A stretch of DNA of 56,519 bases, from contig CANQCR010000010.1 in assembly GCA_947589735.1 (NCBI GenBank), forward strand, positions 1 through 56,519, written 5' to 3'. This document shows, one piece after another, positions 1-56,519 of this stretch. Source of the stretch: an uncultured Bacilli bacterium (GTDB lineage Bacteria; Bacillota_I; Bacilli_A; RF39; UBA660). Both the position numbers and the translations under genes were made by a program. Numbering within the stretch: the first letter of the stretch is position 1; each line of letters starts with the position of its first letter. The notes under the pieces are model-generated. The model saw only the letters and a list, made by a program, of their open reading frames with translations, made no database searches and was not told where the DNA came from.

Positions 1-34
1 GATGATTTTCATCATCCTCTATAACTAAATTCAT
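1..34 (-). CDS. Possible 5' end of a gene running off the window
   Basis: An ATG at 34 opens a minus-strand frame (Met-Asn-Leu-Val-Ile-Glu-Asp-Asp...) that is still open at the window edge. It lies 47 bases downstream of the spoVG stop with no terminator between, so it could be the next gene of that transcript. The upstream GGTGG is about 14 bases from the ATG, which is a poor ribosome binding site. Too short to identify. Confidence 0.3.
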   Translation of the reverse strand, partial: MNLVIEDDENH

Positions 35-81
35 TTATCAAATTTATTGTCCACCAACACTATTTGACAAAGAACCTCTTT

Positions 82-366
82 TTATTCTTCAACTTTATTG
101 TACTCAGAAATAATTGCTTCTTCAAACATGTCACGAGTTTCTTGATTAAGTGGATGAGCAACATCATAGCCTCTTTCTTTATTATCAGATTTCCTATTTG
201 GAAATTGAAGTTTTAGCTTTGTTTCGCCTGTTTCTTCATCTTCCTTTTCATAAATTTTGATATCCTTGATTATAAAGCAGCCATCAATTGTAGCGCTTGC
301 ATACCCCCTTAATCTTGCTCCTTCTCTTGGTGTAATTTTGTGGACTTCAACATTTGTTATTTGCAT
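82..366 (-). CDS. spoVG: SpoVG family RNA/DNA-binding regulator
   Basis: This 94-residue protein has the full length of the SpoVG family. The N-terminus (MQITNVEVHKI) and the block DVAHPLNQETRD at about residues 68-79 match the conserved SpoVG core. In other Firmicutes SpoVG is a small dimeric nucleic-acid-binding regulator acting on many genes, also in non-spore-formers, so its presence does not imply sporulation. The start is supported by GGGAG about 8-9 bases upstream. A good sigma-A type promoter lies just upstream, separating it from smpB. An insertion after residue 40 (acidic, EKEDEETGE) replaces the usual short loop. Identity is strong; its targets here are unknown. Confidence 0.93.
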   Translation of the reverse strand: MQITNVEVHKITPREGARLRGYASATIDGCFIIKDIKIYEKEDEETGETKLKLQFPNRKSDNKERGYDVAHPLNQETRDMFEEAIISEYNKVEE

Positions 367-404
367 AGTATGTACTCTCCCTTCATGTAGTATCCTACAA
401 ATAA

Positions 405-433
405 AGTATATAATATTTCACATACTTTTGCAA
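405..433 (-). promoter_or_regulatory. spoVG promoter with overlapping dyad
   Basis: On the minus strand there is a -35 TTGCAA (428-433), a 17-base spacer and a -10 TATACT (405-410), in the short gap between smpB and spoVG. A perfect 6-bp inverted repeat, ATACTT-4-AAGTAT (422-437), covers the -35 element and could be an operator. Promoter quality is good; the operator role is inference. Confidence 0.75.
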
Positions 434-438
434 GTATC

Positions 439-876
439 TTAATAAAATTTTAGTTGTTTCTGAGTTTCCCTTTCCATATCTTTTTTCTTAATAGCTTCAC
501 GTTTATCATAGCTCTTTTTACCACGAGCAATACCAACTTCAATTTTGGCGCGATTTTTCTTAAAATAAACACGAATGGGAACTAATGTGTATCCGTCCCT
601 TTCAATGCTATCACGGATTTTATAAATTTCCTTTTTGTTTAATAATAATTTTCTTGTGCGGGTTTCATTATGATTAAAAATATTGCCATTATCATACTGA
701 CTTATATGCATATTTAAAAGGAATGCTTCACCATTTTTAATAATGGCATAACTATCTTTTAAGTTTGCCTTGCCTTCCCGGAGTGATTTAATTTCCGTTC
801 CCGTTAGAACAATTCCTGCTTCATAAGTCTCTTCGATTTCATAGTCATAATAAGCCTTTCGGTTTTTTATTTCCAT
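439..876 (-). CDS. smpB: SsrA (tmRNA)-binding protein SmpB
   Basis: SmpB binds tmRNA and delivers it to stalled ribosomes for trans-translation. The 145-residue length is normal. Visible signatures are the N-terminal NRKAYYDYEI, the GTEIKSLR block at about 26-33, the RTRKLLL strand at 73-79, and the basic tail KKSYDKREAIKKKD (120-133) that enters the mRNA channel. It starts 13 bases after the rnr stop, so rnr and smpB form an operon, the common rnr-smpB arrangement. RNase R degrades the nonstop mRNAs that SmpB-tmRNA releases. No tmRNA gene was seen in this window. Confidence 0.97.
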   Translation of the reverse strand: MEIKNRKAYYDYEIEETYEAGIVLTGTEIKSLREGKANLKDSYAIIKNGEAFLLNMHISQYDNGNIFNHNETRTRKLLLNKKEIYKIRDSIERDGYTLVPIRVYFKKNRAKIEVGIARGKKSYDKREAIKKKDMERETQKQLKFY

Positions 877-889
877 TATTACACATCCT

Positions 890-3022
890 TTAATCGCTTA
901 TGGTATCTCCACTATTTTTTAAAACAAAGTCAATGGTATGATTTTCTTTATTAGCCGCTTTAACAACAACTTTTACCACATCGCCAAGGCGATATCCTCT
1001 TTTATCTTTAGCACTTGTTAAACTAAATGTTGACTCATCATACGTATAAAAATCCCCTTTTAACTCTTCAACATGAACAAGACCTTCAATCATATTAGGT
1101 AATTGAACAAAAAAGCCAAAACTCATAACACCCGTTATAATACCTTCATATTCTTCACCAATATGTTTTTCCATATATTCGGCCATCTTCATCTCATCAA
1201 CATCCCGTTCACAATCAACCGCATCACGTTCTTTCATTGATGATTGTTCAGCAATAAAAGGTAGTTTAGCTTCCCACTTTTTGATGCTATCTAAACTCAT
1301 ATTGAGATCTAATAAGCATTTTCTAATTGAACGATGAACAGATAAATCCGGATAACGTCTAATTGGTGAGGTAAAATGACAATAAATTTTGCTAGCTAAA
1401 CCAAAATGGCCAATGTTGTTAGTATCATAAACAGCTTTTTGCATACTCCGTAACATCTGACTAGACAAAATAGGATATTCCTTTTTATCTTTTAATTGCT
1501 CTAGAATATCTTGAATGGTATGAGGTGTTATCTTGTTTAAATTAGCATTAACCTTATATCCCATAACGCTAACTAAATGCATAAACGTTGTCATTTTTTC
1601 TTCGCTTGGCTCACCATGAACCCGGTAAACCAAAGGATAATCCATGTGATAAAAATGACTTGCAACAGTTTCATTAGCGACAATCATGAAGTCCTCAATT
1701 AATTTTTCACCGGTACCACGTTCTCTTAAAACGACATCAACCGCCTCATCATTTTCATCAACAATGACTTTAGCCTCATCTATTTCAAAATCAATGTATC
1801 CTTTTTTTACCTTATTTTCTCTTAAAATACCAGCTAGTTCTTTCATTAGTAATAGTTTATCGGCAAATGGTTCATAACCTTCAGGAATCGTATTATTTTC
1901 TAATATTTGATTAACTTTTTTATAAGTCATTTGAATTCTTGATCTTATAACACTATCAAAAATATCATAGTTAACGACATTTCCCTTGGTATCAATTTCC
2001 ATAACACAAGATAAGGCAAACCTATCAACATTAGGATTAAGTGAACAAATACCATTAGATAACTCATGAGGTAACATTGGCGTAACCCGATCAGCTAAAT
2101 AAACACTTGTTCCCCTAGATAAGGCTTCTTTATCTAAAGGGCTGTTTTCTTTAACATAATAACTGACATCAGCGATATGAACGCCTAACTCGTAATTACC
2201 ATTATCTAACATATTAATACTTATGGCATCATCAATATCTTTAGTATCATCGCCATCAATGGTAAAAATGACCTCATCACGTAAATCTCTACCCGTGTGA
2301 GAAAGACGTTTGTTAATTTCTTCAGGAGTAAGATGATCAGGTATTTCTTTAGCTACTTGTTCCATTACTTCATTTGGAAAAGCATCATTAATATTATGTT
2401 CAGCCATAATGCATAACACATCAACACCAGGATCATTAATGTGTCCAATAATTTTAATGATTTGAGCCCGATACTCATTATGATTATTAAGGCCTAGTAG
2501 TTTAACCAATACCTTATGCCCTTCCACCAAATTATTGTGATAATTTTTATCAATTGTAATAGTAATATTTAGTTTGCGATCATCAGGTTTAACATAAATA
2601 TGATTATTTTTAAAATAGATAGTCCCAACAACTTGACTATTGGTCCTTTCTACAATCTTAACGATTACCCCTTCCATTGGATCGGTTTTATTATCCAAAA
2701 TATTAACAATAACGCGGTCTTTATTAATAGCGCCATTTAAATTTTCAGGATACACTTTAATTTCTTCATCATTATCTAATAAAACATAACCCGTTCCTTT
2801 AGTTGTTACTTGAAGCGTTCCTACTCTTGAATTGCTGTCCTCAAATAACATATATTTATCTTTTTTAGTATGATATAAACGCGCTTGTTCTTCAAGATTA
2901 TTTAAAGCCTTTAAAAGTTCTTTTAAGTCATTAACTGTACTTAAATTAAGAAGTGATTCTAATTCATGAACACTAAGCGCTCTTTTTTCTTTTTTGATAC
3001 TTTCGATAATTGCTTCTTCCAT
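890..3022 (-). CDS. rnr: Ribonuclease R (RNB-family 3'-5' exoribonuclease)
   Basis: RNase R processively degrades structured RNA from the 3' end and takes part in rRNA and nonstop-mRNA decay. The 710-residue protein shows an N-terminal winged-helix region (about 1-60), cold-shock-like OB folds (about 65-190), the RNB catalytic domain with D256-x5-D262-x-D264-D265 in DGDDTKDIDDA, the conserved HFTSPIRRYPDL motif near 550-565, and a C-terminal S1 domain from about 620 (YEGIITGVMSFGFFVQL). All catalytic Asp residues are present. A TATAAT -10 (3038-3043) lies just upstream with only a weak -35. First gene of the rnr-smpB operon. Confidence 0.97.
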   Translation of the reverse strand: MEEAIIESIKKEKRALSVHELESLLNLSTVNDLKELLKALNNLEEQARLYHTKKDKYMLFEDSNSRVGTLQVTTKGTGYVLLDNDEEIKVYPENLNGAINKDRVIVNILDNKTDPMEGVIVKIVERTNSQVVGTIYFKNNHIYVKPDDRKLNITITIDKNYHNNLVEGHKVLVKLLGLNNHNEYRAQIIKIIGHINDPGVDVLCIMAEHNINDAFPNEVMEQVAKEIPDHLTPEEINKRLSHTGRDLRDEVIFTIDGDDTKDIDDAISINMLDNGNYELGVHIADVSYYVKENSPLDKEALSRGTSVYLADRVTPMLPHELSNGICSLNPNVDRFALSCVMEIDTKGNVVNYDIFDSVIRSRIQMTYKKVNQILENNTIPEGYEPFADKLLLMKELAGILRENKVKKGYIDFEIDEAKVIVDENDEAVDVVLRERGTGEKLIEDFMIVANETVASHFYHMDYPLVYRVHGEPSEEKMTTFMHLVSVMGYKVNANLNKITPHTIQDILEQLKDKKEYPILSSQMLRSMQKAVYDTNNIGHFGLASKIYCHFTSPIRRYPDLSVHRSIRKCLLDLNMSLDSIKKWEAKLPFIAEQSSMKERDAVDCERDVDEMKMAEYMEKHIGEEYEGIITGVMSFGFFVQLPNMIEGLVHVEELKGDFYTYDESTFSLTSAKDKRGYRLGDVVKVVVKAANKENHTIDFVLKNSGDTISD

Positions 3023-3079
3023 CTTATCACCAATATTATTATACTATAAATAAATGGGAAAAAGATACTAATATTAAAT

Positions 3080-3110
3080 GGGAAAAGAAAATGTAGATAA
3101 CTATCTACAT
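3080..3110 (-). terminator. Intrinsic terminator after the YjdF-like gene
   Basis: A palindrome ATGTAGATA/TATCTACAT (3091-3110) overlaps the stop codon of the upstream gene and is followed on the minus strand by TTTTCTTTT. It separates the rmuC/YjdF-like unit from rnr. Confidence 0.75.
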
Positions 3111-3700
3111 TTTTTGACACTATGCTTAAAGTCGAAAAGACTTGCTTGACTATAAAAGGCATATGTTATAGATACCAAGATAGATCCTAAAAAGGCAACA
3201 ATGATATCTTGCATCGTATCATTAACACCCGTTAACGCTACCCTTTGAGCATCGCCACCAAATAAGATGTTCGCTGTATATTCAAACATCTCCCAAAATG
3301 ATGCGATAGCAAGGGAAAAAGCAATCATCCAAACAATTGGAAAAAACTTATTTTTAAATGGTTCCTTGAATACTAAAGATAGTATTAATAAAGCTCCATA
3401 AGCTGTTAAAACACCGGATAAAGCATGCGTAATTTTATCAAAATAATCAATTACATTATATAATTCAACAGTAACGCCTAAAAACTGCGCGGCGAAGATA
3501 AAAGACATATAGACTAGTTTTAATTTATCATCGATTTTAACCTTAAAAAGACGCTCGATAAAATACATAAGAGGCATTGTTAAAACAATTGAAAAATCCT
3601 TTAAGAAGATGCCTAAAGTTTGTTCTTTCGTTAAAATGATATAGAAACTACCCAAAATAGCTATAAAACATAAAGCATAATTAAGGTATTTAATCTTCAT
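3101..3700 (-). CDS. YjdF-like (DUF2238-type) integral membrane protein
   Basis: The 199-residue protein is mostly hydrophobic with about five or six membrane segments. Polar motifs inside helices resemble the YjdF/DUF2238 group: YFDKITHALSG (86-96), SFWEMFEY (134-141) and NDTMQDIIVAFLGS (160-173). The conserved Asp, His and Glu in membrane helices suggest an ion- or substrate-binding site, but the family has no settled function that I can name. It overlaps the end of rmuC by 11 bases, so it is translated from the same transcript and the two are probably coupled. The family call is from memory of motif layout and is moderately secure. Confidence 0.6.
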   Translation of the reverse strand: MKIKYLNYALCFIAILGSFYIILTKEQTLGIFLKDFSIVLTMPLMYFIERLFKVKIDDKLKLVYMSFIFAAQFLGVTVELYNVIDYFDKITHALSGVLTAYGALLILSLVFKEPFKNKFFPIVWMIAFSLAIASFWEMFEYTANILFGGDAQRVALTGVNDTMQDIIVAFLGSILVSITYAFYSQASLFDFKHSVKKCR

Positions 3701-4757
3701 TATCTAATTCTTCCATTTCTACTTGACTAATACTATTAAATCTTTTGGTAATTTTATCAGTTGTTGTATGAATATCTTTAACATCTTTGCTAACGGTTTC
3801 AATACTGCGATAAAGTTTATCCCAACGATCTTTATACCGTTTAAACTCATTATCTAGAAGTAAAAGTTCATTATGGATAACTTTAGCATACTTATCTCTT
3901 TCCATATTTTTAATAATAATTTGAATCGTTGTTAAAGTACTAATCAAAGTTGTTGGCGAGGTTATCCACACTCTTTTTTTATAAGCATATTCTAATAATT
4001 CACTATGATAGGCGTTGATTTCCGCGAATATAGCTTCAGCTGGTAAAAACATAATCGCTTGATCACTTGTAACACCAGGAATAATATATTTATTACTAAT
4101 ATCATCAATGTGCTTTTTAACATCGGCCTTGAATAATTTTTCGGCATTAGCTCGAACTGATGATGTGTTACCTTTATTCACCATTGCTTGATAATTTTCT
4201 AAAGGAAACTTAGAATCAATGGCAACAGTTCCAAGTGGTTCTGGGGCGAATAAAACGCAATCAGCAATCGTATTATTATCAAATGGATATTGGATTTGAT
4301 ATATTTTTTTGTTATTGGCACCAAAAACATTTGCCATAATGTGTTCAAGATTAACTTCGCCAAAAATACCGCGGGTTTTTTTATCGGTTAAAATGCCTTG
4401 TAAAGAAATAATATCATTAGATAAGCTATCTATTTTCTTTTGTGCCTCATCAATACGCGATAGACGCTCTAAAACCGCTGTGAAGGTTTTATTACTCTTT
4501 TCAAAGTTTTCATCTAATCTTTCATTTACTTTATCACTAATAAGGCGCAAACGATGATCTATTTTGTCGTTCATCTTATTAAAATCATCATTTATATCAT
4601 GACTAAAAGTAGCTTTAAAATCCCCTATTTCTTTAACGACATTAGTCTCAATCCTGCCAATGCGGTCGACTACTGATTCATTATTTTTATTTTTTATTAC
4701 TAATATAATCAATAAAATAATTGTAACACTAAGTAAACCAATGATAATATATTCCAT
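3690..4757 (-). CDS. rmuC: RmuC family DNA recombination protein
   Basis: RmuC proteins are membrane-tethered, coiled-coil proteins with a predicted nuclease-fold domain. In E. coli RmuC limits inversions at short inverted repeats. Here there is one N-terminal transmembrane helix (about 4-22), a long coiled coil (about 28-130), and the RmuC domain beginning at RGIFGEVNLEHIM (about 134-146) and containing DSKFPLENYQ. The 355-residue length is normal to slightly short. The start is preceded by GGGAG and a TATAAT box at 4775-4780. It is the first gene of a two-gene unit with the YjdF-like protein. Confidence 0.92.
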   Translation of the reverse strand: MEYIIIGLLSVTIILLIILVIKNKNNESVVDRIGRIETNVVKEIGDFKATFSHDINDDFNKMNDKIDHRLRLISDKVNERLDENFEKSNKTFTAVLERLSRIDEAQKKIDSLSNDIISLQGILTDKKTRGIFGEVNLEHIMANVFGANNKKIYQIQYPFDNNTIADCVLFAPEPLGTVAIDSKFPLENYQAMVNKGNTSSVRANAEKLFKADVKKHIDDISNKYIIPGVTSDQAIMFLPAEAIFAEINAYHSELLEYAYKKRVWITSPTTLISTLTTIQIIIKNMERDKYAKVIHNELLLLDNEFKRYKDRWDKLYRSIETVSKDVKDIHTTTDKITKRFNSISQVEMEELDNED

Positions 4758-4805
4758 TTTACCACTCCCTTTTAATTATAATATAGACATAGGAAAAAAG
4801 CCAGT

Positions 4806-4829
4806 AAAAAAAGATTCCTTACGAATCTT
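4806..4829 (-). terminator. Terminator of the NfeD-SPFH unit
   Basis: The stem AAGATTC/GAATCTT (4811-4829) overlaps the last codons of the SPFH gene and is followed on the minus strand by a run of seven T residues. Confidence 0.85.
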
Positions 4830-5757
4830 TCTTAGATAAAGTTTCTGACAAAGTTGTACCTAATGTTGCAATACCTTCAAGGTCAGCTGGTAAAATAATT
4901 TTGGTGGCCTGGCCATCAGCCATTTTGGTTAAAGTATCAAAACTCTTTAAACGAAGAACAGCTTCATCAGCGCCGGCTTTCTTTAAAAGGTTAATACCGT
5001 CAGCTTCAGCTTGTTTTAATAGTCTAATACCATCAGCTTCAGCCTCTTTTAGTTTTAACATAGCTTCAGCTTCGCCTTCCGCAATTCTTATTTTAGATTC
5101 ACGGTTAGCTTCCGCTCTTAAGATAGCACTTTCTTTTTCACCTTCCGCAATTAGGATATTAGATTTTTTCTCACCTTCCGCTTGCAATATTTTCTCACGA
5201 CGTTCCCTTTCAGCCCGCATTTGCTTTTCCATCGCTTCTTGTATATCGCGAGGTGGGATAATGTTTTTAACTTCAACACGATTTATTTTAATACCCCAAG
5301 GATCTGTTGCCTCATCCAAAATAGCGCGCATTTTCGTATTAATAATATCTCTTGAAGTTAATGTTTGATCAAGTTCTAGTTCACCAATTAAGTTACGAAG
5401 AGTCGTTGCCGTTAGATTTTCAATAGCACTCATGGGTACTTCAACACCATAAGTAAATAATTTAGCATCCGTTATTTGTAAATAAACAACTGTATCAATC
5501 TGCATTGTAACATTATCTTTGGTTATAACAGGTTGGGGTGGGAAATCTTGAACAACTTCCTTTAATGTTACAATGTTAGATATTCTATCAATAAATGGTA
5601 TTTTAAAATGTAATCCATTTTGCCATGTTGTTAAATAAGATCCTAATCTTTCAACAACATATACCCTAGCTTGAGGTACTATTTTGACATTTGGAATAAT
5701 TAAAACAATCGCTAAAATAATTAATATAATAAAAAACTCCATACTATTTATCATCAC
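4819..5757 (-). CDS. SPFH/stomatin-like (QmcA type) membrane-microdomain protein
   Basis: An N-terminal membrane helix (about 8-25) is followed by an SPFH/band-7 domain, with PWGIKINRVEVKNI a typical stomatin signature at about 153-166. A long Ala/Glu coiled coil with repeats of the form AEGEKESAIL follows at about 190-275. SPFH proteins oligomerise at the membrane, and the genes are very often paired with nfeD, as here. The partner NfeD gene overlaps its start by 14 bases. The first ATG pair sits inside the nfeD end; the in-frame ATG at 5742, just after the nfeD stop, is an equally good start and would give 307 residues. The specific physiological role in this organism is not visible. Confidence 0.92.
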   Translation of the reverse strand: MMINSMEFFIILIILAIVLIIPNVKIVPQARVYVVERLGSYLTTWQNGLHFKIPFIDRISNIVTLKEVVQDFPPQPVITKDNVTMQIDTVVYLQITDAKLFTYGVEVPMSAIENLTATTLRNLIGELELDQTLTSRDIINTKMRAILDEATDPWGIKINRVEVKNIIPPRDIQEAMEKQMRAERERREKILQAEGEKKSNILIAEGEKESAILRAEANRESKIRIAEGEAEAMLKLKEAEADGIRLLKQAEADGINLLKKAGADEAVLRLKSFDTLTKMADGQATKIILPADLEGIATLGTTLSETLSKKDS

Positions 5758-6175
5758 CTTTCTTTACTTTCAATTTTACGCTATTGATTTCTAAAACTTC
5801 AACGATATCGCCTTCCTTTAAATTGTCACTAGAAGTTGCTGTCCAAACCTTACCATCAACTTTTACTTCACCATTAGTTATAGGTGTTATATCTTTAATA
5901 ACAATACCTTTCATACCAATAATACGATCTAAATTAGTCTTTTCTTGTTTCGTTTTTAAAAGACGCGTTAGGGTTGGTTTAGTAAATATAAGTAACAATA
6001 CCCCAACGATAGAAAAAATTCCAAACTGAATAAATAAATTATCTGTTATTAAAGACACAAATAAGGATAAAAGAGCACTGGCAACAAACCATATTGTTGT
6101 TAAACTTGTAGTTAAAGCTTCAATAACTGATAAAAGAATTATCATTACAATCCAAAAACTAGCCATATTACTCAC
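5744..6175 (-). CDS. NfeD-like membrane protein
   Basis: The 143-residue protein has membrane segments in its first ~75 residues and a soluble OB-fold domain at about 85-143. That domain shows the NfeD pattern: GMKGIVIKDITP, a VDGKVWTATS strand, and DIVEVLEINSVKLKVK at the end. NfeD proteins of this short type partner with SPFH/stomatin proteins, and the overlap with the next gene fits translational coupling. It lacks the ClpP-like protease domain of the long NfeD forms. It is the first gene of its unit and has its own promoter. Confidence 0.9.
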   Translation of the reverse strand: MSNMASFWIVMIILLSVIEALTTSLTTIWFVASALLSLFVSLITDNLFIQFGIFSIVGVLLLIFTKPTLTRLLKTKQEKTNLDRIIGMKGIVIKDITPITNGEVKVDGKVWTATSSDNLKEGDIVEVLEINSVKLKVKKGDDK

Positions 6176-6205
6176 TCCATTAATAAATATTCATTTTATA
6201 GCTCG

Positions 6206-6235
6206 ATTATATCATAAATATATTACTAAGTACAA
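6206..6235 (-). promoter_or_regulatory. Promoter of the NfeD-SPFH unit
   Basis: On the minus strand there is a -35 TTGTAC (6230-6235), an 18-base spacer and a -10 TATAAT (6206-6211), about 30 bases from the NfeD start. Confidence 0.7.
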
Positions 6236-6236
6236 T

Positions 6237-6262
6237 AAAAAAGTCTCTATAATTAGAGACTT
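6237..6262 (-). terminator. Terminator closing the secretion-system array
   Basis: The perfect stem AAGTCTCT/AGAGACTT (6241-6262) overlaps the stop codon of the coupling-protein gene and is followed by T6 on the minus strand. It marks the 3' boundary of the array that begins near 27 kb. Confidence 0.9.
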
Positions 6263-8504
6263 AATCATCACCGAAGAAATCATCGAAGAACTGATCATCA
6301 GTAACACCACTAGATCCAGCTGGAACAAAAGTACTCTTTGTCTCATTAACTTGTGGTGCAGATGTAGCAGGCTGAGATGCTGCTTGAGGTATTCCCGTTT
6401 GAATAGATGGTTCTACTGGGGTAGAGGACATAGATACCGGTGCTGAAACAGGTTTGGCATCCGGAGTATTTTCAGCCTCTTTTTGCTCCATTTCAGATAT
6501 TTTAGCATCTATTCTCTTAACTAGATTTTCAAGATTAATATTTTTCTCTATTGGAGGTGCAGCTTTAGGTGCATCACCAAATGGATTGGCGGGAGCACCA
6601 CCGTCAAATGGACTACCACTAGGCGTACCACCACCAAATGGGCTACTAGGTATTCCGCCACCAAATGGAGATGATGTGCCTCCACCAAATGGTGATGGTG
6701 CACCGCCACCAAAAGGTGGTGGAGTTGTTCCTCCAAAAGGTGATGGCTTGCTTCCTCCAGCAGCCGTATCACCATTTATGAAACTATTAATTTTTTCTTC
6801 TCTTTTTTTGTTAACAAATCCCTGTAAATCAAAGATGTGAACAGGTATTTCTGGACGTTTGGGATATTCGGCAATTGGGAAATTATGACCCCAATTCATT
6901 TTGAAGTTAGGCGTTAATTTTGTCTTAAATGGCATCATTCTGATACGCAAAATAATTGTTGACCATTGTTCTAGACGTTGTAAATCACTAACTGTTACAA
7001 GTGGGGTTGACGAAGTTTTTTCTTTCTCTTTAGATTTAACCTCACCACACATTTTACTAATTTCCTCTAGAGCACTTAGTTCGGTACTAATTAAATATAC
7101 GGTATTACCGCAGTTACCTTTTATTGTCTCACCATTTTCTTTTCCATATACTTCATATAGTTGTGAGAAGTTCTGGATAATGAAGGTAAAACGAATATTT
7201 CTTGAACGAGCAGCCGTAACCATCGTCGTAACATCTTTAAGAGGTGGCATATTAGCAAACTCATCAAGAATAAAATTAGTACGATGTGGAAGTTTTCCGC
7301 CACATTCTTGCGCTACAGAAATAAGTGTTTCATAGCATTGCTTTAAGAAGATTGTAACTAAAGTATGATATGTCGTTTTTTCATCTTGAATAACGATAAA
7401 TACAGCTGTCTTCTTACGACCAATATCACGCATATCAAAATCGTTATTGCCTAACATCTCAGACAAATTGGCACGAGATGCGAACAATTGAACCCTTTGT
7501 TTGAATACAGAAAGAATGGAACCTTTCGTATCACTTGGGGCCATCAAAGTAGATGAAGCCTTAACATAGGCTGTACTAGCTGGATCCTTATACTTAAAAT
7601 ATTCCTTAATATATGTTGAATTAGCTAGTTTTTCTTCACCTAATGTACTCATTAAGTTAATACTATTTAAGTTTATCTCTTTTTCATCGCCATCTTCGAA
7701 TAAGGCAAAAGATAGCCCGGCAAAATAGTCAGCCGAAGTGTTTTCCCAGAATGGGTCTTGCCCTTTAGCTGATGGGTCTTTTAAAATATTGGCAGCTAAG
7801 TCCTCTAGCAACTCAATAGATTTATCAATTTTTCCGTCTTTATATAACGAATATGGTAAATACATCGGATTCCAACTATTTCCTTGTTGGGGATCACGGA
7901 AGTTAAGCAAAACTATATTGTAATCTAAACTCCTTAAATAATTCGATGTATTTTCATAAATCTCACCCTTAGGGTCCGTAATAATCATTGATTCATCATG
8001 TTTAGCAAGTAAGTTAACCATAGGAAGTACGGTCGTCTGAGTTTTACCAGCACCAGTAGAACCTATAACTAAGTTATGATACCCACCATTATCAACCCAT
8101 ACTTTTTTAGGCGTCATTATAAGTGGAATACCACCAGCATTAGCTTTTGGAGATAAGGGATCAACAGCCACAACATCAGTATCATGTTGCATTTCCTTAT
8201 CTTTAGCCCAACGAGCGTAATTCTTCTCTTTTTTAGCTCCTATTTGGAATCCAATTCCCTCTTCACGCTCAATGAACCAAGATTGAACGCCCAAAAACAT
8301 TGCTACAATAGCTACTAAAAACAAAACTATAGTTACCGCTAAATACTTTGTTAATGCTGGAATAATTGTTAATCCACAAAATTCGCCATCAGCAACAAAT
8401 GAACCAATATTAGATACAGCCAAGCATATCAAAAAGAAAATAACTGCAGAAAATATGGCAAAAATAACTACATCTTTTGTATCTGCTCGAAATTTTAGTT
8501 TCAC
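6261..8504 (-). CDS. virD4: VirD4/TraG-type coupling ATPase
   Basis: This is the type IV secretion coupling protein: a membrane-anchored hexameric AAA-type ATPase that recruits substrates. Two N-terminal membrane helices (first ~80 residues) precede the P-loop GSTGAGKT near residue 150, the motif TDPKGEIY near 177 and the Walker B NFILDEFANMP near 410. After about residue 570 the tail is disordered, with eight PFGGG-like repeats, a short coiled segment and an acidic C-terminus ending FFDDFFGDD. I choose the GTG at 8504 because GAGGTG lies 5 bases upstream. The ATG five codons earlier overlaps the previous stop and has no ribosome binding site. It is the last gene of the array. No relaxase gene accompanies it. 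Confidence 0.93.
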   Translation of the reverse strand: MKLKFRADTKDVVIFAIFSAVIFFLICLAVSNIGSFVADGEFCGLTIIPALTKYLAVTIVLFLVAIVAMFLGVQSWFIEREEGIGFQIGAKKEKNYARWAKDKEMQHDTDVVAVDPLSPKANAGGIPLIMTPKKVWVDNGGYHNLVIGSTGAGKTQTTVLPMVNLLAKHDESMIITDPKGEIYENTSNYLRSLDYNIVLLNFRDPQQGNSWNPMYLPYSLYKDGKIDKSIELLEDLAANILKDPSAKGQDPFWENTSADYFAGLSFALFEDGDEKEINLNSINLMSTLGEEKLANSTYIKEYFKYKDPASTAYVKASSTLMAPSDTKGSILSVFKQRVQLFASRANLSEMLGNNDFDMRDIGRKKTAVFIVIQDEKTTYHTLVTIFLKQCYETLISVAQECGGKLPHRTNFILDEFANMPPLKDVTTMVTAARSRNIRFTFIIQNFSQLYEVYGKENGETIKGNCGNTVYLISTELSALEEISKMCGEVKSKEKEKTSSTPLVTVSDLQRLEQWSTIILRIRMMPFKTKLTPNFKMNWGHNFPIAEYPKRPEIPVHIFDLQGFVNKKREEKINSFINGDTAAGGSKPSPFGGTTPPPFGGGAPSPFGGGTSSPFGGGIPSSPFGGGTPSGSPFDGGAPANPFGDAPKAAPPIEKNINLENLVKRIDAKISEMEQKEAENTPDAKPVSAPVSMSSTPVEPSIQTGIPQAASQPATSAPQVNETKSTFVPAGSSGVTDDQFFDDFFGDD
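6585..6760 (-). repeat. In-gene tandem repeat encoding PFGGG units
   Basis: About eight imperfect units of roughly 21-24 bases encode proline-phenylalanine-glycine repeats (SPFGGGT and variants) in the coupling-protein tail. The same repeat creates long open frames on the other strand, which are artefacts of composition. Confidence 0.85.
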
Positions 8505-8518
8505 AATTACACCTCGCA

Positions 8519-9253
8519 TTATATTTTATTAGCTTTTTCTTGCTTTTCTTTTAATTTCTTAAATAACAAAATAACACCAGAAATAGAAAGAATAATAATA
8601 CCTGTAACAACAAATATTAAATACTTATTGTCTAATATTTTCTCTTTAATCTTTTCAATTTCTGTTTTGGGCTTATCAACAGTTACTTTCTCTTTTGAAT
8701 TAAATGAGATTCTAATCGTCTTAAGCCCGGTTTCTTCATCATAATTCCAATAATACACATTATTGCCAACACTATCAGCATTGTGTTCAACAACCTTAAA
8801 TGGTAAACTAATCGTAATTCTAGCAGTATCCACAGGTATACTAGTTTGATCTTGCTCTGCATGTGAAAATGCCCCAGAAATCGAAAGTGTCACAATATCA
8901 CCATCAACTTGATAGTCAATAGCATCTTGTGAATATTGACTTGAAAAGATGGTATTCTTAGCGTATTCTTCGATATTAGCATAATCTTTTGATGTTTTTA
9001 TACCGCCAGTTGAATTATTAATAACCGTATCTGTATAGTATCCATTTTCATTTAAAGTGTCAACATATGGACTTAATATACTAGCTATAATTGTTCCAGG
9101 CATTTGATTACCATATTCTTCATAATACTCTTTTGGTTCTGTGGCTGATAATGTTTCCGTTACTGACAAATCATCATTTATTTTAACTTTATAATCAGCA
9201 TTACAACCAGCACATATTATAATTAATATCATTATTAATAATTTCTTTTTCAT
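8519..9253 (-). CDS. Lipoprotein with C-terminal membrane helix (EHNAD family, copy 1)
   Basis: The 244-residue protein has a lipoprotein signal (basic start, hydrophobic run, CAGC with Cys17 as the likely lipidated residue), a beta-rich exported domain, and a C-terminal transmembrane helix at about 212-233 followed by a basic cytoplasmic tail. It shares signal type, topology and the motif VxEHNADxVxxN followed by YYW/YTW with the protein encoded at 10636-11316. The pair therefore looks like diverged paralogs flanking the SpoIID-C39 gene. The layout recalls LppM-like exported domains, but I would not assign that family firmly. AGGAGA lies 8 bases upstream of the ATG. Position inside the secretion operon suggests a structural or assembly role on the outer face of the membrane. 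Confidence 0.8.
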   Translation of the reverse strand: MKKKLLIMILIIICAGCNADYKVKINDDLSVTETLSATEPKEYYEEYGNQMPGTIIASILSPYVDTLNENGYYTDTVINNSTGGIKTSKDYANIEEYAKNTIFSSQYSQDAIDYQVDGDIVTLSISGAFSHAEQDQTSIPVDTARITISLPFKVVEHNADSVGNNVYYWNYDEETGLKTIRISFNSKEKVTVDKPKTEIEKIKEKILDNKYLIFVVTGIIILSISGVILLFKKLKEKQEKANKI

Positions 9254-9255
9254 AA

Positions 9256-10620
9256 TCAGCTTCTCCTTGCAATAATATAACCTACAGCTTCAGGCTTGAT
9301 AATGTTAGCAAAGCTAAAATTAGCATTATTACTAGAATGATTTGGATCAGCAACTGAAACCTCTCCATTAGAGGTCATACCAGTAAGAACAATGAAGTGA
9401 CCACCAGTCGTAAAATGCCCTTTTTTCATTAGAGCAATGACTAGAGCATTACCCGTTTTTAGTGCATTTAAAACCTCAGTTGAATCCCAAGATTCATGGG
9501 CATCAATGCCATAGGTATTTTTCAATACTGCTGCTAGAACACTACTAGAACTACCGGTACTATAGCAACCTGAATTTTGACATACAGCTTGAGTAGCTTT
9601 TTTAGGATCGGTGCTACGACCCATACTAGCCGCAACAATAGCTACTGATGTTGGACCACATCCATGACTTTGAATTGTAGCCCAATTACCATATTTATCT
9701 TTAATGCTTGGAGTATTAACATCAACACCATAATAAAATGAAGCATAATCATTTTGATTAAAATATGCAATTTTACCAAAACTTGAATTTAAATATTGAT
9801 AACTATCAGCGCCTGTATCAAGTTTTTTTATTGGTTCTTTATAGAATAAATCAATAATTTGATCATATTTATAATGTTCACCAATTGCTAAATACATAGC
9901 AATCGTTTGACTCATTCCCCAGTGATGGGCATTATAAGTCCCTAATGATGTTCCAAAAACACCAGGAGTATTAAATACTTTCGTCATTGATGGTCCATTC
10001 CATATCCAGTCACTATTAGGATCATCACTCCATCTTTGAAACTTAATGCTCCAGCCGGAACTATCATTTCTAGTATACCACTGACTAGCTGGATATGATT
10101 GATAAGATGTTACAGCAACTTTATCATTACGCACTACGACTAGATGGTCGGTTTCTTGAGCTGCTTTTACGCATAACTGTCCACTAGCACTATTTTTATT
10201 AACTGCTTTATATACCTGAAATCCTTGACTACTTCCAACATTACAATTACTAGAATTTAATTTGGAACCGATTAAGAAAGACCTTGCAGCTATAGCTTGA
10301 GCTTTCATCGCCTCAAACTTAGTTTCACTAGCACCCATTTCGGCATTTACAACACCAGCAACATAGTCCTCTAATGGAACAATTTGGCCACCAACCGTTA
10401 CATTTTCACAAATACCATTGTAACCAAATAATTCAAATCCACCTGTATGGCGATATACAATATCCTTATATAATTTATAGAATTCATATATGTCTTGTCT
10501 AGTACTTTTGACTACACTTTCACGAGCCTCAGAAGAGAATTCATAGGATTTGGTTTCTTGAGGCAATATAAAGAAAAAGATACTTGATAATATACATAGT
10601 ATTTTTATACTTTTTTTCAT
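9256..10620 (-). CDS. Fusion of SpoIID-type transglycosylase and C39-like peptidase domains
   Basis: A signal peptide (about 1-24) is followed by a SpoIID/LytB-like domain: LEDYVAGVVNAEM at about 83-95 with the catalytic-type Glu94, KAQAIAARSF, and HHWGMSQ near 232. SpoIID domains cleave glycan strands of peptidoglycan. From about 295 a papain-like C39/CHAP-type domain follows, with SHGCGPTS (Cys321), GGHFIVLTG (His408) and VADPNH (Asp425) forming a plausible triad. An exported two-domain enzyme could cut both glycan and peptide parts of the wall, or process an exported substrate. The ATG at 10620 follows GAGGTG by 6 bases. It lies between two paralogous lipoproteins in the secretion operon. 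Confidence 0.87.
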   Translation of the reverse strand: MKKSIKILCILSSIFFFILPQETKSYEFSSEARESVVKSTRQDIYEFYKLYKDIVYRHTGGFELFGYNGICENVTVGGQIVPLEDYVAGVVNAEMGASETKFEAMKAQAIAARSFLIGSKLNSSNCNVGSSQGFQVYKAVNKNSASGQLCVKAAQETDHLVVVRNDKVAVTSYQSYPASQWYTRNDSSGWSIKFQRWSDDPNSDWIWNGPSMTKVFNTPGVFGTSLGTYNAHHWGMSQTIAMYLAIGEHYKYDQIIDLFYKEPIKKLDTGADSYQYLNSSFGKIAYFNQNDYASFYYGVDVNTPSIKDKYGNWATIQSHGCGPTSVAIVAASMGRSTDPKKATQAVCQNSGCYSTGSSSSVLAAVLKNTYGIDAHESWDSTEVLNALKTGNALVIALMKKGHFTTGGHFIVLTGMTSNGEVSVADPNHSSNNANFSFANIIKPEAVGYIIARRS

Positions 10621-10635
10621 TACTACCACCTCATA

Positions 10636-11316
10636 CTATAAACGATTAGCTTCCTTCCCTTGCTTAAACTTCATATATAAGAAAAGTCCACTAACTAAAA
10701 TGATTAAACCAATGATTAACAAAGTAAAATTAGTCTTTGTTTCTTGAGTAATTATTTCTTCTTTAGGCATTTTAATATCGATATTAACATTATCTTGATT
10801 ATCACGATTAATAATCCAAGTATATGTATTTCCGTTTACTTTATCTGCATTATGTTCAGTGACCTTACGATCTGTTGTGAAATTAATTTGTACTTCATCA
10901 CCATACAAACAATAAAACTTGCCACTAGCAGAAAAAAAGGCTCCAGTTTTTCCATCACTAAAAGACGATGACTGAAAGCAAAGTTTTTTTGCTTGTGATT
11001 TATTATATTCATCTAAAGTATAATCATATTTTAAAGTAACTATTGTACTAGATACTGTTTTATTAACTGTTTTATCATATTTTATATCTTCGTTATCAGC
11101 AAAAGGATACTGATCCATTTCAATAAATGGTGTTATAGGATCATCAAGTTCTAATCCCAATGCTTCATCTTCGGGGGTCAATTTAGGAATATCACTATTA
11201 CTTATCGTAGTAATAATTTCCTCTGATATTTTGCCATCTTCAAATTTTAAATTATATTGACTAGAACAGCCGGTTAAAAGGATAGTGAAAACTACAATAA
11301 AAATAATTTTTTTCAT
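10636..11316 (-). CDS. Lipoprotein with C-terminal membrane helix (EHNAD family, copy 2)
   Basis: The protein begins MKKIIFIVVF with a good lipobox LTGC (Cys17), then an exported beta-rich domain and a C-terminal helix at about 196-215. The motif VTEHNADKV with NTYTW matches the lipoprotein encoded at 8519-9253. The frame extends upstream into the previous gene, but the ATG at 11316 is preceded by AGGATAGGTGAT and starts the signal peptide, so it is the real start. The two lipoproteins may act as a pair in the same membrane complex; that is inference from context. Confidence 0.8.
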   Translation of the reverse strand: MKKIIFIVVFTILLTGCSSQYNLKFEDGKISEEIITTISNSDIPKLTPEDEALGLELDDPITPFIEMDQYPFADNEDIKYDKTVNKTVSSTIVTLKYDYTLDEYNKSQAKKLCFQSSSFSDGKTGAFFSASGKFYCLYGDEVQINFTTDRKVTEHNADKVNGNTYTWIINRDNQDNVNIDIKMPKEEIITQETKTNFTLLIIGLIILVSGLFLYMKFKQGKEANRL

Positions 11317-11324
11317 CTTATCAC

Positions 11325-13220
11325 CTATCCTTCGTACCAAGATCCATAACCAGCTACTCGACATGTAGTAAGAGGGTAACTCAATTCCATAACAGAGTTA
11401 CTCATATTACCTTCAATAGTAATAACCCTATCCCCTTCAACTCTTTGAACAATCGCAATGTGATCTAACCTATCACCATAAACTGTAGGCATTCTACCAT
11501 TCCAATTACAATTCCAATCATAGAAAATTAAGTCGCCTGGTTTAGGTGTATAAGGTTCGGTTGAACCATTTTTACCCTTAAATTTTGGTAGTCGATCATT
11601 CCAATAAAAATTAATATTAGGATCTTCACTTTCATACATCCAATGGGCAAAGCCATATACAACGCCACTTTTAACAGGGATGATATCAGATAATTTAGTA
11701 TTATTGTACTCAGTATTAGCAACTACCCAAGATACAAAAGCTGCACACCAAGCACTACCACTACTACCACCCCAACCCATAAACTCTTTATATTTAGCGC
11801 CACCATGGGCAGATGGATCTTCCAATTGAGCCACAGCTAGGTTTACCATAACTTCAGCTAAATTGTTGCCTGCTATACCTTTTTTAGGATACATTTTTTT
11901 ATCAATATATTCTAATAAAAACTCATCATATTTATCCAAGTCAATTTCATAAGTACTGTATTTAGAATAACCAGAAGAACATGGTAATCTCTTTTCGCCA
12001 CCTGGCTCAAAATACTCATCTTCTACATCGATATCCGTTCTAGAAGTTTTACCACAGCTTTGAACGGTTGTCTTCTTAACCATATTTTTAGCTAAAATAT
12101 TTAAATCATACCGTGAATCATCACTATCTAGATAACGATAGCCACTAATTCTAGTAAAATCTGTATCCCAGTCCAATTCTGAAGGTGTACTCATATCAGA
12201 AGCTTTGTCTTTATCGTATCCACCTAAATTAGCTTCCATCCCTTCTTCTTGCGTATCCGCACTATATAAATCAGTGGCTACTAACAAAAACCAGTCTAAA
12301 TCAACACCATACTTACTTTTATATCGATTAGCTAAGTCAGCCACTTTTAAATAATAAAGAACTTCTGGTCTATCTGAGCAATCTGAACCAGAACAAGTCG
12401 GTTCTGATGAAAAAACATTACCTAAAATTTTCATTCTTTCATAATATTCATCAGGTATTGTTTCACCTGATCCCATTCCCATGCCTAACTGCAAATTAGA
12501 AGTATCGCCCATTCCTTTACCGGAAGGATCTCTACCATTAATTAAATCAACAGCCCCAGAAATGCCATACTCATCAATTACTTCATCAACTAATCCAGCT
12601 GCCAAATAAGAGCTAGTTCCATTTTCTAATAAATCACCTAATACAGCGATTACAAAGAAAAGAATAATCACTGTTATAGGTACAACCATTACAATTACCT
12701 TAACAATAACACGAGGAATATTAAAAGAACCCTTAATTAATTTATCAAATAATTCCTGTCCCTCATCATTTTGCTTTTTATCTTCTGAATTAGAACCAGT
12801 ATCATTAGATGAACTGTTAGAAGGTTCTGCTTTAGATATACCATCAGCAGCAGCTTTTTGACCACGATTAGAGATGGCGTTTTTTACGCCACTCGCAAGT
12901 GCTAATGCTTTACCAGGTAGTCCACCAACGGCACTAGCAAGTTTAGGAAGGGCACTTTGATTATTTTTCTTTCTTCTTAAATCATCACCAGCGTTATCAA
13001 TAGCAGCTTTATTAGGTGTTCTTCCTAATCCCCTAGGAGGTTCCTGGCGACGTGGTGGAAGTGGTGAAGATGGAATCTCACGTTTTCCTAAATTACCTTG
13101 CTGACTTTTAGCAGCCGCTAAAGAAGCATTATCTTTAGCGGCATGGGCAGCATTAAATTTTTCTGCTTGACCACTACTTTGAGCAGTACTATCTTTTATA
13201 GGAGCTTGTCCGTTGTTCAT
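11325..13220 (-). CDS. VirB1-like membrane-anchored cell-wall hydrolase with CHAP domain
   Basis: The 631-residue protein has a charged, low-complexity cytoplasmic N-terminus (1-165), one membrane helix (about 171-198), an exported middle region with paired Cys residues, and a C-terminal CHAP amidase/peptidase domain. The likely active site is Cys492 (SAWCAAFVSWV), His587 (DHIAIV) and Glu603 or Asn605 (TIEGN). Gram-positive conjugation systems carry such membrane-anchored hydrolases (PrgK/TcpG types), often with an additional lysozyme-like domain. The stretch RYKSKYGVDLDWFLLVAT (about 299-316) could be a remnant or variant of one. It lies directly downstream of virB4. AGGTGATAAG precedes the start. 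Confidence 0.87.
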   Translation of the reverse strand: MNNGQAPIKDSTAQSSGQAEKFNAAHAAKDNASLAAAKSQQGNLGKREIPSSPLPPRRQEPPRGLGRTPNKAAIDNAGDDLRRKKNNQSALPKLASAVGGLPGKALALASGVKNAISNRGQKAAADGISKAEPSNSSSNDTGSNSEDKKQNDEGQELFDKLIKGSFNIPRVIVKVIVMVVPITVIILFFVIAVLGDLLENGTSSYLAAGLVDEVIDEYGISGAVDLINGRDPSGKGMGDTSNLQLGMGMGSGETIPDEYYERMKILGNVFSSEPTCSGSDCSDRPEVLYYLKVADLANRYKSKYGVDLDWFLLVATDLYSADTQEEGMEANLGGYDKDKASDMSTPSELDWDTDFTRISGYRYLDSDDSRYDLNILAKNMVKKTTVQSCGKTSRTDIDVEDEYFEPGGEKRLPCSSGYSKYSTYEIDLDKYDEFLLEYIDKKMYPKKGIAGNNLAEVMVNLAVAQLEDPSAHGGAKYKEFMGWGGSSGSAWCAAFVSWVVANTEYNNTKLSDIIPVKSGVVYGFAHWMYESEDPNINFYWNDRLPKFKGKNGSTEPYTPKPGDLIFYDWNCNWNGRMPTVYGDRLDHIAIVQRVEGDRVITIEGNMSNSVMELSYPLTTCRVAGYGSWYEG

Positions 13221-13243
13221 CTTATCACCTACTTAATTTAAGA

Positions 13244-15031
13244 TTATAAACCGCCTCCACGGCCAAATGAGTCCAATTCTTCATCAGTAACCACAATATT
13301 AATCCGCATACGTCTACTACCACAAATAAACAATGCTTCTCCTTGTCCATATTTCTTAATACTTTCAACTTCACTCTCATTTAAATCCACCAGTCTAGCT
13401 AAATCGGTAGCAGCTTGCTTTTTTAAGCCCATTACTAAATAGTAAGAGGCATTATCAAATATAGCCTTACCTTGGGTAATAACTGCTGGATCACAGAAAT
13501 CGGTTGGTTGCTGTGTAATAATGATTGTTCCGGTGTTATACTTACGTGCACGTCTTTGAATTTGTGCTAAAAAGTCTGCACCTAAAACGTTCTTATCACT
13601 AAGTAAAACGTGAGCCTCATCAACCATTAAAATTGTATTACGCTTAACATCAAGAGTTAAACTCCATGCATACTTTAAAACGTTAAAGAACAAAGCATTA
13701 CGAATGTTAGCATCAGAGTTCATTAACTCACGAATATTAAAGACAATAAAGTCACTATTAGTAGCAATTGTCGTATGACCATCAAAATAATAACGCAATT
13801 CTTTTACCAATGGTCTAATCTTTAATTCAAGGCGCTCTAAAATATCACGTTCTTGCGTTCTTTCAGGCATTGATAAAAGTTTACCTTTAACGGTTGCATA
13901 AACATCTTTAAAGGTTGGATAATCTCTCGAGGTTAACTTTGTAAAATCAGTATCAAAATTAATACTAAATCTTCGATATGTCTCTTGAACAATTTCACTA
14001 AACATATTAAGGACATCCTCTTCAACTGATGGATCATAATATTTTAAGAAGGCTTTAACAGATTGAATGGTTCTTGTAAATGTCGTATATCCTAATCCTT
14101 GTTTAACTTCTTCTTCATCAACATCCATAACAACTTCAAGGGGATTAATCATACCAAACTTACCACCTTTACCAAGGCTAATGAAATCACCATCGTAAAG
14201 GCTACACATATCCTCTAACTCACCCTCTGGATCAATAACAACTAACTGGTAATTATTACGTATATGCGTTCTAAGTAATAATTTAGCAGCAGTTGACTTA
14301 CCACTACCAGAAGTACCTAAGATAATCATGTTGGCATTATTTCGGTTATGTTCTTTTTTCATTTGATATAAGAATTGATTAAATAAAATAACACCCCCTG
14401 AAAAATCAATACCAAGTAGCGTAGAAAGGCCTGGATCTTTGATACTATCAAAGATAAAAGGATACATTGCAGCTATAGTTGGAGCTGGTATTGGGGTTCC
14501 AATACGATCCTCTAAATCTTGTTTTCCATAAATTGGAAGCATTGACTTTAAAACTTTGTCTTGTTCAAAACGAAGAGGGATAGCTTTCATTTCCATAGCT
14601 TCCAAATAGTTTTTCAGTTGTAGCTTTTTCAAAACCAATTCATCTTCGGAATTCGCAGTAATCATAATATGCATTTGAAAATCATATATTTTAGCCTGAG
14701 TAGCTGCTAATTCGGATACAAATTGTTCCAAAGAAGCATAATCCTGTTTGATACGCTCTTGAATCGTCTTATCTTTTTCTTCCTGATATCTCGCCTTTAA
14801 ATCAGCAATTTCTTTATTAAGCATTTTTTGAATAGTACTAAATGGTAAAGGTATATGCTTGATAACTAATTTAACACCAGACATTGACGTTAAAGATGCT
14901 AAATAACCAGGATATATATACTTTGGGTAACTAATAACTGTCAAAATTGTGGCATATTTATCGCTAATTACAAACTCAGCAGGTTTAAACTCTAGCCCCT
15001 TAGGAGCTATTTGACTCTTTATATCCATCAT
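13244..15031 (-). CDS. virB4: VirB4-type secretion ATPase
   Basis: VirB4 ATPases energise assembly and transport in all type IV secretion systems. The 595-residue protein begins with the Gram-positive VirB4 entry motif IAPKGLEF, followed by a conserved CagE/TrbE-like N-domain. The P-loop is GTSGSGKST (239-247), Walker B is NTILMVDEAH (465-474), and the late motif GTIIITQQPTDF follows. Its ATG overlaps the stop of the preceding TraC-like gene (ATGA), so the two proteins are translationally coupled. The usual extra N-terminal domain of longer VirB4/TraC proteins is encoded by that separate gene. Confidence 0.95.
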   Translation of the reverse strand: MMDIKSQIAPKGLEFKPAEFVISDKYATILTVISYPKYIYPGYLASLTSMSGVKLVIKHIPLPFSTIQKMLNKEIADLKARYQEEKDKTIQERIKQDYASLEQFVSELAATQAKIYDFQMHIMITANSEDELVLKKLQLKNYLEAMEMKAIPLRFEQDKVLKSMLPIYGKQDLEDRIGTPIPAPTIAAMYPFIFDSIKDPGLSTLLGIDFSGGVILFNQFLYQMKKEHNRNNANMIILGTSGSGKSTAAKLLLRTHIRNNYQLVVIDPEGELEDMCSLYDGDFISLGKGGKFGMINPLEVVMDVDEEEVKQGLGYTTFTRTIQSVKAFLKYYDPSVEEDVLNMFSEIVQETYRRFSINFDTDFTKLTSRDYPTFKDVYATVKGKLLSMPERTQERDILERLELKIRPLVKELRYYFDGHTTIATNSDFIVFNIRELMNSDANIRNALFFNVLKYAWSLTLDVKRNTILMVDEAHVLLSDKNVLGADFLAQIQRRARKYNTGTIIITQQPTDFCDPAVITQGKAIFDNASYYLVMGLKKQAATDLARLVDLNESEVESIKKYGQGEALFICGSRRMRINIVVTDEELDSFGRGGGL

Positions 15032-15579
15032 GATAACACCGTCCCAAACTCAGTGGTAACACCACCATTTAAGAAATTGTCTAGAATCATTCTTAAATCA
15101 TCATTAGTTGTTTGAAATGCTGTTAAACCTGCATTAGCAAAGTTGTTAATTAAATTCCTAATTCGTTTATTAATTGTATCATCGTTCTTTTCTTTAAATA
15201 GTAAGAAATATTCTGTATCTACAACATTATTATTCATAAACATATTAGCCTTACTTAAGTCTTGATTAATAATTTTTCTTCTAGCAGGATCTGTTGTTTT
15301 ATTATAAAGTAATTCTAATTCTGATAAGTAAACATTAATATCTACTGGTCGATCAGCTACAACAATCCAGAATTCATAGTCAATAACATTATAAACAGTT
15401 TTTAAATTAGCTATAATTGCATCCTGCATATTAGGATCTAGTATGAAAATATTACGAGGCATTATTTTAACACCCGTAACCTTTAAATTATCTCTTCCTT
15501 CAAGGTATATAACACCATTAGTTATACTCTTTATAGGAATATCATCATTTGTGAATTTGCTCACTGTCTTCTTCGCCAT
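15028..15579 (-). CDS. TraC-like N-domain protein (VirB4 partner)
   Basis: This 183-residue soluble protein resembles the N-terminal TraC-like domain that precedes VirB4 ATPases in some systems. It starts with a strand-rich region (IPIKSITNGVIYLEGRDNLKV), then helical segments and no signal peptide or membrane helix. Overlap with virB4 by ATGA and with the upstream PrgI-like gene by 35 bases shows tight coupling. It has no P-loop, so it is probably a structural partner of VirB4 at the inner face of the membrane. I see no frameshift: both genes have sound starts and stops, so the split looks natural. Confidence 0.72.
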   Translation of the reverse strand: MAKKTVSKFTNDDIPIKSITNGVIYLEGRDNLKVTGVKIMPRNIFILDPNMQDAIIANLKTVYNVIDYEFWIVVADRPVDINVYLSELELLYNKTTDPARRKIINQDLSKANMFMNNNVVDTEYFLLFKEKNDDTINKRIRNLINNFANAGLTAFQTTNDDLRMILDNFLNGGVTTEFGTVLS

Positions 15580-15874
15580 TTAAGAAACACCAACCTTTCC
15601 ATATATATTGTTGCCTTGTTGTATAAAATGTATAAGCAAGGCCAATTATCGTTCTTATGTTATGATAATTCGGTATTGGAATAACTAAAACGCCAGTTGT
15701 AACTCCTGGTACTAACGCCATAATCGCATACTTTAATTCATCGACAGGAAGTAGCATTAGAAGTAGAAGCGAAGCTCCCACTCCTAATCCAAATAAAATT
15801 AAATCCGTCTTGTTAAATATCCCAAATATCAACATTGATTTTTTAGAATTGGCCGGTATTAAATATCCACCCAT
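15545..15874 (-). CDS. PrgI/VirB3-like inner-membrane protein
   Basis: The 109-residue protein carries a short N-terminal segment (IPANSKKSMLIFGIFNKTD), two closely spaced membrane helices (about 25-45 and 48-65), and a cytoplasmic tail. This is the layout of PrgI/VirB3 proteins, which sit directly upstream of VirB4 in Gram-positive type IV secretion clusters. The ribosome binding site GGGGATGTG lies 6-10 bases before the ATG. Its stop lies inside the next gene, consistent with coupling. The assignment rests on size, topology and position. Confidence 0.8.
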   Translation of the reverse strand: MGGYLIPANSKKSMLIFGIFNKTDLILFGLGVGASLLLLMLLPVDELKYAIMALVPGVTTGVLVIPIPNYHNIRTIIGLAYTFYTTRQQYIWKGWCFLNGEEDSEQIHK

Positions 15875-15898
15875 TTATATCACATCCCCTTTTTAGTA

Positions 15899-18052
15899 TT
15901 AATGACCTTTTCCACCAGGTTTACCGCCAGGTTGAATTTGGCCAGCAGCTATTATATCTGAATTAGCAACTTCCATATCACCCTTGTTCCTTTTGGCAGC
16001 ACCTTCAACACCAGTTAAACCACCATCATAAGTTATTTCAGTATATCCGCCTACATCCTTACCAGATTTATTAGCAGTGGCAACAGCAGAATCAAGATTG
16101 CGTTGATAAGCTCTTAATTCTTTTCTTCCTTCAGCACCAATTCCACTAACATCGGTTCCATTCCGAACGTCAGATGCTACATCATTAACCCATTTGTCTA
16201 AAGCTCTCTTGGTGTCTTCTCTTGCTTGGGCATCACCAGTTTGAACTGCAGCTTCATATTCTCTTTTTAGCCTTTTACCGGTCTCACTCATGGCAGTTAT
16301 TTTATCAAAATATTGTTGTTGAGCATCAAGAACATGTTGATTAGCAGAAGTGGCAAGATTAAGTCGTCTTCCTGTTCTTCCTTCAGCAGCACGTACATCA
16401 GAAGCATCTAAACCTTGTGCACGAGCTTCCTTAAATTGCAAGTGTCTTTGATGCCCTGCACTATATGAATTTGCGAAATTCTTACCAAATTTGTCACCAC
16501 GGAGACCGCCTACAATAGCTTTACCTAGGGCCCCCCTATGAATACCTTGTCCAGTCATAAAACCAGCTGCTCCAACCAAACCGGCTGTTCCTAGTCCTGC
16601 TCCAAGTCCAACAGCTTTTCTTCCTACACCAGCTATTGCCTTTCCTCCTAATGCTTCATCTCCAATACGTTTCAACGGATTAAGAGTAAATTTGCCATCA
16701 CCCTTAATACTGAAGATTTCCTTGATAATATCTGGTAATTTTTTAACAAAAATTAACACACCAAGTATCATAAATACATTAACAAGTGGATTAGAAACAA
16801 GATCTCCAGTAACAACATCTCTAAATGAGCCAACTAAACTTATAACATAAATTCCAAAATATAGTGCCGCTAGTCTAAAAAACAAATCCAAATATGTCGT
16901 CACACACATTTTAGTCCATCGTTGAAACATTCCGTCTTTGCTAGACTTCGGATCACAATATGACAAAATTGGAATTGGAGCTATCATCTGTAAGAAACCA
17001 AGTTTTACAGAACGAATAGCCACATCAATGCAAAACATTAATAATAAATAAATAGTTGCAACTCCTACAGCTGTACTGACACCCATCTTATAATCAATAA
17101 AATATCTAGCCGTAGCATCACCATTATCATCAATTCCTACTGGTTCACTCTCCCTAGCTAAAATAACATTCTTTTTAAACATCATATCAAAATTCTGATA
17201 TGCCACTCCGTTGGCATAATCTTGATATACTAAACCTAATTCACTATTATCAAATAATTTTTTTAAGTGCCCATAGCTTTCAAGACCTTTAAGTTCTTCA
17301 TAGCTATCATCGTCTAGTGCCGGTGCTCCATCATCACCATCCGCAAGATAGATATGTTGCGTCATATCGTAATATCCAAAGCAAGATGGGTTAAGTTGAT
17401 ATATGAACATTGATCTTTCATCACCAGTTGTATCTAATTTTCTAAATACATAGTCACCAACCGAAGCCTTACCATTTTTAACATCAGCATAATCATTTGA
17501 ATATGTATCATATGGATGACGACAATCAATTAAATCAAATTCACTATTACCAGTAAATTCTTCAAAATTAGGCTGAGCAAAGTTATACATAATCGTAAAC
17601 TGCATTCTTTCCCCAGCTGTCTCAATATAAGATTGTCCCGATATAGAAGAAGTATCAGTTCCTTGTGGAACTCCAAAAACTAAAGCCATCAAAGTGTTTT
17701 CCTCTAAAATTATTGATTGTAGCTCAAATGCCTCTGTAAAAACATATGGTAGTAGTACAATCATAACAAGTGACAATATAACCCTTTTTACAATTTGCGA
17801 AAAACCTTTTTCTTTATCAGAAAAGTCATCTGGATTAATGACATAGTTTATTAAAGATACGCTTATTTTAAATAGCATAAAAATACCAATTAATGCATAA
17901 ATTCGTTCAGCAAAAGCATTTATTGATGATTGTGAAAAAATAGATGTTCTAGCTAGCTGAATTAGCAAACCATACACATCATCAATTAAGCCATAAACGA
18001 CTTTATCTAGCGAAAAAAACAAAGTTTTAAAAACTCTAATTACAAATTCCAT
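15899..18052 (-). CDS. VirB6/TrbL-like polytopic channel protein
   Basis: The 717-residue protein has several membrane helices in the N-terminal half, including MFCIDVAIRSVKLGFLQMIA and the polar-aromatic motif PIPILSYCDPKSSKDG that resembles the conserved loop of VirB6/TrbL proteins. A large exported loop (about 125-320) contains Cys residues. From about residue 470 the protein becomes Gly/Ala-rich and then a charged, mostly helical cytoplasmic tail ending in a Gly/Pro/Lys stretch. VirB6 proteins form the inner-membrane channel. It precedes the PrgI-like, TraC-like and VirB4 genes in the usual order. Confidence 0.85.
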   Translation of the reverse strand: MEFVIRVFKTLFFSLDKVVYGLIDDVYGLLIQLARTSIFSQSSINAFAERIYALIGIFMLFKISVSLINYVINPDDFSDKEKGFSQIVKRVILSLVMIVLLPYVFTEAFELQSIILEENTLMALVFGVPQGTDTSSISGQSYIETAGERMQFTIMYNFAQPNFEEFTGNSEFDLIDCRHPYDTYSNDYADVKNGKASVGDYVFRKLDTTGDERSMFIYQLNPSCFGYYDMTQHIYLADGDDGAPALDDDSYEELKGLESYGHLKKLFDNSELGLVYQDYANGVAYQNFDMMFKKNVILARESEPVGIDDNGDATARYFIDYKMGVSTAVGVATIYLLLMFCIDVAIRSVKLGFLQMIAPIPILSYCDPKSSKDGMFQRWTKMCVTTYLDLFFRLAALYFGIYVISLVGSFRDVVTGDLVSNPLVNVFMILGVLIFVKKLPDIIKEIFSIKGDGKFTLNPLKRIGDEALGGKAIAGVGRKAVGLGAGLGTAGLVGAAGFMTGQGIHRGALGKAIVGGLRGDKFGKNFANSYSAGHQRHLQFKEARAQGLDASDVRAAEGRTGRRLNLATSANQHVLDAQQQYFDKITAMSETGKRLKREYEAAVQTGDAQAREDTKRALDKWVNDVASDVRNGTDVSGIGAEGRKELRAYQRNLDSAVATANKSGKDVGGYTEITYDGGLTGVEGAAKRNKGDMEVANSDIIAAGQIQPGGKPGGKGH

Positions 18053-18076
18053 AAAATATCTTACCCCGATCTTTTA

Positions 18077-19252
18077 TTATGCGCAGAATGGATTTTCAGC
18101 ATTTAATCCAGGAATATTAAACATTTTCAAAATAAAATCTAATATGAAAGGTATTATAAATATTAAAGCTGCAGCAATTATCCTTTTGGCAAATCTTGTA
18201 GTAACTTTTCTCATTTCATCATCATTTTCAGAGGCTATAGCTTTAATAAAGTCCAATATACTAAGTATTATCAATAAAGCGGGAAGTCCATATCTTACAA
18301 TGCGGATAATACGAAAAATCCAATTGACAACCTTATTTCCTAAAGAACCACAATAACCACCTTGCTTAACATTCATGTTGCACATTTTAGCGATATCATC
18401 GTTAAATTTTGCACAATCAACTTGACATTGATCAGCTACACCATCAGAATTCATATAACTATGGGAAGTAATGTATCCACTGCAAGCATCCCGAAGCTTT
18501 TGATACTGGCGAGAAAAATCAGAGTTTCCCTCACATGCTTTTCCACCTCGTAAAGAGGTGGAAACATCATCAAGATAAAAGCCATAAAAATTACATACCC
18601 CATTTTCACCTACGCTATCCTTAAATGACTCCTCTACTAAAGTATCACCATCACCTATAGACTCATCAGTAAAAAATATACGCATTACATATCCATATGA
18701 ATCCCAAAAGTCATAATGGAAAGGGGTCTGATAATTTTCTGGATCCGGCATATATCTAATACTTTTTTTACATCTTTCATTTCCACTTTTACCATAATAA
18801 TTCTTAGCATCATCTTCCCTAAAAAAATATTTTGATATAAAATAAATATCTTCCCAACTGCCCGTAAGATCGTCATTAGCGTATGATTCCTTTTGACCAA
18901 GCCAAATTCTTGCACCAGGCAATTGCTGTACAATTGTAGGTTGATATTCCGCAAAGTCAGACTTTCCATCAGAGTCTAATTCCTCAGCATCAGTAATAGG
19001 GTCCCCTAATCCACCATTATCTAAGACAGCCTTTTCTTTCAAACCAAAAACAATTGAAGGTTCATAATTTTCTGTCATTTTATTATCTTTTAATTGAAAC
19101 GATAATGTAACATATGGTTCCCATTCGTCATCGCTGTTTTTCTTTCCATATGTACAGGTATAATAATCTCCAGATTCTGAATAAGCATTAACTTCATTAA
19201 TAGTTAAAAATATAGTAATAATAATCGTCATAAATGGTATTAGTTTTTTCAT
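18077..19252 (-). CDS. Two-helix core membrane protein (family member A), VirB2-like
   Basis: A signal peptide (about 1-24, ending VNA-YS) leads a roughly 270-residue Cys-containing exported domain. The C-terminal core is shared with five other genes nearby: YCGSLGNKVV, a membrane helix with LPALLIILSILDFIKAIAS, the charged turn ENDDEMRK, a second helix, and a Cys near the end (ENPFCA). It departs from the others in the turn (ENDDE instead of QKEDE) and lacks the CxNCF tail, so it is the most diverged member. It is separated from member B by a terminator and preceded by a TATAAT box, and it sits directly before the VirB6-like gene. The topology, not sequence proof, suggests a VirB2/TrbC-type pilin or a related subunit. 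Confidence 0.78.
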   Translation of the reverse strand: MKKLIPFMTIIITIFLTINEVNAYSESGDYYTCTYGKKNSDDEWEPYVTLSFQLKDNKMTENYEPSIVFGLKEKAVLDNGGLGDPITDAEELDSDGKSDFAEYQPTIVQQLPGARIWLGQKESYANDDLTGSWEDIYFISKYFFREDDAKNYYGKSGNERCKKSIRYMPDPENYQTPFHYDFWDSYGYVMRIFFTDESIGDGDTLVEESFKDSVGENGVCNFYGFYLDDVSTSLRGGKACEGNSDFSRQYQKLRDACSGYITSHSYMNSDGVADQCQVDCAKFNDDIAKMCNMNVKQGGYCGSLGNKVVNWIFRIIRIVRYGLPALLIILSILDFIKAIASENDDEMRKVTTRFAKRIIAAALIFIIPFILDFILKMFNIPGLNAENPFCA

Positions 19253-19302
19253 CACTTCTAACCCCTCCTTATTTTAGGGTACACTACTAACAATATTATA
19301 GC

Positions 19303-19332
19303 AAAAAAAAACTATTAAATAAATAGTTTTTT
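19303..19332 (-). terminator. Terminator between family members B and A
   Basis: The stem AAAAAACTATT/AATAGTTTTTT (about 19306-19332) is followed by a T-run on the minus strand. A TATAAT -10 box (19295-19300) follows immediately, with only a weak -35, so member A and the secretion genes may have their own start or depend on read-through. Confidence 0.75.
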
Positions 19333-19341
19333 GTCTTTTTA

Positions 19342-19746
19342 TTACATACCTGTTGTTCCTCTAGCTACTAAACTACAGCCATTAGCTCCAACTTCACCAT
19401 TAACAAAGCAGTTAAAGCAGCTCATAACAGTATCATCATCACCTGATACAAATCCAATAAGCACTTTTACAATTGTAATTACAAAGAAGACTATCAAAGC
19501 AGCAATAACACGTTTTACAAGTGTTTGTTGACCTTTCTTTATTTCATCCTCTTTTTGTGCCATAACAGCTTTAGCTAAATCTAGCGAACCAAATATAACT
19601 AATAATACTGGTACAGCAATCCAAATAACTTTTACTATCAATGAAACGACATTAGGAATCATTCCACCAAATTCAATTCCAGCACTACCGCATTGATAAG
19701 ATGCTTTAGTATTAATAGCATCCAAAACATTAATCAAATTTAACAT
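19342..19746 (-). CDS. Two-helix core membrane protein (family member B), minimal form
   Basis: This 134-residue protein is almost only the shared core: CGSAGIEFG, a first helix with AVPVLLVIFGSLDLAKAV, the turn AQKEDEIKKGQ, KRVIAALIVFF in the second helix, and CFNCF with a final Cys. It has no clear cleavable signal peptide and no large ectodomain, so it shows the minimal unit of the family. In size and helix layout it resembles VirB2/TrbC pilins. It is the only member with a perfect consensus promoter directly upstream and a terminator directly downstream, so it is expressed as a single-gene unit, as expected for an abundant subunit. Confidence 0.85.
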   Translation of the reverse strand: MLNLINVLDAINTKASYQCGSAGIEFGGMIPNVVSLIVKVIWIAVPVLLVIFGSLDLAKAVMAQKEDEIKKGQQTLVKRVIAALIVFFVITIVKVLIGFVSGDDDTVMSCFNCFVNGEVGANGCSLVARGTTGM

Positions 19747-19772
19747 ATTACACGCATCCCTCTCTCAAACCG

Positions 19773-19807
19773 ATTATACTATAATTGACAAAGATTGTCA
19801 ATTATAG
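19773..19807 (-). promoter_or_regulatory. Perfect consensus promoter embedded in a 13-bp palindrome
   Basis: On the minus strand there is a -35 TTGACA (19796-19801), a 17-base spacer and a -10 TATAAT (19773-19778). All 12 core bases match the sigma-A consensus with ideal spacing. A 13-bp perfect inverted repeat with a 3-base loop (arms CTATAATTGACAA and TTGTCAATTATAG, 19779-19807) covers the spacer and the -35 and abuts the -10. It begins right after the stop of the upstream gene. There is no T-run after it, so it is more likely an operator than a terminator. Confidence 0.88.
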
Positions 19808-19808
19808 T

Positions 19809-21047
19809 TTACTCACTTACCTCAGCAACAATATATGGATTTTCCATTGTTCCTTCACCAGATAAGAACTTTTCATTGGCATTAAAAGCTATAACCCAAT
19901 TATAATAAGTTCTCTCCCTAGCATTTAATCTAGAAGCGACACCACCATTAATGTTAACCGCTTCGTAGGTGTTTTCTTTAAGGCCCGTGGAAGTCCATGT
20001 TTGAATTGTAGCATTTGTAAAGAAATTATAATTCGTACAAGCACCATTAGTAATGGATGTACAATGTTCATCTAATGAAGCAATAGCATAGTCTGCTGCA
20101 TTAATTAAACCAATATATTGATTTTCTAATTTTACAGAACAATCAATAGTATCATCAACCTCTAACTCATTAGCGCCTCTTTTACCAACACAGACATCAT
20201 AAGATGCTAAATGAAGTTTCGTTGTATCTTTAAATGCTTTATATTTAGAGTTTAATTCTTTAAGAATATCACTATTCTTATAATCATTTATCCCCCAATT
20301 TTTTCCTACTTCGCTATTAAATTTCATATCCCAAGCTGCCTGTCTATTTTCGGATTCAGTTTTAATAACTCTCATAATACCCTCGTTGTTAATATCGATG
20401 ATACGCCACAAGAATCCACCAAAGGAAACATAATTTTTGGGGTTTTCTCCTCTAAAAACATATCTATCGCCCATTTGGTATAAACCTGAAGTGTAATCCT
20501 TTCCAAGATCTTGTTGATTGGAGTTTGACGCATCAGGATCAACAACGACCTGATTATTATCACTATTAACGTTACTGACGGCGACATTTGACTGCAAATT
20601 AGAAGTTTCATCTTCAACTTCATCAGATGGGACATCTTCAGGCTCTTCTTGAATTAAGCTATCTTTTTTTACTTGATCTACAAAGTGATTAGTTTTATAT
20701 TCCGAACATACTAAATCTGGAATATAAAGATATTGCCCACTATAATTATAAACAGTAACTTTACCATTGCATGTCGCATCAGCTATAAGCTTTTCCATAG
20801 GCTTTAAGAACTCTGCAGTAATCAATTCTGAAGTTGTTACCGTTTTATTCTCAAACTCTTCAGGCAATTTTTGATCTTCACTATTGAAATATCTTTCCGC
20901 AGCTTTGAGCATTTGACGCTCAACTTTTTCATAATCACTACCAGGGCCACTACATGCTTTTACAATCGCAAGGATAGCAATGACTAAAACAATAACTCCA
21001 AAAATACCAGCAACAATATACAAATATTTTTTATCTATTTTCTTCAT
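19809..21047 (-). CDS. Membrane-anchored exported protein with FGGxLWRI domain
   Basis: The 412-residue protein has a basic start, one membrane helix (about 10-30, ending at Cys), a helical region, an Asp/Glu/Asn-rich linker (about 135-185), and a C-terminal globular domain. That domain begins YTSGLYQMGDRYVFRG with the motif NYVSFGGFLWRIIDIN, followed by Cys-bearing loops and a YYNWVIAFNANEKFL end. Domains with a similar NYVxFxxxLWRI opening occur in exported proteins of low-GC gut bacteria. I do not know their function. It interrupts the tandem series of two-helix core proteins, so it may be a surface component of the same apparatus. The palindromic promoter of the next gene starts one base after its stop. 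Confidence 0.75.
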   Translation of the reverse strand: MKKIDKKYLYIVAGIFGVIVLVIAILAIVKACSGPGSDYEKVERQMLKAAERYFNSEDQKLPEEFENKTVTTSELITAEFLKPMEKLIADATCNGKVTVYNYSGQYLYIPDLVCSEYKTNHFVDQVKKDSLIQEEPEDVPSDEVEDETSNLQSNVAVSNVNSDNNQVVVDPDASNSNQQDLGKDYTSGLYQMGDRYVFRGENPKNYVSFGGFLWRIIDINNEGIMRVIKTESENRQAAWDMKFNSEVGKNWGINDYKNSDILKELNSKYKAFKDTTKLHLASYDVCVGKRGANELEVDDTIDCSVKLENQYIGLINAADYAIASLDEHCTSITNGACTNYNFFTNATIQTWTSTGLKENTYEAVNINGGVASRLNARERTYYNWVIAFNANEKFLSGEGTMENPYIVAEVSE

Positions 21048-21080
21048 ATTATCACCATTATAATTTTCTATGTGAATAAA

Positions 21081-21491
21081 TTAGCCGCAAGATCCTGCTG
21101 AAGCTCCTTCGATGAAGCAGTTAACACAATCGAATATTGTACTATTAGAATCACCTGCAACAGAACTAATAATAAACTTAACTATTGCAATAACAAAGAA
21201 TACTAAAACGGCCGCAATAACTCTCTTGATAAACACCTGTTGTCCCTTTTTGATTTCATCTTCTTTTTGTGACATCATACCCCTAGCTAAATCTAGCATA
21301 CCAAAAATAACTAAAAGTATAGGTACAGCTATTTGAATTATTCTTATAATGATATGAACTAGGTTAACAATTGATTCATCAATTACCGCGTCACCTAATG
21401 CTGTACAAGTTATATCCGCAGCATGTACATTAGTACTAAACGTAAATAAGCAAACTAATAGCAATAAAGCAAAACCTATCTTTTTTTTCAT
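21081..21491 (-). CDS. Two-helix core membrane protein (family member C)
   Basis: This 136-residue protein has a cleavable signal peptide (about 1-24, ending VHA-AD), then directly the family core: TCTALGDAV, a first helix with AVPILLVIFGMLDLARGM, the turn SQKEDEIKKGQ, FIKRVIAAVLVFFV, and DCVNCF with Cys at the C-terminal end. It is close to member B in the core but exported by a signal peptide. After signal cleavage it would be about 112 residues, in the size range of VirB2-like pilins. GGAGG precedes the start by about 10 bases. Confidence 0.85.
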   Translation of the reverse strand: MKKKIGFALLLLVCLFTFSTNVHAADITCTALGDAVIDESIVNLVHIIIRIIQIAVPILLVIFGMLDLARGMMSQKEDEIKKGQQVFIKRVIAAVLVFFVIAIVKFIISSVAGDSNSTIFDCVNCFIEGASAGSCG

Positions 21492-21509
21492 ATATATTTC
21501 TACCTCCTA

Positions 21510-22205
21510 CTAACATTTATATCCATCAGGTTCTGATATAAAGCAATTGACACATGACATAATATTTCCTGTATCAGAGCTTAATAAACTAATAACGAAC
21601 TTGACTACTGCAACTACAAGGAAAACCATCACACCAGCAATAAGTCTTTTAATAAATATCTGTTGACCTTTTTTGATTTCATCTTCTTTTTGTGATGCCA
21701 TACCTCTAGCCAAATCTACCATACCATAAATAACTAATAAAATTGGCACTAAAAGTTGCATAATTACTATAACATAATGAACGATTCTTGCCAACTGACG
21801 ATCAAATTGGACGTCAGTTCCAAAAGCTACACAATAAAAGTTATCTGAACTATCTTGAGTGACGCCAGGTGATGTATTAGTTCCATTATATGTTGTAATT
21901 GCATAATTACCATTACTATCTTCTTTTATAGTAGAACCAGAAATAGATACATAACTAGGGCATCTTTCAAGTTGAACATCAAATTGCCCGGTTACATCAG
22001 TCTGAGTAATAGAATCATCACTACCAGTTGGCCTACTAGTTTCTTTAACTACTTGTCGAGCATTCATCTCATCATCAAACTCAATAATGTAAGTGATGTT
22101 TTGAGAGCCTGGATTTCTAAGTGAATAACTACAGGTTTTATCAGCGTATACAGAAGCATTAAATAGTAAGAATGTTATTATAAAAAATAATATTTTTTTT
22201 GTCAT
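21510..22205 (-). CDS. Two-helix core membrane protein (family member D)
   Basis: This 231-residue protein has a signal peptide (about 1-21, ending VYA-DK) and an N-terminal ectodomain of about 110 residues that begins with CSYSLRNPGSQNITY and predicts beta strands. The family core follows: FYCVAFGTDV, helix one LVPILLVIYGMVDLARGM, SQKEDEIKKGQ, FIKRLIAGVMVFLV, then SCVNCF. The ectodomain opening (TCSYS, then a strand pair and DVTGQFDVQL with a following Cys-Pro) is echoed in member E (TCRYS, DITGSYDVMF, Cys-Pro-Pro). D and E therefore share an ectodomain fold as well as the core. It begins 18 bases after the stop of C's neighbour with GGAGG upstream. Confidence 0.85.
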   Translation of the reverse strand: MTKKILFFIITFLLFNASVYADKTCSYSLRNPGSQNITYIIEFDDEMNARQVVKETSRPTGSDDSITQTDVTGQFDVQLERCPSYVSISGSTIKEDSNGNYAITTYNGTNTSPGVTQDSSDNFYCVAFGTDVQFDRQLARIVHYVIVIMQLLVPILLVIYGMVDLARGMASQKEDEIKKGQQIFIKRLIAGVMVFLVVAVVKFVISLLSSDTGNIMSCVNCFISEPDGYKC

Positions 22206-22216
22206 AATACCTCCAA

Positions 22217-23029
22217 TTACTCATCAGTAACAGCCTGTCCAGTACCGATTTTAGGGTCCTCAGTACTTGATGAACTTTGACTACATTTGTTATTCACAAA
22301 GCAATCAACACAAGCCACAATTCGCATAGAATTACCCCTGCCACCAACTAAATTAATTAACATTTTAACAAGTAATACTACTAAAAACGTAATTGTACCC
22401 ATTATCAGTCTTTTTACCAAGGAAGATCTACCCTTACGCATTTCGTCTTCTTTTTGAGATATTATTCCTTTTATTAAATCTATCATACCAAAAAGAATCA
22501 TAATAACTGGTACTATAACCATCGCAATATTATACAAAGAATTAGAAATTCTTGGAATAATAGCCGGAATATGTTTTATTAATGCCAAGCTACCAGATCC
22601 ACCACAACTAACATAGCTTTTTTCTAAAAAATCAGCTCTATTAGAATCATTAAAAACTTCACTATGTGGATTATATGATGTATCTAATGTATAAGAACCA
22701 TCACTATCTTCAGAACCTTCGACCATTTGAGGTCTAGAATATTGACTTCCCGATCCCTTAATTTCCATAAAAGGAGGACAATTTGCACTAAACATGACAT
22801 CATAACTGCCCGTTATGTCTGTAGGGTTTTCTGGATCGTCGCTATTTACTAGCAAAATTGATGTAGGAAGACCACTATCATCAAAAATAATATCATAGGA
22901 GTACGTTTTATTCTCATTAGTATCGAAAATTTTAGAATATCTACAAGTTGAAGATGCAGAAACACTTTGCGTAAATAAGAAGAAAAAGAAGAAAAAAGGT
23001 GCAACCAATAAAATATTTTTCTTTTTCAT
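22217..23029 (-). CDS. Two-helix core membrane protein (family member E)
   Basis: This 270-residue protein has a signal peptide (about 1-25, ending VSA-SS), an ectodomain of about 115 residues related to that of member D (TCRYSKIFD, DITGSYDVMFSANCPP), then the core. The core contains SCGGSGSLALI, helix one with VPVIMILFGMIDLIKGI, the turn SQKEDEMRKGR, LVKRLIMGTITFLV, and ACVDCF. A Ser-rich tail follows. The turn carries M-R in place of I-K, and CVDCF in place of CVNCF. It lies between members D and F with only short gaps, so it is co-transcribed. Confidence 0.85.
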   Translation of the reverse strand: MKKKNILLVAPFFFFFFLFTQSVSASSTCRYSKIFDTNENKTYSYDIIFDDSGLPTSILLVNSDDPENPTDITGSYDVMFSANCPPFMEIKGSGSQYSRPQMVEGSEDSDGSYTLDTSYNPHSEVFNDSNRADFLEKSYVSCGGSGSLALIKHIPAIIPRISNSLYNIAMVIVPVIMILFGMIDLIKGIISQKEDEMRKGRSSLVKRLIMGTITFLVVLLVKMLINLVGGRGNSMRIVACVDCFVNNKCSQSSSSTEDPKIGTGQAVTDE

Positions 23030-23033
23030 ATCA

Positions 23034-24515
23034 TCACTCCATTTGACAATAACTACTTCCAGTTCCTTGTAAAAAACAATTAATACATGGAATAATTTGC
23101 GTGTCAGCCATACTACTTACTATACTTATAACAAGCTTAACAATCGCAAAAACAAAGAATACCATTACTGCACCAATTAATCTTTTAAAGAATGTACTTT
23201 GCCCTTTTTTGATTTCATCCTCTTTTTGAGAGGTGATAGCTTTAACCAAGTCCAATATTCCCAGTATTATAACAACTAGTGGTACTAAAAATTGCAAAAA
23301 ATTATATATAGTGTGAACTAATCTAATAAATGTGGATGGTAATCCGGTAATAAAGTCACCACCGCAACTATATGTAGCTAGATCATTTTCCAAGCTTCCT
23401 ACATTAGCCTCAATTTCTGGATTGTTCTCATTTTCGCTACTACCACTATTATTTCCAGTAATAAATATTTGTTGACATCCGGCTGTATAGGTTTTATAGT
23501 TAGAATAAGTTGAGGCAATCGCTTTAGTAATTTTATCATAATTTGATGCGTCCGATAGATAAAGTCTTGCTTCACCAGTTTTCATTCCAACAATTGATTG
23601 ATACCATTCAGTATTTGGATCAACAGCTAGAATCATATAGTCAGGGCATCTGTTTGGTGTGGAACTATTAGTAAAATAATCCATATATGTAAATGTTGTA
23701 TGATTTTTAAATTCATCCGGTAATTTGCTCCAATTTAAAATGCTTTCTGATTCACTATTACCACCGGTAAGATTAGTATTAAGATTAATCGTTGGCGAAT
23801 TTAAATCACCTTTTACATTGACAACTCCCTCAAGGTATGTACCATTATCAAAAGTTGCTTTACATTGGCAAGATATAGCATGAAGAGTTGGCTGAGCTCC
23901 GTTAGCATTAGAGTCATTCGAATCATTTGAATCACTTGATTCAATTTCAGATAGTCCAGCTGGACCAATCGTTTCAGATTTAAAAGGATATACAGCAGGA
24001 TTAAAGGTACGGAAAACCTTATCGTCTTCAGCGGCTTGTACAATTGCTCTATTAACATTTGTATTAAGTTTATTCGTAATTGCTACTGTTTCATTATCAT
24101 TCAAATCAAAAGTATAAAAATTAGTACCATCATCTTTGAAGAAGAAAAGGGCTGCACCAGTTTCATATCCAGCATATAAAACGGCCGGAGGGCAAGTTTG
24201 GCCAGACGATTTAAAAACCTCACCTGCATAGAAATTTCCAGCTTCGCTTGTAGTATAATTTTTAGAAACATGATTTTTATCCCAATTCCCATAAGTATGT
24301 TTATCGCCTTTTATGGTCTTTGGTAAATTAACAGACTCTACTTTTATTTGTTGAAAATCTTTCATAATGGAAACTGATATTTCTTTATTAGGAGAAGAGT
24401 AACCATAAGTACATGTTTTATATATATTACTATCACTTGCTGCATTTACCTTATTTATCCCTAAAAACACGACAAAAACTATTAAAATAATAGTTTTTGT
24501 TAATTTCTTACTCAT
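23034..24515 (-). CDS. Two-helix core membrane protein (family member F), long ectodomain
   Basis: This 493-residue protein is the largest member. A signal peptide (about 1-25, ending VNA-AS) is followed by an ectodomain of nearly 360 residues containing several Cys residues and a short Asn/Asp/Ser repeat (SDSNDSNDSN). The family core closes the protein: YSCGGDFITG, helix one LVPLVVIILGILDLVKAI, SQKEDEIKKGQ, FFKRLIGAVMVFFVFAIVK, and PCINCF with a Cys near the end. The ectodomain start CTYGYS recalls members A (CTYG), D (CSYS) and E (CRYS). It follows tadZ with an 18-base gap and is the first of the tandem series. Confidence 0.85.
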   Translation of the reverse strand: MSKKLTKTIILIVFVVFLGINKVNAASDSNIYKTCTYGYSSPNKEISVSIMKDFQQIKVESVNLPKTIKGDKHTYGNWDKNHVSKNYTTSEAGNFYAGEVFKSSGQTCPPAVLYAGYETGAALFFFKDDGTNFYTFDLNDNETVAITNKLNTNVNRAIVQAAEDDKVFRTFNPAVYPFKSETIGPAGLSEIESSDSNDSNDSNANGAQPTLHAISCQCKATFDNGTYLEGVVNVKGDLNSPTINLNTNLTGGNSESESILNWSKLPDEFKNHTTFTYMDYFTNSSTPNRCPDYMILAVDPNTEWYQSIVGMKTGEARLYLSDASNYDKITKAIASTYSNYKTYTAGCQQIFITGNNSGSSENENNPEIEANVGSLENDLATYSCGGDFITGLPSTFIRLVHTIYNFLQFLVPLVVIILGILDLVKAITSQKEDEIKKGQSTFFKRLIGAVMVFFVFAIVKLVISIVSSMADTQIIPCINCFLQGTGSSYCQME

Positions 24516-24533
24516 AATATCACCTCGTATGAT

Positions 24534-25547
24534 TTAGTTATTAGCTTGTAAATCAAACCCTAAACGAACTAAGAAGTCATTCAACATCTTATTTCTCGTT
24601 TCACGTTCATCTAAAGGTGGCATATTATAGAATATTTTAAGTCTTGACTCATATTCAAAATCCATTACATCTTTAGAACTTAATAAGCTTTGATTTAATA
24701 TAACCTTTTTATCTTTTAACGTTTTTAATGTTTGAGGGGTAACCATCATAAGTTTATTTAATTTAATTGTTGTAGGTTCGATTAAGTAAATGATTTCATT
24801 ACATAGTGATTCTGCTTGAACACTATTATTGACGTCGATTAAAATGACATCACTACCGGTAAATCTTCCTACCTCTTGCATAATTGATCCACTAATCGCT
24901 GAAACTAATGTATTATCTTTCATGTAAGTGAAGTCGGTTTTATCAACTTCAATAGCTGTAACCTTATAGTTGCGAGATAATTCATTATACATCATATATA
25001 CAAGTGTTGTCGCACCTGCACTTTTAGTAACATTTTTAATACCAATAATATGACTATGTTGTCCACCGGTGTAGGTTGGAGCTGTCATTACTTGTTGGGT
25101 TGGAACAGGGCTAGGTGCTTGAACTTGTGGTGTATTAACAGTTGGTTGTTGAACGACAACAACATCATCAATCTGATGGAACTGTGCCACATCACGATAT
25201 GAATTTGGATGATTATACAAATATTGTATACCCTCTAAATTACGGGTGAAATTGTAAATACCCATTGATATTAATTTTGATAAATAAGCTGGTGAAGAAC
25301 TCTCAGCTGAATCATCAAGTAATAAAATAATTTTATCCATATCAAGGGATATTGATAATTTTTGTAAGTTTCTAATATCTTTATAATCACGAATGGCCGT
25401 TATATCTAAGATCATACGTTGATAAAAGAAATTTTGGAAAGTGCTAATAATCTCATCAACATCAAACTCACCGTTTAAGCTTTTAATAACATCAATGCCT
25501 AAATTTTCTAGTAACAATTGATACTTATTAGAAACAATAACGTTCAT
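24534..25547 (-). CDS. tadZ: TadZ/CpaE-like atypical ParA-type ATPase
   Basis: TadZ localises Tad pilus machinery at the membrane or pole. The 337-residue protein has an N-terminal receiver-like alpha/beta domain (about 1-115), a Pro/Gln/Thr-rich linker (about 125-165), and a MinD/ParA-type domain from about 168. Its P-loop region KSAGATT (about 178-184) lacks the second Lys of active ParA proteins. The GATT form is typical for TadZ/CpaE. The rest shows ILIDVNN and MMVTPQTL as Walker-B-like and switch-like strands. It lies between the pseudopilins and the two-helix family. Confidence 0.82.
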   Translation of the reverse strand: MNVIVSNKYQLLLENLGIDVIKSLNGEFDVDEIISTFQNFFYQRMILDITAIRDYKDIRNLQKLSISLDMDKIILLLDDSAESSSPAYLSKLISMGIYNFTRNLEGIQYLYNHPNSYRDVAQFHQIDDVVVVQQPTVNTPQVQAPSPVPTQQVMTAPTYTGGQHSHIIGIKNVTKSAGATTLVYMMYNELSRNYKVTAIEVDKTDFTYMKDNTLVSAISGSIMQEVGRFTGSDVILIDVNNSVQAESLCNEIIYLIEPTTIKLNKLMMVTPQTLKTLKDKKVILNQSLLSSKDVMDFEYESRLKIFYNMPPLDERETRNKMLNDFLVRLGFDLQANN

Positions 25548-25576
25548 TTTATCACCCTTCTTATTATTTTGTTAAA

Positions 25577-26083
25577 TTAACTGTCTAAAAAGTCATACAT
25601 AACTTTGGTTTCTCCTCGAACCGGGAATTCAAGAAAACCTCCAAAAACTGGTACATCGAATTTCATGTAAGCAATAACTTGGTAATATCTAGAGTTGGAC
25701 TCTTTGCTAACAACAGTCCCAGCCTCTTTACCAGGCTTTGTATCACCATTATATCTAAATACGCAATAGTGATAGTGCTTTGTTTCTGATTCTTTCTCAC
25801 TTGGATAAACAAGTGTTGCACCGACTTTATCTTTAGCTAAATTTTTGCATTTGTTGATATCTGTTTGGTTAACAACAGTATATCCTGCGCTCTTTAAGTT
25901 TTCCTCAATTTCCGATTTGGCAGCGCCATTAAAATCACCATATTTTTCAATTATGGTTATGATTCTGTTTTTTACCTTGTAAGCTTTAGAATAATTAATT
26001 GAGCCAAATAGTAATAGAACTAAAACAACAAAGAAAAATAAAATTAAATTCAAAATAAACGCTTGAGCTATTGACTCTTTCAT
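25577..26083 (-). CDS. TadE/TadF-like pseudopilin (1)
   Basis: The 168-residue protein starts MKESIAQAF directly followed by a strong hydrophobic helix (about 9-30), then an exported domain with two Cys residues and a final strand (RGETKVMYDFLDS). It is related to the next upstream gene: both have the M-[K/R]-E-S start, a NYSKAYKVKNRII/SYYKAYRINNAIV segment, YxYCVFRY/RGYCVYRY, and a closing strand. This is the layout of TadE/TadF minor pseudopilins in Tad loci. No cleavable leader precedes the helix. Confidence 0.75.
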   Translation of the reverse strand: MKESIAQAFILNLILFFFVVLVLLLFGSINYSKAYKVKNRIITIIEKYGDFNGAAKSEIEENLKSAGYTVVNQTDINKCKNLAKDKVGATLVYPSEKESETKHYHYCVFRYNGDTKPGKEAGTVVSKESNSRYYQVIAYMKFDVPVFGGFLEFPVRGETKVMYDFLDS

Positions 26084-26100
26084 CTTATCACCTCTAAAGT

Positions 26101-26622
26101 TTATTCGATTGGTCTAGTAATGAACTGATATAATCTTGATGTTCTAGAAAAAACACGCAACTTTAGTAAATCCTGTGCGACAGGAAATCTAAAAGTTACA
26201 ACAGTCATTACTTCGTAAGTGTCATACCAATCACTGCTAGCTGCACCGCTTCCTTTTGCTTTATAGGAAGTATCGTTAGCATAACGATAAACGCAATATC
26301 CACGTTTATTGTAATCAGTTGATGGTTTTACCTTTTTGCCTTGACTTGTATAGTCAACTAAATAGCCAGTCTTTGAACCACTATTAACTTCACTAGGGCA
26401 ATCAAAAGGTACTCTTTCATACGTAAAACTTGCTAGTTTTTGATTAATCTCGTCATAAGAAAGTTGATTGAAGCCTTCATACTTCTCAATAGAAGTAACA
26501 ATCGCATTGTTAATACGATAAGCTTTGTAATAGCTTAAGGTTCCAGCAAGAAATGCGAATACCAATAAAATATAAAATATAACAAAATTTAATAAGGAAA
26601 CCGTTCCTATACTTTCTCTCAT
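26101..26622 (-). CDS. TadE/TadF-like pseudopilin (2)
   Basis: The 173-residue protein starts MRESIGTVSLL with an N-terminal helix (about 7-28), then SYYKAYRINNAIVTSIEKYEG, which matches the neighbouring pseudopilin-like protein. An exported domain contains DCPSE, GYCVYRY and a terminal strand SRTSRLYQFI. It probably arose by duplication with its neighbour and would be a minor subunit of the Tad pilus. It follows the Flp-like gene by 35 bases, with GGTGAG upstream of the start. Confidence 0.75.
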   Translation of the reverse strand: MRESIGTVSLLNFVIFYILLVFAFLAGTLSYYKAYRINNAIVTSIEKYEGFNQLSYDEINQKLASFTYERVPFDCPSEVNSGSKTGYLVDYTSQGKKVKPSTDYNKRGYCVYRYANDTSYKAKGSGAASSDWYDTYEVMTVVTFRFPVAQDLLKLRVFSRTSRLYQFITRPIE

Positions 26623-26657
26623 AAGCTATTACCTCACCTATCTATTCTTTATTAAAA

Positions 26658-26909
26658 TTATTCACCACTAGCTCTATCACCAATTGATGCACTTACGCAT
26701 GAATTGTATGAGTTTTCATCATAATCTTGGCTACCAGTAGCAGATGTACATTTAGCGCTAATCCATACACCACCAGCATCAGTACAACAAGATCTTCTTG
26801 CTGAGTTCTTCATTAAACTATTTATCAATGGTGTAGCTACAGCAACTACAACCGCGATTAAAATAATTGCAACTACAGTTAAGTTTGCTTCTCCAGCTGC
26901 TTCTTTCAT
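26658..26909 (-). CDS. Flp-like major pilin candidate
   Basis: This 83-residue protein has a hydrophobic helix at about 10-32 preceded by MKEAAGEAN, then a short Cys-containing C-terminal domain (SCCTDAGGVW, KCTS, SCVSAS). Small size, the N-terminal helix and its place as first gene of the Tad-associated operon fit an Flp-type pilin. The cleavage motif of classical Flp prepilins (G followed by a conserved E-Y pair) is not evident. The four Cys residues are also unusual for Flp. Two promoters precede it and GGTGGTGAG is its ribosome binding site, consistent with strong expression. Confidence 0.75.
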   Translation of the reverse strand: MKEAAGEANLTVVAIILIAVVVAVATPLINSLMKNSARRSCCTDAGGVWISAKCTSATGSQDYDENSYNSCVSASIGDRASGE

Positions 26910-26941
26910 TATCTCACCACCTTATCTTATCTCATAGCATA

Positions 26942-26970
26942 ATTATACTACAAAAACGATACATTGGCAA
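26942..26970 (-). promoter_or_regulatory. Proximal promoter of the pilin/secretion array
   Basis: On the minus strand there is a -35 TTGCCA (26965-26970), a 17-base spacer and a -10 TATAAT (26942-26947), about 33 bases before the Flp-like start. Confidence 0.8.
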
Positions 26971-27076
26971 TAACACAAAATAATATTTTAAAAATTTGCT
27001 TAATTTATAGCCAAAATAACGTTTTTTCGTAACATTTTTATTATTGACAATCCTCATCAATCTATTATCAATTTAG

Positions 27077-27105
27077 ATTATATCATTAGTTATATCGAAA
27101 TTCAA
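27077..27105 (-). promoter_or_regulatory. Distal promoter of the pilin/secretion array
   Basis: On the minus strand there is a -35 TTGAAT (27100-27105), a 17-base spacer and a -10 TATAAT (27077-27082), just after the tadC terminator. It would give a leader of about 160 bases before the Flp-like gene. The rest of 26910-27141 holds no gene. Confidence 0.7.
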
Positions 27106-27106
27106 C

Positions 27107-27130
27107 AAAAAAAGGTCAATGACCTTTTTA
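27107..27130 (-). terminator. Terminator of the Tad motor operon
   Basis: The stem AAAAAGGTC/GACCTTTTT (27109-27129) with a three-base loop and a T-run on the minus strand lies just after the tadC stop. Confidence 0.8.
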
Positions 27131-27141
27131 AATGTGTAAAG

Positions 27142-27927
27142 TTAGAATTGCATCAACTGCATCATTGATAAGAACATAAGAGCCATACAACCACAACCTG
27201 TGAACACTAACATGATCAAAGTCTGATTTTCCATAGCTTCTAGACGTTCTTTATATTTTTGCTCACGAGCTTTATTCTGTAAAGATGAAACCGTTCGTGA
27301 GAAAGACATTACTTGTTCATGCTTATTCTGTTGTCCGCCTAATCCTAAACGATATAGTAAACGCATCATACGCATTGAATCACGAACGGGATATTCGTTA
27401 GCGAAATCGATATATGGTTGAATAGAAGAATCACCACTATCGATACGAGCAACTAATCGTCTTAGACCTGGTTTAAATACATCAGGAGCAGCATCAATAC
27501 TACGGCTTAGGGCAACGGGAACAGTATAATGTTGAACTAAGATTTCCAAACTCTTTAAATAGTATGGTAACATTGTATCAATGTAATGCAAATTGGCTTT
27601 ATAATATTTCTTTAAATTCATATATGATGATTTAAAAACTAAATAGCCGACACCGCAAGCAATAACGGCATACATCATACTCATTTGATTCATGAAAATG
27701 AAGAAACATAAAACGCCAGCAATAATACCATCTCTTAAACGTCTTTGGAATAACGCTCCAACATCTAAATTACGTCCAGGATATTTTACTGATAATAAGA
27801 ACTCGTAGTCTTCTTCCATTAAATGGCTTAAAACACCACCAGTATCACTGATAAACTTTTTTGTATCAACGACACGGTTATAATTTAATACGAAGACAAT
27901 AATTACACCTATAAGTATAAACCACAT
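27142..27927 (-). CDS. tadC: TadC-like pilus platform protein
   Basis: This 261-residue GspF/T2SSF-domain membrane protein has an N-terminal helix, a helix pair near 70-110, a cytoplasmic helical domain (YYLKSLEILVQHYTVPVALS, then GLGGQQNKHEQVMSF), and C-terminal helices ending MALMFLSMM. TadB and TadC form the inner-membrane platform on which the CpaF ATPase drives pilus assembly. The start codon overlaps the tadB stop (TAATG). Last gene of its operon. Confidence 0.88.
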   Translation of the reverse strand: MWFILIGVIIVFVLNYNRVVDTKKFISDTGGVLSHLMEEDYEFLLSVKYPGRNLDVGALFQRRLRDGIIAGVLCFFIFMNQMSMMYAVIACGVGYLVFKSSYMNLKKYYKANLHYIDTMLPYYLKSLEILVQHYTVPVALSRSIDAAPDVFKPGLRRLVARIDSGDSSIQPYIDFANEYPVRDSMRMMRLLYRLGLGGQQNKHEQVMSFSRTVSSLQNKAREQKYKERLEAMENQTLIMLVFTGCGCMALMFLSMMQLMQF

Positions 27928-28832
27928 TATTCAGCACCTACATTCTCATTATAATATTTTTCACCACGAAGTAAGAAATATGAATTAACAATCAATATTG
28001 CATGTACTAAGATTTGAACATACCATATATCAAGTAAAGCATCCCATTTTTCTGGACCTAACATAAATTGAAGTAACATACACATAAAGTATAAGATGAC
28101 ACCGAATTGAAGGAATTTCTTATGGAATGTTGCCCGATCAATACGGTCCCGATATACACCTTCAACCAATGTATCGATATCCTGAGACATATTTTCAAGT
28201 GATTCTGCAGTATCTTTAGCACCTTCGTTAGTTATTTGTAAGAATAGATAGTGCATATTTTTTACAATGTAGAAATCGTACTTAGTACTCATGAAAGTCA
28301 ATGACTGATCAATTGTACCATTTTCATATGCCATATCAATCATAACTTTAACATCAGTTTTAACAGGATCTTCTAGAATGCCAGAATTATATACACCCTC
28401 AATAGCTTTTACGAAAGATTGCGTTGTCGCAAACTCCATAATTGTATTAGAGGTATATACCTGTATTTGTTCAAAGATAAACTCACTATATAATCTTTTA
28501 CAACGTAGGTAATTTAAGTATGGAATTACTGCTACTGCGGCAAGAGCATAAATAATTGAAATTAATAAATTGTAGAAATATAAATATGTTATTACAGCAG
28601 CACCAATGGCAAACCCAATAGCTTGCATAATGTATTGATGCAAAGTATAGTCTTGACCAAGGTCTTTAATCTTTTCTCTTATAGATTTATAAGTATATGG
28701 TGCGAAACGATCATAGATAAATTGCGTGTTCTCAGCTACATACTTATATAAGTTTTGACCACTGGCTTTTCGATATACAACAACGAAAATTGCAATTAAC
28801 GCTATTAATATGAAAACAACTAAAGTTAGCAT
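27927..28832 (-). CDS. tadB: TadB-like pilus platform protein
   Basis: This 301-residue T2SSF-domain protein has an N-terminal helix, two central helices (about 68-105), a cytoplasmic domain with FATTQSFVKAIEGVYNSG, and two C-terminal helices near 245-290. It is the partner of TadC in the assembly platform. It lies between cpaF and tadC in the standard Tad order. AGGAGGTGG is an excellent ribosome binding site. Confidence 0.9.
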   Translation of the reverse strand: MLTLVVFILIALIAIFVVVYRKASGQNLYKYVAENTQFIYDRFAPYTYKSIREKIKDLGQDYTLHQYIMQAIGFAIGAAVITYLYFYNLLISIIYALAAVAVIPYLNYLRCKRLYSEFIFEQIQVYTSNTIMEFATTQSFVKAIEGVYNSGILEDPVKTDVKVMIDMAYENGTIDQSLTFMSTKYDFYIVKNMHYLFLQITNEGAKDTAESLENMSQDIDTLVEGVYRDRIDRATFHKKFLQFGVILYFMCMLLQFMLGPEKWDALLDIWYVQILVHAILIVNSYFLLRGEKYYNENVGAE

Positions 28833-28856
28833 TTTCCACCTCCTCTTATTTAACAG

Positions 28857-30176
28857 CTAATTAGCTGTATTGTTTTGATTCATAACAGTCTGATTAGGCA
28901 TAACTGTTGGCCTAACCATATTTGGATTAACTGGTCTTACGCCTTGATTTGGTGAAACCGCCACATTAGTAGGCGTTACTGATGGATTTTGCCGTTGTGG
29001 ATTATTAACGGCTACATTGGGAGTTGGATTCGTAGGACTTGATATAAACGAATCAATCTTCATTCCACCAGGCGTATCAGCACTATCAACTTCAAGAGTT
29101 GATTCCCCAGTATTTACATCTTCTTCTTTTATTAACCCTTCTGGTAATAATACTCCTTGTGCCTCTAAATAATCAAGAAGATATTTAGTTGGCTTATGTT
29201 TGATAATATGACCATCCGGTGTTTTACGATATATAATATTGCATTTAGGCTCGTTTTCTTCGGTTACATAAAACTCACAGACTTCGGCGATTTCCCGGAC
29301 GAAACGTTGAGTTTTTTTATCTTGATAACCGCGAACATAAACGCCTAATTGAATATATCGATAAATTGTCTTCAAGAACTGATCAATATCTTGACTCGTC
29401 TCCATCAAACTATACATACGATGTGGTATGGAAGTAGCCTTATCGGCGTGGATAGTAGACAAAATATAGTGTCCTGAAGAAATAGAGTTACGAGCGGCAG
29501 TTACCGCCTCAGCACTACGAACTTCGGATAGTAAAATCCATTTTGGGTTTTGACGCATGCAAGATACAAGCACATCGGTATAACTTGCTACGTTGTTGGT
29601 TTTCATGGCAACGATATCTCGTTGTGGAAAAATACGATCCAAGTGTAGTTCCAATGTATCCTCTATTGTTATAATTTTTTCATTTTCTCTAGTGTGAGAA
29701 GCTAAATATTTAACAAACTCTGTTTTACCAGAACCAGTCTCACCACTAACAATGATATTACAGTGTCCATGAACACAATGAATTAAAAAGTCATGGATAT
29801 CTTCTGAAATATACTTATCTTTAATAATTTTATCACGTTCAAGACGAATCTTAGCTGGCGTTTTACGAATAACGCAAGCGATTCCGTTTCGCGCGATTGA
29901 TTCGTGGATAAAGTTAATACGGAGCTCGGCATCCTCACTATCAAGGAAAGGGTGAGCGGCGTTAAAACTATGACCAACGACATTTGAACATTGAAACGCT
30001 AACTTCTCCATAAAATTGTTATCAATAGCTTGATTTTCAACTCTGAAAATACCATGTGATAGAGTTTTTAACCATATTTGGCCACCATTACTATAAGAAA
30101 TATCGGTAACATCATCGTTATCAAGAAATTGTTGTAATGGGCCAAAGTCCATTTGCTCAAATATGTTATTTTCCAT
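28857..30176 (-). CDS. cpaF: CpaF/TadA pilus assembly ATPase
   Basis: The secretion ATPase of the Tad/type IVc pilus. A short N-domain (about 1-100) precedes the catalytic part: Walker A GETGSGKT (145-152), the Asp box IEDTLEL (171-177), Walker B WILLSEVRSAEA (213-224) and the His box GHYILSTIHADKA (235-247). After about residue 350 an Asn/Pro/Val-rich, probably disordered tail of some 80 residues ends the protein. Such a tail is not part of the family core. VirB11 is a related ATPase of type IV secretion systems, so in principle this enzyme could also serve the VirB4/VirD4 apparatus, but the tadB-tadC neighbours favour a pilus ATPase. Confidence 0.94.
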   Translation of the reverse strand: MENNIFEQMDFGPLQQFLDNDDVTDISYSNGGQIWLKTLSHGIFRVENQAIDNNFMEKLAFQCSNVVGHSFNAAHPFLDSEDAELRINFIHESIARNGIACVIRKTPAKIRLERDKIIKDKYISEDIHDFLIHCVHGHCNIIVSGETGSGKTEFVKYLASHTRENEKIITIEDTLELHLDRIFPQRDIVAMKTNNVASYTDVLVSCMRQNPKWILLSEVRSAEAVTAARNSISSGHYILSTIHADKATSIPHRMYSLMETSQDIDQFLKTIYRYIQLGVYVRGYQDKKTQRFVREIAEVCEFYVTEENEPKCNIIYRKTPDGHIIKHKPTKYLLDYLEAQGVLLPEGLIKEEDVNTGESTLEVDSADTPGGMKIDSFISSPTNPTPNVAVNNPQRQNPSVTPTNVAVSPNQGVRPVNPNMVRPTVMPNQTVMNQNNTAN

Positions 30177-30205
30177 AATTATCCTTTTATGTTTTATTTA
30201 AATTA

Positions 30206-31093
30206 TTAGTTAGCTGGCGTTACATTTGAAGCATTGTTAGCATTTGAAGTTGTATTTGAATTTGAATCAGTTCCTTCTTCTGGAGTTTCTGGTTCAACAA
30301 CTGGATTTTCAGGTAACTTAGCAGATAAGTTTTGAATATAATCTCTTAAGTATTCACTAGATACATTTACTTCTAGATTTTCTTCTGGAGTACCACCATG
30401 AGGTACAACGATTAAATCTATTTGTGTACCATTTAAGTATTCAGCTTTCTTTAAAACGTCATGAATCTCTTTTTGAAGACCGAAGTTTAAGAAGGCTGGT
30501 GTGCCAACATCTTGAGAACTTCTAAATACATCTTTACCTTCAGAGTCCGTAACAGCTAATACTTCTAGGTTACTTAACATCTTACCAAACATCAACATGT
30601 TTTGTTCATTATAAGCGCGAACATAGAAGTCTACATAGTCTCCAGGTTGGATAGAGTTACCAAATGTTGTTGTTGTATTAACAGCAAAATAATATGGGAT
30701 GTTTCTGTTACCTAGAGCATCTTCACCAACTAAAGTAATCCAATCACCAGGTAAATCTTCCTTGTTAACAACAACACCTGCATAGAACATACTTCCTTCT
30801 GGAACAGTAGATCCAACGCCAGTATACTTACCAACGATATCATTTCTGTTTTCAATAACACCAGTTGGTTTAGCAGCATTAGCAACTCTAACTACCGTTA
30901 CATCTTCAGAAGTAATTAAAGTTTGTGGATTAATTGTTTTAGCTGCAACTGGAACATCAACTAAATTTGTAGCATTATTAACAGTACTTGTATATAGGAA
31001 ATACAAGATAACTAAAATAGCCACAACACCAATAATGGTTACAGTATTTTTATTTGTAAAAAACTTTTTTAATGAAATTGCTAAATTATTCAT
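30206..31093 (-). CDS. cpaB: CpaB/RcpC-like pilus assembly protein with SAF domain
   Basis: This 295-residue protein has one N-terminal membrane helix (about 18-35) and then a SAF/CpaB-type domain (VPVAAKTINPQTLITSEDV at about 47-65, and a downstream VDFYVRAYNEQNMLMF beta region). It ends in a Thr/Asn/Pro/Glu-rich low-complexity tail. In Gram-negative Tad systems CpaB assists the outer-membrane secretin. No secretin is expected or seen here, so it probably helps assembly at the wall side. It lies upstream of cpaF in the operon. Confidence 0.87.
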   Translation of the reverse strand: MNNLAISLKKFFTNKNTVTIIGVVAILVILYFLYTSTVNNATNLVDVPVAAKTINPQTLITSEDVTVVRVANAAKPTGVIENRNDIVGKYTGVGSTVPEGSMFYAGVVVNKEDLPGDWITLVGEDALGNRNIPYYFAVNTTTTFGNSIQPGDYVDFYVRAYNEQNMLMFGKMLSNLEVLAVTDSEGKDVFRSSQDVGTPAFLNFGLQKEIHDVLKKAEYLNGTQIDLIVVPHGGTPEENLEVNVSSEYLRDYIQNLSAKLPENPVVEPETPEEGTDSNSNTTSNANNASNVTPAN

Positions 31094-31127
31094 ATAAATT
31101 CCCCTCTCTAAACGATTTTTTCATTTT

Positions 31128-31547
31128 TTACTGACTTACATATTTCGTCTCTAGAATAGCATCAATACGATTCATTAAAGCAATTCTAGTCTGCTGTGAA
31201 CGTATTGAGAACCAAGCTGACATATCAAAAGTGCTTAAGTTGATACTTACTTTTGGTGGTTCTTCATGAACATCATAAATATCAATTTGATATGTATGAG
31301 CTAGGGTTGCATCTTCAGCAAAGCGGCGATAGAAGCTTGCAACGAATTTTTCTTGATCAATTCTAATTGTTTGATCATTTCGATAAGCTGGCAAATCCAA
31401 AGCATCAAACATAGCTGCCTCCGTTGTTTCCTTTAACAGTTCATAGTTGTGTTCGCTCGTATTTGTGACTGTTTGAAAGTAATAAACCAAAAAAATTGAT
31501 ATGATACCCAAACCAACAATCAACACTGCCCAAAAAGATTCTTTCAT
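31128..31547 (-). CDS. Small pilin-like membrane protein, first gene of the Tad motor operon
   Basis: This 139-residue protein starts MKESFWAVLI, with a membrane helix at about 5-25 and an exported domain of about 110 residues with no Cys. The MKES start matches the pseudopilin-like genes at 25577-26622, though the exported domain is different (no Cys, helical). It could be a minor pilin or an assembly accessory protein. AGGAGGTGA is a strong ribosome binding site. A hairpin/dyad abutting a TATAAT box lies upstream. Confidence 0.7.
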   Translation of the reverse strand: MKESFWAVLIVGLGIISIFLVYYFQTVTNTSEHNYELLKETTEAAMFDALDLPAYRNDQTIRIDQEKFVASFYRRFAEDATLAHTYQIDIYDVHEEPPKVSINLSTFDMSAWFSIRSQQTRIALMNRIDAILETKYVSQ

Positions 31548-31612
31548 CTAGTCACCTCCTATCGATGTACCTAGCATAAAACTAAAGTCCCAATACTTTT
31601 AGGCTAAATGGT

Positions 31613-31644
31613 ATTATAATAGGTAGATGCTACACCTCACCTAT
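31613..31644 (-). promoter_or_regulatory. -10 box with abutting dyad upstream of the Tad motor operon
   Basis: A TATAAT -10 (31613-31618, minus strand) is immediately preceded by an inverted repeat (31619-31644; ATAGGT and ACCTAT arms with an inner AGGTG/CATCT stem and a one-base bulge). No good -35 is present: the sequence at 17 bases spacing is GGTGAG, so the start may need an activator. The geometry copies that at 19773-19807. Confidence 0.5.
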
Positions 31645-31711
31645 CATAAATACTACAAATAGTATAGCATATTTTTTTTCTTTATACTAGTAGAAAATTG
31701 TGATTTTATAT

Positions 31712-31770
31712 TTTTTCTTGAGAAAAATATTCTCATACAAGAAAAAGGTGGACGATATCCACCTTATTTT
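31712..31770 (-). terminator. Terminator of the giant secreted protein gene plus a second hairpin
   Basis: The stem AAGGTGGA/TCCACCTT (about 31745-31764) is followed by TTTTTC on the minus strand, just after the gene's stop. The T-run is also one arm of a second extended hairpin (TTTTTCTTG at 31712-31720 with CAAGAAAAA at 31738-31746, inner GAGAA/TTCTC). The second hairpin may only reinforce termination. Confidence 0.8.
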
Positions 31771-31779
31771 TATTAAGAT

Positions 31780-34700
31780 TTAATTTCTTGGACAACCAAC
31801 GAAATTACCATTTTTATCTGGTTTAACATAAGCTAGGGCTCTATCAATTGTTGATTTTCCAGGTACGCAGCTACCCTTTAAGACTGTTCCACCATGATTT
31901 TTAAATACGCTTTCTTCTCCATCAGTACCAGCTAAGTGTGATAAGAAACGACTTGAGCAATATTTATATAAATCTTTTGCACCTATTATTTCCGCATCAC
32001 TTGCTGTATTTCCGGTGTAGTTAGCACAGTAGTATCCTGTATATCCAGGTAGTGAGCCCGCGTTACTTCCATCATACATACGCATTTCTGTGTATGGATC
32101 AGCAGCATTGTATGTTCCTGATGCAGATCTTGCTTGACGATTTAACTCTCTAATGTAGCGAATATTAGATGTATTTAATTCAAGAGAATACATTGGCTCT
32201 TTCTGATATATGTCTTCACTTAATACATCTTCTATTTCAGAGTCTGTAAGCTTAGCCCAGTTACGACCTCTTATACGTCCTGTTCCTAAAATACCAGGGA
32301 AGGCATTATCAACAACGTTTTTATTTGGCGTGATATTGGTTGAAGAGATTAAATCAATAACTCTAAAGACAACATCAATATCTCTAATATAACGTCTTCT
32401 ATTATATGGATTATCTGGATCATCGTTAGGATCAGGGTCACCAGATTCAACTTTATCATCATCTTTTGGATCACAATATGCTGGAGAATCATCAGTTAAA
32501 ACTAAATTACCCATTGAATCTTCTTCATACTTACAATCGTTACCAAATAATTCATTGATAATTCTAAATGGACAACCATATTCTAATTGGGTTGAACCAA
32601 ATACTTTTTTTATCAACATATCAAAGTGAGTTTCAGAATCAGCATCAGCAAATCCTACTTTTCCACCCATATTTGTCTTAGTACCTAAATGATCAAATGT
32701 TAGTTTTAGTAAGCCATCAAATAATCCATCACCGTTACCATTTTTATCTACCCAATCAGCGCCATATGTACCATTTGGAGTCATAAAGGCTGTTGGAAGA
32801 CCATAACCTAACCATTTATACCAAGGAAGGCCTTTAGAACCAGCTGGCTTTTTAAGGATATCTTCTTTAGCTTCAGGTTCACCTGTTGTTTTATTACCAT
32901 ACCAATTTAGTGGGTCATGGTAAACGATATTAAATGTTCCTGAAGTTGTTAAATCATTAGGGAAAAGTCTAGAACACGTACTGTCGTTACAAACTTTTCC
33001 TTCGATATCAACAGTTTGTACAGGGTTAGCCCAGTCGATACTAACATAACTATTGACGCCACTATATTTATATTCTTCTAGTGGATCAACATAATCTAAA
33101 AGTGTTGAATCAAAGTCACCCGTAGTTACCGGCGTAATCCATCCGTTAGGGCCAGTAACATCATAATCAACTCTAATACCATTACAATTTGGCAAGTATT
33201 GTGAGCCATCAGAACGTAAAACGTAATCTTGACGAACAACACACTTCTTAGTGAATGTAATTGTACCTAAAACATTATTTTTAGTATCACGTTTTAAGCC
33301 CCATTTGAAGATAGTACCAGCTCTAATAGCAGGATTATCGCTATCATCAGTACCTGTACCAGCTTCGCCTGGAAGCGCAAATGACACTTGTTCACTACAA
33401 TATAAGTTACAAACATTCTCGCCAGAGCCTACTTTTTTAGCCCAGCTTCCGACAATACCTGTTTGACGACCATTAGAGTCTAAGTTAGTATAACCGAAGC
33501 CCATTTGCCAACACTGCTGAGCAGCCTCGCTAGTTTCACCGAAGGCAAAGTCCTCTAAAACAATTTCTTTATCCCCTGTTACACAGGCATTATCAATATC
33601 TTCATTAGCTGGACAATTTTTGATTTGTTCACATCTTGGGCCATCACGACCAACAACTGTCCACCAACGTTCTAGTAGTAATAATGTATCATCACCACTA
33701 CGGTCAACGCTTACAGCGGTATGTAGCCAATCAAAGTATTCAGCATATTCAGCTTGTAGAGCCTCGTCGTCCTCTCTGCCTTTATATGCAATTTTATGAA
33801 TTCTATTAACATTATTTTGATCACAAGGCGCAACAGGGCAACCAGTTAAATTATTACCATAATAATCAGGGAAGAAATCAGATTTCAAACGCCGTTGAGC
33901 CTTCATATAAATTGCATTAAATTGTGATTTATAATAACCAGTTTCTAAACTATCATCAGATGTTATCATTTGTTTTCCCGTATTATCATCTGTTGACCAG
34001 TCAACTAAAGCTTCTTCATAATCACCATAGTTTTTAAGAGCGTTGGTTCCAGGCGCAGCATTAGCTATTCTACATCTATCACCTGGGTTTTTACCACAGG
34101 CATTATATACCGCTCTCGCCTTTTGACCACAAGTAACTTTAGAACCGCAACTATATTCTAGGAAATCACTATATTTAAATAAGAATTTAGCTTGTTCAAA
34201 CGAATAATGGCTAACAAAATATATTCCAACATCACCACGAGTTGAGAAATCACTCTTAAGGCTATCATATAATGCTTTATTGTCCGTCTCAATAGCCGTC
34301 TCTAAAGATTGACGGCATTTGTCAGGGTTAAACCAAAAATCCAAAAGACTTATAGTATCATTAGTGTTATAAAAGCCGTTATAGTTTAAGTCACCAATAC
34401 TATCTGGGTCTTGGCTTGTCCAATGTTCATAATAAGCCCAGCCATCATCCTTGCTTGAATCAACGTTCCAACCTTTCTGTGGAGCAGGTTCACTCCATAC
34501 CCACCAACATGTAAGGGCGCTATCATAAGGGTTGCTAGATGGCCAACCAAAGTTTTCACCAACACCATTCTTACACATATAGGCTACTTCAGAAACAGTA
34601 CCAAGTAACGCTTGATTATAACTCTGATTGCCATTACGTTCATCGGTATAGTTATGTAATACAAGGTCTTGCTCAAAAAGGATGTATGTATATTGTAAAG

Positions 34701-35481
34701 ATTGTAAATTTAACGCAGCAGCCTGAACTTGATCTTTAGGGTTATTGTTAGGGCTATATTTATGGCCATAGAAAGCCCAAGTAAAAATGTTATTGAAAAC
34801 TTTATAATCTGGAATGGAATTTTTACAATAAGATCTAACATATTTTCCGGTATCATCATATGGGTCTTGCATGCAATCAAGCCAGTTTACAACAGCATGA
34901 TTCATATTTTGTGGTTGAACGGCAGCGCCCCAACCACCTTTAATAAAATCACTTCGCCATGACTCATAATATCCGGTGCCATTTTTCATAACTGGCATAT
35001 CAAGATCATCATCAATATATAAAATAGGCATCTTGTATGATGATGAACCACCTTTATTGGCGGATAATGACGCATCACCATTTCGAAGCTCAAATTTAGT
35101 TGGTGTTCCATAAGTATAATAATACTTATCACGATTTCTTACAGAGTCTGTTCCATCGCCATACCACCAGAAGTCATACGATTTCGAAAGAATGTTCTTT
35201 CCTCCATTAGATCCTAAAGGGTTCCCACTTTTGTCACGGCATACCTCGTGAGTATCAGGGTTATAGTAACATCTTGTACCTTTATATTTATCAATAATCG
35301 TTATACGAAAACCGATACCCCAGTAACTACACCAGCCACCAGCACAACCAACTTGGGCATCACCGCCACCTTCACTACCGTGATCGTTTGCAGCTTTAGT
35401 CGTATCAGTAGTCACCATAAAAAGTAGTGCAAAGCACATAATAAGTAGTAAATATTTTAACTTTTTGGCTATTTCTTTCAT
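31780..35481 (-). CDS. Giant secreted Cys/Trp-rich protein of unknown function
   Basis: A signal peptide (MKEIAKKLKYLLLIMCFALL, cleavage about residue 30) leads a protein of 1233 residues with many Cys and Trp residues and no C-terminal anchor, sortase motif or obvious repeats. Many Cys occur in short pairs (CAGGWC, GCPVAPC, RCEQIKNC, VCNLYC), so extensive disulfide bonding is likely. I recognise no catalytic motif. The frame extends five codons further to a GTG, but GAGGGG lies 7 bases before the ATG at 35481. It lies directly upstream of the Tad motor operon and could be an adhesin or pilus-associated surface protein. That is inference from position and export only. Confidence 0.82.
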   Translation of the reverse strand: MKEIAKKLKYLLLIMCFALLFMVTTDTTKAANDHGSEGGGDAQVGCAGGWCSYWGIGFRITIIDKYKGTRCYYNPDTHEVCRDKSGNPLGSNGGKNILSKSYDFWWYGDGTDSVRNRDKYYYTYGTPTKFELRNGDASLSANKGGSSSYKMPILYIDDDLDMPVMKNGTGYYESWRSDFIKGGWGAAVQPQNMNHAVVNWLDCMQDPYDDTGKYVRSYCKNSIPDYKVFNNIFTWAFYGHKYSPNNNPKDQVQAAALNLQSLQYTYILFEQDLVLHNYTDERNGNQSYNQALLGTVSEVAYMCKNGVGENFGWPSSNPYDSALTCWWVWSEPAPQKGWNVDSSKDDGWAYYEHWTSQDPDSIGDLNYNGFYNTNDTISLLDFWFNPDKCRQSLETAIETDNKALYDSLKSDFSTRGDVGIYFVSHYSFEQAKFLFKYSDFLEYSCGSKVTCGQKARAVYNACGKNPGDRCRIANAAPGTNALKNYGDYEEALVDWSTDDNTGKQMITSDDSLETGYYKSQFNAIYMKAQRRLKSDFFPDYYGNNLTGCPVAPCDQNNVNRIHKIAYKGREDDEALQAEYAEYFDWLHTAVSVDRSGDDTLLLLERWWTVVGRDGPRCEQIKNCPANEDIDNACVTGDKEIVLEDFAFGETSEAAQQCWQMGFGYTNLDSNGRQTGIVGSWAKKVGSGENVCNLYCSEQVSFALPGEAGTGTDDSDNPAIRAGTIFKWGLKRDTKNNVLGTITFTKKCVVRQDYVLRSDGSQYLPNCNGIRVDYDVTGPNGWITPVTTGDFDSTLLDYVDPLEEYKYSGVNSYVSIDWANPVQTVDIEGKVCNDSTCSRLFPNDLTTSGTFNIVYHDPLNWYGNKTTGEPEAKEDILKKPAGSKGLPWYKWLGYGLPTAFMTPNGTYGADWVDKNGNGDGLFDGLLKLTFDHLGTKTNMGGKVGFADADSETHFDMLIKKVFGSTQLEYGCPFRIINELFGNDCKYEEDSMGNLVLTDDSPAYCDPKDDDKVESGDPDPNDDPDNPYNRRRYIRDIDVVFRVIDLISSTNITPNKNVVDNAFPGILGTGRIRGRNWAKLTDSEIEDVLSEDIYQKEPMYSLELNTSNIRYIRELNRQARSASGTYNAADPYTEMRMYDGSNAGSLPGYTGYYCANYTGNTASDAEIIGAKDLYKYCSSRFLSHLAGTDGEESVFKNHGGTVLKGSCVPGKSTIDRALAYVKPDKNGNFVGCPRN

Positions 35482-35582
35482 CAGATATCCCCTCACATAC
35501 TATATTTCTTTATTTTCATTCTCTTCTATTATTTCACATTATTATCTTTTTCTTAAGGTATTTATATTACCCATATAGAGTC

Positions 35583-35616
35583 AAAAAAAAGATTTTAAAC
35601 ATTAAAGTTTAAAATC
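35583..35616 (-). terminator. Original terminator U-tract and hairpin, now left of the insertion sequence
   Basis: The stem GATTTTAAAC/GTTTAAAATC (35591-35616) is followed on the minus strand by a run of eight T residues (35583-35590). This is the intact intrinsic terminator that once followed the gene at 37264-37947. The IS insertion left a complete hairpin here and a second hairpin without T-run at 37253-37278. The gap 35482-35582 between this and the giant gene holds no gene; a TATAGT box near its 3' side is a weak promoter candidate. Confidence 0.85.
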
Positions 35617-35618
35617 AT
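35589..35618. repeat. Left flanking direct repeat of the insertion sequence (30 bp)
   Basis: Identical over 30 bases to 37251-37280 and directly abutting the left inverted repeat of the element. It contains the whole terminator hairpin. Confidence 0.9.
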
Positions 35619-37250
35619 CAGACTGTTGACAAAGTCAATGGTCTTTTCTTGAAAAAAAGTATATAATGGATGTGCGAGATAAAACTTTATTCTAACCAAA
35701 TAAAAGTTACTTACTATCTCGCTTTTATTATGGAGAAATGATATAATTATATTGGTTAGAATAAAGAAAGTAAGTGATAAAATGATAAGTATAAATAAAA
35801 ATATTCAAAGTGAAATCTTAATGACTACAATGGAAGAACTAGTCCCAGAGGATAGTTTGTTTCGAAAGATAGACAAGTATATAGATTTCACTTTTATTTA
35901 TGATGAAGTAAAAGATTTATATTGTGAAGATAACGGACGCCCAAGTATCGATCCAGTGGTGTTGTTTAAGTTGGTGTTTATACAAGCAATAGAAGGAATA
36001 AAATCAATGAGACAAACCTGCAAGAAAATAAAAGTAGATGCAGAATATAGGTGGTTTTTAGGAATACCATTTGGAAAAGAAACGCCACATTTCTCAACAT
36101 TTAGTAAAAATTATGAAAGAAGATTTAAAGGGACAGAAATATTTGAAAATATCTTTATAAACATAGTAAAACAGGCTCATAGATATGGAATGTTGAATGA
36201 TGAATTTTTTATGGATTCGACACATAGAAAAGCAAACGCAAATAAGAATAAATATGAAGATGTGGTAGTAAAAGAAATAAAAAAGCGAAGAGTTGATTTA
36301 GAAGAAGAAATCAATGAAGAAAGAAAAAGAATAGGAAAGAAAGAATTTGAATATAAAGATGAAGAGGAAGAAAAGCATATAAAGGTAAGTAAAACGGATA
36401 AGGAAAGTGGATACTATCATAGGGATAATAAAGAAAAAGGATTTATGTATTTAGAACATAGAACAGTAAATGGGAAATGCAATATTATAACAGATTCATA
36501 TGTAACAAAAGGAAATATACATGATTCAACAGTATGTACAGAAAGATTAGAATATCAAAAACAGAAATTAAAATTAGGAATAAATAAAGTTGGATTGGAT
36601 TCAGGATATGATAACTATGATATAAAAAAATATTTTGAAGATAATAAAATATATGGAGTAATTCAATATAGAAGTTATGGGCAAGGGAAAACAGAAATAA
36701 GGAAATGGGAGTTTAAGTATTTAAAAGAAGAAGATATATATGTATGTCCAAGAACAGGAATTGTCTTACCATATAGGAATATAGATAAAAATGGTTACAA
36801 ACAATATTATGATAGAAAACAATGTGAAGGATGCCCATATCAAAAGGAATGTTGTGGGAAAAACAAATTTAGAAGTCTGCGAAGATTTATAAATGAAGAA
36901 ATCAATGAAAGAGCAAGAGAAAGAAGATTAAGCGACGAGGGAAAAGAACTATTTAAAAAACGAAAAACGACAGTAGAAAGAAGTTTTGGAGATTCAAAAC
37001 AAAATCATGGATATAGATTTACGTTATATAAGGGTGTAAAAAAGAATCAAGCTTATACACACTTGATTTGTGCTGCCCAAAATATGAAAAATATAGCGAT
37101 AAAACAAGAAAAAGTAGATAGAATACCACTACCTTCTTCTAATTTATTAGGCAAAATTATCAAAAATGTTAAAAAAATTATCAAAATTCAATTTTTAAAA
37201 TTCGCATAAGAAAACCTCTAGAAAAATTCTAGGGGTTTGTCTACACTCTG
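35619..37250 (+). mobile_element. IS1182-family insertion sequence, 1632 bp
   Basis: The ends are imperfect inverted repeats: the left CAGACTGTTGACAAAG and the right end read inward CAGAGTGTAGACAAAC agree at 13 of 16 positions. Inside is one intact transposase gene. The left end has a hairpin before the gene (GCGAGATA at 35674-35681, TATCTCGC at 35715-35722, then TTTTATT) that would stop incoming transcripts. A TATAAT box at 35742-35747 follows it. The right end has a hairpin with arms AAACC-CTAGAA and TTCTAG-GGTTT (about 37213-37238). Flanking 30-bp direct repeats show insertion into a terminator. The element looks complete and potentially active. Confidence 0.92.
35782..37209 (+). CDS. IS1182-family DDE transposase
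   Basis: Catalyses cut-and-paste movement of the surrounding element. The 475-residue protein has the N-terminal family domain (RPSIDPVVLFKLV, then HFSTFSKNYERRF) and the catalytic core: first Asp145 in MDSTHRKANANK, second Asp273 in GLDSGYDNYD, and Glu399 in TVERSFGDSKQ, with the typical GYRFT and CAAQNMKN ending. A zinc-binding-like segment (CPRTGIV, then CEGCPYQKECC) lies at about 321-358. A TTG ten codons upstream extends the frame, but the ATG at 35782 is preferred. The gene is undamaged. Confidence 0.95.
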   Translation: MISINKNIQSEILMTTMEELVPEDSLFRKIDKYIDFTFIYDEVKDLYCEDNGRPSIDPVVLFKLVFIQAIEGIKSMRQTCKKIKVDAEYRWFLGIPFGKETPHFSTFSKNYERRFKGTEIFENIFINIVKQAHRYGMLNDEFFMDSTHRKANANKNKYEDVVVKEIKKRRVDLEEEINEERKRIGKKEFEYKDEEEEKHIKVSKTDKESGYYHRDNKEKGFMYLEHRTVNGKCNIITDSYVTKGNIHDSTVCTERLEYQKQKLKLGINKVGLDSGYDNYDIKKYFEDNKIYGVIQYRSYGQGKTEIRKWEFKYLKEEDIYVCPRTGIVLPYRNIDKNGYKQYYDRKQCEGCPYQKECCGKNKFRSLRRFINEEINERARERRLSDEGKELFKKRKTTVERSFGDSKQNHGYRFTLYKGVKKNQAYTHLICAAQNMKNIAIKQEKVDRIPLPSSNLLGKIIKNVKKIIKIQFLKFA

Positions 37251-37280
37251 AAGATTTTAAACATTAAAGTTTAAAATCAT
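37251..37280. repeat. Right flanking direct repeat of the insertion sequence (30 bp)
   Basis: Identical to 35589-35618. It overlaps the last six codons of the upstream minus-strand gene, and the hairpin here has lost its T-run because the IS follows. Confidence 0.9.
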
Positions 37281-37947
37281 ATTCATCTTTCTTATTTTTG
37301 GAACGTATCATATATATAATGAAAGTAACAAAAACAATAGCGATAATTCCAACCCACCAATATTTGATGAACAAATCAGTTAACTGTTCATACCAAGGGG
37401 TTTTAACCTCTGGTTTAACTTCTTCTTCCTCAGGAGCTGGTTTATCTAAATCACTTTTTATTTTTTGAATGTCAGATTCAAATGTTTCCCTAGACTCGTT
37501 ATATCCACTCCACCTTTGACATTGTTTATAACTACTAAGTCCTTCACATAAAGGATCATCATAAAAGTAATTATATCGTGGCAAGCGAACTGTTTTAGTT
37601 GTTATCCGGCTTTTACATTTTTTAGAATAAATATCGATATCATAATCACCGCTACCGGTTGTTCTAATGGTAAGTTCACTACCCGTTGGTTTAAAGTTCT
37701 GATAAGATTTTAAGTTTTTCTTATCGATTAAAATCATATCTTCCGTTAAATTAGTTAAAGTAATATAGAAAACTGGTCCATCACTTGCCATTGTTATTTC
37801 ATAATCAATCGTTACATTAGCTGAAAATGCTGATATTTCCGCTTGTTCACTAGCCGTACAGAAAAACTCTGGTTCTAATCCCGTAAGGGCATAAGATGCT
37901 TGAGGCAAAAGGAATATACTTATTAACATTAACAATATTTTCTTCAT
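37264..37947 (-). CDS. Exported protein with C-terminal membrane anchor, unknown
   Basis: This 227-residue protein has a signal peptide (about 1-20, ending SYA-LT), a beta-rich exported domain of about 120 residues with several Cys, an acidic Pro/Glu linker (PAPEEEEVKPEVK), and a membrane helix near 197-214 with a basic cytoplasmic end. It starts one base from the stop of the gene at 37949-39553, so the two are coupled. Family unknown. Its topology resembles the lipoprotein pair of the secretion array (exported beta domain plus C-terminal helix). The IS insertion duplicated its last codons without changing the reading frame. Confidence 0.75.
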   Translation of the reverse strand: MKKILLMLISIFLLPQASYALTGLEPEFFCTASEQAEISAFSANVTIDYEITMASDGPVFYITLTNLTEDMILIDKKNLKSYQNFKPTGSELTIRTTGSGDYDIDIYSKKCKSRITTKTVRLPRYNYFYDDPLCEGLSSYKQCQRWSGYNESRETFESDIQKIKSDLDKPAPEEEEVKPEVKTPWYEQLTDLFIKYWWVGIIAIVFVTFIIYMIRSKNKKDEYDFKL

Positions 37948-37948
37948 A

Positions 37949-39553
37949 CTATCCCCTCGCTTCTTTCAAATGATACCGATAATCAATATTCCGTATTTTA
38001 AGTCCTAGCCATACATCTGATGCTGACATAAGATCTTTATATACTTCGATATATTGGGTATCTGGTTGACTTGTCCGGCTACTTTTCGTTTCGCGAAGTG
38101 TTGTTTTTTGCGTATGTACTTGACCATCAATGGTATATTCAAGATAACCAAAATTATAAAGTAATTTATAGAAAGAATTATAGATATTACCAGCGTCGTA
38201 ATTATAAGTTCCGGTTAGCTTAATAATGGCTTTATCAGAGTTAGATGTTTCATTTCTAGGAACGATATATTCGGTAGCATTAATACATCTTGTCTGATTA
38301 GCGCAGTAGCGATAATTAACTTTATATTTAGTTTGAATATCATAACTATCAAATCTAAACTTAATATCTTTTAGGGTCGTATTTTCTAAAACTAACTCAT
38401 CACCTAGTTCTTTTTCAATAACTTTTTCCTCAGCATTACTTAAATCTGTAGGTTTAATCTCAGCATAGTGTGTTTTTTGTCCGTTAATATCAGTAACACC
38501 AAGTAAAATCTTACTATGGAGATGGTTTTCTGGGATATCAAAGACAAGTAATCCTTCGTAAGTACTATTTTGAGCTATTTTTTCATCATTATACATTTGC
38601 CCTAAATCACTAATCGCTAAAGAAAAACTCTTACTTGAAAAATAGATATCCGAACCAATCGTCACATTAAGTGATCCTCTAGAGAAAGCGGTTGGGTTTT
38701 TAAATCCATAATTAGTTATATCGGCATCGATAACAAGCAAATGTTTATCATCTTTTAGTTTTTTACCGGAAGCATCACGATCAACGATATAAGAATTATT
38801 TATTTTCACAGAAAAGCCGTTATACTTTAAAGTATCACCTTTCGTTATGTCTTTACTATATTTTAAATAACTAAATCCTGCATATAACGCACCCGTAATA
38901 ACGATTAAGATAAGAGCGCTAAAAATCGTTCTTTTATTTTCACGGTAAAAATACTTAATATAACGCATCTGTTTTTTAGCATTTCTTTTGACGTCATTAA
39001 TATCAAAATCAAGGGCAACCTCAAACTCCGCGTTATCTTCTTCTGATAAATCAAACTTAGAAATATCACTATTAAAATCAAAGCGGCCAATGTTAAAGCC
39101 AAAAGCCCGAGATATACTCATCGCACATAAGACCATATTTAAAATCATGGCTGTAACATAAAAATCTGTTAAAACATCCAAACGGCTGACATCTAACCAT
39201 TCTTTAGTTAAAGCTTTAAGCGTAGAATAACCATATATATTAACAAAAAGCGTAAAAACACTTATAAGTATAGCATATAAATATAGCTTATTAGGTTTTT
39301 TCTTCCACGTCATAATGGCGAAAAGTGTAATTGAAAAAGCTAAAGAAAAGATAGGAATTGCAAAATCTAACCAATTAAATGCTCCTAAAAAAGAAGACTC
39401 CGAAATCATTGTTAGATTTGAATTCAAATAATCGTTTATAAAATCAATTGTTCCGGTTATTCTAATCAATAGATAAATAATCGCTACTGATAAAATAAAG
39501 TGCAATAGTTTAAAATGTCTGATTAATAAGGCATATGGCTTTCTTAATATCAT
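37949..39553 (-). CDS. Polytopic membrane protein with exported beta domains, unknown
   Basis: This 534-residue protein has several N-terminal helices (about 15-155), a cytoplasmic acidic/basic segment (about 160-210), another helix near 213-228, and a long exported region from about 240 with DUF4352-like features (GFSVKINNSYIV, DKHLLVIDADITNYG, LLVFDIPENH). The exported part looks like one or two immunoglobulin-like beta domains. It is the first gene of a two-gene unit, with GGAAGGGG before the start and a TATACT box further upstream. Function unknown. Position next to the giant secreted protein suggests a cell-surface role. Confidence 0.72.
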   Translation of the reverse strand: MILRKPYALLIRHFKLLHFILSVAIIYLLIRITGTIDFINDYLNSNLTMISESSFLGAFNWLDFAIPIFSLAFSITLFAIMTWKKKPNKLYLYAILISVFTLFVNIYGYSTLKALTKEWLDVSRLDVLTDFYVTAMILNMVLCAMSISRAFGFNIGRFDFNSDISKFDLSEEDNAEFEVALDFDINDVKRNAKKQMRYIKYFYRENKRTIFSALILIVITGALYAGFSYLKYSKDITKGDTLKYNGFSVKINNSYIVDRDASGKKLKDDKHLLVIDADITNYGFKNPTAFSRGSLNVTIGSDIYFSSKSFSLAISDLGQMYNDEKIAQNSTYEGLLVFDIPENHLHSKILLGVTDINGQKTHYAEIKPTDLSNAEEKVIEKELGDELVLENTTLKDIKFRFDSYDIQTKYKVNYRYCANQTRCINATEYIVPRNETSNSDKAIIKLTGTYNYDAGNIYNSFYKLLYNFGYLEYTIDGQVHTQKTTLRETKSSRTSQPDTQYIEVYKDLMSASDVWLGLKIRNIDYRYHLKEARG

Positions 39554-39647
39554 ATGAATCCCCTTCCTATTTCTACACTACTAATAGTATACCTTAAATT
39601 AAATGAAAAAAAAAGATTTTTGCTAAAAAATATCAAAATGTCATATA

Positions 39648-39676
39648 TTGAATTATTATTAAAAAAAAGTTATAAT
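39648..39676 (+). promoter_or_regulatory. scpAB promoter
   Basis: A -35 TTGAAT (39648-39653), a 17-base spacer and a -10 TATAAT (39671-39676). It lies within the frame extension upstream of scpA, which supports the downstream ATG as the true start. Confidence 0.75.
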
Positions 39677-39701
39677 GAAAGAGAATTTGGAGTGTGAAGT
39701 A

Positions 39702-40409
39702 ATGGAATACAATGTTGTTTTACCTCTTTTTGAAGGACCATTAGATTTACTTTGGCATCTTATAAAAAAGTCCGATATTGACATCTTTGCCATCAACATT
39801 GATGATATTACTAAGCAATATTTAGACTATATAAATAAGATGGAAGAGTTAAATCTAAACATCGCTAGTGAATACCTCGTTATGGCATCTGAGCTAATTG
39901 AATTAAAGTCAAAGATGCTTTTACCTCATACTGATGAGGAAGAAGATCCTAAAGAAGAATTAATAACGCGGTTGTTAGACTATCAAATATATAAAGAAAG
40001 CACAGAAAAACTAAGAGAGTATGAATCTTTAAGAAAAGAAATATATACAAGAGAACCTTCCCTTGAAGATTACCGCGTTGAATTAGAAAATATCGATTTA
40101 GGCGTTACTCTAGAAGATTTAGTCGCATCTTTAAATAAATTTTTACAAGATAAAGAAGCCGCTAAACCACTAACCACTAAAGTCACGACCAAAGAATACT
40201 CCGTTGGAGAAAGAAGTATTGAAATAAGAGATATCTTAAGGAAGAAGAAAAAGGTTAATTTCATCGAATTATTTGAACAAGTCACCAAAGAATACGTCGT
40301 TCTTACTTTTCTCGCTATTCTAAATATGTCAAAAAAACAAGAAATAATTATCAAACAGGATAACAATTTTGAAAACATTGTTATTGAAGCTAAAGGAGTG
40401 ATCAAATGA
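39702..40409 (+). CDS. scpA: Segregation and condensation protein A (kleisin)
   Basis: ScpA is the kleisin subunit of the bacterial SMC condensin and bridges SMC heads together with ScpB. The 235-residue protein begins MEYNVVLPLFEGPLDLLWHL, the canonical ScpA start, followed by ASEYLVMASELIELKSKMLLP and an SMC-binding C-terminal winged helix (FIELFEQVTKEYVVLTFLAILNM). The frame opens nine codons earlier at 39675, but that ATG lies in the promoter -10, and GGAG sits about 9 bases before the ATG at 39702. It overlaps scpB by ATGA. Confidence 0.97.
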   Translation: MEYNVVLPLFEGPLDLLWHLIKKSDIDIFAINIDDITKQYLDYINKMEELNLNIASEYLVMASELIELKSKMLLPHTDEEEDPKEELITRLLDYQIYKESTEKLREYESLRKEIYTREPSLEDYRVELENIDLGVTLEDLVASLNKFLQDKEAAKPLTTKVTTKEYSVGERSIEIRDILRKKKKVNFIELFEQVTKEYVVLTFLAILNMSKKQEIIIKQDNNFENIVIEAKGVIK

Positions 40410-40981
40410 AAGCCATGATTGAAGGACTTTTATTTGTTAAAGGTAGCGATGGCCTATCTTTAGAAGAACTTGTTACCCTAACAAATGGCGAGGCTAACGA
40501 AGTTAAAAAAGCCTTAAAAGAATTATACGATGATTATCAAAGTGAAGAACGCGGTATTCAATTAGAACTATTAGGCAATCGTTATAAGCTAACAACCAAA
40601 GAAGAGCATCGCCACCTATACGAACAATTAACCTTTGAAGAAGAGACATCTACACTAAGTAATTCAGCTTTAGAAGTACTAGCTATTATTGCCTATAATG
40701 AACCAATTACAAGGCTTGATATTGATGAAATTAGAGGCGTTAATAGTAGTTATGTCATAAGAAAACTCCTTCTTAAAAACCTAATTGAAGAAGTAGGACG
40801 AGCTGATATGGCCGGAAGACCTAAGTTATACGGAGTTACCAATGATTTCCTTGATTACTTTGGCTTAAATAGTACTAGCGAACTACCCGAGTTAAATCCA
40901 GTTGAAGAAGTAGATAATAATGAGAAGGATTTATTTGCATCAAAATATTCTGAAGAAGAAAAAGAAGAAAGTATTTCATAA
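40406..40981 (+). CDS. scpB: Segregation and condensation protein B
   Basis: ScpB dimers bind the ScpA kleisin within the SMC complex. The 191-residue protein has two winged-helix domains (about 1-80 and 85-155), with the family signature ALEVLAIIAYNEPITRLDIDEIRGV and the following GRPKLYGVTNDFLDYFGL. A short acidic tail ends the protein. The start is translationally coupled to scpA (ATGA). A terminator follows immediately. Confidence 0.97.
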   Translation: MKAMIEGLLFVKGSDGLSLEELVTLTNGEANEVKKALKELYDDYQSEERGIQLELLGNRYKLTTKEEHRHLYEQLTFEEETSTLSNSALEVLAIIAYNEPITRLDIDEIRGVNSSYVIRKLLLKNLIEEVGRADMAGRPKLYGVTNDFLDYFGLNSTSELPELNPVEEVDNNEKDLFASKYSEEEKEESIS

Positions 40982-41007
40982 AGTGAATGAACTATTCACT
41001 TTTTTTA
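40981..41007. terminator. Terminator between scpB and the converging YfhO-like gene
   Basis: The stem AAGTGAAT/ATTCACTT (40981-41001) with T7 on the plus strand ends scpAB. In the other direction it is less T-rich but may serve the converging gene, whose stop lies at 41005. Confidence 0.85.
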
Positions 41008-43398
41008 TGCCTTTCTTCTTTTTATTTCATATCCCATTAAAATAGCCATACTAAATAAACTAATAAATACCCCCACTTTTAAACCTGGCACTTCATATTT
41101 TAAGGTTATTTTGTGATTACCTTTAGATAAATCTATAGCTATAAACGTATCTAAAACCTCATAATGTGTCACCTTTTTATTGTCAACATAAACGGTCCAT
41201 CCCTTTTCATATGGAATGGTTGTTAATAAAGGTGAATTACTGTTAGCATCAATATGACCCTCAATCATATTGCCCGTTTGCTTATCAATAATTAACCTAT
41301 CTCGGCCATCGAAAAAGTGATCTAACTTCGTAAGATTAACACTATAGGCTTCCAATTTATCTATTTCATCATCATAAGTTAGCGTTATCTTATCATCACT
41401 TCTATCATAGATAATGCCATATTTATCGCCACTATAAGTATTATCTTCATCTAAATTATTTGGAGCCTTTAAAGAGACTATATATATATAAGGATATTTT
41501 TTATCTTTATCTATCTCATAAGTTTTATCATCAACTTTTTGAATTGGAAGTTTTATTAAATAACTCTCTTCCGTATCAGATAGTGTCTTTAGAATATCAT
41601 CTAAATAGTAAAAGCCCATTAAAGAACTCTGATAATTTTTAATCTTTGAAGAGACGGTATAACCTAACGATAAAGCATAAGGATTTTTCAAGATATAAAT
41701 CGTTTGGTCGGATACCTTATAATCTTTAATTAAATCATAGCCTATGATTTTTTGGCTAACAGCAAGATATTTAACACCAAGGAAGGTCTCTAGCATCATA
41801 TCACTATAATTATAATTGGTATAATTAGATTCTGCTCCAATATCATGAACGCGTAACAAAAAATCAATTGGCTTTCGATTCATACTAGATAAAAATACTG
41901 TTATACCATTATAATTGCCCATCAAAGAATTATTCAAGCTATTCTTATAAGTTGTCTCGCAGCGCATATCATTAGGACAAATAGAGTTAATCTCTTTTCC
42001 CTGATCTTTAACAGAATAGTATTTACTTTTATTTGCTAAAGGAGATTCTTTGGCTACCCAAGTAAGATTTAAGACAAGTTCTAAAACCAAAAGAACTAAG
42101 ATAGCATTTCTTTTCTTTTTGATAACCAAATAGCAGTTAATTAAAAGTAGGATAAGGGTGGCAACTACTTTTAGAGGTGTTAAATAAAGATAATATTCTG
42201 GTGTTTTAGAAGTAACATAAATTAACGAGAAAGAAACAATGGTAAAAATGATATAAAATAGTTTAATACTTCTAGGGTTACCATCCATAGTTTTAAAAGA
42301 CTTTAAAGCTATAATTAGAGTAAATAAAATAGCTAAGAAACTATACCGATAATTGAATCCCTGGGGGAAAGTAAACAAGTGCCACAAAGCATTCAAAGGA
42401 ACGATAATAATGGGTAGTAAAAAGGCAAGATACATAAGAAAGGTGGCAACCTTTTCCCTTTTTGAAACTGTTGAACTACTAAAATAATAAACGACTAAAG
42501 GAACCATAACCATACCGGCATATATAAGAAAGCCGTAGTAGTTTAAAGGATTAACAAAATTGCTAAAGCCAATGGTTTGCGATGCAAAAAGGCTTAAGAA
42601 ATTGACATTAACCCATTTAATAGAGCCATCAACCCTAGTAAAGTTCATAGCCTCATACGCTAAAGGAAGAATGATAAACATCGTCATTAAACCGATGAGT
42701 AAGGTTATAAAAAGGAAACGGCCAATCTTTTTATAATTATCTTTAATAAAATGTCCTTTATCACTATTAATATAGGTTAAATAAAGAAAGTATAGGCATG
42801 AAAATAAGGTAACCATATATCCTGTATAATAGTTTAAAAGAAGGGTCAAAAGCAAGGTTATAATATATAAGCCATCCTTATTATGATAGAAGATTTTTTG
42901 AATACCTAATAAAACAAGGGGAGCCATTATAACACTATCAAGCCACATAAAATTGACATAATAAGTTATGTTATAACCCATTAAGGCATAGGCTATAGAA
43001 AAGGTGTAAGCAAAAAGATCCGGGTACTTATTTTGATGATGTAAATAAGTAAACATCGTAAGACCGCATAATCCTATTTTAATAATGATTAAAATGGTAA
43101 TAAAAGCATCCACATCTTCAAAAAAATAAACGAGTAAGTTTAACGGGTTAGATAGCGTAAAGAAAAAAGCGCCATACATAGATCCGCCCAGTCCTTTACC
43201 TAAAGTATAAGGGAATAGTGCTTTATGATGAAGTAAATTACGCAAATACTCCATCATTGGCAGATGCTGAGATCCTAAATCAGAGGTCGTAAGTGTTTTA
43301 CCTAAAAAAACACCTTTGCAAAGTAAAACGATTAAAAAGATTAGCATCGGTGTTAAAAAAGCCAATAAATAATACTTGTTTTTTTTAATAGTCTTCAT
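41005..43398 (-). CDS. YfhO-family large membrane protein (copy 1)
   Basis: This 797-residue protein has about a dozen membrane helices, then an exported C-terminal beta domain and a last helix. It matches the YfhO family: the opening LAFLTPMLIFLIVLL, the loop TSDLGSQHLPMMEYL, GKGLGGSMYGAFF, MWLDSVIMAPLVLLG, FPQGFNYRYSF, and near the end TTIPYEKGWTVYVDNKK with ITLKYEVPGLKVG before the last helix. YfhO proteins are GT-C-like and have been linked to sugar modification of cell-wall polymers or lipids in Bacilli; the substrate here is unknown. It is paralogous to the gene at 43539-45947 along the full length. It has its own promoter. Confidence 0.92.
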   Translation of the reverse strand: MKTIKKNKYYLLAFLTPMLIFLIVLLCKGVFLGKTLTTSDLGSQHLPMMEYLRNLLHHKALFPYTLGKGLGGSMYGAFFFTLSNPLNLLVYFFEDVDAFITILIIIKIGLCGLTMFTYLHHQNKYPDLFAYTFSIAYALMGYNITYYVNFMWLDSVIMAPLVLLGIQKIFYHNKDGLYIITLLLTLLLNYYTGYMVTLFSCLYFLYLTYINSDKGHFIKDNYKKIGRFLFITLLIGLMTMFIILPLAYEAMNFTRVDGSIKWVNVNFLSLFASQTIGFSNFVNPLNYYGFLIYAGMVMVPLVVYYFSSSTVSKREKVATFLMYLAFLLPIIIVPLNALWHLFTFPQGFNYRYSFLAILFTLIIALKSFKTMDGNPRSIKLFYIIFTIVSFSLIYVTSKTPEYYLYLTPLKVVATLILLLINCYLVIKKKRNAILVLLVLELVLNLTWVAKESPLANKSKYYSVKDQGKEINSICPNDMRCETTYKNSLNNSLMGNYNGITVFLSSMNRKPIDFLLRVHDIGAESNYTNYNYSDMMLETFLGVKYLAVSQKIIGYDLIKDYKVSDQTIYILKNPYALSLGYTVSSKIKNYQSSLMGFYYLDDILKTLSDTEESYLIKLPIQKVDDKTYEIDKDKKYPYIYIVSLKAPNNLDEDNTYSGDKYGIIYDRSDDKITLTYDDEIDKLEAYSVNLTKLDHFFDGRDRLIIDKQTGNMIEGHIDANSNSPLLTTIPYEKGWTVYVDNKKVTHYEVLDTFIAIDLSKGNHKITLKYEVPGLKVGVFISLFSMAILMGYEIKRRKA

Positions 43399-43418
43399 AA
43401 CTATCCCTCACTATTATG

Positions 43419-43448
43419 ATTATAAGTTGGATTTTAAGTGTTTGTCAA
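43419..43448 (-). promoter_or_regulatory. Promoter of YfhO-like copy 1
   Basis: On the minus strand there is a -35 TTGACA (43443-43448), an 18-base spacer and a -10 TATAAT (43419-43424). Confidence 0.85.
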
Positions 43449-43469
43449 CCAAATATTTTTGTTACAAAA

Positions 43470-43530
43470 TAATAAAAGGATGTGCTTAAATGATGTGAAC
43501 CCCAATTAGGAGACCTCATAAAACGCACGC
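43470..43530 (-). terminator. Possible terminator with a large loop after YfhO-like copy 2
   Basis: AAAAGG-GTGC on one side and GCAC-CCTTTT on the other (outer arms near 43475-43486 and 43520-43530) could pair around a loop of about 35 bases. The minus strand continues TTTTATTATTTTG. No coding sequence is visible in this gap (43449-43538). Confidence 0.45.
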
Positions 43531-43538
43531 CCTTTTAT

Positions 43539-45947
43539 TTATATATATTTTTTCCGGTGTAGTTCATAGCCAAGTAAAAAAGCTAAGCTAAATAAACTTA
43601 CAAACACTCCTATTTCCATACCTGGTACGTTATATTTTAATGTGATAGTATGCTCGCCTTTAGTTAAGTCAATCGCTATAAAGTTATCTAATACCTCATA
43701 ATGTTTTACCAAGACATCATCAACATAAACCATCCATCCCTTTTCATAAGGGATAGTGGTAAGAAGTATTCCGTCTTCTTTATTGGTAATATGACCTTTT
43801 AAATAATTACCACCATTATCATCAATTATTAACTCTTCCCTACCCTTTACAAAGGTAGATAGTTTATCCAAATCAATCGTATAAGCCCTAACCTTTGACG
43901 TTTTTTTAGTAAATGTTAAAAGAACGTTTCCCGCATTTTTATCATAAACAATGTTATAAGTAGGCGTACCTTTAATTTTAACATTAGATGATGTTAACGT
44001 GTTATCAATGTGATTATCCGTAAAGATATAAATGTATGGATATTGTTTATTTTTTAAGACTTCATAGTGTTTATCATCAATCTTATGAACATCTAATTTG
44101 AGTAAATAATCATCCTTGGAAGATGCCATCGCCTTTAATAATTCGTTTAAATAATTTATTCCTAGCGATGAACTATGAAAATCTTTGATATCACTTGAAA
44201 CCATATAGGCTAATGATAAAGCATAAGGATTTTTTAAGATATAAGCTTTTCTACTATTGATAACATCATATGTATCTATATGCTCATACCCATACACTTC
44301 ATCATCTAAACTGACATACTGAACTCCTAAAAGCATCTCCATAATAATATCAGCATATTCATAGGCATAATAATTAGCATTACTATCTAAATTGTGAGCT
44401 TTTCTCATAAAATTAATGGATTTTTCATTTAAACTAGATAAGAAAACGCTAATCCCATTATAGTTATGTAATAGTGGCTCATTTTGAGTAAATGGTAGCA
44501 TTGTCTCACAGCGGGTATTTAAAGTACATATCTGAGTGAGTTTTTGTGTGCTTTGCGTCGCTTTTAAGTATTCACTTTTATTTAAAAATGAAGATTCATA
44601 ACAGATAATACTTGCATTTAAAATAATCTCGAAAACAAGGAAGCCTAAAATAAGATGGTAATTATGGTGTCTAATTAAAATGATTCCGATGAACACTAGT
44701 AACATTGTTATAAAAACTTTAAGGGGAGTTAGATAAAGATAGTAATCTGGTGTTTTATAACAAACGTATATTAAAGAACATGACATAATAACAAATATTA
44801 TATAAGTATATAGTAAATGTTTACTATTAGTATTTAGATTTACTAAAGACTTCATCGCTAACGTTAAAGAAAAGAAGACGAAAATGAAACTATAGCGATA
44901 ATTGAATCCTTGCGGGAAAGTAAACAAATGCCACAAAACGTTTAAAGGCGGAAAAATTACTGGCACCATTAAAATAAGGTATATCATCATTGCTGCTATA
45001 CGTTCTTTTGTGGGTATCTTTTTATTGGTCAAATAATTTATTATAAGTAAGATTGTAATCGTGCCCGCATAAGTAAGAAAGCCATAATAATTAACAGGAT
45101 TATCAATACTACCAAAGCCAATATAATTACCTGCGATTAAATCAAGGAAATTATAATTAATAATTTTAAAAGAGCCATTAACCCGAGAAAAATTCAAAGA
45201 TTCATAAAAAATAGGGACTAAAACAAAAGATACCATTAACCCGGTTAAGATTGTTATCAATAAGAAATGGCCAATTACTTTAAGATTATCTTGAAAATAT
45301 CTTTTGTGGGTATTTTTAAGGTAAAGATAATAAAAGAAATATAAAACGGAAAAAAGGGCCACCATATAACCCGTATAATAATTAAAAACAAGGCTTAAAA
45401 ATAATGTTAATATATAAAGAATATCCCGTTTATTATCAATGATATTTTCAATTCCAAGAATAACTAAAGGAAGAAAAATAACAGCGTCTAGCCACATAAA
45501 ATTGGTAGCGTATACGATGTTGTAACCCATTAAGGCATAAGCAAATGAAAAAGTAAGACACCATGCATCTGGATACTTATTTTGATGATGCAAATAGATA
45601 AACATGGTAAGACCTGCTAAAGCAATTTTAAAAATAATTAAGAGTGTCACAAAAAGTTCAATATTGGAAAAAAAGTAAACAAGTAAATTTAAAGGATTAG
45701 CTAAGGCGTAAAAAAAGGCACCATACATCGATCCACCAAGACCTTTTTCTAACGTATATGGAAATGTTACCTCATGATGGAGCAAATTATTTAAGTAGCT
45801 AATAAGTGATAAATACTGTTCTCTTAAATCAGATGTTAAAAGCGTTTTATTAGTAAAGACACCTTTCATTAGAAAAATTAAAGTTATAACTAATAAAGGT
45901 AGTAAAAACGCTAAACAATGATATTTATATTGTTTTAATTTCTTCAT
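43539..45947 (-). CDS. YfhO-family large membrane protein (copy 2)
   Basis: About 802 residues with the same helix pattern and motifs as copy 1 (TSDLREQYLSLISYL, EKGLGGSMYGAFFYAL, MWLDAVIFLPLVILG, FPQGFNYRYSFIFVF, TTIPYEKGWMVYVDD, ITLKYNVPGMEIG). The frame opens further upstream at 46001, but the promoter lies inside that extension. The ATG at 45947 (MKKLKQYKYHCLAF) has AGAGG 8 bases before it and aligns with the copy 1 start. The two genes are a tandem duplication that has diverged well. They are separately transcribed, so each may act on a different substrate. Confidence 0.92.
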   Translation of the reverse strand: MKKLKQYKYHCLAFLLPLLVITLIFLMKGVFTNKTLLTSDLREQYLSLISYLNNLLHHEVTFPYTLEKGLGGSMYGAFFYALANPLNLLVYFFSNIELFVTLLIIFKIALAGLTMFIYLHHQNKYPDAWCLTFSFAYALMGYNIVYATNFMWLDAVIFLPLVILGIENIIDNKRDILYILTLFLSLVFNYYTGYMVALFSVLYFFYYLYLKNTHKRYFQDNLKVIGHFLLITILTGLMVSFVLVPIFYESLNFSRVNGSFKIINYNFLDLIAGNYIGFGSIDNPVNYYGFLTYAGTITILLIINYLTNKKIPTKERIAAMMIYLILMVPVIFPPLNVLWHLFTFPQGFNYRYSFIFVFFSLTLAMKSLVNLNTNSKHLLYTYIIFVIMSCSLIYVCYKTPDYYLYLTPLKVFITMLLVFIGIILIRHHNYHLILGFLVFEIILNASIICYESSFLNKSEYLKATQSTQKLTQICTLNTRCETMLPFTQNEPLLHNYNGISVFLSSLNEKSINFMRKAHNLDSNANYYAYEYADIIMEMLLGVQYVSLDDEVYGYEHIDTYDVINSRKAYILKNPYALSLAYMVSSDIKDFHSSSLGINYLNELLKAMASSKDDYLLKLDVHKIDDKHYEVLKNKQYPYIYIFTDNHIDNTLTSSNVKIKGTPTYNIVYDKNAGNVLLTFTKKTSKVRAYTIDLDKLSTFVKGREELIIDDNGGNYLKGHITNKEDGILLTTIPYEKGWMVYVDDVLVKHYEVLDNFIAIDLTKGEHTITLKYNVPGMEIGVFVSLFSLAFLLGYELHRKKYI

Positions 45948-45968
45948 AAGTAATGCCTCTTTATTAAA

Positions 45969-45998
45969 ATTATAAGTTTTAGCTGAATAATTTGTCAA
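45969..45998 (-). promoter_or_regulatory. Promoter of YfhO-like copy 2
   Basis: On the minus strand there is a -35 TTGACA (45993-45998), an 18-base spacer and a -10 TATAAT (45969-45974). Both boxes and the spacing are the same as for copy 1. Confidence 0.87.
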
Positions 45999-46060
45999 CA
46001 TTAGTAAAATAATTAAACTATTTAGTCCTTTATATGATATAATGGTTTATATATGTGTAT

Positions 46061-46147
46061 GCCTGTGTGGCGGAATTGGTAGACGCGCTGGACTCAAAAT
46101 CCAGTGGTAGCAATATCGTGTGGGTCCGAGTCCCACCACAGGCACCA
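46061..46147 (+). tRNA. tRNA-Leu (anticodon CAA)
   Basis: A complete class II tRNA: acceptor arms GCCTGTG (46061-46067) and CACAGGC (46137-46143), an encoded CCA end (46145-46147), the GGTAGACGCGC D-arm region, an anticodon loop CTCAAAA with CAA at 46095-46097, a long variable arm, and the T-arm GGGTCCGAGTCCCACC. It reads UUG codons. TATAAT at 46038-46043 is a likely -10 box. Confidence 0.97.
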
Positions 46148-46185
46148 AATTGATACCAAACTCGAATTTTTATGGTTCGAGTTTT
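46141..46185 (+). repeat. att-like repeat, left copy: tRNA-Leu 3' end plus hairpin
   Basis: This segment contains the last seven bases of the tRNA (GGCACCA), ATTG, and a hairpin with CTCGAA/TTCGAG arms that probably terminates the tRNA transcript. A related segment recurs at 46821-46864 in the same orientation and spacing (GGCACCA-TATTG, then ACTCGA...TCGAGT). The hairpin part differs at three of about 25 positions. Confidence 0.6.
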
Positions 46186-46254
46186 AAAATATTCTAATTT
46201 ATGATATAACTTTTATAGTTTAAATTTATTTATTTGTCAATTAAGAAAACACAC

Positions 46255-46281
46255 TTTCATATTGTCAAATACAATATGAAA
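46255..46281 (+). promoter_or_regulatory. Perfect 11-bp inverted repeat in the leader of the 157-residue gene
   Basis: The arms TTTCATATTGT (46255-46265) and ACAATATGAAA (46271-46281) have a 5-base loop and end about 12 bases before the ribosome binding site AGGAG. There is no T-run, so an operator or a leader hairpin is more likely than a terminator. The 154 bases between the tRNA and this gene hold nothing else except the tRNA hairpin. Confidence 0.6.
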
Positions 46282-46301
46282 AAAATGATATAGGAGAATT
46301 T

Positions 46302-46775
46302 ATGAAAAATGGTTATTTATCTTTAAATGCAAAAACATTTGATATTGAAAATCAGGAAAATTTAATCTTAGTAGATGCTTCTTTAGCAAAGACAGTATCT
46401 TTACTAAATAAAAAAGGCTATCATGTAAATATGTGTAGTAATGCTCGAATATCTACAACATTTTTAATTGGAGCAGTTATACAAGGTCTTATTGATGAAA
46501 AAATTTTAGAAATAAATAATTTAACTAAAAATAAAATTAAAAAAGTGATTCAACAAAATGATTATCAATCTATTATTTTAATATTTGAAGATGATTATAA
46601 ATTTAAAAATTTACCTGAAGGGTTTAGATTAATTGGTAAAAATTTAACTTACTATTTATCAACTTTTTCAGACGATGATGATATTAAATTTAAATCATTA
46701 ATTGAACTCGATTGTGAACGCGATGAAAGTTTAAAAAAACTGGAAGAATGGGCGAATAATTTACCTTATAATTGA
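46302..46775 (+). CDS. Small protein with LNKKGY motif, unknown, on an att-flanked islet
   Basis: This 157-residue soluble protein has no signal peptide. Near residues 23-48 it reads ILVDASLAKTVSLLNKKGYHVNMCSNA, like a group of small uncharacterised proteins with an LNxKGYxTxxCCSGH-type motif. Here the CSGH part is replaced by CSNA, so the presumed His is missing. The region is even more AT-rich than its neighbours. AGGAG lies 7 bases before the ATG. It lies alone between the tRNA-Leu 3' end and the right repeat. Function unknown; transfer is suspected from context. Confidence 0.7.
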   Translation: MKNGYLSLNAKTFDIENQENLILVDASLAKTVSLLNKKGYHVNMCSNARISTTFLIGAVIQGLIDEKILEINNLTKNKIKKVIQQNDYQSIILIFEDDYKFKNLPEGFRLIGKNLTYYLSTFSDDDDIKFKSLIELDCERDESLKKLEEWANNLPYN

Positions 46776-46820
46776 TAATATAAAAATTTAGTATAAAAGT
46801 TGTCGTACTTCTTCCTTTAG

Positions 46821-46864
46821 GGCACCATATTGTTTATTACTCGAGCTTTTATAGTTCGAGTTTT
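46821..46864 (+). repeat. att-like repeat, right copy
   Basis: GGCACCA (46821-46827), TATTG, then a hairpin (ACTCGA at 46839-46844, TCGAGT at 46856-46861, then T-run). It matches the tRNA-Leu 3' end plus its terminator at 46141-46185 with one small gap. No tRNA body precedes it. Confidence 0.6.
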
Positions 46865-46923
46865 TAATAAAATTGTGATACTTAAATTTCAAAACAATGC
46901 TATAGATGAAGGATGGGATAAAA

Positions 46924-47232
46924 GTGAAAGAATTATATCGTGTAACATATAAGGGTAAAGGCATATATAACGAACTTAAAAAAGCCGTCGGAAAAGATAT
47001 TTGGCTACAACTACTATCACTTGATGCGTTTACTTGGTTACCCAAACCTCCTACTTATGCCGAAAAAAATAGATCTTATTTTACTCAAAAAGGATATGAC
47101 CAATTTAAAAAAGATGTCTTACCGATAGTAAAAAAATATTTAGATGAAGATTACATCAAAATTGAGACATTTACTAAGGTAGATCATATTATATACGCTG
47201 ATGAGTATCAAATTGTAACCGAAAATAAATAG
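46924..47232 (+). CDS. Small soluble protein, unknown
   Basis: About 102 residues with no signal peptide or membrane helix: VKELYRVTYKGKGIYNELKKAVGKD at the start, then a helix with WLPKPPTY and a tail rich in charged residues. The frame extends to an ATG at 46906, but that ATG has no ribosome binding site. The GTG at 46924 is preceded by AAGGATGGG, so I prefer it. A terminator follows the stop. The RVTYKGxGIY opening suggests a small beta fold, but I do not recognise a characterised family. Confidence 0.65.
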   Translation: MKELYRVTYKGKGIYNELKKAVGKDIWLQLLSLDAFTWLPKPPTYAEKNRSYFTQKGYDQFKKDVLPIVKKYLDEDYIKIETFTKVDHIIYADEYQIVTENK

Positions 47233-47254
47233 TTTAATCACTAATTACTATTAA

Positions 47255-47285
47255 CCTTTATGTATATGCATAAAGGCTTTTTATT
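47255..47285 (+). terminator. Terminator after the 102-residue gene
   Basis: The stem CCTTTATG/CATAAAGG (47255-47276) is followed by CTTTTTATTT. Confidence 0.8.
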
Positions 47286-47348
47286 TAAATAGTCTTTTAA
47301 TATAGAACACGTTATGTTATAATAAACCCCGGCTTAAGGAGAGAGTTT

Positions 47349-48188
47349 ATGTCTTATACAGGAATTAATTTACAATATACATCATTACCAACATTGATTA
47401 TCGAAAGAAAAAAACTATATCATAATTATCCGCAAATTGGTTTTGGAGCCGAAGGCTCTATTTTTAAGTTTAATGACGCATTAGCGCTTAAACTCTTTTC
47501 GTTTTTCCCTTATCGCTATAAATTACAAAGGAAATTTGAAAAAATTGAATTACTTGGAAGATGTACGGATGCTAATGCTTGCTTTCCAATGGGAATTGTT
47601 GGGGATGAAGAAAAAGCTAAAGAAGGATATTATTACAATTTAGTGACTCCTCATCCCAAATATCCCGATTTTGATCGTTTAAGATTTCTAAAAGATATGC
47701 GCTTACTACTAAAATATATTATTGAAGCCGATAAAGCGATGCAGCGTTTTCATAAAATGGGGCTTACTTTAGGGGATATTCATGGTGATAACATAATGAT
47801 TGATGAAAGCAATCATGTTAAGTTTATTGATACCGATAACTGGCAATATATGGGCTATGATTTTGATTTAATTCCAGGTCAAACCGCTTTTTTAAGTTCA
47901 ATGTATCAAAAACCTTTTAGCCGCATTGATAATGACCGTTTTCTTTTCGCAATGATGGTGCTTCAGTACTTTATCGAAGGCGATATCATCCGTTTTCATC
48001 ATCAAGATATTTATTTTAAAAAACTTATTAGTTTGTTGGATGTAAGTGGTGAGGTTAAAGATGGACTAAGACAAATATTTTCGGATGCCGATGATAAACC
48101 TAGTATTGGCCCTATCTTAAAGAAAGTAAATGTTGACTATCCTCTTATATCCCAAGATAATATTCACAAAGTTAATACTATCTTTTAA
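47349..48188 (+). CDS. Protein-kinase-fold protein
   Basis: This 279-residue cytosolic protein shows the landmarks of the kinase fold: a glycine-rich loop GFGAEGSIFK (31-40), a lysine in ALKLF (Lys48), the catalytic loop GDIHGDNIMI (142-151, with Asp and Asn as in HxDxxxxN), and FIDTDN (159-164) in place of DFG. It lacks membrane helices and sensor domains. Bacterial relatives include aminoglycoside- and Ser/Thr-type kinases, and which substrate it uses cannot be read from sequence. It stands between terminators with its own TATAAT box (47318-47323) and GGAGAG ribosome binding site. Confidence 0.82.
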   Translation: MSYTGINLQYTSLPTLIIERKKLYHNYPQIGFGAEGSIFKFNDALALKLFSFFPYRYKLQRKFEKIELLGRCTDANACFPMGIVGDEEKAKEGYYYNLVTPHPKYPDFDRLRFLKDMRLLLKYIIEADKAMQRFHKMGLTLGDIHGDNIMIDESNHVKFIDTDNWQYMGYDFDLIPGQTAFLSSMYQKPFSRIDNDRFLFAMMVLQYFIEGDIIRFHHQDIYFKKLISLLDVSGEVKDGLRQIFSDADDKPSIGPILKKVNVDYPLISQDNIHKVNTIF

Positions 48189-48241
48189 AAGTAACTATTT
48201 AATTATCCATAAAAAAATGATAAAATGATAATGGTGATAGT

Positions 48242-48499
48242 ATGAATATTGAAGAAGAATTAATAAAAATCAAAGAGCGAAACCAAAGGGTTGAGTTAGA
48301 TAAAGCTTGGGAGACAAGTTGGACAAGAAAAATATGTATTATCATTTTAACTTATATTGTCGTTATTATATATTCTTATCTAATTAAAAATCATGATGAA
48401 ATATTTCTAAGTTCTCTTGTTCCGGCCATCGGTTTTACATTATCTACGCTATCTTTAAAGTACGTGAGAAAAATATGGGAAAAAGCTACCCATAAATAG
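48242..48499 (+). CDS. Small membrane protein, unknown
   Basis: This 85-residue protein has a charged N-terminal helix (about 1-30), then two membrane helices (about 31-47 and 55-75) and a basic end. GGTGATAG precedes the ATG. Nothing in the sequence points to a family. A strong terminator follows. Confidence 0.65.
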   Translation: MNIEEELIKIKERNQRVELDKAWETSWTRKICIIILTYIVVIIYSYLIKNHDEIFLSSLVPAIGFTLSTLSLKYVRKIWEKATHK

Positions 48500-48533
48500 T
48501 TTTACTTTTGATTACGTTTAGATATAAAATTAG

Positions 48534-48567
48534 ATAGTGTCAAGTTAATACGTTGACACTATTTTTT
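48534..48567 (+). terminator. Terminator after the 85-residue gene
   Basis: A perfect 10-bp stem ATAGTGTCAA/TTGACACTAT (48534-48562) is followed by T5-6. Confidence 0.9.
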
Positions 48568-48631
48568 AATTATATTACTATTTTGTTAGTTATTTACTTT
48601 GATTAGCAATGTAAAGAGGTGTGGTAAAGAT

Positions 48632-49381
48632 ATGTTAGAATATAATAATGAACAAGATAGGAAGCAAATGCAAACTTATCAAAAGGCTCGTAACTTTCTT
48701 GTTATTAACCATCTTTTTCCTAAATTATTGCCCCTTAAAAATTTAATCATTTTAGAATCATATCAGGATTATCAAGGCAATCTAGATAAGATAGCAAGTT
48801 ATAACGTTGGGGTTAGTGATCAAAAAGAAGGAAGGCGTAAACTAACAATCTTTCAAGAATTAAATAATTTGGATTACAACACACCGACAACTCTCCTTAA
48901 GTTTAACTATCAAATGAAAATAAACAAAGAATCGCTTCCTAGAATCGCTATTAGAGTTCATCTTGAAGATGGAGTCTATATTAATGCTCTCCCACCCCAA
49001 ATGGGATTTAAAAGTTTTGATGAAATAACAAAAGCTTGTGAGTATTATTTTATTCCTTGGGATAAACTTGGTTCCTGCACTTTGAAAAATTTTAAAACAT
49101 ATCAAAGCTACCAGATTAGCGCCATAGAATATAAAAAGGTAAGAAAAGAAGCCAAAATTAGCCAAAATAATCGCACACCTATTCCAAGAGAGTATCAAGA
49201 AATCCCACTTTATATATGGGAATATATTATTAATAACTTACTTATTCCTTTAAAAGAAGTAGAAGATGACTTACTAACGCTAGGACTAATTGATTTTTTT
49301 ATTATTGGTTATATTAGTAAAAAGAAGTTTATTGCCTCACAGCTAATTAACCGGCGCCGGTTAAAATTAAATATCATATAA
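48632..49381 (+). CDS. Soluble protein, unknown
   Basis: This 249-residue protein has no signal peptide or membrane helix: a Gln/Lys-rich N-terminal helix, a mixed alpha/beta middle (LPRIAIRVHLEDGVYINALPPQMGF), and a basic C-terminus (SQLINRRRLKLNII). The frame runs upstream to a TTG, but the ATG at 48632 has GAGGTG about 9 bases before it. I do not recognise the family. It is followed directly by a promoter for the next gene. Confidence 0.65.
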   Translation: MLEYNNEQDRKQMQTYQKARNFLVINHLFPKLLPLKNLIILESYQDYQGNLDKIASYNVGVSDQKEGRRKLTIFQELNNLDYNTPTTLLKFNYQMKINKESLPRIAIRVHLEDGVYINALPPQMGFKSFDEITKACEYYFIPWDKLGSCTLKNFKTYQSYQISAIEYKKVRKEAKISQNNRTPIPREYQEIPLYIWEYIINNLLIPLKEVEDDLLTLGLIDFFIIGYISKKKFIASQLINRRRLKLNII

Positions 49382-49384
49382 TTG

Positions 49385-49413
49385 TTGCCTCTTTTTAAAA
49401 ACTATGCTAGAAT
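49385..49413 (+). promoter_or_regulatory. Promoter of the 313-residue gene
   Basis: A -35 TTGCCT (49385-49390), a 17-base spacer and a -10 TAGAAT (49408-49413), right after the previous stop. Confidence 0.6.
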
Positions 49414-49441
49414 AGTTGACTATGTGAAAAGAGGTTTTTTT

Positions 49442-50383
49442 ATGGGAAACAAAGATAACAATATAACTTTAGTAGATGCTTTAGAATTAAGTACCTTTCT
49501 AGAAGATACCTTTTTAGATGATATTGACTTAGATGTAAGTTTTTGCCTTTTTGGCCGGTTGGAAGGATATTTTAAAAATCATCAGATAAGAATTACCTTT
49601 GTACCTGATGAGGGATATCTTATTTTATCGACTAGCGATATGACTGGTGATACCTTAAATACTCTAGCCGCATCTTTAAAGCAAGTAATGAATGAAGATC
49701 CGATTGCCAAATACAAATTGGTTTCTGATGGCGATGAAATGTTATCAATCGAATGGGATGTTAAAAATCCTGAAAAAAGAGTTTATGAACTTGTTAATAC
49801 TAGTCCTTTTGCCTATGGTAAAGTATATGATTTAGAATTACTTGGTGACCGCAAAAGAGATGATTATCACATTGGAAGTAGTCAGTTAGCTAATTCTAAG
49901 AAAGTTCGTATTCCCGGACTAGATCCCGGATGCATTGATCCCAAGTCAGTTGTCAATATAAGTGAGGGAAAACTATATCTAATGATATCTGGCATGCATA
50001 CATATATTGCTGAATTACAAGAAAAAATGATTCACGGCCTTATGCCTAAACGGGATTTAACAGAAGAACTTCTTGGGGCTGAATATCTTATCTATCAAAC
50101 AAGACGTTTTGGTGTTGAACTAGATGAGCCTGATGTAGATAAGCATATCGCTCCGACACCATCTTATTTATTTTTTATGAACTTTTATGCTTGGCATTTT
50201 GAAGAGGTTTTAAGTCGTAAAGAACGCTACGCTCTTGCTGTAGCAATCAAAAAAGGTGAAGATATATCTGCTTTCCTACCAAGTGGTAGTTGGCTTGATC
50301 ACTATAATAAAGAACATGATGATGATACTACTGCTAATCAAAAAAGAATTGGTAGCTTTAAAAATACAACAGATATTCAATAA
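49442..50383 (+). CDS. Soluble protein, unknown
   Basis: This 313-residue acidic protein has no signal peptide: an N-terminal helical part, alternating strands (FKNHQIRITFVPDEGYLILS), a Pro/Gly-rich middle (VRIPGLDPGCIDPKSVV), and a C-terminal helical region with YLFFMNFYAWHFEEVLSRKERYAL. The frame opens earlier at 49382, but that part contains the promoter. The ATG at 49442 follows AGAGG. No known motif recognised. A bidirectional terminator separates it from the converging gene. Confidence 0.65.
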   Translation: MGNKDNNITLVDALELSTFLEDTFLDDIDLDVSFCLFGRLEGYFKNHQIRITFVPDEGYLILSTSDMTGDTLNTLAASLKQVMNEDPIAKYKLVSDGDEMLSIEWDVKNPEKRVYELVNTSPFAYGKVYDLELLGDRKRDDYHIGSSQLANSKKVRIPGLDPGCIDPKSVVNISEGKLYLMISGMHTYIAELQEKMIHGLMPKRDLTEELLGAEYLIYQTRRFGVELDEPDVDKHIAPTPSYLFFMNFYAWHFEEVLSRKERYALAVAIKKGEDISAFLPSGSWLDHYNKEHDDDTTANQKRIGSFKNTTDIQ

Positions 50384-50384
50384 A

Positions 50385-50430
50385 AAAGAATACTATATTG
50401 GAGTTAACTCTAAATAGTATTCTTTTTATT
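50385..50430. terminator. Bidirectional terminator
   Basis: The 12-bp stem AAAGAATACTAT/ATAGTATTCTTT (50385-50425) with T-runs on both strands lies between converging genes. The loop contains a GAGTTAACTC palindrome. Confidence 0.9.
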
Positions 50431-50889
50431 TTATAATTCTATGGAAGCGATGATATCTTGATTACTTCGTGACATTAAAATATCTAACTCAGCAACATCA
50501 ATAAGTTGTTTGCCTAACTCGCTTTCCTTACTAATTTCATATTCTTCTTCATTAACAACTACGGTTATCTTATTTAAATAATCCGGTAAGGAGAAATCTT
50601 GTTCTTTAACAATAACATTTTCTGGGACGGCAATCTTTTCAACTAAATCGATAAACTTATCATCATCAATGATAGGAGCTGATAACTCAATGGTGACAGG
50701 GCTTAAGTTCTTATCTAAGAAAGTTCTCCTAAAAGAAGCTGATACGATTTTATCTTTAGTCACTTTTTCAATATCATCTTCAAACATTCCATCATTCATA
50801 ACAAAATTAACGGAATTTTCAAAGATACTTCCCACATCATAGTTAGCGTTATATATATTCTCACTTATCTTAACAACTTTTATTTTCAT
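50431..50889 (-). CDS. Small acidic protein, unknown
   Basis: This 152-residue acidic protein has no signal peptide or membrane segment. It appears to consist of strands and short helices (MKIKVVKISENIYNANYDVG; ITVVVNEEEYEISKESELGKQL). AGGAGG lies upstream of the ATG. It is divergent from the BIG2 gene and convergent with the 313-residue gene. I do not recognise it. Confidence 0.65.
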   Translation of the reverse strand: MKIKVVKISENIYNANYDVGSIFENSVNFVMNDGMFEDDIEKVTKDKIVSASFRRTFLDKNLSPVTIELSAPIIDDDKFIDLVEKIAVPENVIVKEQDFSLPDYLNKITVVVNEEEYEISKESELGKQLIDVAELDILMSRSNQDIIASIEL

Positions 50890-50946
50890 TTAATCCTCCT
50901 ATTTGTATCTATCATAACACAAAAATCGCAAACTGTCTTATATATA

Positions 50947-50975
50947 TTGATTTTTAAAGACTTTTAGTGTAAAAT
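50947..50975 (+). promoter_or_regulatory. Promoter of the BIG2 gene
   Basis: A -35 TTGATT (50947-50952), a 17-base spacer and a -10 TAAAAT (50970-50975). Confidence 0.6.
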
Positions 50976-51010
50976 TTCAGTAGAATATTAAGAGGCGAGT
51001 TGGTGAGATT

Positions 51011-52903
51011 ATGAACGATAACAACAACGATAATAAAATAAAACGGATTTTCAATGTTGATGAAAGTGTCTATGAAAAAGTAGGTGCTGACATTAATAGC
51101 GATGCCGAAATGGAAACAACTGTATCTGGTATTTTACAAAATGATGAAGTTCCAACTGTCCAAACAGAAAGCAATATTTCATCAATATTTGGTGTGCCAC
51201 TTGATATGGAAACCCCTGAAGAAGTAACAACGGAAGAAATCGGAAATGACGTTATAGCTGATAATAGTTTTAACCCAGAAGAAATCACTAACGCGACTGT
51301 TGATGATAATAATTTAAATGCTATTTTAGATGAGAATGTTACCATACCAGAAGAAATGAATGAAGTAACACCTGTTATTGATGATGTAACGCCGGAAGTA
51401 GCACCAATCGAATATACTAATCCAGAAAATATGGATGGCAATGTGATGCCTATGGATACACCAATTGAAAATGCTAATCCAGCAAGTGACATGGCACCAG
51501 AAGTTGCCCCTATTGAATATACTAATCCAGTTAGCGATATGTTGCCTGGGGATACGTCTGTTGAATATGCTAACCCAATTAGCGATATGACACCGGAAGT
51601 AGCAAATATAACTCCTGATGTTGCCGTTGAACCAATTGTCTCACCAGTTGTTGAAGATATCTTCCCTAGTGTTGAAGATGTCAATCCACCTGTGGAAGAA
51701 GCTAGCCCGGATATCGCACCTGAAATTGTTGATGCCTTGAATAATCAAGATAGCTATACTCTAGATGAGACACCACAAGAGTTAGTTGTTAACTATCAAG
51801 AAGAAAGTGGTGATTTACCATCTTCATTAAATAGAGATGCAATTGTTAATAACTATACCGATAATCATTTAGATGAAACCACACCAGCTGATGACAACTA
51901 TTTTAATAGTGTTGATGATATATTGGAAAATAGCAAGGATATCAATCTTTATACACAGCAATCAAAAGCACCGACAGAATCTGATGTTTCTAGTATGACA
52001 ATTCCTACTATTCCAGTTGAAACACCACCAGAACCACAAGAAGTTCCAACTTATACACCAGAGCCTGACCGTTTTGGATTTAATGCTGCATCAACTTATG
52101 ATGATCATCATGACTTCAATAGCTCAAGCCAACCTTATGAAAATCAAAGTGGTTATGTAACGTCATCGCCTTACGTAACTGATAATAATTCTAATAACAC
52201 ATCACATTATGATTACTCTAGTCAAAAGAGTACTTATATTCCAAAGAGTGAGTTTGCTAGTCGACCAAGTAGTGGTGAGACTAACTTTGATAAAAAGATG
52301 CGCAGACAAACAAGGCCAATCAATTTTGTTTTATTCGCCTTATATGCTGTTTGTTTTGCCATCATCATCTTCGTTGGATACAACATCTATCTTAATTCCA
52401 TTAACTTCTACGCTTCTCGTAGTAATATAAAATTAGTTTTAGGTTCTAGTTATCAAGAAACGCTATATAAAAAGGGTGAATTACAGGATAACGCTGATTT
52501 TATTTGGGAAAGCACCAATCCAAAAATTGCAACCGTTGATAGCAATGGTAATATAAGTAGTGTTAGTAAAGGTAATGCTGTTATAACCTTTAAAAATAAA
52601 AAGACGAAACAGGGCGATATTATCAATGTTAACGTTGTTAATTTAACGATTGAGACATTTGAGGCGAATGTTGATGAACAAGTTATTTATATGGGCAATA
52701 CATTCACTATCACACCAATTATTAATGGTCAAAATAGTTTCACAATTGATTTAATCTGGGAAAGTACAGATCCTAGCGTTGCGGAAGTGGATAAAGATGG
52801 TATTGTTACACCAAAAAGCAAAGGTGAAACACAAATCATTATTAGTGCTCCAGATACAGAGTTTATGGCTACTGTCGATATAAAAGTCTTAGATAAAAAA
52901 TAA
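51011..52903 (+). CDS. Membrane protein with repeat-rich acidic cytoplasmic part and two BIG2 domains
   Basis: This 630-residue protein has a long Glu/Asp/Pro/Asn-rich, probably disordered N-terminus (about 1-430) without a signal peptide, a single membrane helix (about 438-460) and two exported BIG2-type Ig-like domains. Each BIG2 domain carries the WESTNPKIATVDSNG or WESTDPSVAEVDKDG motif, followed by KGNAVITF or KGETQIII. The topology (disordered part inside, two BIG2 domains outside) is unusual, since BIG2 domains are most often in adhesins with a signal peptide. The N-part contains about 16-residue repeats. It may link a cytoplasmic complex to the wall; function unknown. Confidence 0.82.
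   Translation: MNDNNNDNKIKRIFNVDESVYEKVGADINSDAEMETTVSGILQNDEVPTVQTESNISSIFGVPLDMETPEEVTTEEIGNDVIADNSFNPEEITNATVDDNNLNAILDENVTIPEEMNEVTPVIDDVTPEVAPIEYTNPENMDGNVMPMDTPIENANPASDMAPEVAPIEYTNPVSDMLPGDTSVEYANPISDMTPEVANITPDVAVEPIVSPVVEDIFPSVEDVNPPVEEASPDIAPEIVDALNNQDSYTLDETPQELVVNYQEESGDLPSSLNRDAIVNNYTDNHLDETTPADDNYFNSVDDILENSKDINLYTQQSKAPTESDVSSMTIPTIPVETPPEPQEVPTYTPEPDRFGFNAASTYDDHHDFNSSSQPYENQSGYVTSSPYVTDNNSNNTSHYDYSSQKSTYIPKSEFASRPSSGETNFDKKMRRQTRPINFVLFALYAVCFAIIIFVGYNIYLNSINFYASRSNIKLVLGSSYQETLYKKGELQDNADFIWESTNPKIATVDSNGNISSVSKGNAVITFKNKKTKQGDIINVNVVNLTIETFEANVDEQVIYMGNTFTITPIINGQNSFTIDLIWESTDPSVAEVDKDGIVTPKSKGETQIIISAPDTEFMATVDIKVLDKK
51399..51630 (+). repeat. Tandem imperfect repeats encoding APIEYTNP-type units
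   Basis: Four to five units of about 48-60 bases encode variants of PEVAPIEYTNPxSDM inside the acidic N-terminal region of the BIG2 protein (for example APIEYTNP, TPIENANP, APIEYTNP, TSVEYANP). Confidence 0.8.
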
Positions 52904-52913
52904 AAAAAAGAAA

Positions 52914-52950
52914 AATAATAACACTTGAATAAAGTGCTATTATTTTTTTT
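52914..52950. terminator. Bidirectional terminator between the BIG2 gene and uppP
   Basis: The stem AATAATA-CACTT/AAGTG-TATTATT (52914-52944) is followed by T-runs on both strands. Confidence 0.88.
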
Positions 52951-52963
52951 AATTAAATATCAT

Positions 52964-53779
52964 CTACATAAATATTAAGACTAAACTACCAACAGTGGCG
53001 CAGTAGATAACAAAATAAATTAGCTTACCATTATTAACAATGCGTCTAAACCATTTTGTAACAAGCATTGTCACTATCATAGCCAGTATAGCTGATAAAG
53101 CATAATACAAAATAGTTACGCCACTAATAGTTTTAGTAAACAAGTCCCCTATCTCTAAGGCTGTCGCCGCAATACTCATCGGTATATATAACATAAAAGA
53201 ATATTTAAAAGCCGTATCTCTTTTTAAATCTTGCGTTAAACCACCAACAATAGTTGATCCACTTCGACTAATGCCAGGAAACAAACCTAAGATTTGAAAG
53301 CATCCTATCATAAAGGCATTTTTAGCTGTTATTTCATGATCGATTTTATGACCTTTATAATTTCTAATCATAAATAATAGACCGGCTGTAATTAATAGTG
53401 AAAGGCCAACAATTTTAACATTATCATCAATTTTAGCAAATAAATCTAGCTTACTTACAACTAGGCCCATTAAACCAGCTGGAATGCATCCTAATACAAT
53501 TAACCAACAATACTTATAATTAGCCTTGTCCTCTTCTTTTTTACCGAATAAATAACCAAAAAAGCTTTTAACTAATTCAAAGATATCTTTTCTAAATAGG
53601 ATAATAATGCCTAATAAACTTCCTAAATTCGTAATGATAGCTAAAGTATCAAAATCAATATCTAAAGAAATCAAATGCTTAAAAATTAATAAATGCCCAC
53701 TCGAAGAAACCGGAATTGTTTCGGTTAATCCCTGAATAAAGCCTAAAAGCAAATACTTTAATAATTCAATAATATTCAT
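52964..53779 (-). CDS. uppP: Undecaprenyl-diphosphate phosphatase
   Basis: UppP (BacA) dephosphorylates undecaprenyl diphosphate outside the membrane to recycle the lipid carrier for peptidoglycan and wall-polymer synthesis. The 271-residue polytopic protein has both signature regions: GLTETIPVSSSGHLLIF (17-33, with Glu20, Ser27 and His29) and LFPGISRSGSTIVGGL (about 164-179, with the key Arg). The length is typical. AGGTGG and a TATAAT box precede the start. It is a single-gene unit. Confidence 0.96.
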   Translation of the reverse strand: MNIIELLKYLLLGFIQGLTETIPVSSSGHLLIFKHLISLDIDFDTLAIITNLGSLLGIIILFRKDIFELVKSFFGYLFGKKEEDKANYKYCWLIVLGCIPAGLMGLVVSKLDLFAKIDDNVKIVGLSLLITAGLLFMIRNYKGHKIDHEITAKNAFMIGCFQILGLFPGISRSGSTIVGGLTQDLKRDTAFKYSFMLYIPMSIAATALEIGDLFTKTISGVTILYYALSAILAMIVTMLVTKWFRRIVNNGKLIYFVIYCATVGSLVLIFM

Positions 53780-53851
53780 CTAACCACCTAGATAATTATA
53801 TCCTATTTTTAATAATTTTAAAACTGTTTAATACAATTAATTAGATATCAT

Positions 53852-54037
53852 ATGAAAAAATTATTTTTTAATATTGTCGGGTGTTTATTAACGATTATTG
53901 GCCTTATATCCATAATTAGTTATCTTAATATGCTTGATGTTGGTTATAGTTTTAAAGAATACCTTCAGTTTATTACGCATCATATGGAATGTTTAAGTGC
54001 ATGTGTGGGTATAATGATACTGGTATGTAATAATTAG
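53852..54037 (+). CDS. Possible small membrane protein
   Basis: A 61-residue frame, MKKLFFNIVGCLLTIIGLISII... with two hydrophobic segments (about 4-26 and 46-60). There is no clear ribosome binding site before the ATG, and a TACAAT box lies close upstream, so a short or absent leader is possible. It ends 9 bases before the next gene. It may be real but weakly supported. Confidence 0.45.
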   Translation: MKKLFFNIVGCLLTIIGLISIISYLNMLDVGYSFKEYLQFITHHMECLSACVGIMILVCNN

Positions 54038-54046
54038 GAGGACATA

Positions 54047-54658
54047 ATGAATTATATATATGACATTTATCTAAATTTTAACAAAAGCTATTTTGATTTC
54101 TATGATTGGTTTCCTAATGATTCTTTAGTTCATATCAAGAAAATTCCTTTAGTACGGGTTTGTACGGCAGATTTTAAAAAATTAGTTAGTTCTAATGTCG
54201 AACTCGCTAGTGATGTATTTGCTAATTTTATCAATCGAACCGACTTATATCATAAAGAACACTTATCAGCCATAATCATAACCGATACTAAAAACGCTAT
54301 GGCGATAAAACTAAATAACAATGGTATTTCTTTTGAAAGATCATCTTTAACACTTGAAGACGAGTTTGACATCTTACATTTTAGTTTAAAAATTCATGAG
54401 AGCCAGTTGAAGTTTAAAATACTAAGTAAAATTAACTATAATATTGCTACCAGAAAAGAGCTTAATGAACAAAATTATCTATTAAAACACATTCATAAAC
54501 TATCGTATGACACTTTAAAATATATGTATTATGATTGCTTCAATAAAGAGGAAGATAAAAAAGAAGTTATGTTATCAGCCCTAAAAGAAGAAATAAAGGA
54601 TAATTTTTTAAGTGTCCACCATATGTACAATATTCTAAATCCCATATCAATTAAATAG
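54047..54658 (+). CDS. DUF3603-like cytosolic protein
   Basis: This 203-residue soluble protein opens MNYIYDIYLNFNKSYFDFYDW, then VHIKKIPLVRV, which resembles the start of DUF3603-type proteins of Bacilli (YIYDIxLNF..YDFYxW). The C-terminal half is helical and charged. No catalytic motif is visible and the family function is unknown to me. AGGAGG lies 6 bases before the ATG. It precedes rlmCD with a short gap that holds a TATAAT box. Confidence 0.6.
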   Translation: MNYIYDIYLNFNKSYFDFYDWFPNDSLVHIKKIPLVRVCTADFKKLVSSNVELASDVFANFINRTDLYHKEHLSAIIITDTKNAMAIKLNNNGISFERSSLTLEDEFDILHFSLKIHESQLKFKILSKINYNIATRKELNEQNYLLKHIHKLSYDTLKYMYYDCFNKEEDKKEVMLSALKEEIKDNFLSVHHMYNILNPISIK

Positions 54659-54690
54659 TTTATTATGCTATAATGTTAGCGAGGTGTAGG

Positions 54691-55797
54691 ATGGAAGAAG
54701 TTGCTATTACGGGGTATGATCACCAAGGACGTGGTATTGCTCGCATCAATAATAAGATTATTTTTATTCCTAATACCATTAAAGGTGAGATTGCTAAAAT
54801 AAAAATTATTGAGGAAAAGAAAAATTATGCGATTGGTGAAGTTATATCCTTGACGAAGAAAAGCCCTATCCGTGTCAAGGCACTATGTCTATACTATGAA
54901 AAATGTGGAGGCTGTGATCTTTTACATTTACCTTACGATGAGCAACTTCGTTATAAGCAAGATAAAATTAGTAACATAATTGCAAAATATGTTAAAGAAG
55001 ATGTCACAATTAAAAAAATTGTTCCAAGTGACAAGCAATTTCATTATCGTAACAAGGTTACTTTGCAATATAAAAATGGTGAGATTGGCTTTTTTGATAA
55101 GAAAAGTCATAATATTGTTGCTGTGCGCAATTGCCTTTTATTAGATGAAAGTCTAAACGAATACCTTAAAGAGAAGAAAAAACCTGCTCTAATTTTAAGA
55201 ACCGATGGAAAAAAAGTTCTTGATGATGATGGCGAAATTATTAAAGAAATTGGCGATATGAAGTTTTCAGTCTCACTATCATCATTTTTCCAAGTTAATG
55301 ATAATGTCACATATAAAATGTATGAACAAATCAAAAAGTATGCGAATGGTCATAAAGATGATAAGTTATTAGACTTATATTGTGGGACAGGCACTATTGG
55401 GATTTACTTAAGTGGGGATATCGGACAAGCCCTAGGTATTGAAATTAATGAGAAAGCTATTTTAGATGCCAATAAGAATAAAGAATTGAATAATATTTCT
55501 AACATTACTTTTATCGCAAGTGATGTTAGTTCTGTAATTGATAAGCTTGACTTTACGCCATCAATTGTTATCGTTGATCCACCAAGAGCTGGTCTTAATC
55601 AAAAAACTAGGGACACTATTACTAGGCTTAAACCTAATAGGCTCATTTATACATCGTGTGATCCGATGACACTAGTTAGAGATTTAAACTTCTTTAAAGA
55701 AGAGTTTAATATAATAGAAATGACCCCTTTTGATATGTTTCCTAACACGCATCATGTGGAGTGCGTCTGTCTATTAAAACTTAAGGAGGAAGTATGA
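54691..55797 (+). CDS. rlmCD: 23S rRNA (uracil-C5)-methyltransferase, RlmCD/RumA type
   Basis: This enzyme methylates uridines of 23S rRNA at C5 using SAM; in Gram-positives one RlmCD enzyme modifies two sites. The 368-residue protein has an N-terminal TRAM domain (about 1-55), a four-Cys iron-sulfur site (Cys66-x5-Cys72-x2-Cys75 and a Cys in AVRNC near 147), the SAM motif LLDLYCGTGTIG, VDPPRAGL and the nucleophile in YTSCDPMTLVRDL. I choose the ATG at 54691 because GAGGTGTAGG precedes it and the TRAM domain begins there; the frame opens six codons earlier. It overlaps the next gene by ATGA. Confidence 0.94.
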   Translation: MEEVAITGYDHQGRGIARINNKIIFIPNTIKGEIAKIKIIEEKKNYAIGEVISLTKKSPIRVKALCLYYEKCGGCDLLHLPYDEQLRYKQDKISNIIAKYVKEDVTIKKIVPSDKQFHYRNKVTLQYKNGEIGFFDKKSHNIVAVRNCLLLDESLNEYLKEKKKPALILRTDGKKVLDDDGEIIKEIGDMKFSVSLSSFFQVNDNVTYKMYEQIKKYANGHKDDKLLDLYCGTGTIGIYLSGDIGQALGIEINEKAILDANKNKELNNISNITFIASDVSSVIDKLDFTPSIVIVDPPRAGLNQKTRDTITRLKPNRLIYTSCDPMTLVRDLNFFKEEFNIIEMTPFDMFPNTHHVECVCLLKLKEEV

Positions 55798-56309
55798 TAT
55801 ATAGTATTTTAGCTTTATTAGCCATATGTATTAGCCTTAATATTAAGGAAAGAAAAAAATCTTTATACGTCCAATCTTTAAATTGTTTTTTTGAATCCCT
55901 TTATGACTTTACAATTGAAGCTTATACGGGTGCTATCTTAAGTTTAATAACTTTTACGAGAAGTCTAATTTTTATTCGTAAAGATAAGTTTAATAAAGTG
56001 CTTTACTTAATGATTTTAATTCTTTTTGAAGGTATAATTATAGCTAATTGTTACTTCTCTTGGGCTGGCGTTATTTCTTTGTTACCTACTATAGCTTCGA
56101 TAATTAGAACATATTGCTTATGGCAATCAGATATGCGTTTAGTTAGAATGTCTGGGTTAACGACTGGTATAATGTATGGATCATATTACATTTATTACCA
56201 CAGTTGGTTTATGGTCTTAGGCGATATGATTCTATTCCTTGCTGCAATATACGCTATTTTCAGTATTGATTTTAAGCCAAAAAGGAAAAGACACTTACGC
56301 TATGCTTAA
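55794..56309 (+). CDS. YgjV-like membrane protein
   Basis: This 171-residue protein has about six membrane helices, with conserved polar positions (GAILSLITFTRSLIFIRKDK, then SLLPTIASIIRTYCLW and RLVRMSGLTTGIMYGSYY) as in the YgjV family. Function in cells is not settled. It is translationally coupled to rlmCD (ATGA). A stable hairpin follows the stop codon. Confidence 0.8.
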   Translation: MIYSILALLAICISLNIKERKKSLYVQSLNCFFESLYDFTIEAYTGAILSLITFTRSLIFIRKDKFNKVLYLMILILFEGIIIANCYFSWAGVISLLPTIASIIRTYCLWQSDMRLVRMSGLTTGIMYGSYYIYYHSWFMVLGDMILFLAAIYAIFSIDFKPKRKRHLRYA

Positions 56310-56329
56310 ATATTAGTCATTTGTCACGA

Positions 56330-56368
56330 AAAATCCTTCTTATCATACACTATGGTAAGGAGGATTTT
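56330..56368 (+). terminator. Long hairpin after the ygjV-like gene, covering the next ribosome binding site
   Basis: An almost perfect 18-bp stem (AAAATCCT...AGGATTTT outer arms, inner CATA/TATG; 56330-56368) is followed by ATTAT. It can end the rlmCD-ygjV transcript. The right arm contains AAGGAGG, the ribosome binding site of the amidase start at 56372, so the folded RNA would hide that site. Confidence 0.75.
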
Positions 56369-56371
56369 ATT

Positions 56372-56428
56372 ATGTACAATAATGTAAGAGGTATCGTCAT
56401 TGATCCCGGCCATGGAGGTATCGGTTAA
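56372..56428 (+). pseudogene. Truncated start of an N-acetylmuramoyl-L-alanine amidase (Amidase_3)
   Basis: AAGGAGG and ATG open a frame MYNNVRGIVIDPGHGGIG followed by TAA. IVIDPGHGG is the conserved first motif of zinc amidases that cut the glycan-peptide bond of peptidoglycan; its His binds zinc. The real enzyme should continue for some 170 or more residues, so the gene breaks after 18 codons. In another frame the sequence from about 56425 stays open to the window end (LNPKIDEMAILVSKY...), so a frameshift is possible. A small hairpin (GGTACTT/AAGTATC near 56493-56511) lies at the end. Break, pseudogene or contig-end error cannot be told apart here. Confidence 0.6.
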
Positions 56429-56519
56429 ACCCAAAAATAGATGAAATGGCTATTTTGGTAAGTAAATACAAGAGTTTAAGGTACTTGATAAAAGTATCTT
56501 TTATTATGCAAAAATATAA

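What the first reader, a model, noticed from the sequence alone, without database searches (positions are those of the whole stretch)
6261..35481. Combined Tad pilus and VirB4/VirD4 secretion locus without relaxase or integrase
Seen: CpaF, CpaB, TadB, TadC, a TadZ-like protein, an Flp-like pilin and pseudopilins lie in co-oriented units with VirD4, VirB4, VirB6-like, PrgI-like and a CHAP hydrolase. Known: Tad pili and type IV secretion systems are usually encoded apart, and conjugative elements carry a relaxase and mostly an integrase. None was seen here, and the locus is flanked by core genes (rnr-smpB, scpAB). Inference: a chromosomally fixed hybrid or co-regulated surface/secretion apparatus that may deliver proteins or DNA or build a composite fibre.
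Basis: partly seen in the sequence, partly recalled or inferred. Interest (0 to 1): 0.87.

Follow-up and report, generated by a model that had tools for sequence, protein, structure and literature searches.

The report
Fixed Tad-pilus and conjugation-type secretion locus
A family of small-genome gut bacteria carries, as a fixed part of its chromosome, a DNA-transfer-type secretion machine merged with a pilus motor but without the enzyme that starts DNA transfer, so the machine probably serves contact with neighbouring cells rather than plasmid spread.

Summary
A 29-kb co-directional locus (6261-35496, minus strand) encodes VirD4, VirB4 (split into two genes), VirB6-like, PrgI-like and CHAP proteins, six VirB2-like pilin paralogues, and a Tad set (CpaB, CpaF, TadB, TadC, TadZ-like, Flp-like, TadE-like). 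It is a family trait of RF39-type gut Bacilli: VirB4 and CpaF orthologues occur together in 153 of 193 family genomes, neither in 18. Protein divergence tracks a neighbouring gene (RmuC), so inheritance looks vertical. No relaxase or integrase was found in the part of the window scanned; the genome's one MOBP relaxase lies on another contig. Some relatives have the halves separated, or one alone. New points: the locus's pilin-like proteins lack the canonical prepilin signal (0 of 239), and five congeners in which no prepilin peptidase was detected keep the locus. Best reading: a domesticated, relaxase-free conjugation apparatus with a Tad-type motor and VirB2-like pilins, probably a contact-dependent exchange or effector machine resembling the Patescibacteria T4SS. 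Function is inferred, not shown.

The parts
6261..8519 (-). VirD4-like coupling protein (CD1115 family) with Gly/Pro-rich C-terminus
   Evidence: PF02534 E 7.7e-54; NCBIfam conju_CD1115 289.7 bits over cut-off 250
8519..9253 (-). LppM-like lipoprotein with C-terminal TM
   Evidence: PF21946 E 1.6e-5, just below cut-off
9256..10629 (-). SpoIID + C39-like peptidase surface protein (wall-active candidate)
   Evidence: PF08486 7e-16, PF13529 9e-13
10636..11364 (-). second lipoprotein
   Evidence: PF08139 lipobox
11325..13220 (-). membrane-anchored CHAP hydrolase (VirB1-like)
   Evidence: PF05257 2.1e-9
13244..15031 (-). VirB4 ATPase part
   Evidence: NCBIfam VirB4_plasma 1.5e-104, model 295-891 of 894, below equivalog cut-off
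15028..15579 (-). separate VirB4 N-terminal protein
   Evidence: same model positions 98-276, 1.4e-13; hhalign 96.5%
15545..15874 (-). PrgI/VirB3-like membrane protein
   Evidence: same position in 73 of 73 named loci with room; weak profile match 20%
15899..18052 (-). VirB6-like membrane protein
   Evidence: ICE_Mbov_0396_TM 1e-7, pLS20_p028 1e-4, below cut-offs
18077..19255 (-). VirB2-like pilin with ectodomain (1 of 6)
   Evidence: PF18895 3e-4, below cut-off; alignment
19342..19746 (-). VirB2-like pilin without ectodomain (2 of 6); 12/12 sigma-70 match upstream at 19801-19773
   Evidence: alignment; promoter scan, where total matches equal shuffles
19809..21047 (-). conserved single-pass 412-aa protein, pilus-tip or channel candidate
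   Evidence: 24 sequences aligned; AF2 pLDDT 85.6; no PDB fold match at E 0.001
21081..21491 (-). VirB2-like pilin (3 of 6)
   Evidence: alignment
21510..22205 (-). VirB2-like pilin with ectodomain (4 of 6)
   Evidence: alignment
22217..23029 (-). VirB2-like pilin with ectodomain (5 of 6)
   Evidence: PF18895 1.3e-4, below cut-off; alignment
23034..24515 (-). VirB2-like pilin with ectodomain (6 of 6)
   Evidence: PF18895 2.7e-3, below cut-off; alignment
24534..25547 (-). TadZ-like protein
   Evidence: no Pfam or NCBIfam hit; conserved position
25577..26083 (-). TadE-like pseudopilin 1
   Evidence: hhalign TadE family 91.6%; no prepilin motif
26101..26622 (-). TadE-like pseudopilin 2
   Evidence: hhalign TadE family 91.6%; no prepilin motif
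26658..26909 (-). Flp-like pilin with conserved N-terminus lacking a G-x4-E signal
27142..27927 (-). TadC-like platform protein
   Evidence: hhalign 97.6%
27927..28832 (-). TadB-like platform protein
   Evidence: hhalign 97.0%
28857..30176 (-). CpaF/TadA/VirB11-type ATPase, the genome's only T2SSE match
   Evidence: PF00437 5e-29; single genome match
30206..31093 (-). CpaB/RcpC-like SAF protein
   Evidence: SAF 23.8 bits over cut-off; RcpC below cut-off
31128..31547 (-). DUF5411 single-TM pseudopilin-like protein
   Evidence: PF17424 4.4e-47
31780..35496 (-). giant Cys-rich secreted protein (adhesin candidate); likely ATG start at 35481
   Evidence: no Pfam match; large secreted proteins at the same place in relatives; AF2 of the N-terminal 560 residues failed

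Best explanation
A conjugation-type T4SS (VirD4, split VirB4, VirB6-like, PrgI-like, CHAP) was captured into the chromosome of an ancestor of this gut Bacilli family (RF39 type), lost or never had its relaxase and integrase, and is combined with a Tad-type motor (CpaF, TadB, TadC, CpaB, TadZ-like), Flp/TadE-like small pilin proteins and an array of VirB2-like pilins. Shown: gene content and order, family-wide vertical retention, no relaxase found in the locus, lack of canonical prepilin signals, persistence in congeners without a detectable prepilin peptidase. Inferred: CHAP and SpoIID proteins open the wall; the CpaF-TadB/C motor moves the pilin-like and/or VirB2-like subunits in and out of the membrane; the 412-aa and giant surface proteins make contact; VirD4 and VirB4 pass substrates (proteins, or DNA without a dedicated relaxase) to or from a neighbouring cell. 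It would work like the relaxase-free T4SS of Patescibacteria, with its own motor.
For: VirB4 orthologue in 166 and CpaF orthologue in 162 of 193 family genomes: both 153, neither 18, one only 22; Fisher p 5e-11, uncorrected for kinship and incompleteness. In a class sample of 296, VirB4 matches of 67% identity or more fall in 34 family genomes; the only others at E 1e-90 are two f19 genomes at 32-33%. Distances follow the neighbour RmuC: VirB4 r 0.76, CpaF r 0.81. No gap over 86 bp from Flp to VirD4 in the window; in relatives the TadC-Flp gap has median 68 bp. Of 16 scanned family genomes with the VirB4 orthologue 13 have no PF03432 relaxase. dN/dS 0.03-0.42 in two pairs without prepilin peptidase, one gene pair not computable. 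Canonical prepilin motif in 0 of 239 locus N-termini against 7 of 9 controls. Peptidase undetected in G000, G003, G006, G007, G008, which keep the locus; present in G001, G002, G005, G009, G010. In split genome G026 the VirD4 match lies beside the Tad unit, not beside VirB4.
Against: The halves are separated in some genera and stand alone in others, so physical union is not obligatory. VirB4's nearest sampled relative is an f19 element with no CpaF or Tad match in 14 kb, so the halves may have different histories. No substrate, effector or phenotype is known. No VirB8 was recognised. Drafts G004 and G011 of the same genus lack both halves, so the locus is dispensable. TadZ-like and PrgI-like identities rest mainly on position. 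Gly6 is nearly invariant in Flp (65 of 69), so a short cleaved leader is possible where a peptidase exists.
Confidence: 0.6

Rival explanations
1. Two independent machines, an adhesive Tad-type pilus and a T4SS, share a locus for co-regulation only.
For: Separated in several relatives; VirB4 only in 13 and CpaF only in 9 of 193 genomes, some of them not explained by contig breaks (G139; G128, G117, G069); VirB4 and CpaF trees give different nearest relatives.
Against: Operon-like continuity crosses the functional border (Flp, TadE, TadZ run into VirB2/VirB6/VirB4); a VirB2-like gene stays next to TadZ in the split genomes G018, G026 and G031, and VirD4 with the Tad unit in G026; the combination recurs on plasmids of other lineages; five CpaF-only cases (G012, G093, G101, G146, G201) reach a contig end right beside the junction.
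Confidence: 0.25
2. An immobilised conjugative element that still helps mobile elements move in trans, for example the relaxase/recombinase unit on contig C4.
For: VirD4 is kept; G000 has a PF03432 relaxase beside a recombinase-like gene on another contig, and no second VirB4 match in the genome.
Against: 13 of 16 scanned family genomes with the VirB4 orthologue have no PF03432 relaxase, so helping such elements hardly explains family-wide conservation; other relaxase families were not searched genome-wide.
Confidence: 0.1
3. A DNA-uptake machine feeding ComEC, as reported for the Tad locus of Micrococcus luteus (cited in PMC5696575, passage), serving nucleotide scavenging.
For: ComEC in 18 of 19 family genomes, also in G000, G006, G007 and G008, where no other T2SSE-type ATPase and no prepilin peptidase was found; PurC in 0 of 19.
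Against: G004 and G011 keep ComEC without VirB4 or CpaF orthologue; in G003, which has the locus, the ComEC frame is interrupted by stops; VirD4 is normally an outward coupling protein (established knowledge).
Confidence: 0.1

Closest known systems
pLS20-type conjugation loci (pBS72, P. larvae and Paraclostridium plasmids; partly Listeria pGMI16-004; pAW63 in PMC1196294, passages)
   Same: CpaF/VirB11 with TadB/TadC-like proteins and TadE-like small TM proteins without prepilin signal, VirD4 CD1115; in the first three also VirB6, PrgI-like, VirB4N, VirB4 and a lytic enzyme; thioester surface protein in Paraclostridium
   Different: Plasmid-borne, MobP2 annotated in pBS72 and P. larvae, MOBP typing in the others; their VirB4s form a clade (100/100) that excludes this family; no CpaB, TadZ or large VirB2 array seen in the stretches read; no VirB4 in the Listeria stretch read
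Exiguobacterium pEYLC1.2 and Mycoplasmatota zrk4 plasmid hybrids
   Same: pEYLC1.2: CpaB, AAA (TadZ-like), CpaF, TadB-like, TadC-like, TadE-like next to pilin, VirB6, PrgI, VirB4N, VirB4, VirD4. zrk4: T4SS_pilin, VirB6, PrgI, VirB4N, VirB4, SAF, AAA_31, CpaF, T2SSF protein
   Different: On plasmids; pEYLC1.2 has a MobP3 relaxase; their CpaFs group with canonical Tad/VirB11 (93/98); zrk4 pilins carry canonical prepilin signals in 3 of 4
Patescibacteria (Saccharibacteria) T4SS, PMC12102498 (passages) and PMC12857230 (section 22)
   Same: Chromosomal, mostly relaxase-free monoderm T4SS in small genomes with VirB2-like pilin arrays (2-11 genes), reported essential in one epibiont
   Different: Different phylum; the text seen treats T4P as a separate machine and names no Tad motor in the T4SS locus; VirB4 kinship not tested here
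Cutibacterium acnes linear plasmids with tad and VirB4 (PMC5696575, passages)
   Same: tad locus beside VirB4-type conjugation genes; some TadE N-termini are said not to be signal peptides; authors call a functional link unclear
   Different: Plasmid, Actinobacteria; one pilin has a canonical-like cleavage site
Canonical Tad pilus (e.g. second locus of G009, L057)
   Same: CpaF, TadB, TadC, TadZ, Flp, TadE (names other than CpaF given by eye)
   Different: Its Flp and TadE carry KG|QALLEY/QALIEF signals; its CpaF is in another clade

Membership tests
Tad pilus | CpaF/TadA-type ATPase | tested here: met
   PF00437 5e-29; but its clade lies outside the canonical Tad/VirB11 clade
Tad pilus | paired TadB and TadC platform proteins | tested here: met
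   order and hhalign to TadB/TadC-like proteins of plasmids and other genomes; no Pfam hit
Tad pilus | CpaB/RcpC | tested here: met
   SAF over cut-off, RcpC below cut-off
Tad pilus | TadZ | tested here: inconclusive
   position only; no Pfam/NCBIfam hit
Tad pilus | Flp/TadE with G|xxxxE prepilin signal | tested here: not met
   0 of 239 full N-termini, 7 of 9 controls
Tad pilus | prepilin peptidase (A24) available | tested here: not met
   no PF01478 match in the 95% complete G000; no match to a congener's PilD at E up to 10
Conjugative T4SS of monoderms | VirB4 and VirD4 ATPases | tested here: met
Conjugative T4SS of monoderms | VirB6, VirB3/PrgI, VirB1 | tested here: inconclusive
   CHAP met; VirB6 below cut-offs; PrgI weak
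Conjugative T4SS of monoderms | VirB8 | tested here: inconclusive
   none recognised by Pfam; 412-aa protein has no fold match
Conjugative T4SS of monoderms | relaxase in the unit | tested here: not met
   none among the 39 scanned window ORFs; one on another contig
Conjugative T4SS of monoderms | integrase or mobile boundaries | tested here: not met
   core-gene flanks kept in congeners; RmuC beyond VirD4 in 25 of 30 loci
Conjugative T4SS of monoderms | MPF_FATA class by CONJScan profiles | not testable with these tools
   profiles not on hand
pLS20-type system | VirB4 in the pLS20-type clade | tested here: not met
   pLS20-type clade 100/100; this family with an f19 VirB4 100/100 (family alone 98/99) elsewhere
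pLS20-type system | thioester (TIE) adhesin | tested here: inconclusive
   no Pfam hit in the giant or 8 homologues; one homologue (G018) has YCMD near residue 75
Patescibacteria T4SS | relaxase-free chromosomal T4SS with VirB2 array | tested here: met
   PF18895 matches below cut-off
Patescibacteria T4SS | VirB4 inside the Patescibacteria clade | not tested
   no Patescibacteria VirB4 fetched

The most novel reading that the evidence does not exclude
A single composite, prepilin-peptidase-independent filament machine: a Tad-type motor that moves Flp/TadE-like subunits without canonical leader and VirB2-like pilins through a relaxase-free VirB/VirD4 channel, fixed in a whole family of gut Bacilli that seem to lack purine synthesis, as a contact organelle for taking up or delivering macromolecules, with the same kind of motor module also driving pLS20-type conjugation. 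This would be a type IV filament class that works without prepilin cleavage, and a Gram-positive T4SS with both a VirB11-class ATPase and VirB2 pilins.
Probability: 0.3. Interest if true: 0.85.

Novelty: new variant of a known kind. Interest (0 to 1): 0.7.

Why it matters
A 2025 review says Gram-positive T4SSs universally lack VirB11 (PMC12857230, passage) and another paper says their T4SS classes lack virB2 (PMC12102498, passage). This locus and the plasmids compared here have a VirB11/CpaF-type ATPase with platform proteins, and this locus has a VirB2-like array. It gives a second lineage, outside Patescibacteria, of small-genome monoderms that kept a relaxase-free T4SS as chromosomal equipment, which makes the question of what such T4SSs do testable by comparison. 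Pilins that need no peptidase, if confirmed, would change the definition of type IV filaments. The C. acnes authors left open whether Tad and conjugation genes on one replicon act together (PMC5696575, passage); recurrence in separate lineages suggests they do.

Tried and rejected
Direct descent from pLS20-type plasmids was considered after gene-content matches and rejected for VirB4: separate clades. A first CpaF tree put this family outside a canonical Tad/VirB11 clade (100/96); adding the Exiguobacterium sequence kept three groups but left the family's place between them unresolved, with supports of 93/98 and 89/93 for the other two, so no origin is claimed for CpaF.

A strictly leaderless reading with Glu3 replacing Glu5 was weakened: some genera have MKAATG, and Gly6 is nearly invariant in Flp (65 of 69 with the MK[ED] start).

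The first motif test cut test sequences at a guessed start but not the controls; with the same cut the controls fall to 4 of 9. The report therefore uses the untruncated test: 0 of 239 against 7 of 9. The cut version gave 1 of 236 and 1 of 240, at an implausible site.

A ComEC-feeding role was weakened by G004, G011 and the broken G003 frame. The thioester-adhesin idea for the giant got no Pfam support and its structure model failed (pLDDT 37.7). The 412-aa protein had no PDB fold match (best E 0.28) and no PDB sequence relative at E 1. A hairpin before Flp, seen by eye and not among the nine listed by the scan, looked like a unit boundary; of 53 distinct relatives' gaps of 60 bp or more one has a terminator-like hairpin (37 of 400 random 230-bp windows, which are longer than most of the gaps). 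The f2 genome G034 has a CpaF unit with an A24-like gene and no VirB4 match in the stretch read. One Exiguobacterium and one zrk4 platform-size protein show no pairwise BLASTP similarity.

Rows dropped: the linkage count uses only 130 genomes whose VirB4 and CpaF rows were both printed (150 and 149 rows); 59 of these have the genes on different contigs and were mostly not resolved. The 80 named loci are the closest of 260 and so favour intact loci; only 52 had enough upstream DNA. Genomes beyond the printed lists were assigned by elimination. The distance tests dropped eight loci listed by hand as duplicate contigs.

Papers: PMC12857230 section 22 and passages; PMC12102498, PMC8092201, PMC11730352, PMC6668835, PMC5696575, PMC1196294, PMC3244431, PMC8035907, PMC13155120, PMC12306168, PMC7301438 and PMC11753425 passages only; PMC8460266 abstract and outline. 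That no description of this locus was found rests on searches of one open library; their listings were capped, and one search was swamped (2,831 papers, 8 shown, none of them with RF39).

Full report
What is there. The window is one 56.5-kb contig of a 1.44-Mb draft genome (26 contigs, 95% complete). From 35496 down to 6261 the genes lie on the minus strand: giant secreted protein, DUF5411, CpaB, CpaF, TadB, TadC, Flp-like, two TadE-like, TadZ-like, an array of six VirB2-like pilins interrupted by a 412-aa single-pass protein, VirB6-like, PrgI-like, VirB4N, VirB4, CHAP, a lipoprotein, SpoIID/C39, an LppM-like protein and VirD4. From Flp to VirD4 no gap exceeds 86 bp. In this genome a hairpin followed by T residues (by eye) and promoter-like sites precede Flp. 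In relatives the TadC-Flp gap has median 68 bp, and of 53 distinct gaps of 60 bp or more one has a terminator-like hairpin, so the ancestral state looks like one long operon. Promoter-like matches in the region were no more frequent than in shuffles (102 against 102.1), so single promoters are weak evidence.

Whose it is. The closest named relatives of VirB4 are MAGs, many from rabbit, rumen, deer and chicken gut by their record titles, among them Candidatus Coprosoma. PMC8035907 (passages) assigns that genus to order RF39; I infer that the family searched is of the RF39 type. RF39 is described as genome-reduced with auxotrophies, and as lacking genes for de novo nucleic acid synthesis (PMC12306168, PMC13155120, passages). 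Consistently, PurC was found in 0 of 19 family genomes against 7 of 13 others of the class.

Fixation. In a first sample 29 of 34 family genomes (own included) have the VirB4 orthologue and 30 of 34 the CpaF orthologue. In 193 family genomes the counts are 166 and 162: both 153, CpaF only 9, VirB4 only 13, neither 18 (counted by hand, unlisted genomes by elimination; Fisher p 5e-11, uncorrected for kinship and assembly gaps). In G117 and G128 the VirB4 match is only E 4e-96 and 1e-99, the level of the other, 31-34% identical VirB4s; counting them as absent gives p 3e-10. In a class sample of 296 genomes, 34 of the 38 family genomes listed have VirB4 at 67% identity or more; the only others at E 1e-90 are two f19 genomes at 32-33%. 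No plasmid record reaches 60%. The right flank scpAB and the left flank RmuC/RNase R/SmpB recur in congeners where the stretch read reaches them, and RmuC lies beyond VirD4 in other genera too, in 25 of 30 named loci with room. Pairwise distances of VirB4, VirD4, CpaF and TadB correlate with those of RmuC (r 0.76, 0.63, 0.81, 0.83 with 46, 46, 18 and 24 genomes; Mantel p 0.0005 each). This speaks for vertical inheritance.

Linkage and its exceptions. Among 130 genomes whose two positions were both printed, 65 have VirB4 and CpaF within 20 kb (median 10.3 kb), 6 have them 33-59 kb apart on one contig, and 59 on different contigs of drafts. In 52 named loci with at least 9.9 kb upstream of VirB4, TadZ is present in 51; VirD4 is downstream in 55 of 55, PrgI in 73 of 73, VirB4N in 76 of 76 and VirB6 in 65 of 66 loci with room. 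These loci are the nearest relatives, so the figures are favourable. In G018 and G026 the halves sit inside different contigs; in G031 the two units lie about 31 kb apart on one contig. A VirB2-like gene then stays next to TadZ, and in G026 the VirD4 match is beside the Tad unit. Five of the nine CpaF-only genomes (G012, G093, G101, G146, G201) reach a contig end right after the VirB2-like gene or PrgI. G069, G117 and G128 have a Tad unit with no VirB4, VirB6 or VirD4 match in the 4-9 kb read beyond it, and G139 a T4SS unit with no Tad match in the stretch read. So the union is strong but not absolute.

Relaxase. PF03432 gives one match in the own genome, on contig C4, next to what look by eye like the 3' part of a serine recombinase, a cytosine methyltransferase and an HNH-type gene: a mobilisable-element remnant near a contig end that does not include the locus. 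Of 16 scanned family genomes with the VirB4 orthologue, 13 have no PF03432 match. In G006 and G014 the matches over the cut-off lie about 3 and 9 kb from other, 23-26% identical VirB4s; three weaker matches there include one 2 kb from a 34% VirB4 and two with no VirB4 listed nearby. Only this relaxase family was searched genome-wide.

Peptidase. The distinct N-termini of Flp-like, TadE-like and DUF5411 proteins of the locus (77, 135 and 27) were tested for the motif [GAS]-x4-[DE] given in PMC3244431 (passage): 0 of 239 match, against 7 of 9 canonical controls (G009's second Tad locus and T4P; zrk4 plasmid). Of 13 equivalents from pLS20-type and Exiguobacterium plasmids and the G038 contig none matches. 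Flp starts MK[E/A]A[A/T]GE with Gly6 in 65 of 69, so a six-residue leader cannot be excluded by sequence alone. A natural experiment helps. In the own genus, G001, G002, G005, G009 and G010 have the A24 peptidase and further T2SSE-type ATPases, which in G009 belong to a T4P cluster and a canonical Tad locus. In G000, G003, G006, G007 and G008 no A24 was found (PF01478; congener PilD at E up to 10) and no second CpaF-like ATPase beyond a 20-residue fragment in G008 (in G000 also PF00437), yet they keep the locus, with dN/dS 0.03-0.42 in the two pairs compared (synonymous sites are near saturation, one gene pair not computable). Their completeness is 79-95%. Seven of the twelve genomes of this genus show no A24; two of the seven (G004, G011) also lack VirB4 and CpaF orthologues. 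A24 is also unseen in several more distant CpaF-bearing genomes (G091, G105, G117, G208), where assembly gaps cannot be ruled out.

Kin and origin. Profile comparison links the locus to Tad-like modules of pLS20-type conjugation loci: TadC, TadB, VirB4N and TadE-like at 92-98% probability, with DUF5411 and PrgI weak. pBS72 and a P. larvae plasmid carry VirD4, TadC-like, CpaF/VirB11, TadB-like, VirB6, PrgI-like, VirB4N, VirB4 and a MobP2 relaxase; a Paraclostridium plasmid has the same parts in another order, with MOBP typing; a Listeria plasmid shows CpaF, two platform-like proteins and VirD4 in the stretch read. pEYLC1.2 of Exiguobacterium carries MobP3, VirD4, a pilin, VirB6, PrgI, VirB4N and VirB4 plus CpaB, an AAA protein, CpaF, TadB-like and TadC-like proteins; profiles of this family's proteins match its CpaB at 129 bits and TadC at 34 bits. 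The zrk4 cold-seep plasmid has a similar set, with no relaxase annotated in the parts read. A same-class genome, G038, has a contiguous CpaF-TadB-TadC-VirB6-PrgI-VirB4-VirB4N run. Trees: the family's VirB4 groups with an unsplit VirB4 of an f19 element (100/100) that has VirD4 and, by eye, a relaxase-like gene but no CpaF match in 14 kb; five pLS20-type VirB4s form another clade (100/100); zrk4 and Exiguobacterium pair at 89/88. The family's CpaF is a deep clade of its own (100/100), apart from canonical Tad/VirB11 (93/98) and from the pLS20-type group (89/93). Hence Tad/T4SS combinations occur with at least three VirB4 groups, and this one is not a simple pLS20 descendant. Long branches and modest deep support limit these trees.

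Function. The nearest functional parallel is the Patescibacteria T4SS: chromosomal, mostly relaxase-free, with VirB2 arrays, essential in one epibiont (PMC12857230 section 22; PMC12102498 passages). The locus here adds its own CpaF/TadB/TadC motor. I commit to a contact-dependent exchange or delivery machine (confidence 0.6 for architecture plus this class of function; the exact substrate is unknown). Myxococcus Kil shows that Tad-like machines can serve contact-dependent killing (PMC8460266, abstract). The 412-aa protein, conserved across genera, gave a confident model with no PDB match and is the best candidate for a system-specific part.

Novelty. [quoted passage not shown] The chromosomal, relaxase-free, family-wide form with a full Tad set and VirB2 arrays in RF39-type Bacilli did not appear in ten searches of one open library, whose listings were capped.

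Noticed in passing
window 35752-37209 (+): IS transposase (DDE_Tnp_1_6) inserted between the giant gene and the genes toward scpA.
   Followed up: no
G000:C4, locus L169 1-8600: PF03432 relaxase with (by eye) a serine-recombinase part, cytosine methyltransferase and HNH-type gene near a contig end: a mobilisable-element remnant.
   Followed up: partly
L057 (G009:C3): A second, canonical Tad locus with KG|QALLEY-type signals in a congener; no second CpaF-like ATPase was found in the window's own genome.
   Followed up: yes
L056 (G034:C7) 793-8449: CpaF unit with a short A24-like gene near a WXG100-like gene and a large membrane protein (names by eye), possibly a Tad/T7SS neighbourhood.
   Followed up: no
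L194 (Exiguobacterium pEYLC1.2): Plasmid with MobP3 relaxase, T4SS and a Tad set; typed non-mobilizable by MOB-suite.
   Followed up: partly
L144/L146 (CP074574.1): Cold-seep Mycoplasmatota plasmid with T4SS genes plus a Tad set, canonical prepilins and a 1650-aa protein; no relaxase annotated in the parts read.
   Followed up: partly
window 19801-19773 (-): Perfect sigma-70 consensus (TTGACA-17-TATAAT) upstream of the VirB2-like pilin without ectodomain.
   Followed up: no
family genomes G000-G018: PurC found in 0 of 19; ComEC in 18 of 19, also in genomes where no T2SSE-type ATPase other than the locus's was found; the G003 ComEC frame holds stops.
   Followed up: partly
window 15028-15579 and 13244-15031; L142, L143, L144, L183, L187, L055: VirB4 split into N-terminal and ATPase genes in several Gram-positive systems, unsplit in the f19 element nearest to this family.
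   Followed up: partly

Follow-up and report, generated by a model that had tools for sequence, protein, structure and literature searches.

Within the window, i.e. the whole stretch of 56,519 nucleotides analysed here, six paralogous open reading frames (A-F) lie on the minus strand at positions 18077-24515. A common two-helix core links them in an all-against-all phmmer comparison, with E-values of 6e-10 to 6e-39 (E<=1e-9 in all 15 of 15 pairs), in agreement with the six related two-helix membrane proteins of the initial annotation. B (19342..19746) is the minimal form, a pilin core of 134 residues without signal peptide or ectodomain, and C (21081..21491) combines a signal peptide with the core. 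The other members carry ectodomains between signal peptide and core, namely A (18077..19255) one of ~275 residues with a variable N-terminal and a cysteine-rich C-terminal part, D (21510..22205) and E (22217..23029) ones that are homologous to each other, and F (23034..24515) a tandem pair of CxY..NW..CPP ectodomains behind a conserved signal peptide. Between B and C lies X (19809..21047), a single-TM protein outside the pilin family that served as negative control (phmmer E>=0.1 against each of A-F) and that is kept between C and B within the genus and in some relatives. All these features, and those described below, are on the minus strand. The previously listed sequence signatures hold in part. 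The charged turn QKEDE[I/M][K/R]KG is indeed found in five of the six (B-F), A having ENDDEMRKV instead. The cysteine of the proposed Cys-Gly lead-in is invariant, and the full pair occurs in 4/6 only (CT in C, CV in D). The CxNCF-like tail is recognizable as CxxCF in B-F and absent from A, which ends NPFCA.

Judged from profile comparisons, the core is related to the type IV secretion system (T4SS) pilin family PF18895, with the best relatives over the curated cut-off and the six proteins of the window slightly under it. A-F score 11.5 to 22.4 bits against a cut-off of 26.6 bits (E-values of 0.00033 for A and 0.00013 for E), and up to 24.4 bits in the genome search. No Pfam family is matched more often by the core family than PF18895 (50/124 members, best 3.6e-7; the next families have 14 each), and its cut-off is passed in 14/38 genomes of the same bacterial family (best 42.1 bits) as compared to 9/258 others. 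Several of these match places in the family's genomes are also those of the window-core profile. The AF2 model of B is a hairpin (helices 29-62 and 66-100; mean pLDDT 82). A direct link to classical VirB2/TrbC proteins, as previously suggested, was not recovered: the window proteins have no match to PF04956 (VirB2/TrbC) at E<=1, this family is absent among those listed at E<=0.01 for the 124 core-family members, hhalign of the core against a four-sequence TrwL alignment gave 0.1%, and Foldseek with the B model returned no significant fold match, the VIA-align rows being generic helical hairpins. The pilin-like Mbov_0395 model of NCBIfam matches the window pilins very weakly (E 0.1-0.14). Rhodopsin, gap-junction and designed-protein matches of the core, obtained in a sequence search of solved structures, were rejected as spurious.

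The array is flanked by T4SS genes on one side. These encode a VirB6-like polytopic protein (15899..18052; NF045889, Mbov_0396 family, 1.1e-7, under cut-off), a PrgI/VirB3-like small membrane protein (15545..15874; assigned by position, topology and synteny only, no family match), the N-terminal part of VirB4 as a separate ORF (15028..15579; NF045975 positions 98-276), the VirB4 ATPase part (13244..15031; NF045975 1.5e-104, positions 295-891), a CHAP-domain cell-wall hydrolase (11325..13220; PF05257 2e-9), a SpoIID and peptidase C39-like protein (9256..10629; PF08486 7e-16, PF13529 9e-13) and a VirD4-like coupling protein (6261..8519; NF045973, CD1115 family, over cut-off). A Gram-positive T4SS gene set is present at this one locus in the form of VirB4, VirB6, the coupling protein and the hydrolase. 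The families matched by VirB6 and VirB4, Mbov_0396 and Mbov_0397 respectively, are those of Mollicute ICEs, and their set also includes Mbov_0395, pilin-like by its NCBIfam name.

The other side of the array is Tad-like, with a TadZ-like protein (24534..25547; by position and synteny, no family match), two TadE/TadF-like pseudopilin-like proteins (25577..26622; by position and N-terminal helix), an Flp-like small pilin (26658..26909; by position and the leader MKEAAGEANLTV) with an 11/12 promoter upstream at 26970, TadC- and TadB-like membrane proteins (27142..28832; by position, no family match in the window or in relatives), a TadA/CpaF-like ATPase (28857..30176; PF00437 5e-29, best solved match CpaF), for which VirB11 scores slightly above TadA in NCBIfam, a CpaB/RcpC-like protein (30206..31093; TIGR03177 1.2e-11, under cut-off) and a DUF5411 protein (31128..31547; PF17424 4e-47), encoded by the operon's first conserved gene. 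A prepilin peptidase is present in 28/31 family genomes and was not found in this one, an assembly 95% complete, and we draw no conclusion from this absence. As read from its genes, the operon combines a Tad-like pilus module with a chromosomal, relaxase-less T4SS. The array sits between TadZ and VirB6 in 52/52 non-redundant loci, with only pilins (and X) in-between, up to six pilins per operon and within about 12 kb of VirB4. The arrangement is found in 35/38 genomes of one family of uncultured Bacilli and in 0/258 from the class's other families, and our literature searches gave no account of such a hybrid between Tad and T4SS for Bacilli or RF39.

B is probably the major subunit, as it has neither signal peptide nor ectodomain, is the most conserved of the six classes, and possesses its own near-perfect σ70 promoter and a terminator. 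The promoter (19773..19801) is a perfect 12/12 sigma-70 consensus (TTGACA-17-TATAAT), one of only three perfect promoters in the whole window, and is conserved across the family. Directly 3' of B lies an AT-rich, terminator-like hairpin of intrinsic type with a T-run (19306..19333). A promoter of >=11/12 precedes B in 33/49 loci (12/12 in 18/49; absent from some relatives), these scores being consensus matches rather than measured transcription, and a terminator follows B in 27/49. The same scan gave 0-1 promoters each for TadZ, VirB6, PrgI, VirB4N, VirB4 and X. The missing signal peptide and the functional asymmetry of B had escaped the initial annotation. A reading of A-F as interchangeable tip variants is not supported: they form orthologous classes across the genus, and B is set apart as the probable major subunit by promoter, terminator and lack of an ectodomain.

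In a cross-species comparison with one genome per species, the cores of the six orthologous classes are 45–82% identical and the ectodomains about 16–42%, with pN values of 0.12-0.33 and about 0.40-0.56, respectively, i.e. conserved cores next to divergent ectodomains, as anticipated earlier. Four of the five other members (A, D, E and F) look like carriers of fast-changing surface domains, judging by these sequence comparisons. D and E have an ectodomain in common, as also recognized before; BLAST between them gives 33% over the whole length, and the link persists after removal of the signal peptides. That of F consists of two tandem copies of one domain (hhalign 97%); these two repeats excepted, hhalign gave no significant homology between the ectodomain groups D/E, A and F. 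The CxY motif opens the A and F ectodomains as it does in D/E, a feature previously overlooked. In the AF2 model of F, the core reaches a pLDDT of about 90 and the ectodomain is poor (mean pLDDT 59.6). Ectodomains of relatives extend to 570 residues. Further core copies elsewhere in the genomes have C-terminal cell-wall-type enzymes attached, and four additional cores, likewise missed at first, are located outside the array in this genome.

The earlier idea that a subunit was duplicated repeatedly and its exposed part diversified is supported, for a T4SS-pilin-like protein, by the PF18895 relation, the hairpin model, the VirB6, PrgI-like and VirB4 neighbours and the contrast between cores and ectodomains. 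Based on these data, we propose that A-F, as PF18895-related subunits, build a VirB2-like filament or collar in which B is the major subunit and the others are decorated minor ones, an account that we consider rather probable although far from certain. The six proteins would belong to the chromosomal T4SS encoded together with the Tad-like pilus. We infer that each core is a membrane-inserted hairpin whose two ends face outwards and whose KEDEIKK turn faces the cell interior. B, expressed from its own strong promoter and ended by its own terminator, would provide most subunits of a filament or collar on a VirB6/VirB4 base, and A and C-F, made in smaller amounts, would co-assemble as minor subunits. 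The N-terminal ectodomains of A and D-F would then be located on the outer surface, and the members elsewhere in the genome would display their C-terminal enzymes likewise. The fast-changing ectodomains may bind varying partners, e.g. neighbouring cells, host glycans or phages. Counting against this account are the scores under the PF18895 cut-off and the results with TrwL and Foldseek, and large ectodomains could hinder packing.

Alternatively, the core may be a mere membrane anchor, with B and its paralogues grouped about the VirB6 channel as a membrane ring or patch, ectodomains and enzymes on the cell surface and no extracellular filament. This is the less likely, yet a serious, possibility: VirB2 pili have been described as lacking in Gram-positive T4SSs (PMC12857230), ectodomains and enzymes are sometimes larger than the core, and direct VirB2 homology was not found, but a strongly promoted, cargo-free minimal subunit fits repetitive assembly better and the PF18895 relatives carry pilin annotation. 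Compatible with either arrangement, the array could serve antigenic or binding variation, with recombination swapping ectodomains between paralogues and shifting the exposed surface within a population. The high ectodomain pN agrees with this, as do the E-type ectodomain of D, whose positional orthologues in three species have none, and the unusually high nucleotide-level conservation of the F 5' end. However, a search of the genome revealed no silent donor cassettes for the F ectodomain, and an inverted repeat in F (24472..24501; 13-bp stem, located where the signal peptide is encoded and with hardly any nucleotide change across the genus) may instead be an RNA element, and we regard such variation as somewhat doubtful.

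It is very unlikely that the genes constitute an ordinary Mollicute-type conjugative element (ICE) under domestication or decay. While the matches of VirB4, VirB6 and the coupling protein are to conjugation families and the genome contains one MobP relaxase, the latter is on another contig, and relaxases in several relatives adjoin separate, divergent VirB4 genes. A VirB4 match is present in 33/41 genomes, and most of these, from different genera, have a close homologue (67-79% identical), almost always as one such copy. Moreover, B has no match in 72,556 plasmid records, and the core profile has no relatives in viral contigs. Least probable, and scarcely credible to us, is a non-secretion membrane module, such as a receptor- or channel-like hairpin, placed in the operon incidentally. 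Hairpins are common and the core has weak matches to the unrelated membrane families 7tm_1, DUF621 and MscL, but the predominance of PF18895 among the family matches and the invariant TadZ-VirB6 placement speak against it.

By comparison of gene layouts, the closest precedent for the filament or collar proposed here is found in the VirB2 arrays of Patescibacteria, with the Bacillota case as an apparent new variant. Patescibacteria possess arrays of 2-11 divergent VirB2-like pilin genes near virB4 (PMC12102498), including an essential six-pilin array in Southlakia epibionticum (reviewed in PMC12857230), and are the stated exception to the absence of VirB2-type pilins from Gram-positive T4SSs (PMC12857230, PMC12102498). 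Shared features are tandem, sequence-divergent T4SS pilins near virB4, sometimes with a non-pilin gene inserted, and a chromosomal, mostly relaxase-less location in cells that also have a type IV pilus. Different are the host, here Bacilli, the single operon with Tad genes and the one subunit with its own promoter; set beside the Patescibacterial arrays by description, the window family has N-terminal ectodomains of large size and enzymes fused to the C-terminus. A pilin array conserved in a whole Bacillota family would add a second case, from which the Patescibacterial one might have come, with a testable claim as to which subunit is major, and enzymes and adhesin-like domains would be displayed on a scaffold of pilin cores. 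The operon also suggests cooperation of a T4SS and a Tad pilus in small-genome uncultured gut bacteria. Speculatively, and with considerable doubt, this family of reduced-genome gut Bacilli may encode, in one operon, a contact machine in two parts, one a retractile pilus of Tad type and the other a VirB2-like filament, with one major and exchangeable adhesin- or enzyme-bearing minor subunits, that grips and breaches neighbouring bacteria, paralleling the epibiotic T4P and T4SS of Patescibacteria.

Other systems are similar in part. TrwL of R388 (VirB2/TrbC) is a two-helix hairpin of similar size beside VirB3, VirB4 and VirB6, but it is without the conserved cysteines, ectodomains and multiple copies of A-F, and a sequence relation was undetected. 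Tad/Flp pili share the TadA/CpaF-like ATPase and the CpaB-like and Flp-like genes, whereas A-F are not type IV pilins and TadB, TadC and TadZ are assigned by position only. The Mollicute ICE has the same three gene types, pilin-like, VirB6-like and VirB4 (Mbov_0395, Mbov_0396 and Mbov_0397), whereas the locus described here has several pilins, a split VirB4 and a Tad module, and is chromosomal and relaxase-less.

The six genes described in the initial annotation are real and lie on the minus strand (A, 18077-19255; B, 19342-19746; C, 21081-21491; D, 21510-22205; E, 22217-23029; F, 23034-24515), and their proposed paralogy is borne out by the relatedness of all 15 pairs (phmmer E 6e-10 to 6e-39). 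X, a membrane protein encoded between B and C, served as negative control (E≥0.1 against A-F). The common core of about 90–110 residues comprises, in order, an invariant cysteine, helix 1 with a conserved proline and G..D.., a KEDE[IM][KR]K turn, helix 2 and a tail, of CxxCF type in five of the six. In the AlphaFold2 model of B, built on 66 sequences (mean pLDDT 82), helices 29–62 and 66–100 flank the turn; in that of F, the core reaches a pLDDT of about 90 and the ectodomain is poorly modelled. Both core ends are presumably located outside the cell, given that A and C–F have signal peptides, that the turn is charged and that cores elsewhere carry enzyme domains on their C-termini.

The core had been read as a VirB2/TrbC-like subunit. 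PF18895 (T4SS_pilin) matches the six cores weakly (E 0.00013 to 0.33, all under the 26.6-bit cut-off), and is the commonest match among 124 relatives (50 members, best 3.6e-7, against 14 for the next families). In a specificity test, it exceeds the cut-off in 14/38 genomes of the same bacterial family versus 9/258 others of the class. The profile-profile comparison suggested earlier, run with R388 TrwL aligned to three relatives, detected no relation to classical VirB2 (hhalign 0.1%), and fold searches with the B model returned generic hairpins only. Hence, a T4SS-pilin-like assignment is supported at the family level, and membership of VirB2/TrbC is not.

The array sits in a co-directional gene run, with Tad-like genes on one side (DUF5411–CpaB–TadA–TadB–TadC–Flp–TadE/F–TadE/F–TadZ) and, beyond the pilins and X, T4SS genes on the other (VirB6–PrgI–VirB4 (two ORFs)–CHAP–lipoprotein–SpoIID/C39–LppM-like–coupling protein), where TadB, TadC, TadZ, PrgI, Flp and TadE/F are named from position and topology only. 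CpaF is the closest solved structure to TadA, VirB4 matches Mbov_0397 and VirB6 Mbov_0396, both Mollicute ICE families, under cut-off, and the coupling protein scores over the CD1115-family cut-off. Only pilins and X separate TadZ from VirB6 in 52/52 non-redundant loci with both genes on one strand; as these loci were picked via their pilins, the count speaks of position, not frequency. X (19809-21047, minus strand), which matches nothing in Pfam, has one TM segment and a large part outside; its place between C and B is conserved throughout the genus and in some other genera too. VirB4 consists of two overlapping ORFs (13244-15031 and 15028-15579, minus strand) in essentially all relatives, that at 15028-15579 spanning the N-terminal part alone of the NCBIfam VirB4 model. 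The operon is headed by a secreted-looking protein of 1238 residues (31780-35496, minus strand), without Pfam match and with partial relatives only, in a few genera. Just upstream, a DDE transposase gene (PF13751/PF05598; 35752-37209, plus strand) is inserted.

The members are not equivalent. In a core tree of 108 columns with many unresolved forks, A, B, C/D, E and F form orthologous classes across the genus, where the gene order F–E–D–C–X–B–A is conserved; more distant genera usually have one or two short pilins, in many accompanied by one with a large ectodomain. B lacks signal peptide and ectodomain, and its core is the most similar to orthologues (63–82% identity). One of only three perfect TTGACA-17-TATAAT copies in the 56.5 kb precedes it (19801–19773, minus strand), and a hairpin with a T-run follows (19306–19333, minus strand). 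With promoters and terminators called as sequence matches rather than by transcription measurements, 33/49 non-redundant loci have a promoter of ≥11/12 before B (12/12 in 18 loci) and 27/49 have a terminator after it; TadZ, VirB6, PrgI, VirB4N, VirB4 and X have 0–1 promoters, and other short pilins have one in 16/86, perfect in none. Flp has an 11/12 promoter, too. B is likely overproduced, as expected of a major pilin.

A conserved core with a divergent ectodomain had been anticipated, in agreement with orthologue identities of 45–82% for cores and about 16–42% for ectodomains (23–35% for those of A and F; 16–42% for that of E, where only short stretches align). Nonsynonymous difference in A and F is about 0.40–0.56 in ectodomains versus 0.12–0.33 in cores, which shows that these ectodomains change fast; positive selection is not proven, because synonymous sites are near saturation in this comparison. 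F contains a CxY…NW…CPP domain in two tandem copies (hhalign 97%). D bears an E-type ectodomain that is missing from its positional orthologues in three species, pointing to a probable transfer between paralogues. The signal-peptide coding sequence of F is unusually conserved, also at synonymous sites (pS 0.07–0.40). Within it lies an inverted repeat with a 13-bp stem (24472-24501, minus strand), whose nucleotide sequence hardly differs among nine genomes of the genus; the hairpin after B is made of similar sequence.

Four more pilin cores are found outside the operon, on contigs 7 (L006:10534-13329) and 11 (L007:1058-2176) of the same genome, three with long C-terminal domains. Their C-terminal parts are an M23 peptidase (E 1e-25), a weak GDSL match, an unassigned domain and none, and family-wide, pilin-core proteins also match GDSL, M23, GDPD, C39 and YkuD. 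The core thus acts as a shared base that carries different exposed domains on one end or the other. Also on contig 11 (L007:12960-18263), adjoining clp-like ATPase and ribosomal-protein genes, is a tandem family of paralogous membrane proteins that share a conserved helix at the N-terminus and a DYSSLTTDSGFD motif and end in CPNC..C..C at the C-terminus.

We propose, with moderate confidence, that B forms a putative VirB2-like filament or collar on a VirB6/VirB4 base, which decorated minor subunits would join, and that this assembly would work beside a Tad-type pilus. The main alternative, a display platform anchored in the membrane and forming no filament, seems less likely; either reading would allow variation by recombination. 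Patescibacteria have VirB2-like pilin arrays of 2–11 divergent members, in most cases lacking a relaxase (PMC12102498), one being essential for epibiotic growth according to a review (PMC12857230), and VirB2 is described as absent from other Gram-positive T4SSs (PMC12102498, PMC12857230). Searches of the open-access literature turned up neither a Tad–T4SS operon nor an ectodomain-bearing pilin array described from Bacilli.

The set is family-specific (35/38 same-family genomes versus 0/258 others); the relatives are MAGs whose isolate names suggest rabbit, rumen and goat samples. VirB4 is present in 33/41 genomes, with identities across genera of mostly 67–79%. Relaxases exceed the cut-off in 5/41, in several relatives adjoining separate, divergent VirB4 genes, and the window's genome has one, on another contig. 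The plasmid records searched held no relative of B, and the viral contigs searched none of the core. The family restriction, the spread and identity of VirB4 and the sparse relaxases elsewhere fit a chromosomal system passed on by vertical descent better than a mobile element. The relaxase of the window's genome is MobP-type (PF03432, E 1e-36; G000:C4:1988-2353) and unconnected with the window operon.

Follow-up and report, generated by a model that had tools for sequence, protein, structure and literature searches.

The window, a 56,519-nucleotide stretch of DNA from an uncultured Bacilli bacterium, carries a long minus-strand gene array (6261-31093) in a monoderm lineage. Its Tad-type genes include a TadA/VirB11-like ATPase, an RcpC/CpaB-like gene and a small Flp-like pilin. 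Alongside these, it carries six VirB2-like pilin candidates, a CHAP protein and genes of the VirB4-, VirB6- and VirD4-like kinds. The other Tad names in the array, CpaE included, are ones that we take from gene size and order. A Pfam scan of the window covered 40 of the 64 listed open reading frames (ORFs; at least 80 aa), and no relaxase was found among these 40. Further pilin-like homologues occur in the same genome (G000; contig 7, 36665-38668, and contig 11, 1130-1465), which suggests a second array. The window also holds an insertion sequence (35591-37278), in which a DDE transposase ORF (35752-37209) lies between identical 26-nt palindromic ends at 35591-35616 and 37253-37278.

Within the array, a promoter and an inverted repeat lie in front of a gene for a two-helix membrane protein of 134 aa (Table 1). 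This protein is the shortest member of its family, as stated in the original prediction, by two residues (134 versus 136 aa). It is predicted to form a helical hairpin, in which helices 29-63 and 66-100 are joined by a short charged turn. The motif of this turn is invariant in 41 orthologues. The structure prediction has a mean pLDDT of 73, with values mostly between 79 and 91 in the helices.

Family searches gave weak matches. The Pfam family T4SS_pilin (PF18895) matches 15 of the 41 orthologues at E≤0.01 (best 5e-05), and at this threshold the protein of the window is itself not matched. Six matches to PF18895 were found in this genome at E≤0.1, none of them over the curated cut-off and none at the 134-aa gene. 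A fold search of the PDB gave no significant match, with a best E of 0.7 and Z scores of at most 7.0, to unrelated helix pairs, and no solved VirB2-type pilin was among the fold matches listed; a sequence search of solved chains returned only E≥0.22. Given the VirB4-, VirB6- and VirD4-like neighbours of the gene and the Tad-type genes, "VirB2-like pilin" is a reasonable label for how the 134-aa protein may work, while its membership of the family is putative.

Table 1. Features at and around the pilin gene (positions in the window).
Feature	Position	Strand	Basis or remark
134-aa two-helix membrane protein, VirB2-like pilin candidate	19342-19746	-	ORF, predicted helices, homologues
-35 hexamer TTGACA	19796-19801	-	sequence and scan
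-10 hexamer TATAAT	19773-19778	-	TATAG in front within the genus (TATAGTATAAT)
Inverted repeat	19778-19808	.	14-bp arms 19778-19791 / 19795-19808, 3-nt loop 19792-19794
Intrinsic terminator of the pilin gene	19303-19332	-	11-bp stem, 5-nt loop, T-tract
Extended -10 promoter TGCTATAAT	19295-19303	-	fused to end of T-tract, before 392-aa gene
Next gene, 392 aa	18077-19255	-	C-terminal pilin-like two-helix module
Upstream gene, 412 aa	19809-21047	-	no family found; stop codon abuts palindrome
Four further pilin-like ORFs (136, 231, 270 and 493 aa)	21081-24515	-	
Promoter TTGCCA-17-TATAAT of small Flp-like pilin gene (26909-26658)	26942-26970	-	

Promoter and terminator of the pilin gene

In the gap that separates the stop codon of the 412-aa ORF from the start codon of the 134-aa ORF, the minus strand reads TTGACA-17-TATAAT (19801-19773), exactly as the original prediction described it. 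Scored against the sigma-70/sigma-A consensus, the two hexamers match fully (12/12), and a 17-nt spacer separates them. The site is the only 12/12 match that the promoter scan found between 12000 and 28000. Across the whole 1.44-Mb genome, perfect promoters with a spacing of 16-18 nt number 31, compared with 2 for a control in which the pattern is read backwards.

To follow the promoter among relatives, we collected loci with homologues of the 134-aa protein. A search of 57 related genomes gave a match in 34, and a species-level genome collection yielded 72 loci. Adding the locus of the window itself and a further one that came from the 57-genome search brought the total for comparison to 74. 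The nearest named relatives of the genome are uncultured Bacilli. Judging by their titles, three genomes contribute two loci each; since the loci are related, they do not count as independent. Each locus was given the score of the best promoter site within 110 nt before the start codon. A score of at least 11/12 was reached in 54 of the 74 loci, at least 10 in 61 and the full 12 in 21. Among the controls, the threshold of 11/12 was reached at 11 of 90 starts of paralogues in these loci, at 10 of 328 other same-strand ORFs and in 9 of 1480 first-order Markov resamples. The spacer measures 17 nt in 50 of the 54 high-scoring loci and 18 nt in the other 4, and the distance from the end of the -10 to the start codon is 15-33 nt, mostly 23-27. 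The 20 loci that score below 11 (13 of them below 10) include clear failures, with scores of 7-8, as well as near misses; in some, the matched gene is a paralogue or its start is misplaced. An earlier scan with a wider search region gave slightly different scores at some loci.

TTGACA or TTGACT with 17-nt spacing is present at 61 homologous loci. While the sequence of the spacer has diverged, these loci retain the hexamers, the distance between them and the base in front of the -10, which is G in 47 of 61. By BLASTP, 30 loci have a gene of the 412-aa type upstream of the pilin homologue, and 23 have a CpaE-like gene there. By hand count, a promoter of at least 11/12 is found in all 30 loci of the former kind and in 14 of the 23 of the latter. 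As the promoter is kept under differing upstream genes, it goes with the pilin gene rather than with the neighbour. Within the genus, TTGACA...TATAGTATAAT occurs in 10 of 12 genomes, at 0-2 copies each, and in 9 of these 10 the TATAGTATAAT-type promoter is the copy at the pilin gene. The tenth (G002) has its TTGACA...TATAGTATAAT match elsewhere and AAATAGTATAAT at the pilin gene; the two genomes of the genus that have no such match contain weak homologues only. At the level of sequence, the hexamers and spacing of the promoter are thus conserved among orthologues.

The pilin gene is followed by its own terminator, a stem-loop with a T-tract, and in this respect too the original prediction was right. 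In a permissive scan, a terminator-like hairpin with a T-tract follows the gene in 65 of the 74 homologous loci; the terminator of the window goes unlisted in a stricter scan with a minimum of 3 G-C pairs. The 493-aa pilin-like ORF also contains, near the 5' end of its coding sequence (24472-24500), a perfect 13-bp inverted repeat that is like the stem of the pilin terminator.

The T-tract of the terminator is fused to the extended -10 promoter that precedes the 392-aa gene (TTTTTTTTTGCTATAAT; terminator and promoter together at 19295-19332). Among relatives, a T-tract that runs into TGNTATAAT was found in 43 of 71 loci, compared with 1 of 1420 resamples; these 71 are the loci with enough sequence, L090, L097 and L100 having been dropped at contig ends. 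As a whole element, TGCTATAAT is unique in the genome. The form TTTTTTNTGNTATAAT has 14 genome copies, most of which come after a predicted hairpin. The fusion therefore looks like a general feature of this genome rather than one peculiar to pilins, and we discarded the idea that it is unique to the pilin gene.

The Flp-like pilin gene of the array has a promoter of its own (Table 1). It lies in a 230-nt gap before the gene (26910-27141). This gap holds two or more promoter-like sites, of which the proximal one is conserved, as well as a hairpin resembling a terminator. We fetched ten related loci and found the gene in 9 relatives; in 9 of these 9, a promoter of at least 10/12 stands at the same place. 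With this second conserved promoter, both pilin types in the array have private promoters. The two promoters of the window (19773 and 26942) also have TAGTATAAT in common. The pattern TTGNNAN{13,15}TAGTATAAT occurs 6 times in the genome, against 3 for the control, and two of the six are in this locus. In the same nine relatives the Flp-like promoter is kept without TAGTATAAT, and most have TG before the -10. This means that the shared motif is not a conserved co-regulation signal, and this candidate was rejected.

The palindrome across the promoter

The inverted repeat extends over the -35 and the spacer, and the stop codon of the upstream 412-aa ORF lies directly beside it. The original prediction had described perfect 13-bp arms in this position; the arms are in fact one base longer, and the repeat can equally be read as 13-bp arms around a 5-nt loop. 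At loop lengths of 0-8, it is the longest perfect inverted repeat in the window.

When the window was put through 300 dinucleotide shuffles, arms of at least 14 bp appeared in one of them. Scaled to the whole genome, the shuffles lead one to expect ~0.9 repeats with arms of at least 13 bp and 0.08 with arms of at least 14 bp. With the hexamers fixed and the rest drawn at random at local composition, arms of at least 14 bp arose in 3 of 60000 draws and arms of at least 13 bp in 9 of 60000. Together with the genome-wide count of 31 perfect promoters against 2, these odds show that promoter and palindrome are each unusual on their own terms, and they render a chance origin of the palindrome unlikely but not impossible. 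In that scenario, the spacer and flank, which are very A+T-rich, would have come to hold 14 matched pairs by ordinary substitutions, and the promoter would work just as in our preferred explanation below. It is in keeping with chance that arms of at least 13 bp are expected about once per genome of such composition, and that the repeat came to our attention as the best among many features. Against it, 14-bp arms at a fixed promoter have a probability of ~5e-5, and even when multiplied by 31 perfect promoters this is still ~0.002.

The comparison with relatives sets the palindrome apart from the promoter. A recognisable promoter is present at 66 loci; the arms measure 14 bp in this species and 3-8 bp in the other 65, and the palindrome is missing in the nearest orthologues by protein (75-79% identity). 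A wider scan detected 10-bp arms at another place in one locus that has no good promoter (L125). A search for the arms in viral contigs matched 2 contigs (L160 and L161). In the whole genome there is no second copy of the palindrome within 3 mismatches; the backwards-read control pattern in this search also gave one palindromic place.

These results bear on the idea, put forward in the original prediction, that the palindrome places the pilin gene under tight repression or switch control, for which further copies of the arms near related operons had been seen as potential support. A dimeric repressor bound to TTGACAA-N3-TTGTCAA would cover the -35 and keep the pilin promoter off until a signal arrives, an arrangement that would have been gained in this species only. 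Repressor sites classically have perfect symmetry over the -35 and the spacer. The 14-bp symmetry found here matches this layout, and arms of this length at a promoter are rare by chance, as the random draws show. However, the symmetry is kept at 0 of the 65 other loci, the lack of a second genome copy within 3 mismatches led us to reject an operator shared with other genes, and the 40 window ORFs scanned with Pfam include no regulator-type domain. Without conservation at orthologous promoters, a conserved operator is not supported, and we regard an operator of this species alone as quite improbable.

We have similar doubts about a function in RNA, in which a hairpin would end or protect the 3' end of the message of the 412-aa gene and insulate the pilin promoter. 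The stem begins right after the stop codon of that gene and has a predicted folding energy of -18.4 kcal/mol (z -3.6). However, it is followed by ATAATCGG and not by a T-tract, and it is unlisted by the terminator scan. Relatives, in which the stop codon often also adjoins the -35, lack the hairpin. In line with this, the strong fold is peculiar to this locus: when the promoter region was folded at all 66 loci, the window gave the lowest energy, -17.6 kcal/mol, followed by -10.1, with a median of -4.0. That the repeat might act only as a terminator of the upstream gene, which the original prediction had named as an outcome that would speak against it, is thus a weak proposition, and an RNA role of either kind appears quite doubtful. 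The palindrome itself is real, but it is confined to this species and probably serves no conserved function.

Template switching during replication in one lineage is the most likely origin of the palindrome. When the window is aligned with the orthologue in G006 (80% protein identity), 13 of 45 bases differ. A single inverted copy of 24 nt reduces these differences over 45 nt from 13 to 5. This one event would explain the new arm on the upstream side, most of the arm on the downstream side and the inversion of the loop. The score of this event is weak: an improvement of 8 was obtained against six different references, and pairs that do not include this species reached 7. All six references give the same improvement, since any palindrome that includes a conserved -35 scores well, its opposite arm being explained by the conserved TTGACAAA; we set the score aside as proof, as it discriminates too little. 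Since the closest known orthologue belongs to a different species, the mutational path is visible only indirectly. Such an inverted copy of promoter sequence would have been tolerated because the -35, the spacing and the -10 stayed intact or were restored.

The texts available for two studies describe how template switching can both equalise the arms of an imperfect palindrome and invert its loop (PMC8604942; PMC8794818). The palindrome of the window resembles quasipalindrome correction of this kind in its perfect arms and in its loop, which is inverted relative to the closest relative. It differs in that the change is seen here only against another species, the intermediate being missing.

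A probable separate transcript for one pilin-like subunit

Taken together, we think it likely that a strong, probably constitutive promoter of the housekeeping sigma factor gives the 134-aa pilin a separately terminated transcript, and that the palindrome is a species-specific addition, likely made by template switching. Judged by its sequence, the promoter is real, conserved and strong-looking, and it serves one pilin-like subunit. It would provide one short VirB2-like pilin with a transcript of its own inside a long Tad/type IV secretion-like array, starting near 19766 and ending at the terminator. With a promoter and terminator to itself, the gene could yield more of its product than the neighbouring genes do of theirs. 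We infer the strength of the promoter from its match to the consensus only, and the strongest promoter is not always the one with a perfect consensus; constitutive use and an abundant product are likewise what the arrangement suggests. The original prediction of a strongly expressed subunit, separate from the rest of the array, is therefore well supported by the conserved promoter and the terminator, and the repression or switch control that it attached to this subunit is not.

A more elaborate model, which we consider very improbable, treats promoter, gene and terminator as an insulated pilin cassette kept across uncultured Bacilli, in which the consensus promoter would load polymerase, the intrinsic terminator would free the short pilin message, the freed polymerase would be re-used on the next gene at a fixed ratio because the T-tract leads straight into the extended -10 promoter, and the perfect palindrome of this species would add a DNA cruciform or operator that switches the whole cassette. 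The available text of one study reports that E. coli polymerase can, after termination in vitro, diffuse and restart at a nearby promoter (PMC6978380).

The promoter is ordinary in kind and informative by its place. These uncultured gut Bacilli have an uncharacterised Tad/T4SS-like machine, and the conservation of the promoter singles out its likely main structural subunit among the pilin-like paralogues. The comparison with relatives also parts the conserved promoter from a regulatory-looking palindrome that is private to one species, which is a useful warning.

Comparison with known systems

Like full-consensus promoters of the sigma-A/sigma-70 class, the pilin promoter has TTGACA, a 17-nt spacer and TATAAT, with the start codon 26 nt past the -10. 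It differs from this class in two respects. Within the genus, the -10 is preceded by TATAG and not by the TGn of extended -10 promoters, and in this species only a perfect inverted repeat wraps the promoter.

The type IV pili of Gram-positive bacteria are the subject of a survey, seen here in part (PMC3244431). In the open-licence literature on RF39, uncultured Bacilli, the Tad pilus and type IV secretion, we found no description of this locus. According to the accessible part of a review, subunits of the VirB2 kind are absent from Gram-positive type IV secretion systems, with Patescibacteria as the sole exception (PMC12857230). The VirB2-like arrays of Saccharibacteria, as presented in the same review, are among the closest known systems. 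Unlike those arrays, the one described here belongs to uncultured Bacilli and is mixed with Tad-type genes, and the pilin-like proteins of this genome all fall below the curated cut-off of Pfam T4SS_pilin. In both, a small monoderm genome has several divergent two-helix pilin-like genes, six there and six here by our count, and these adjoin VirB4-, VirB6- and VirD4-like genes.
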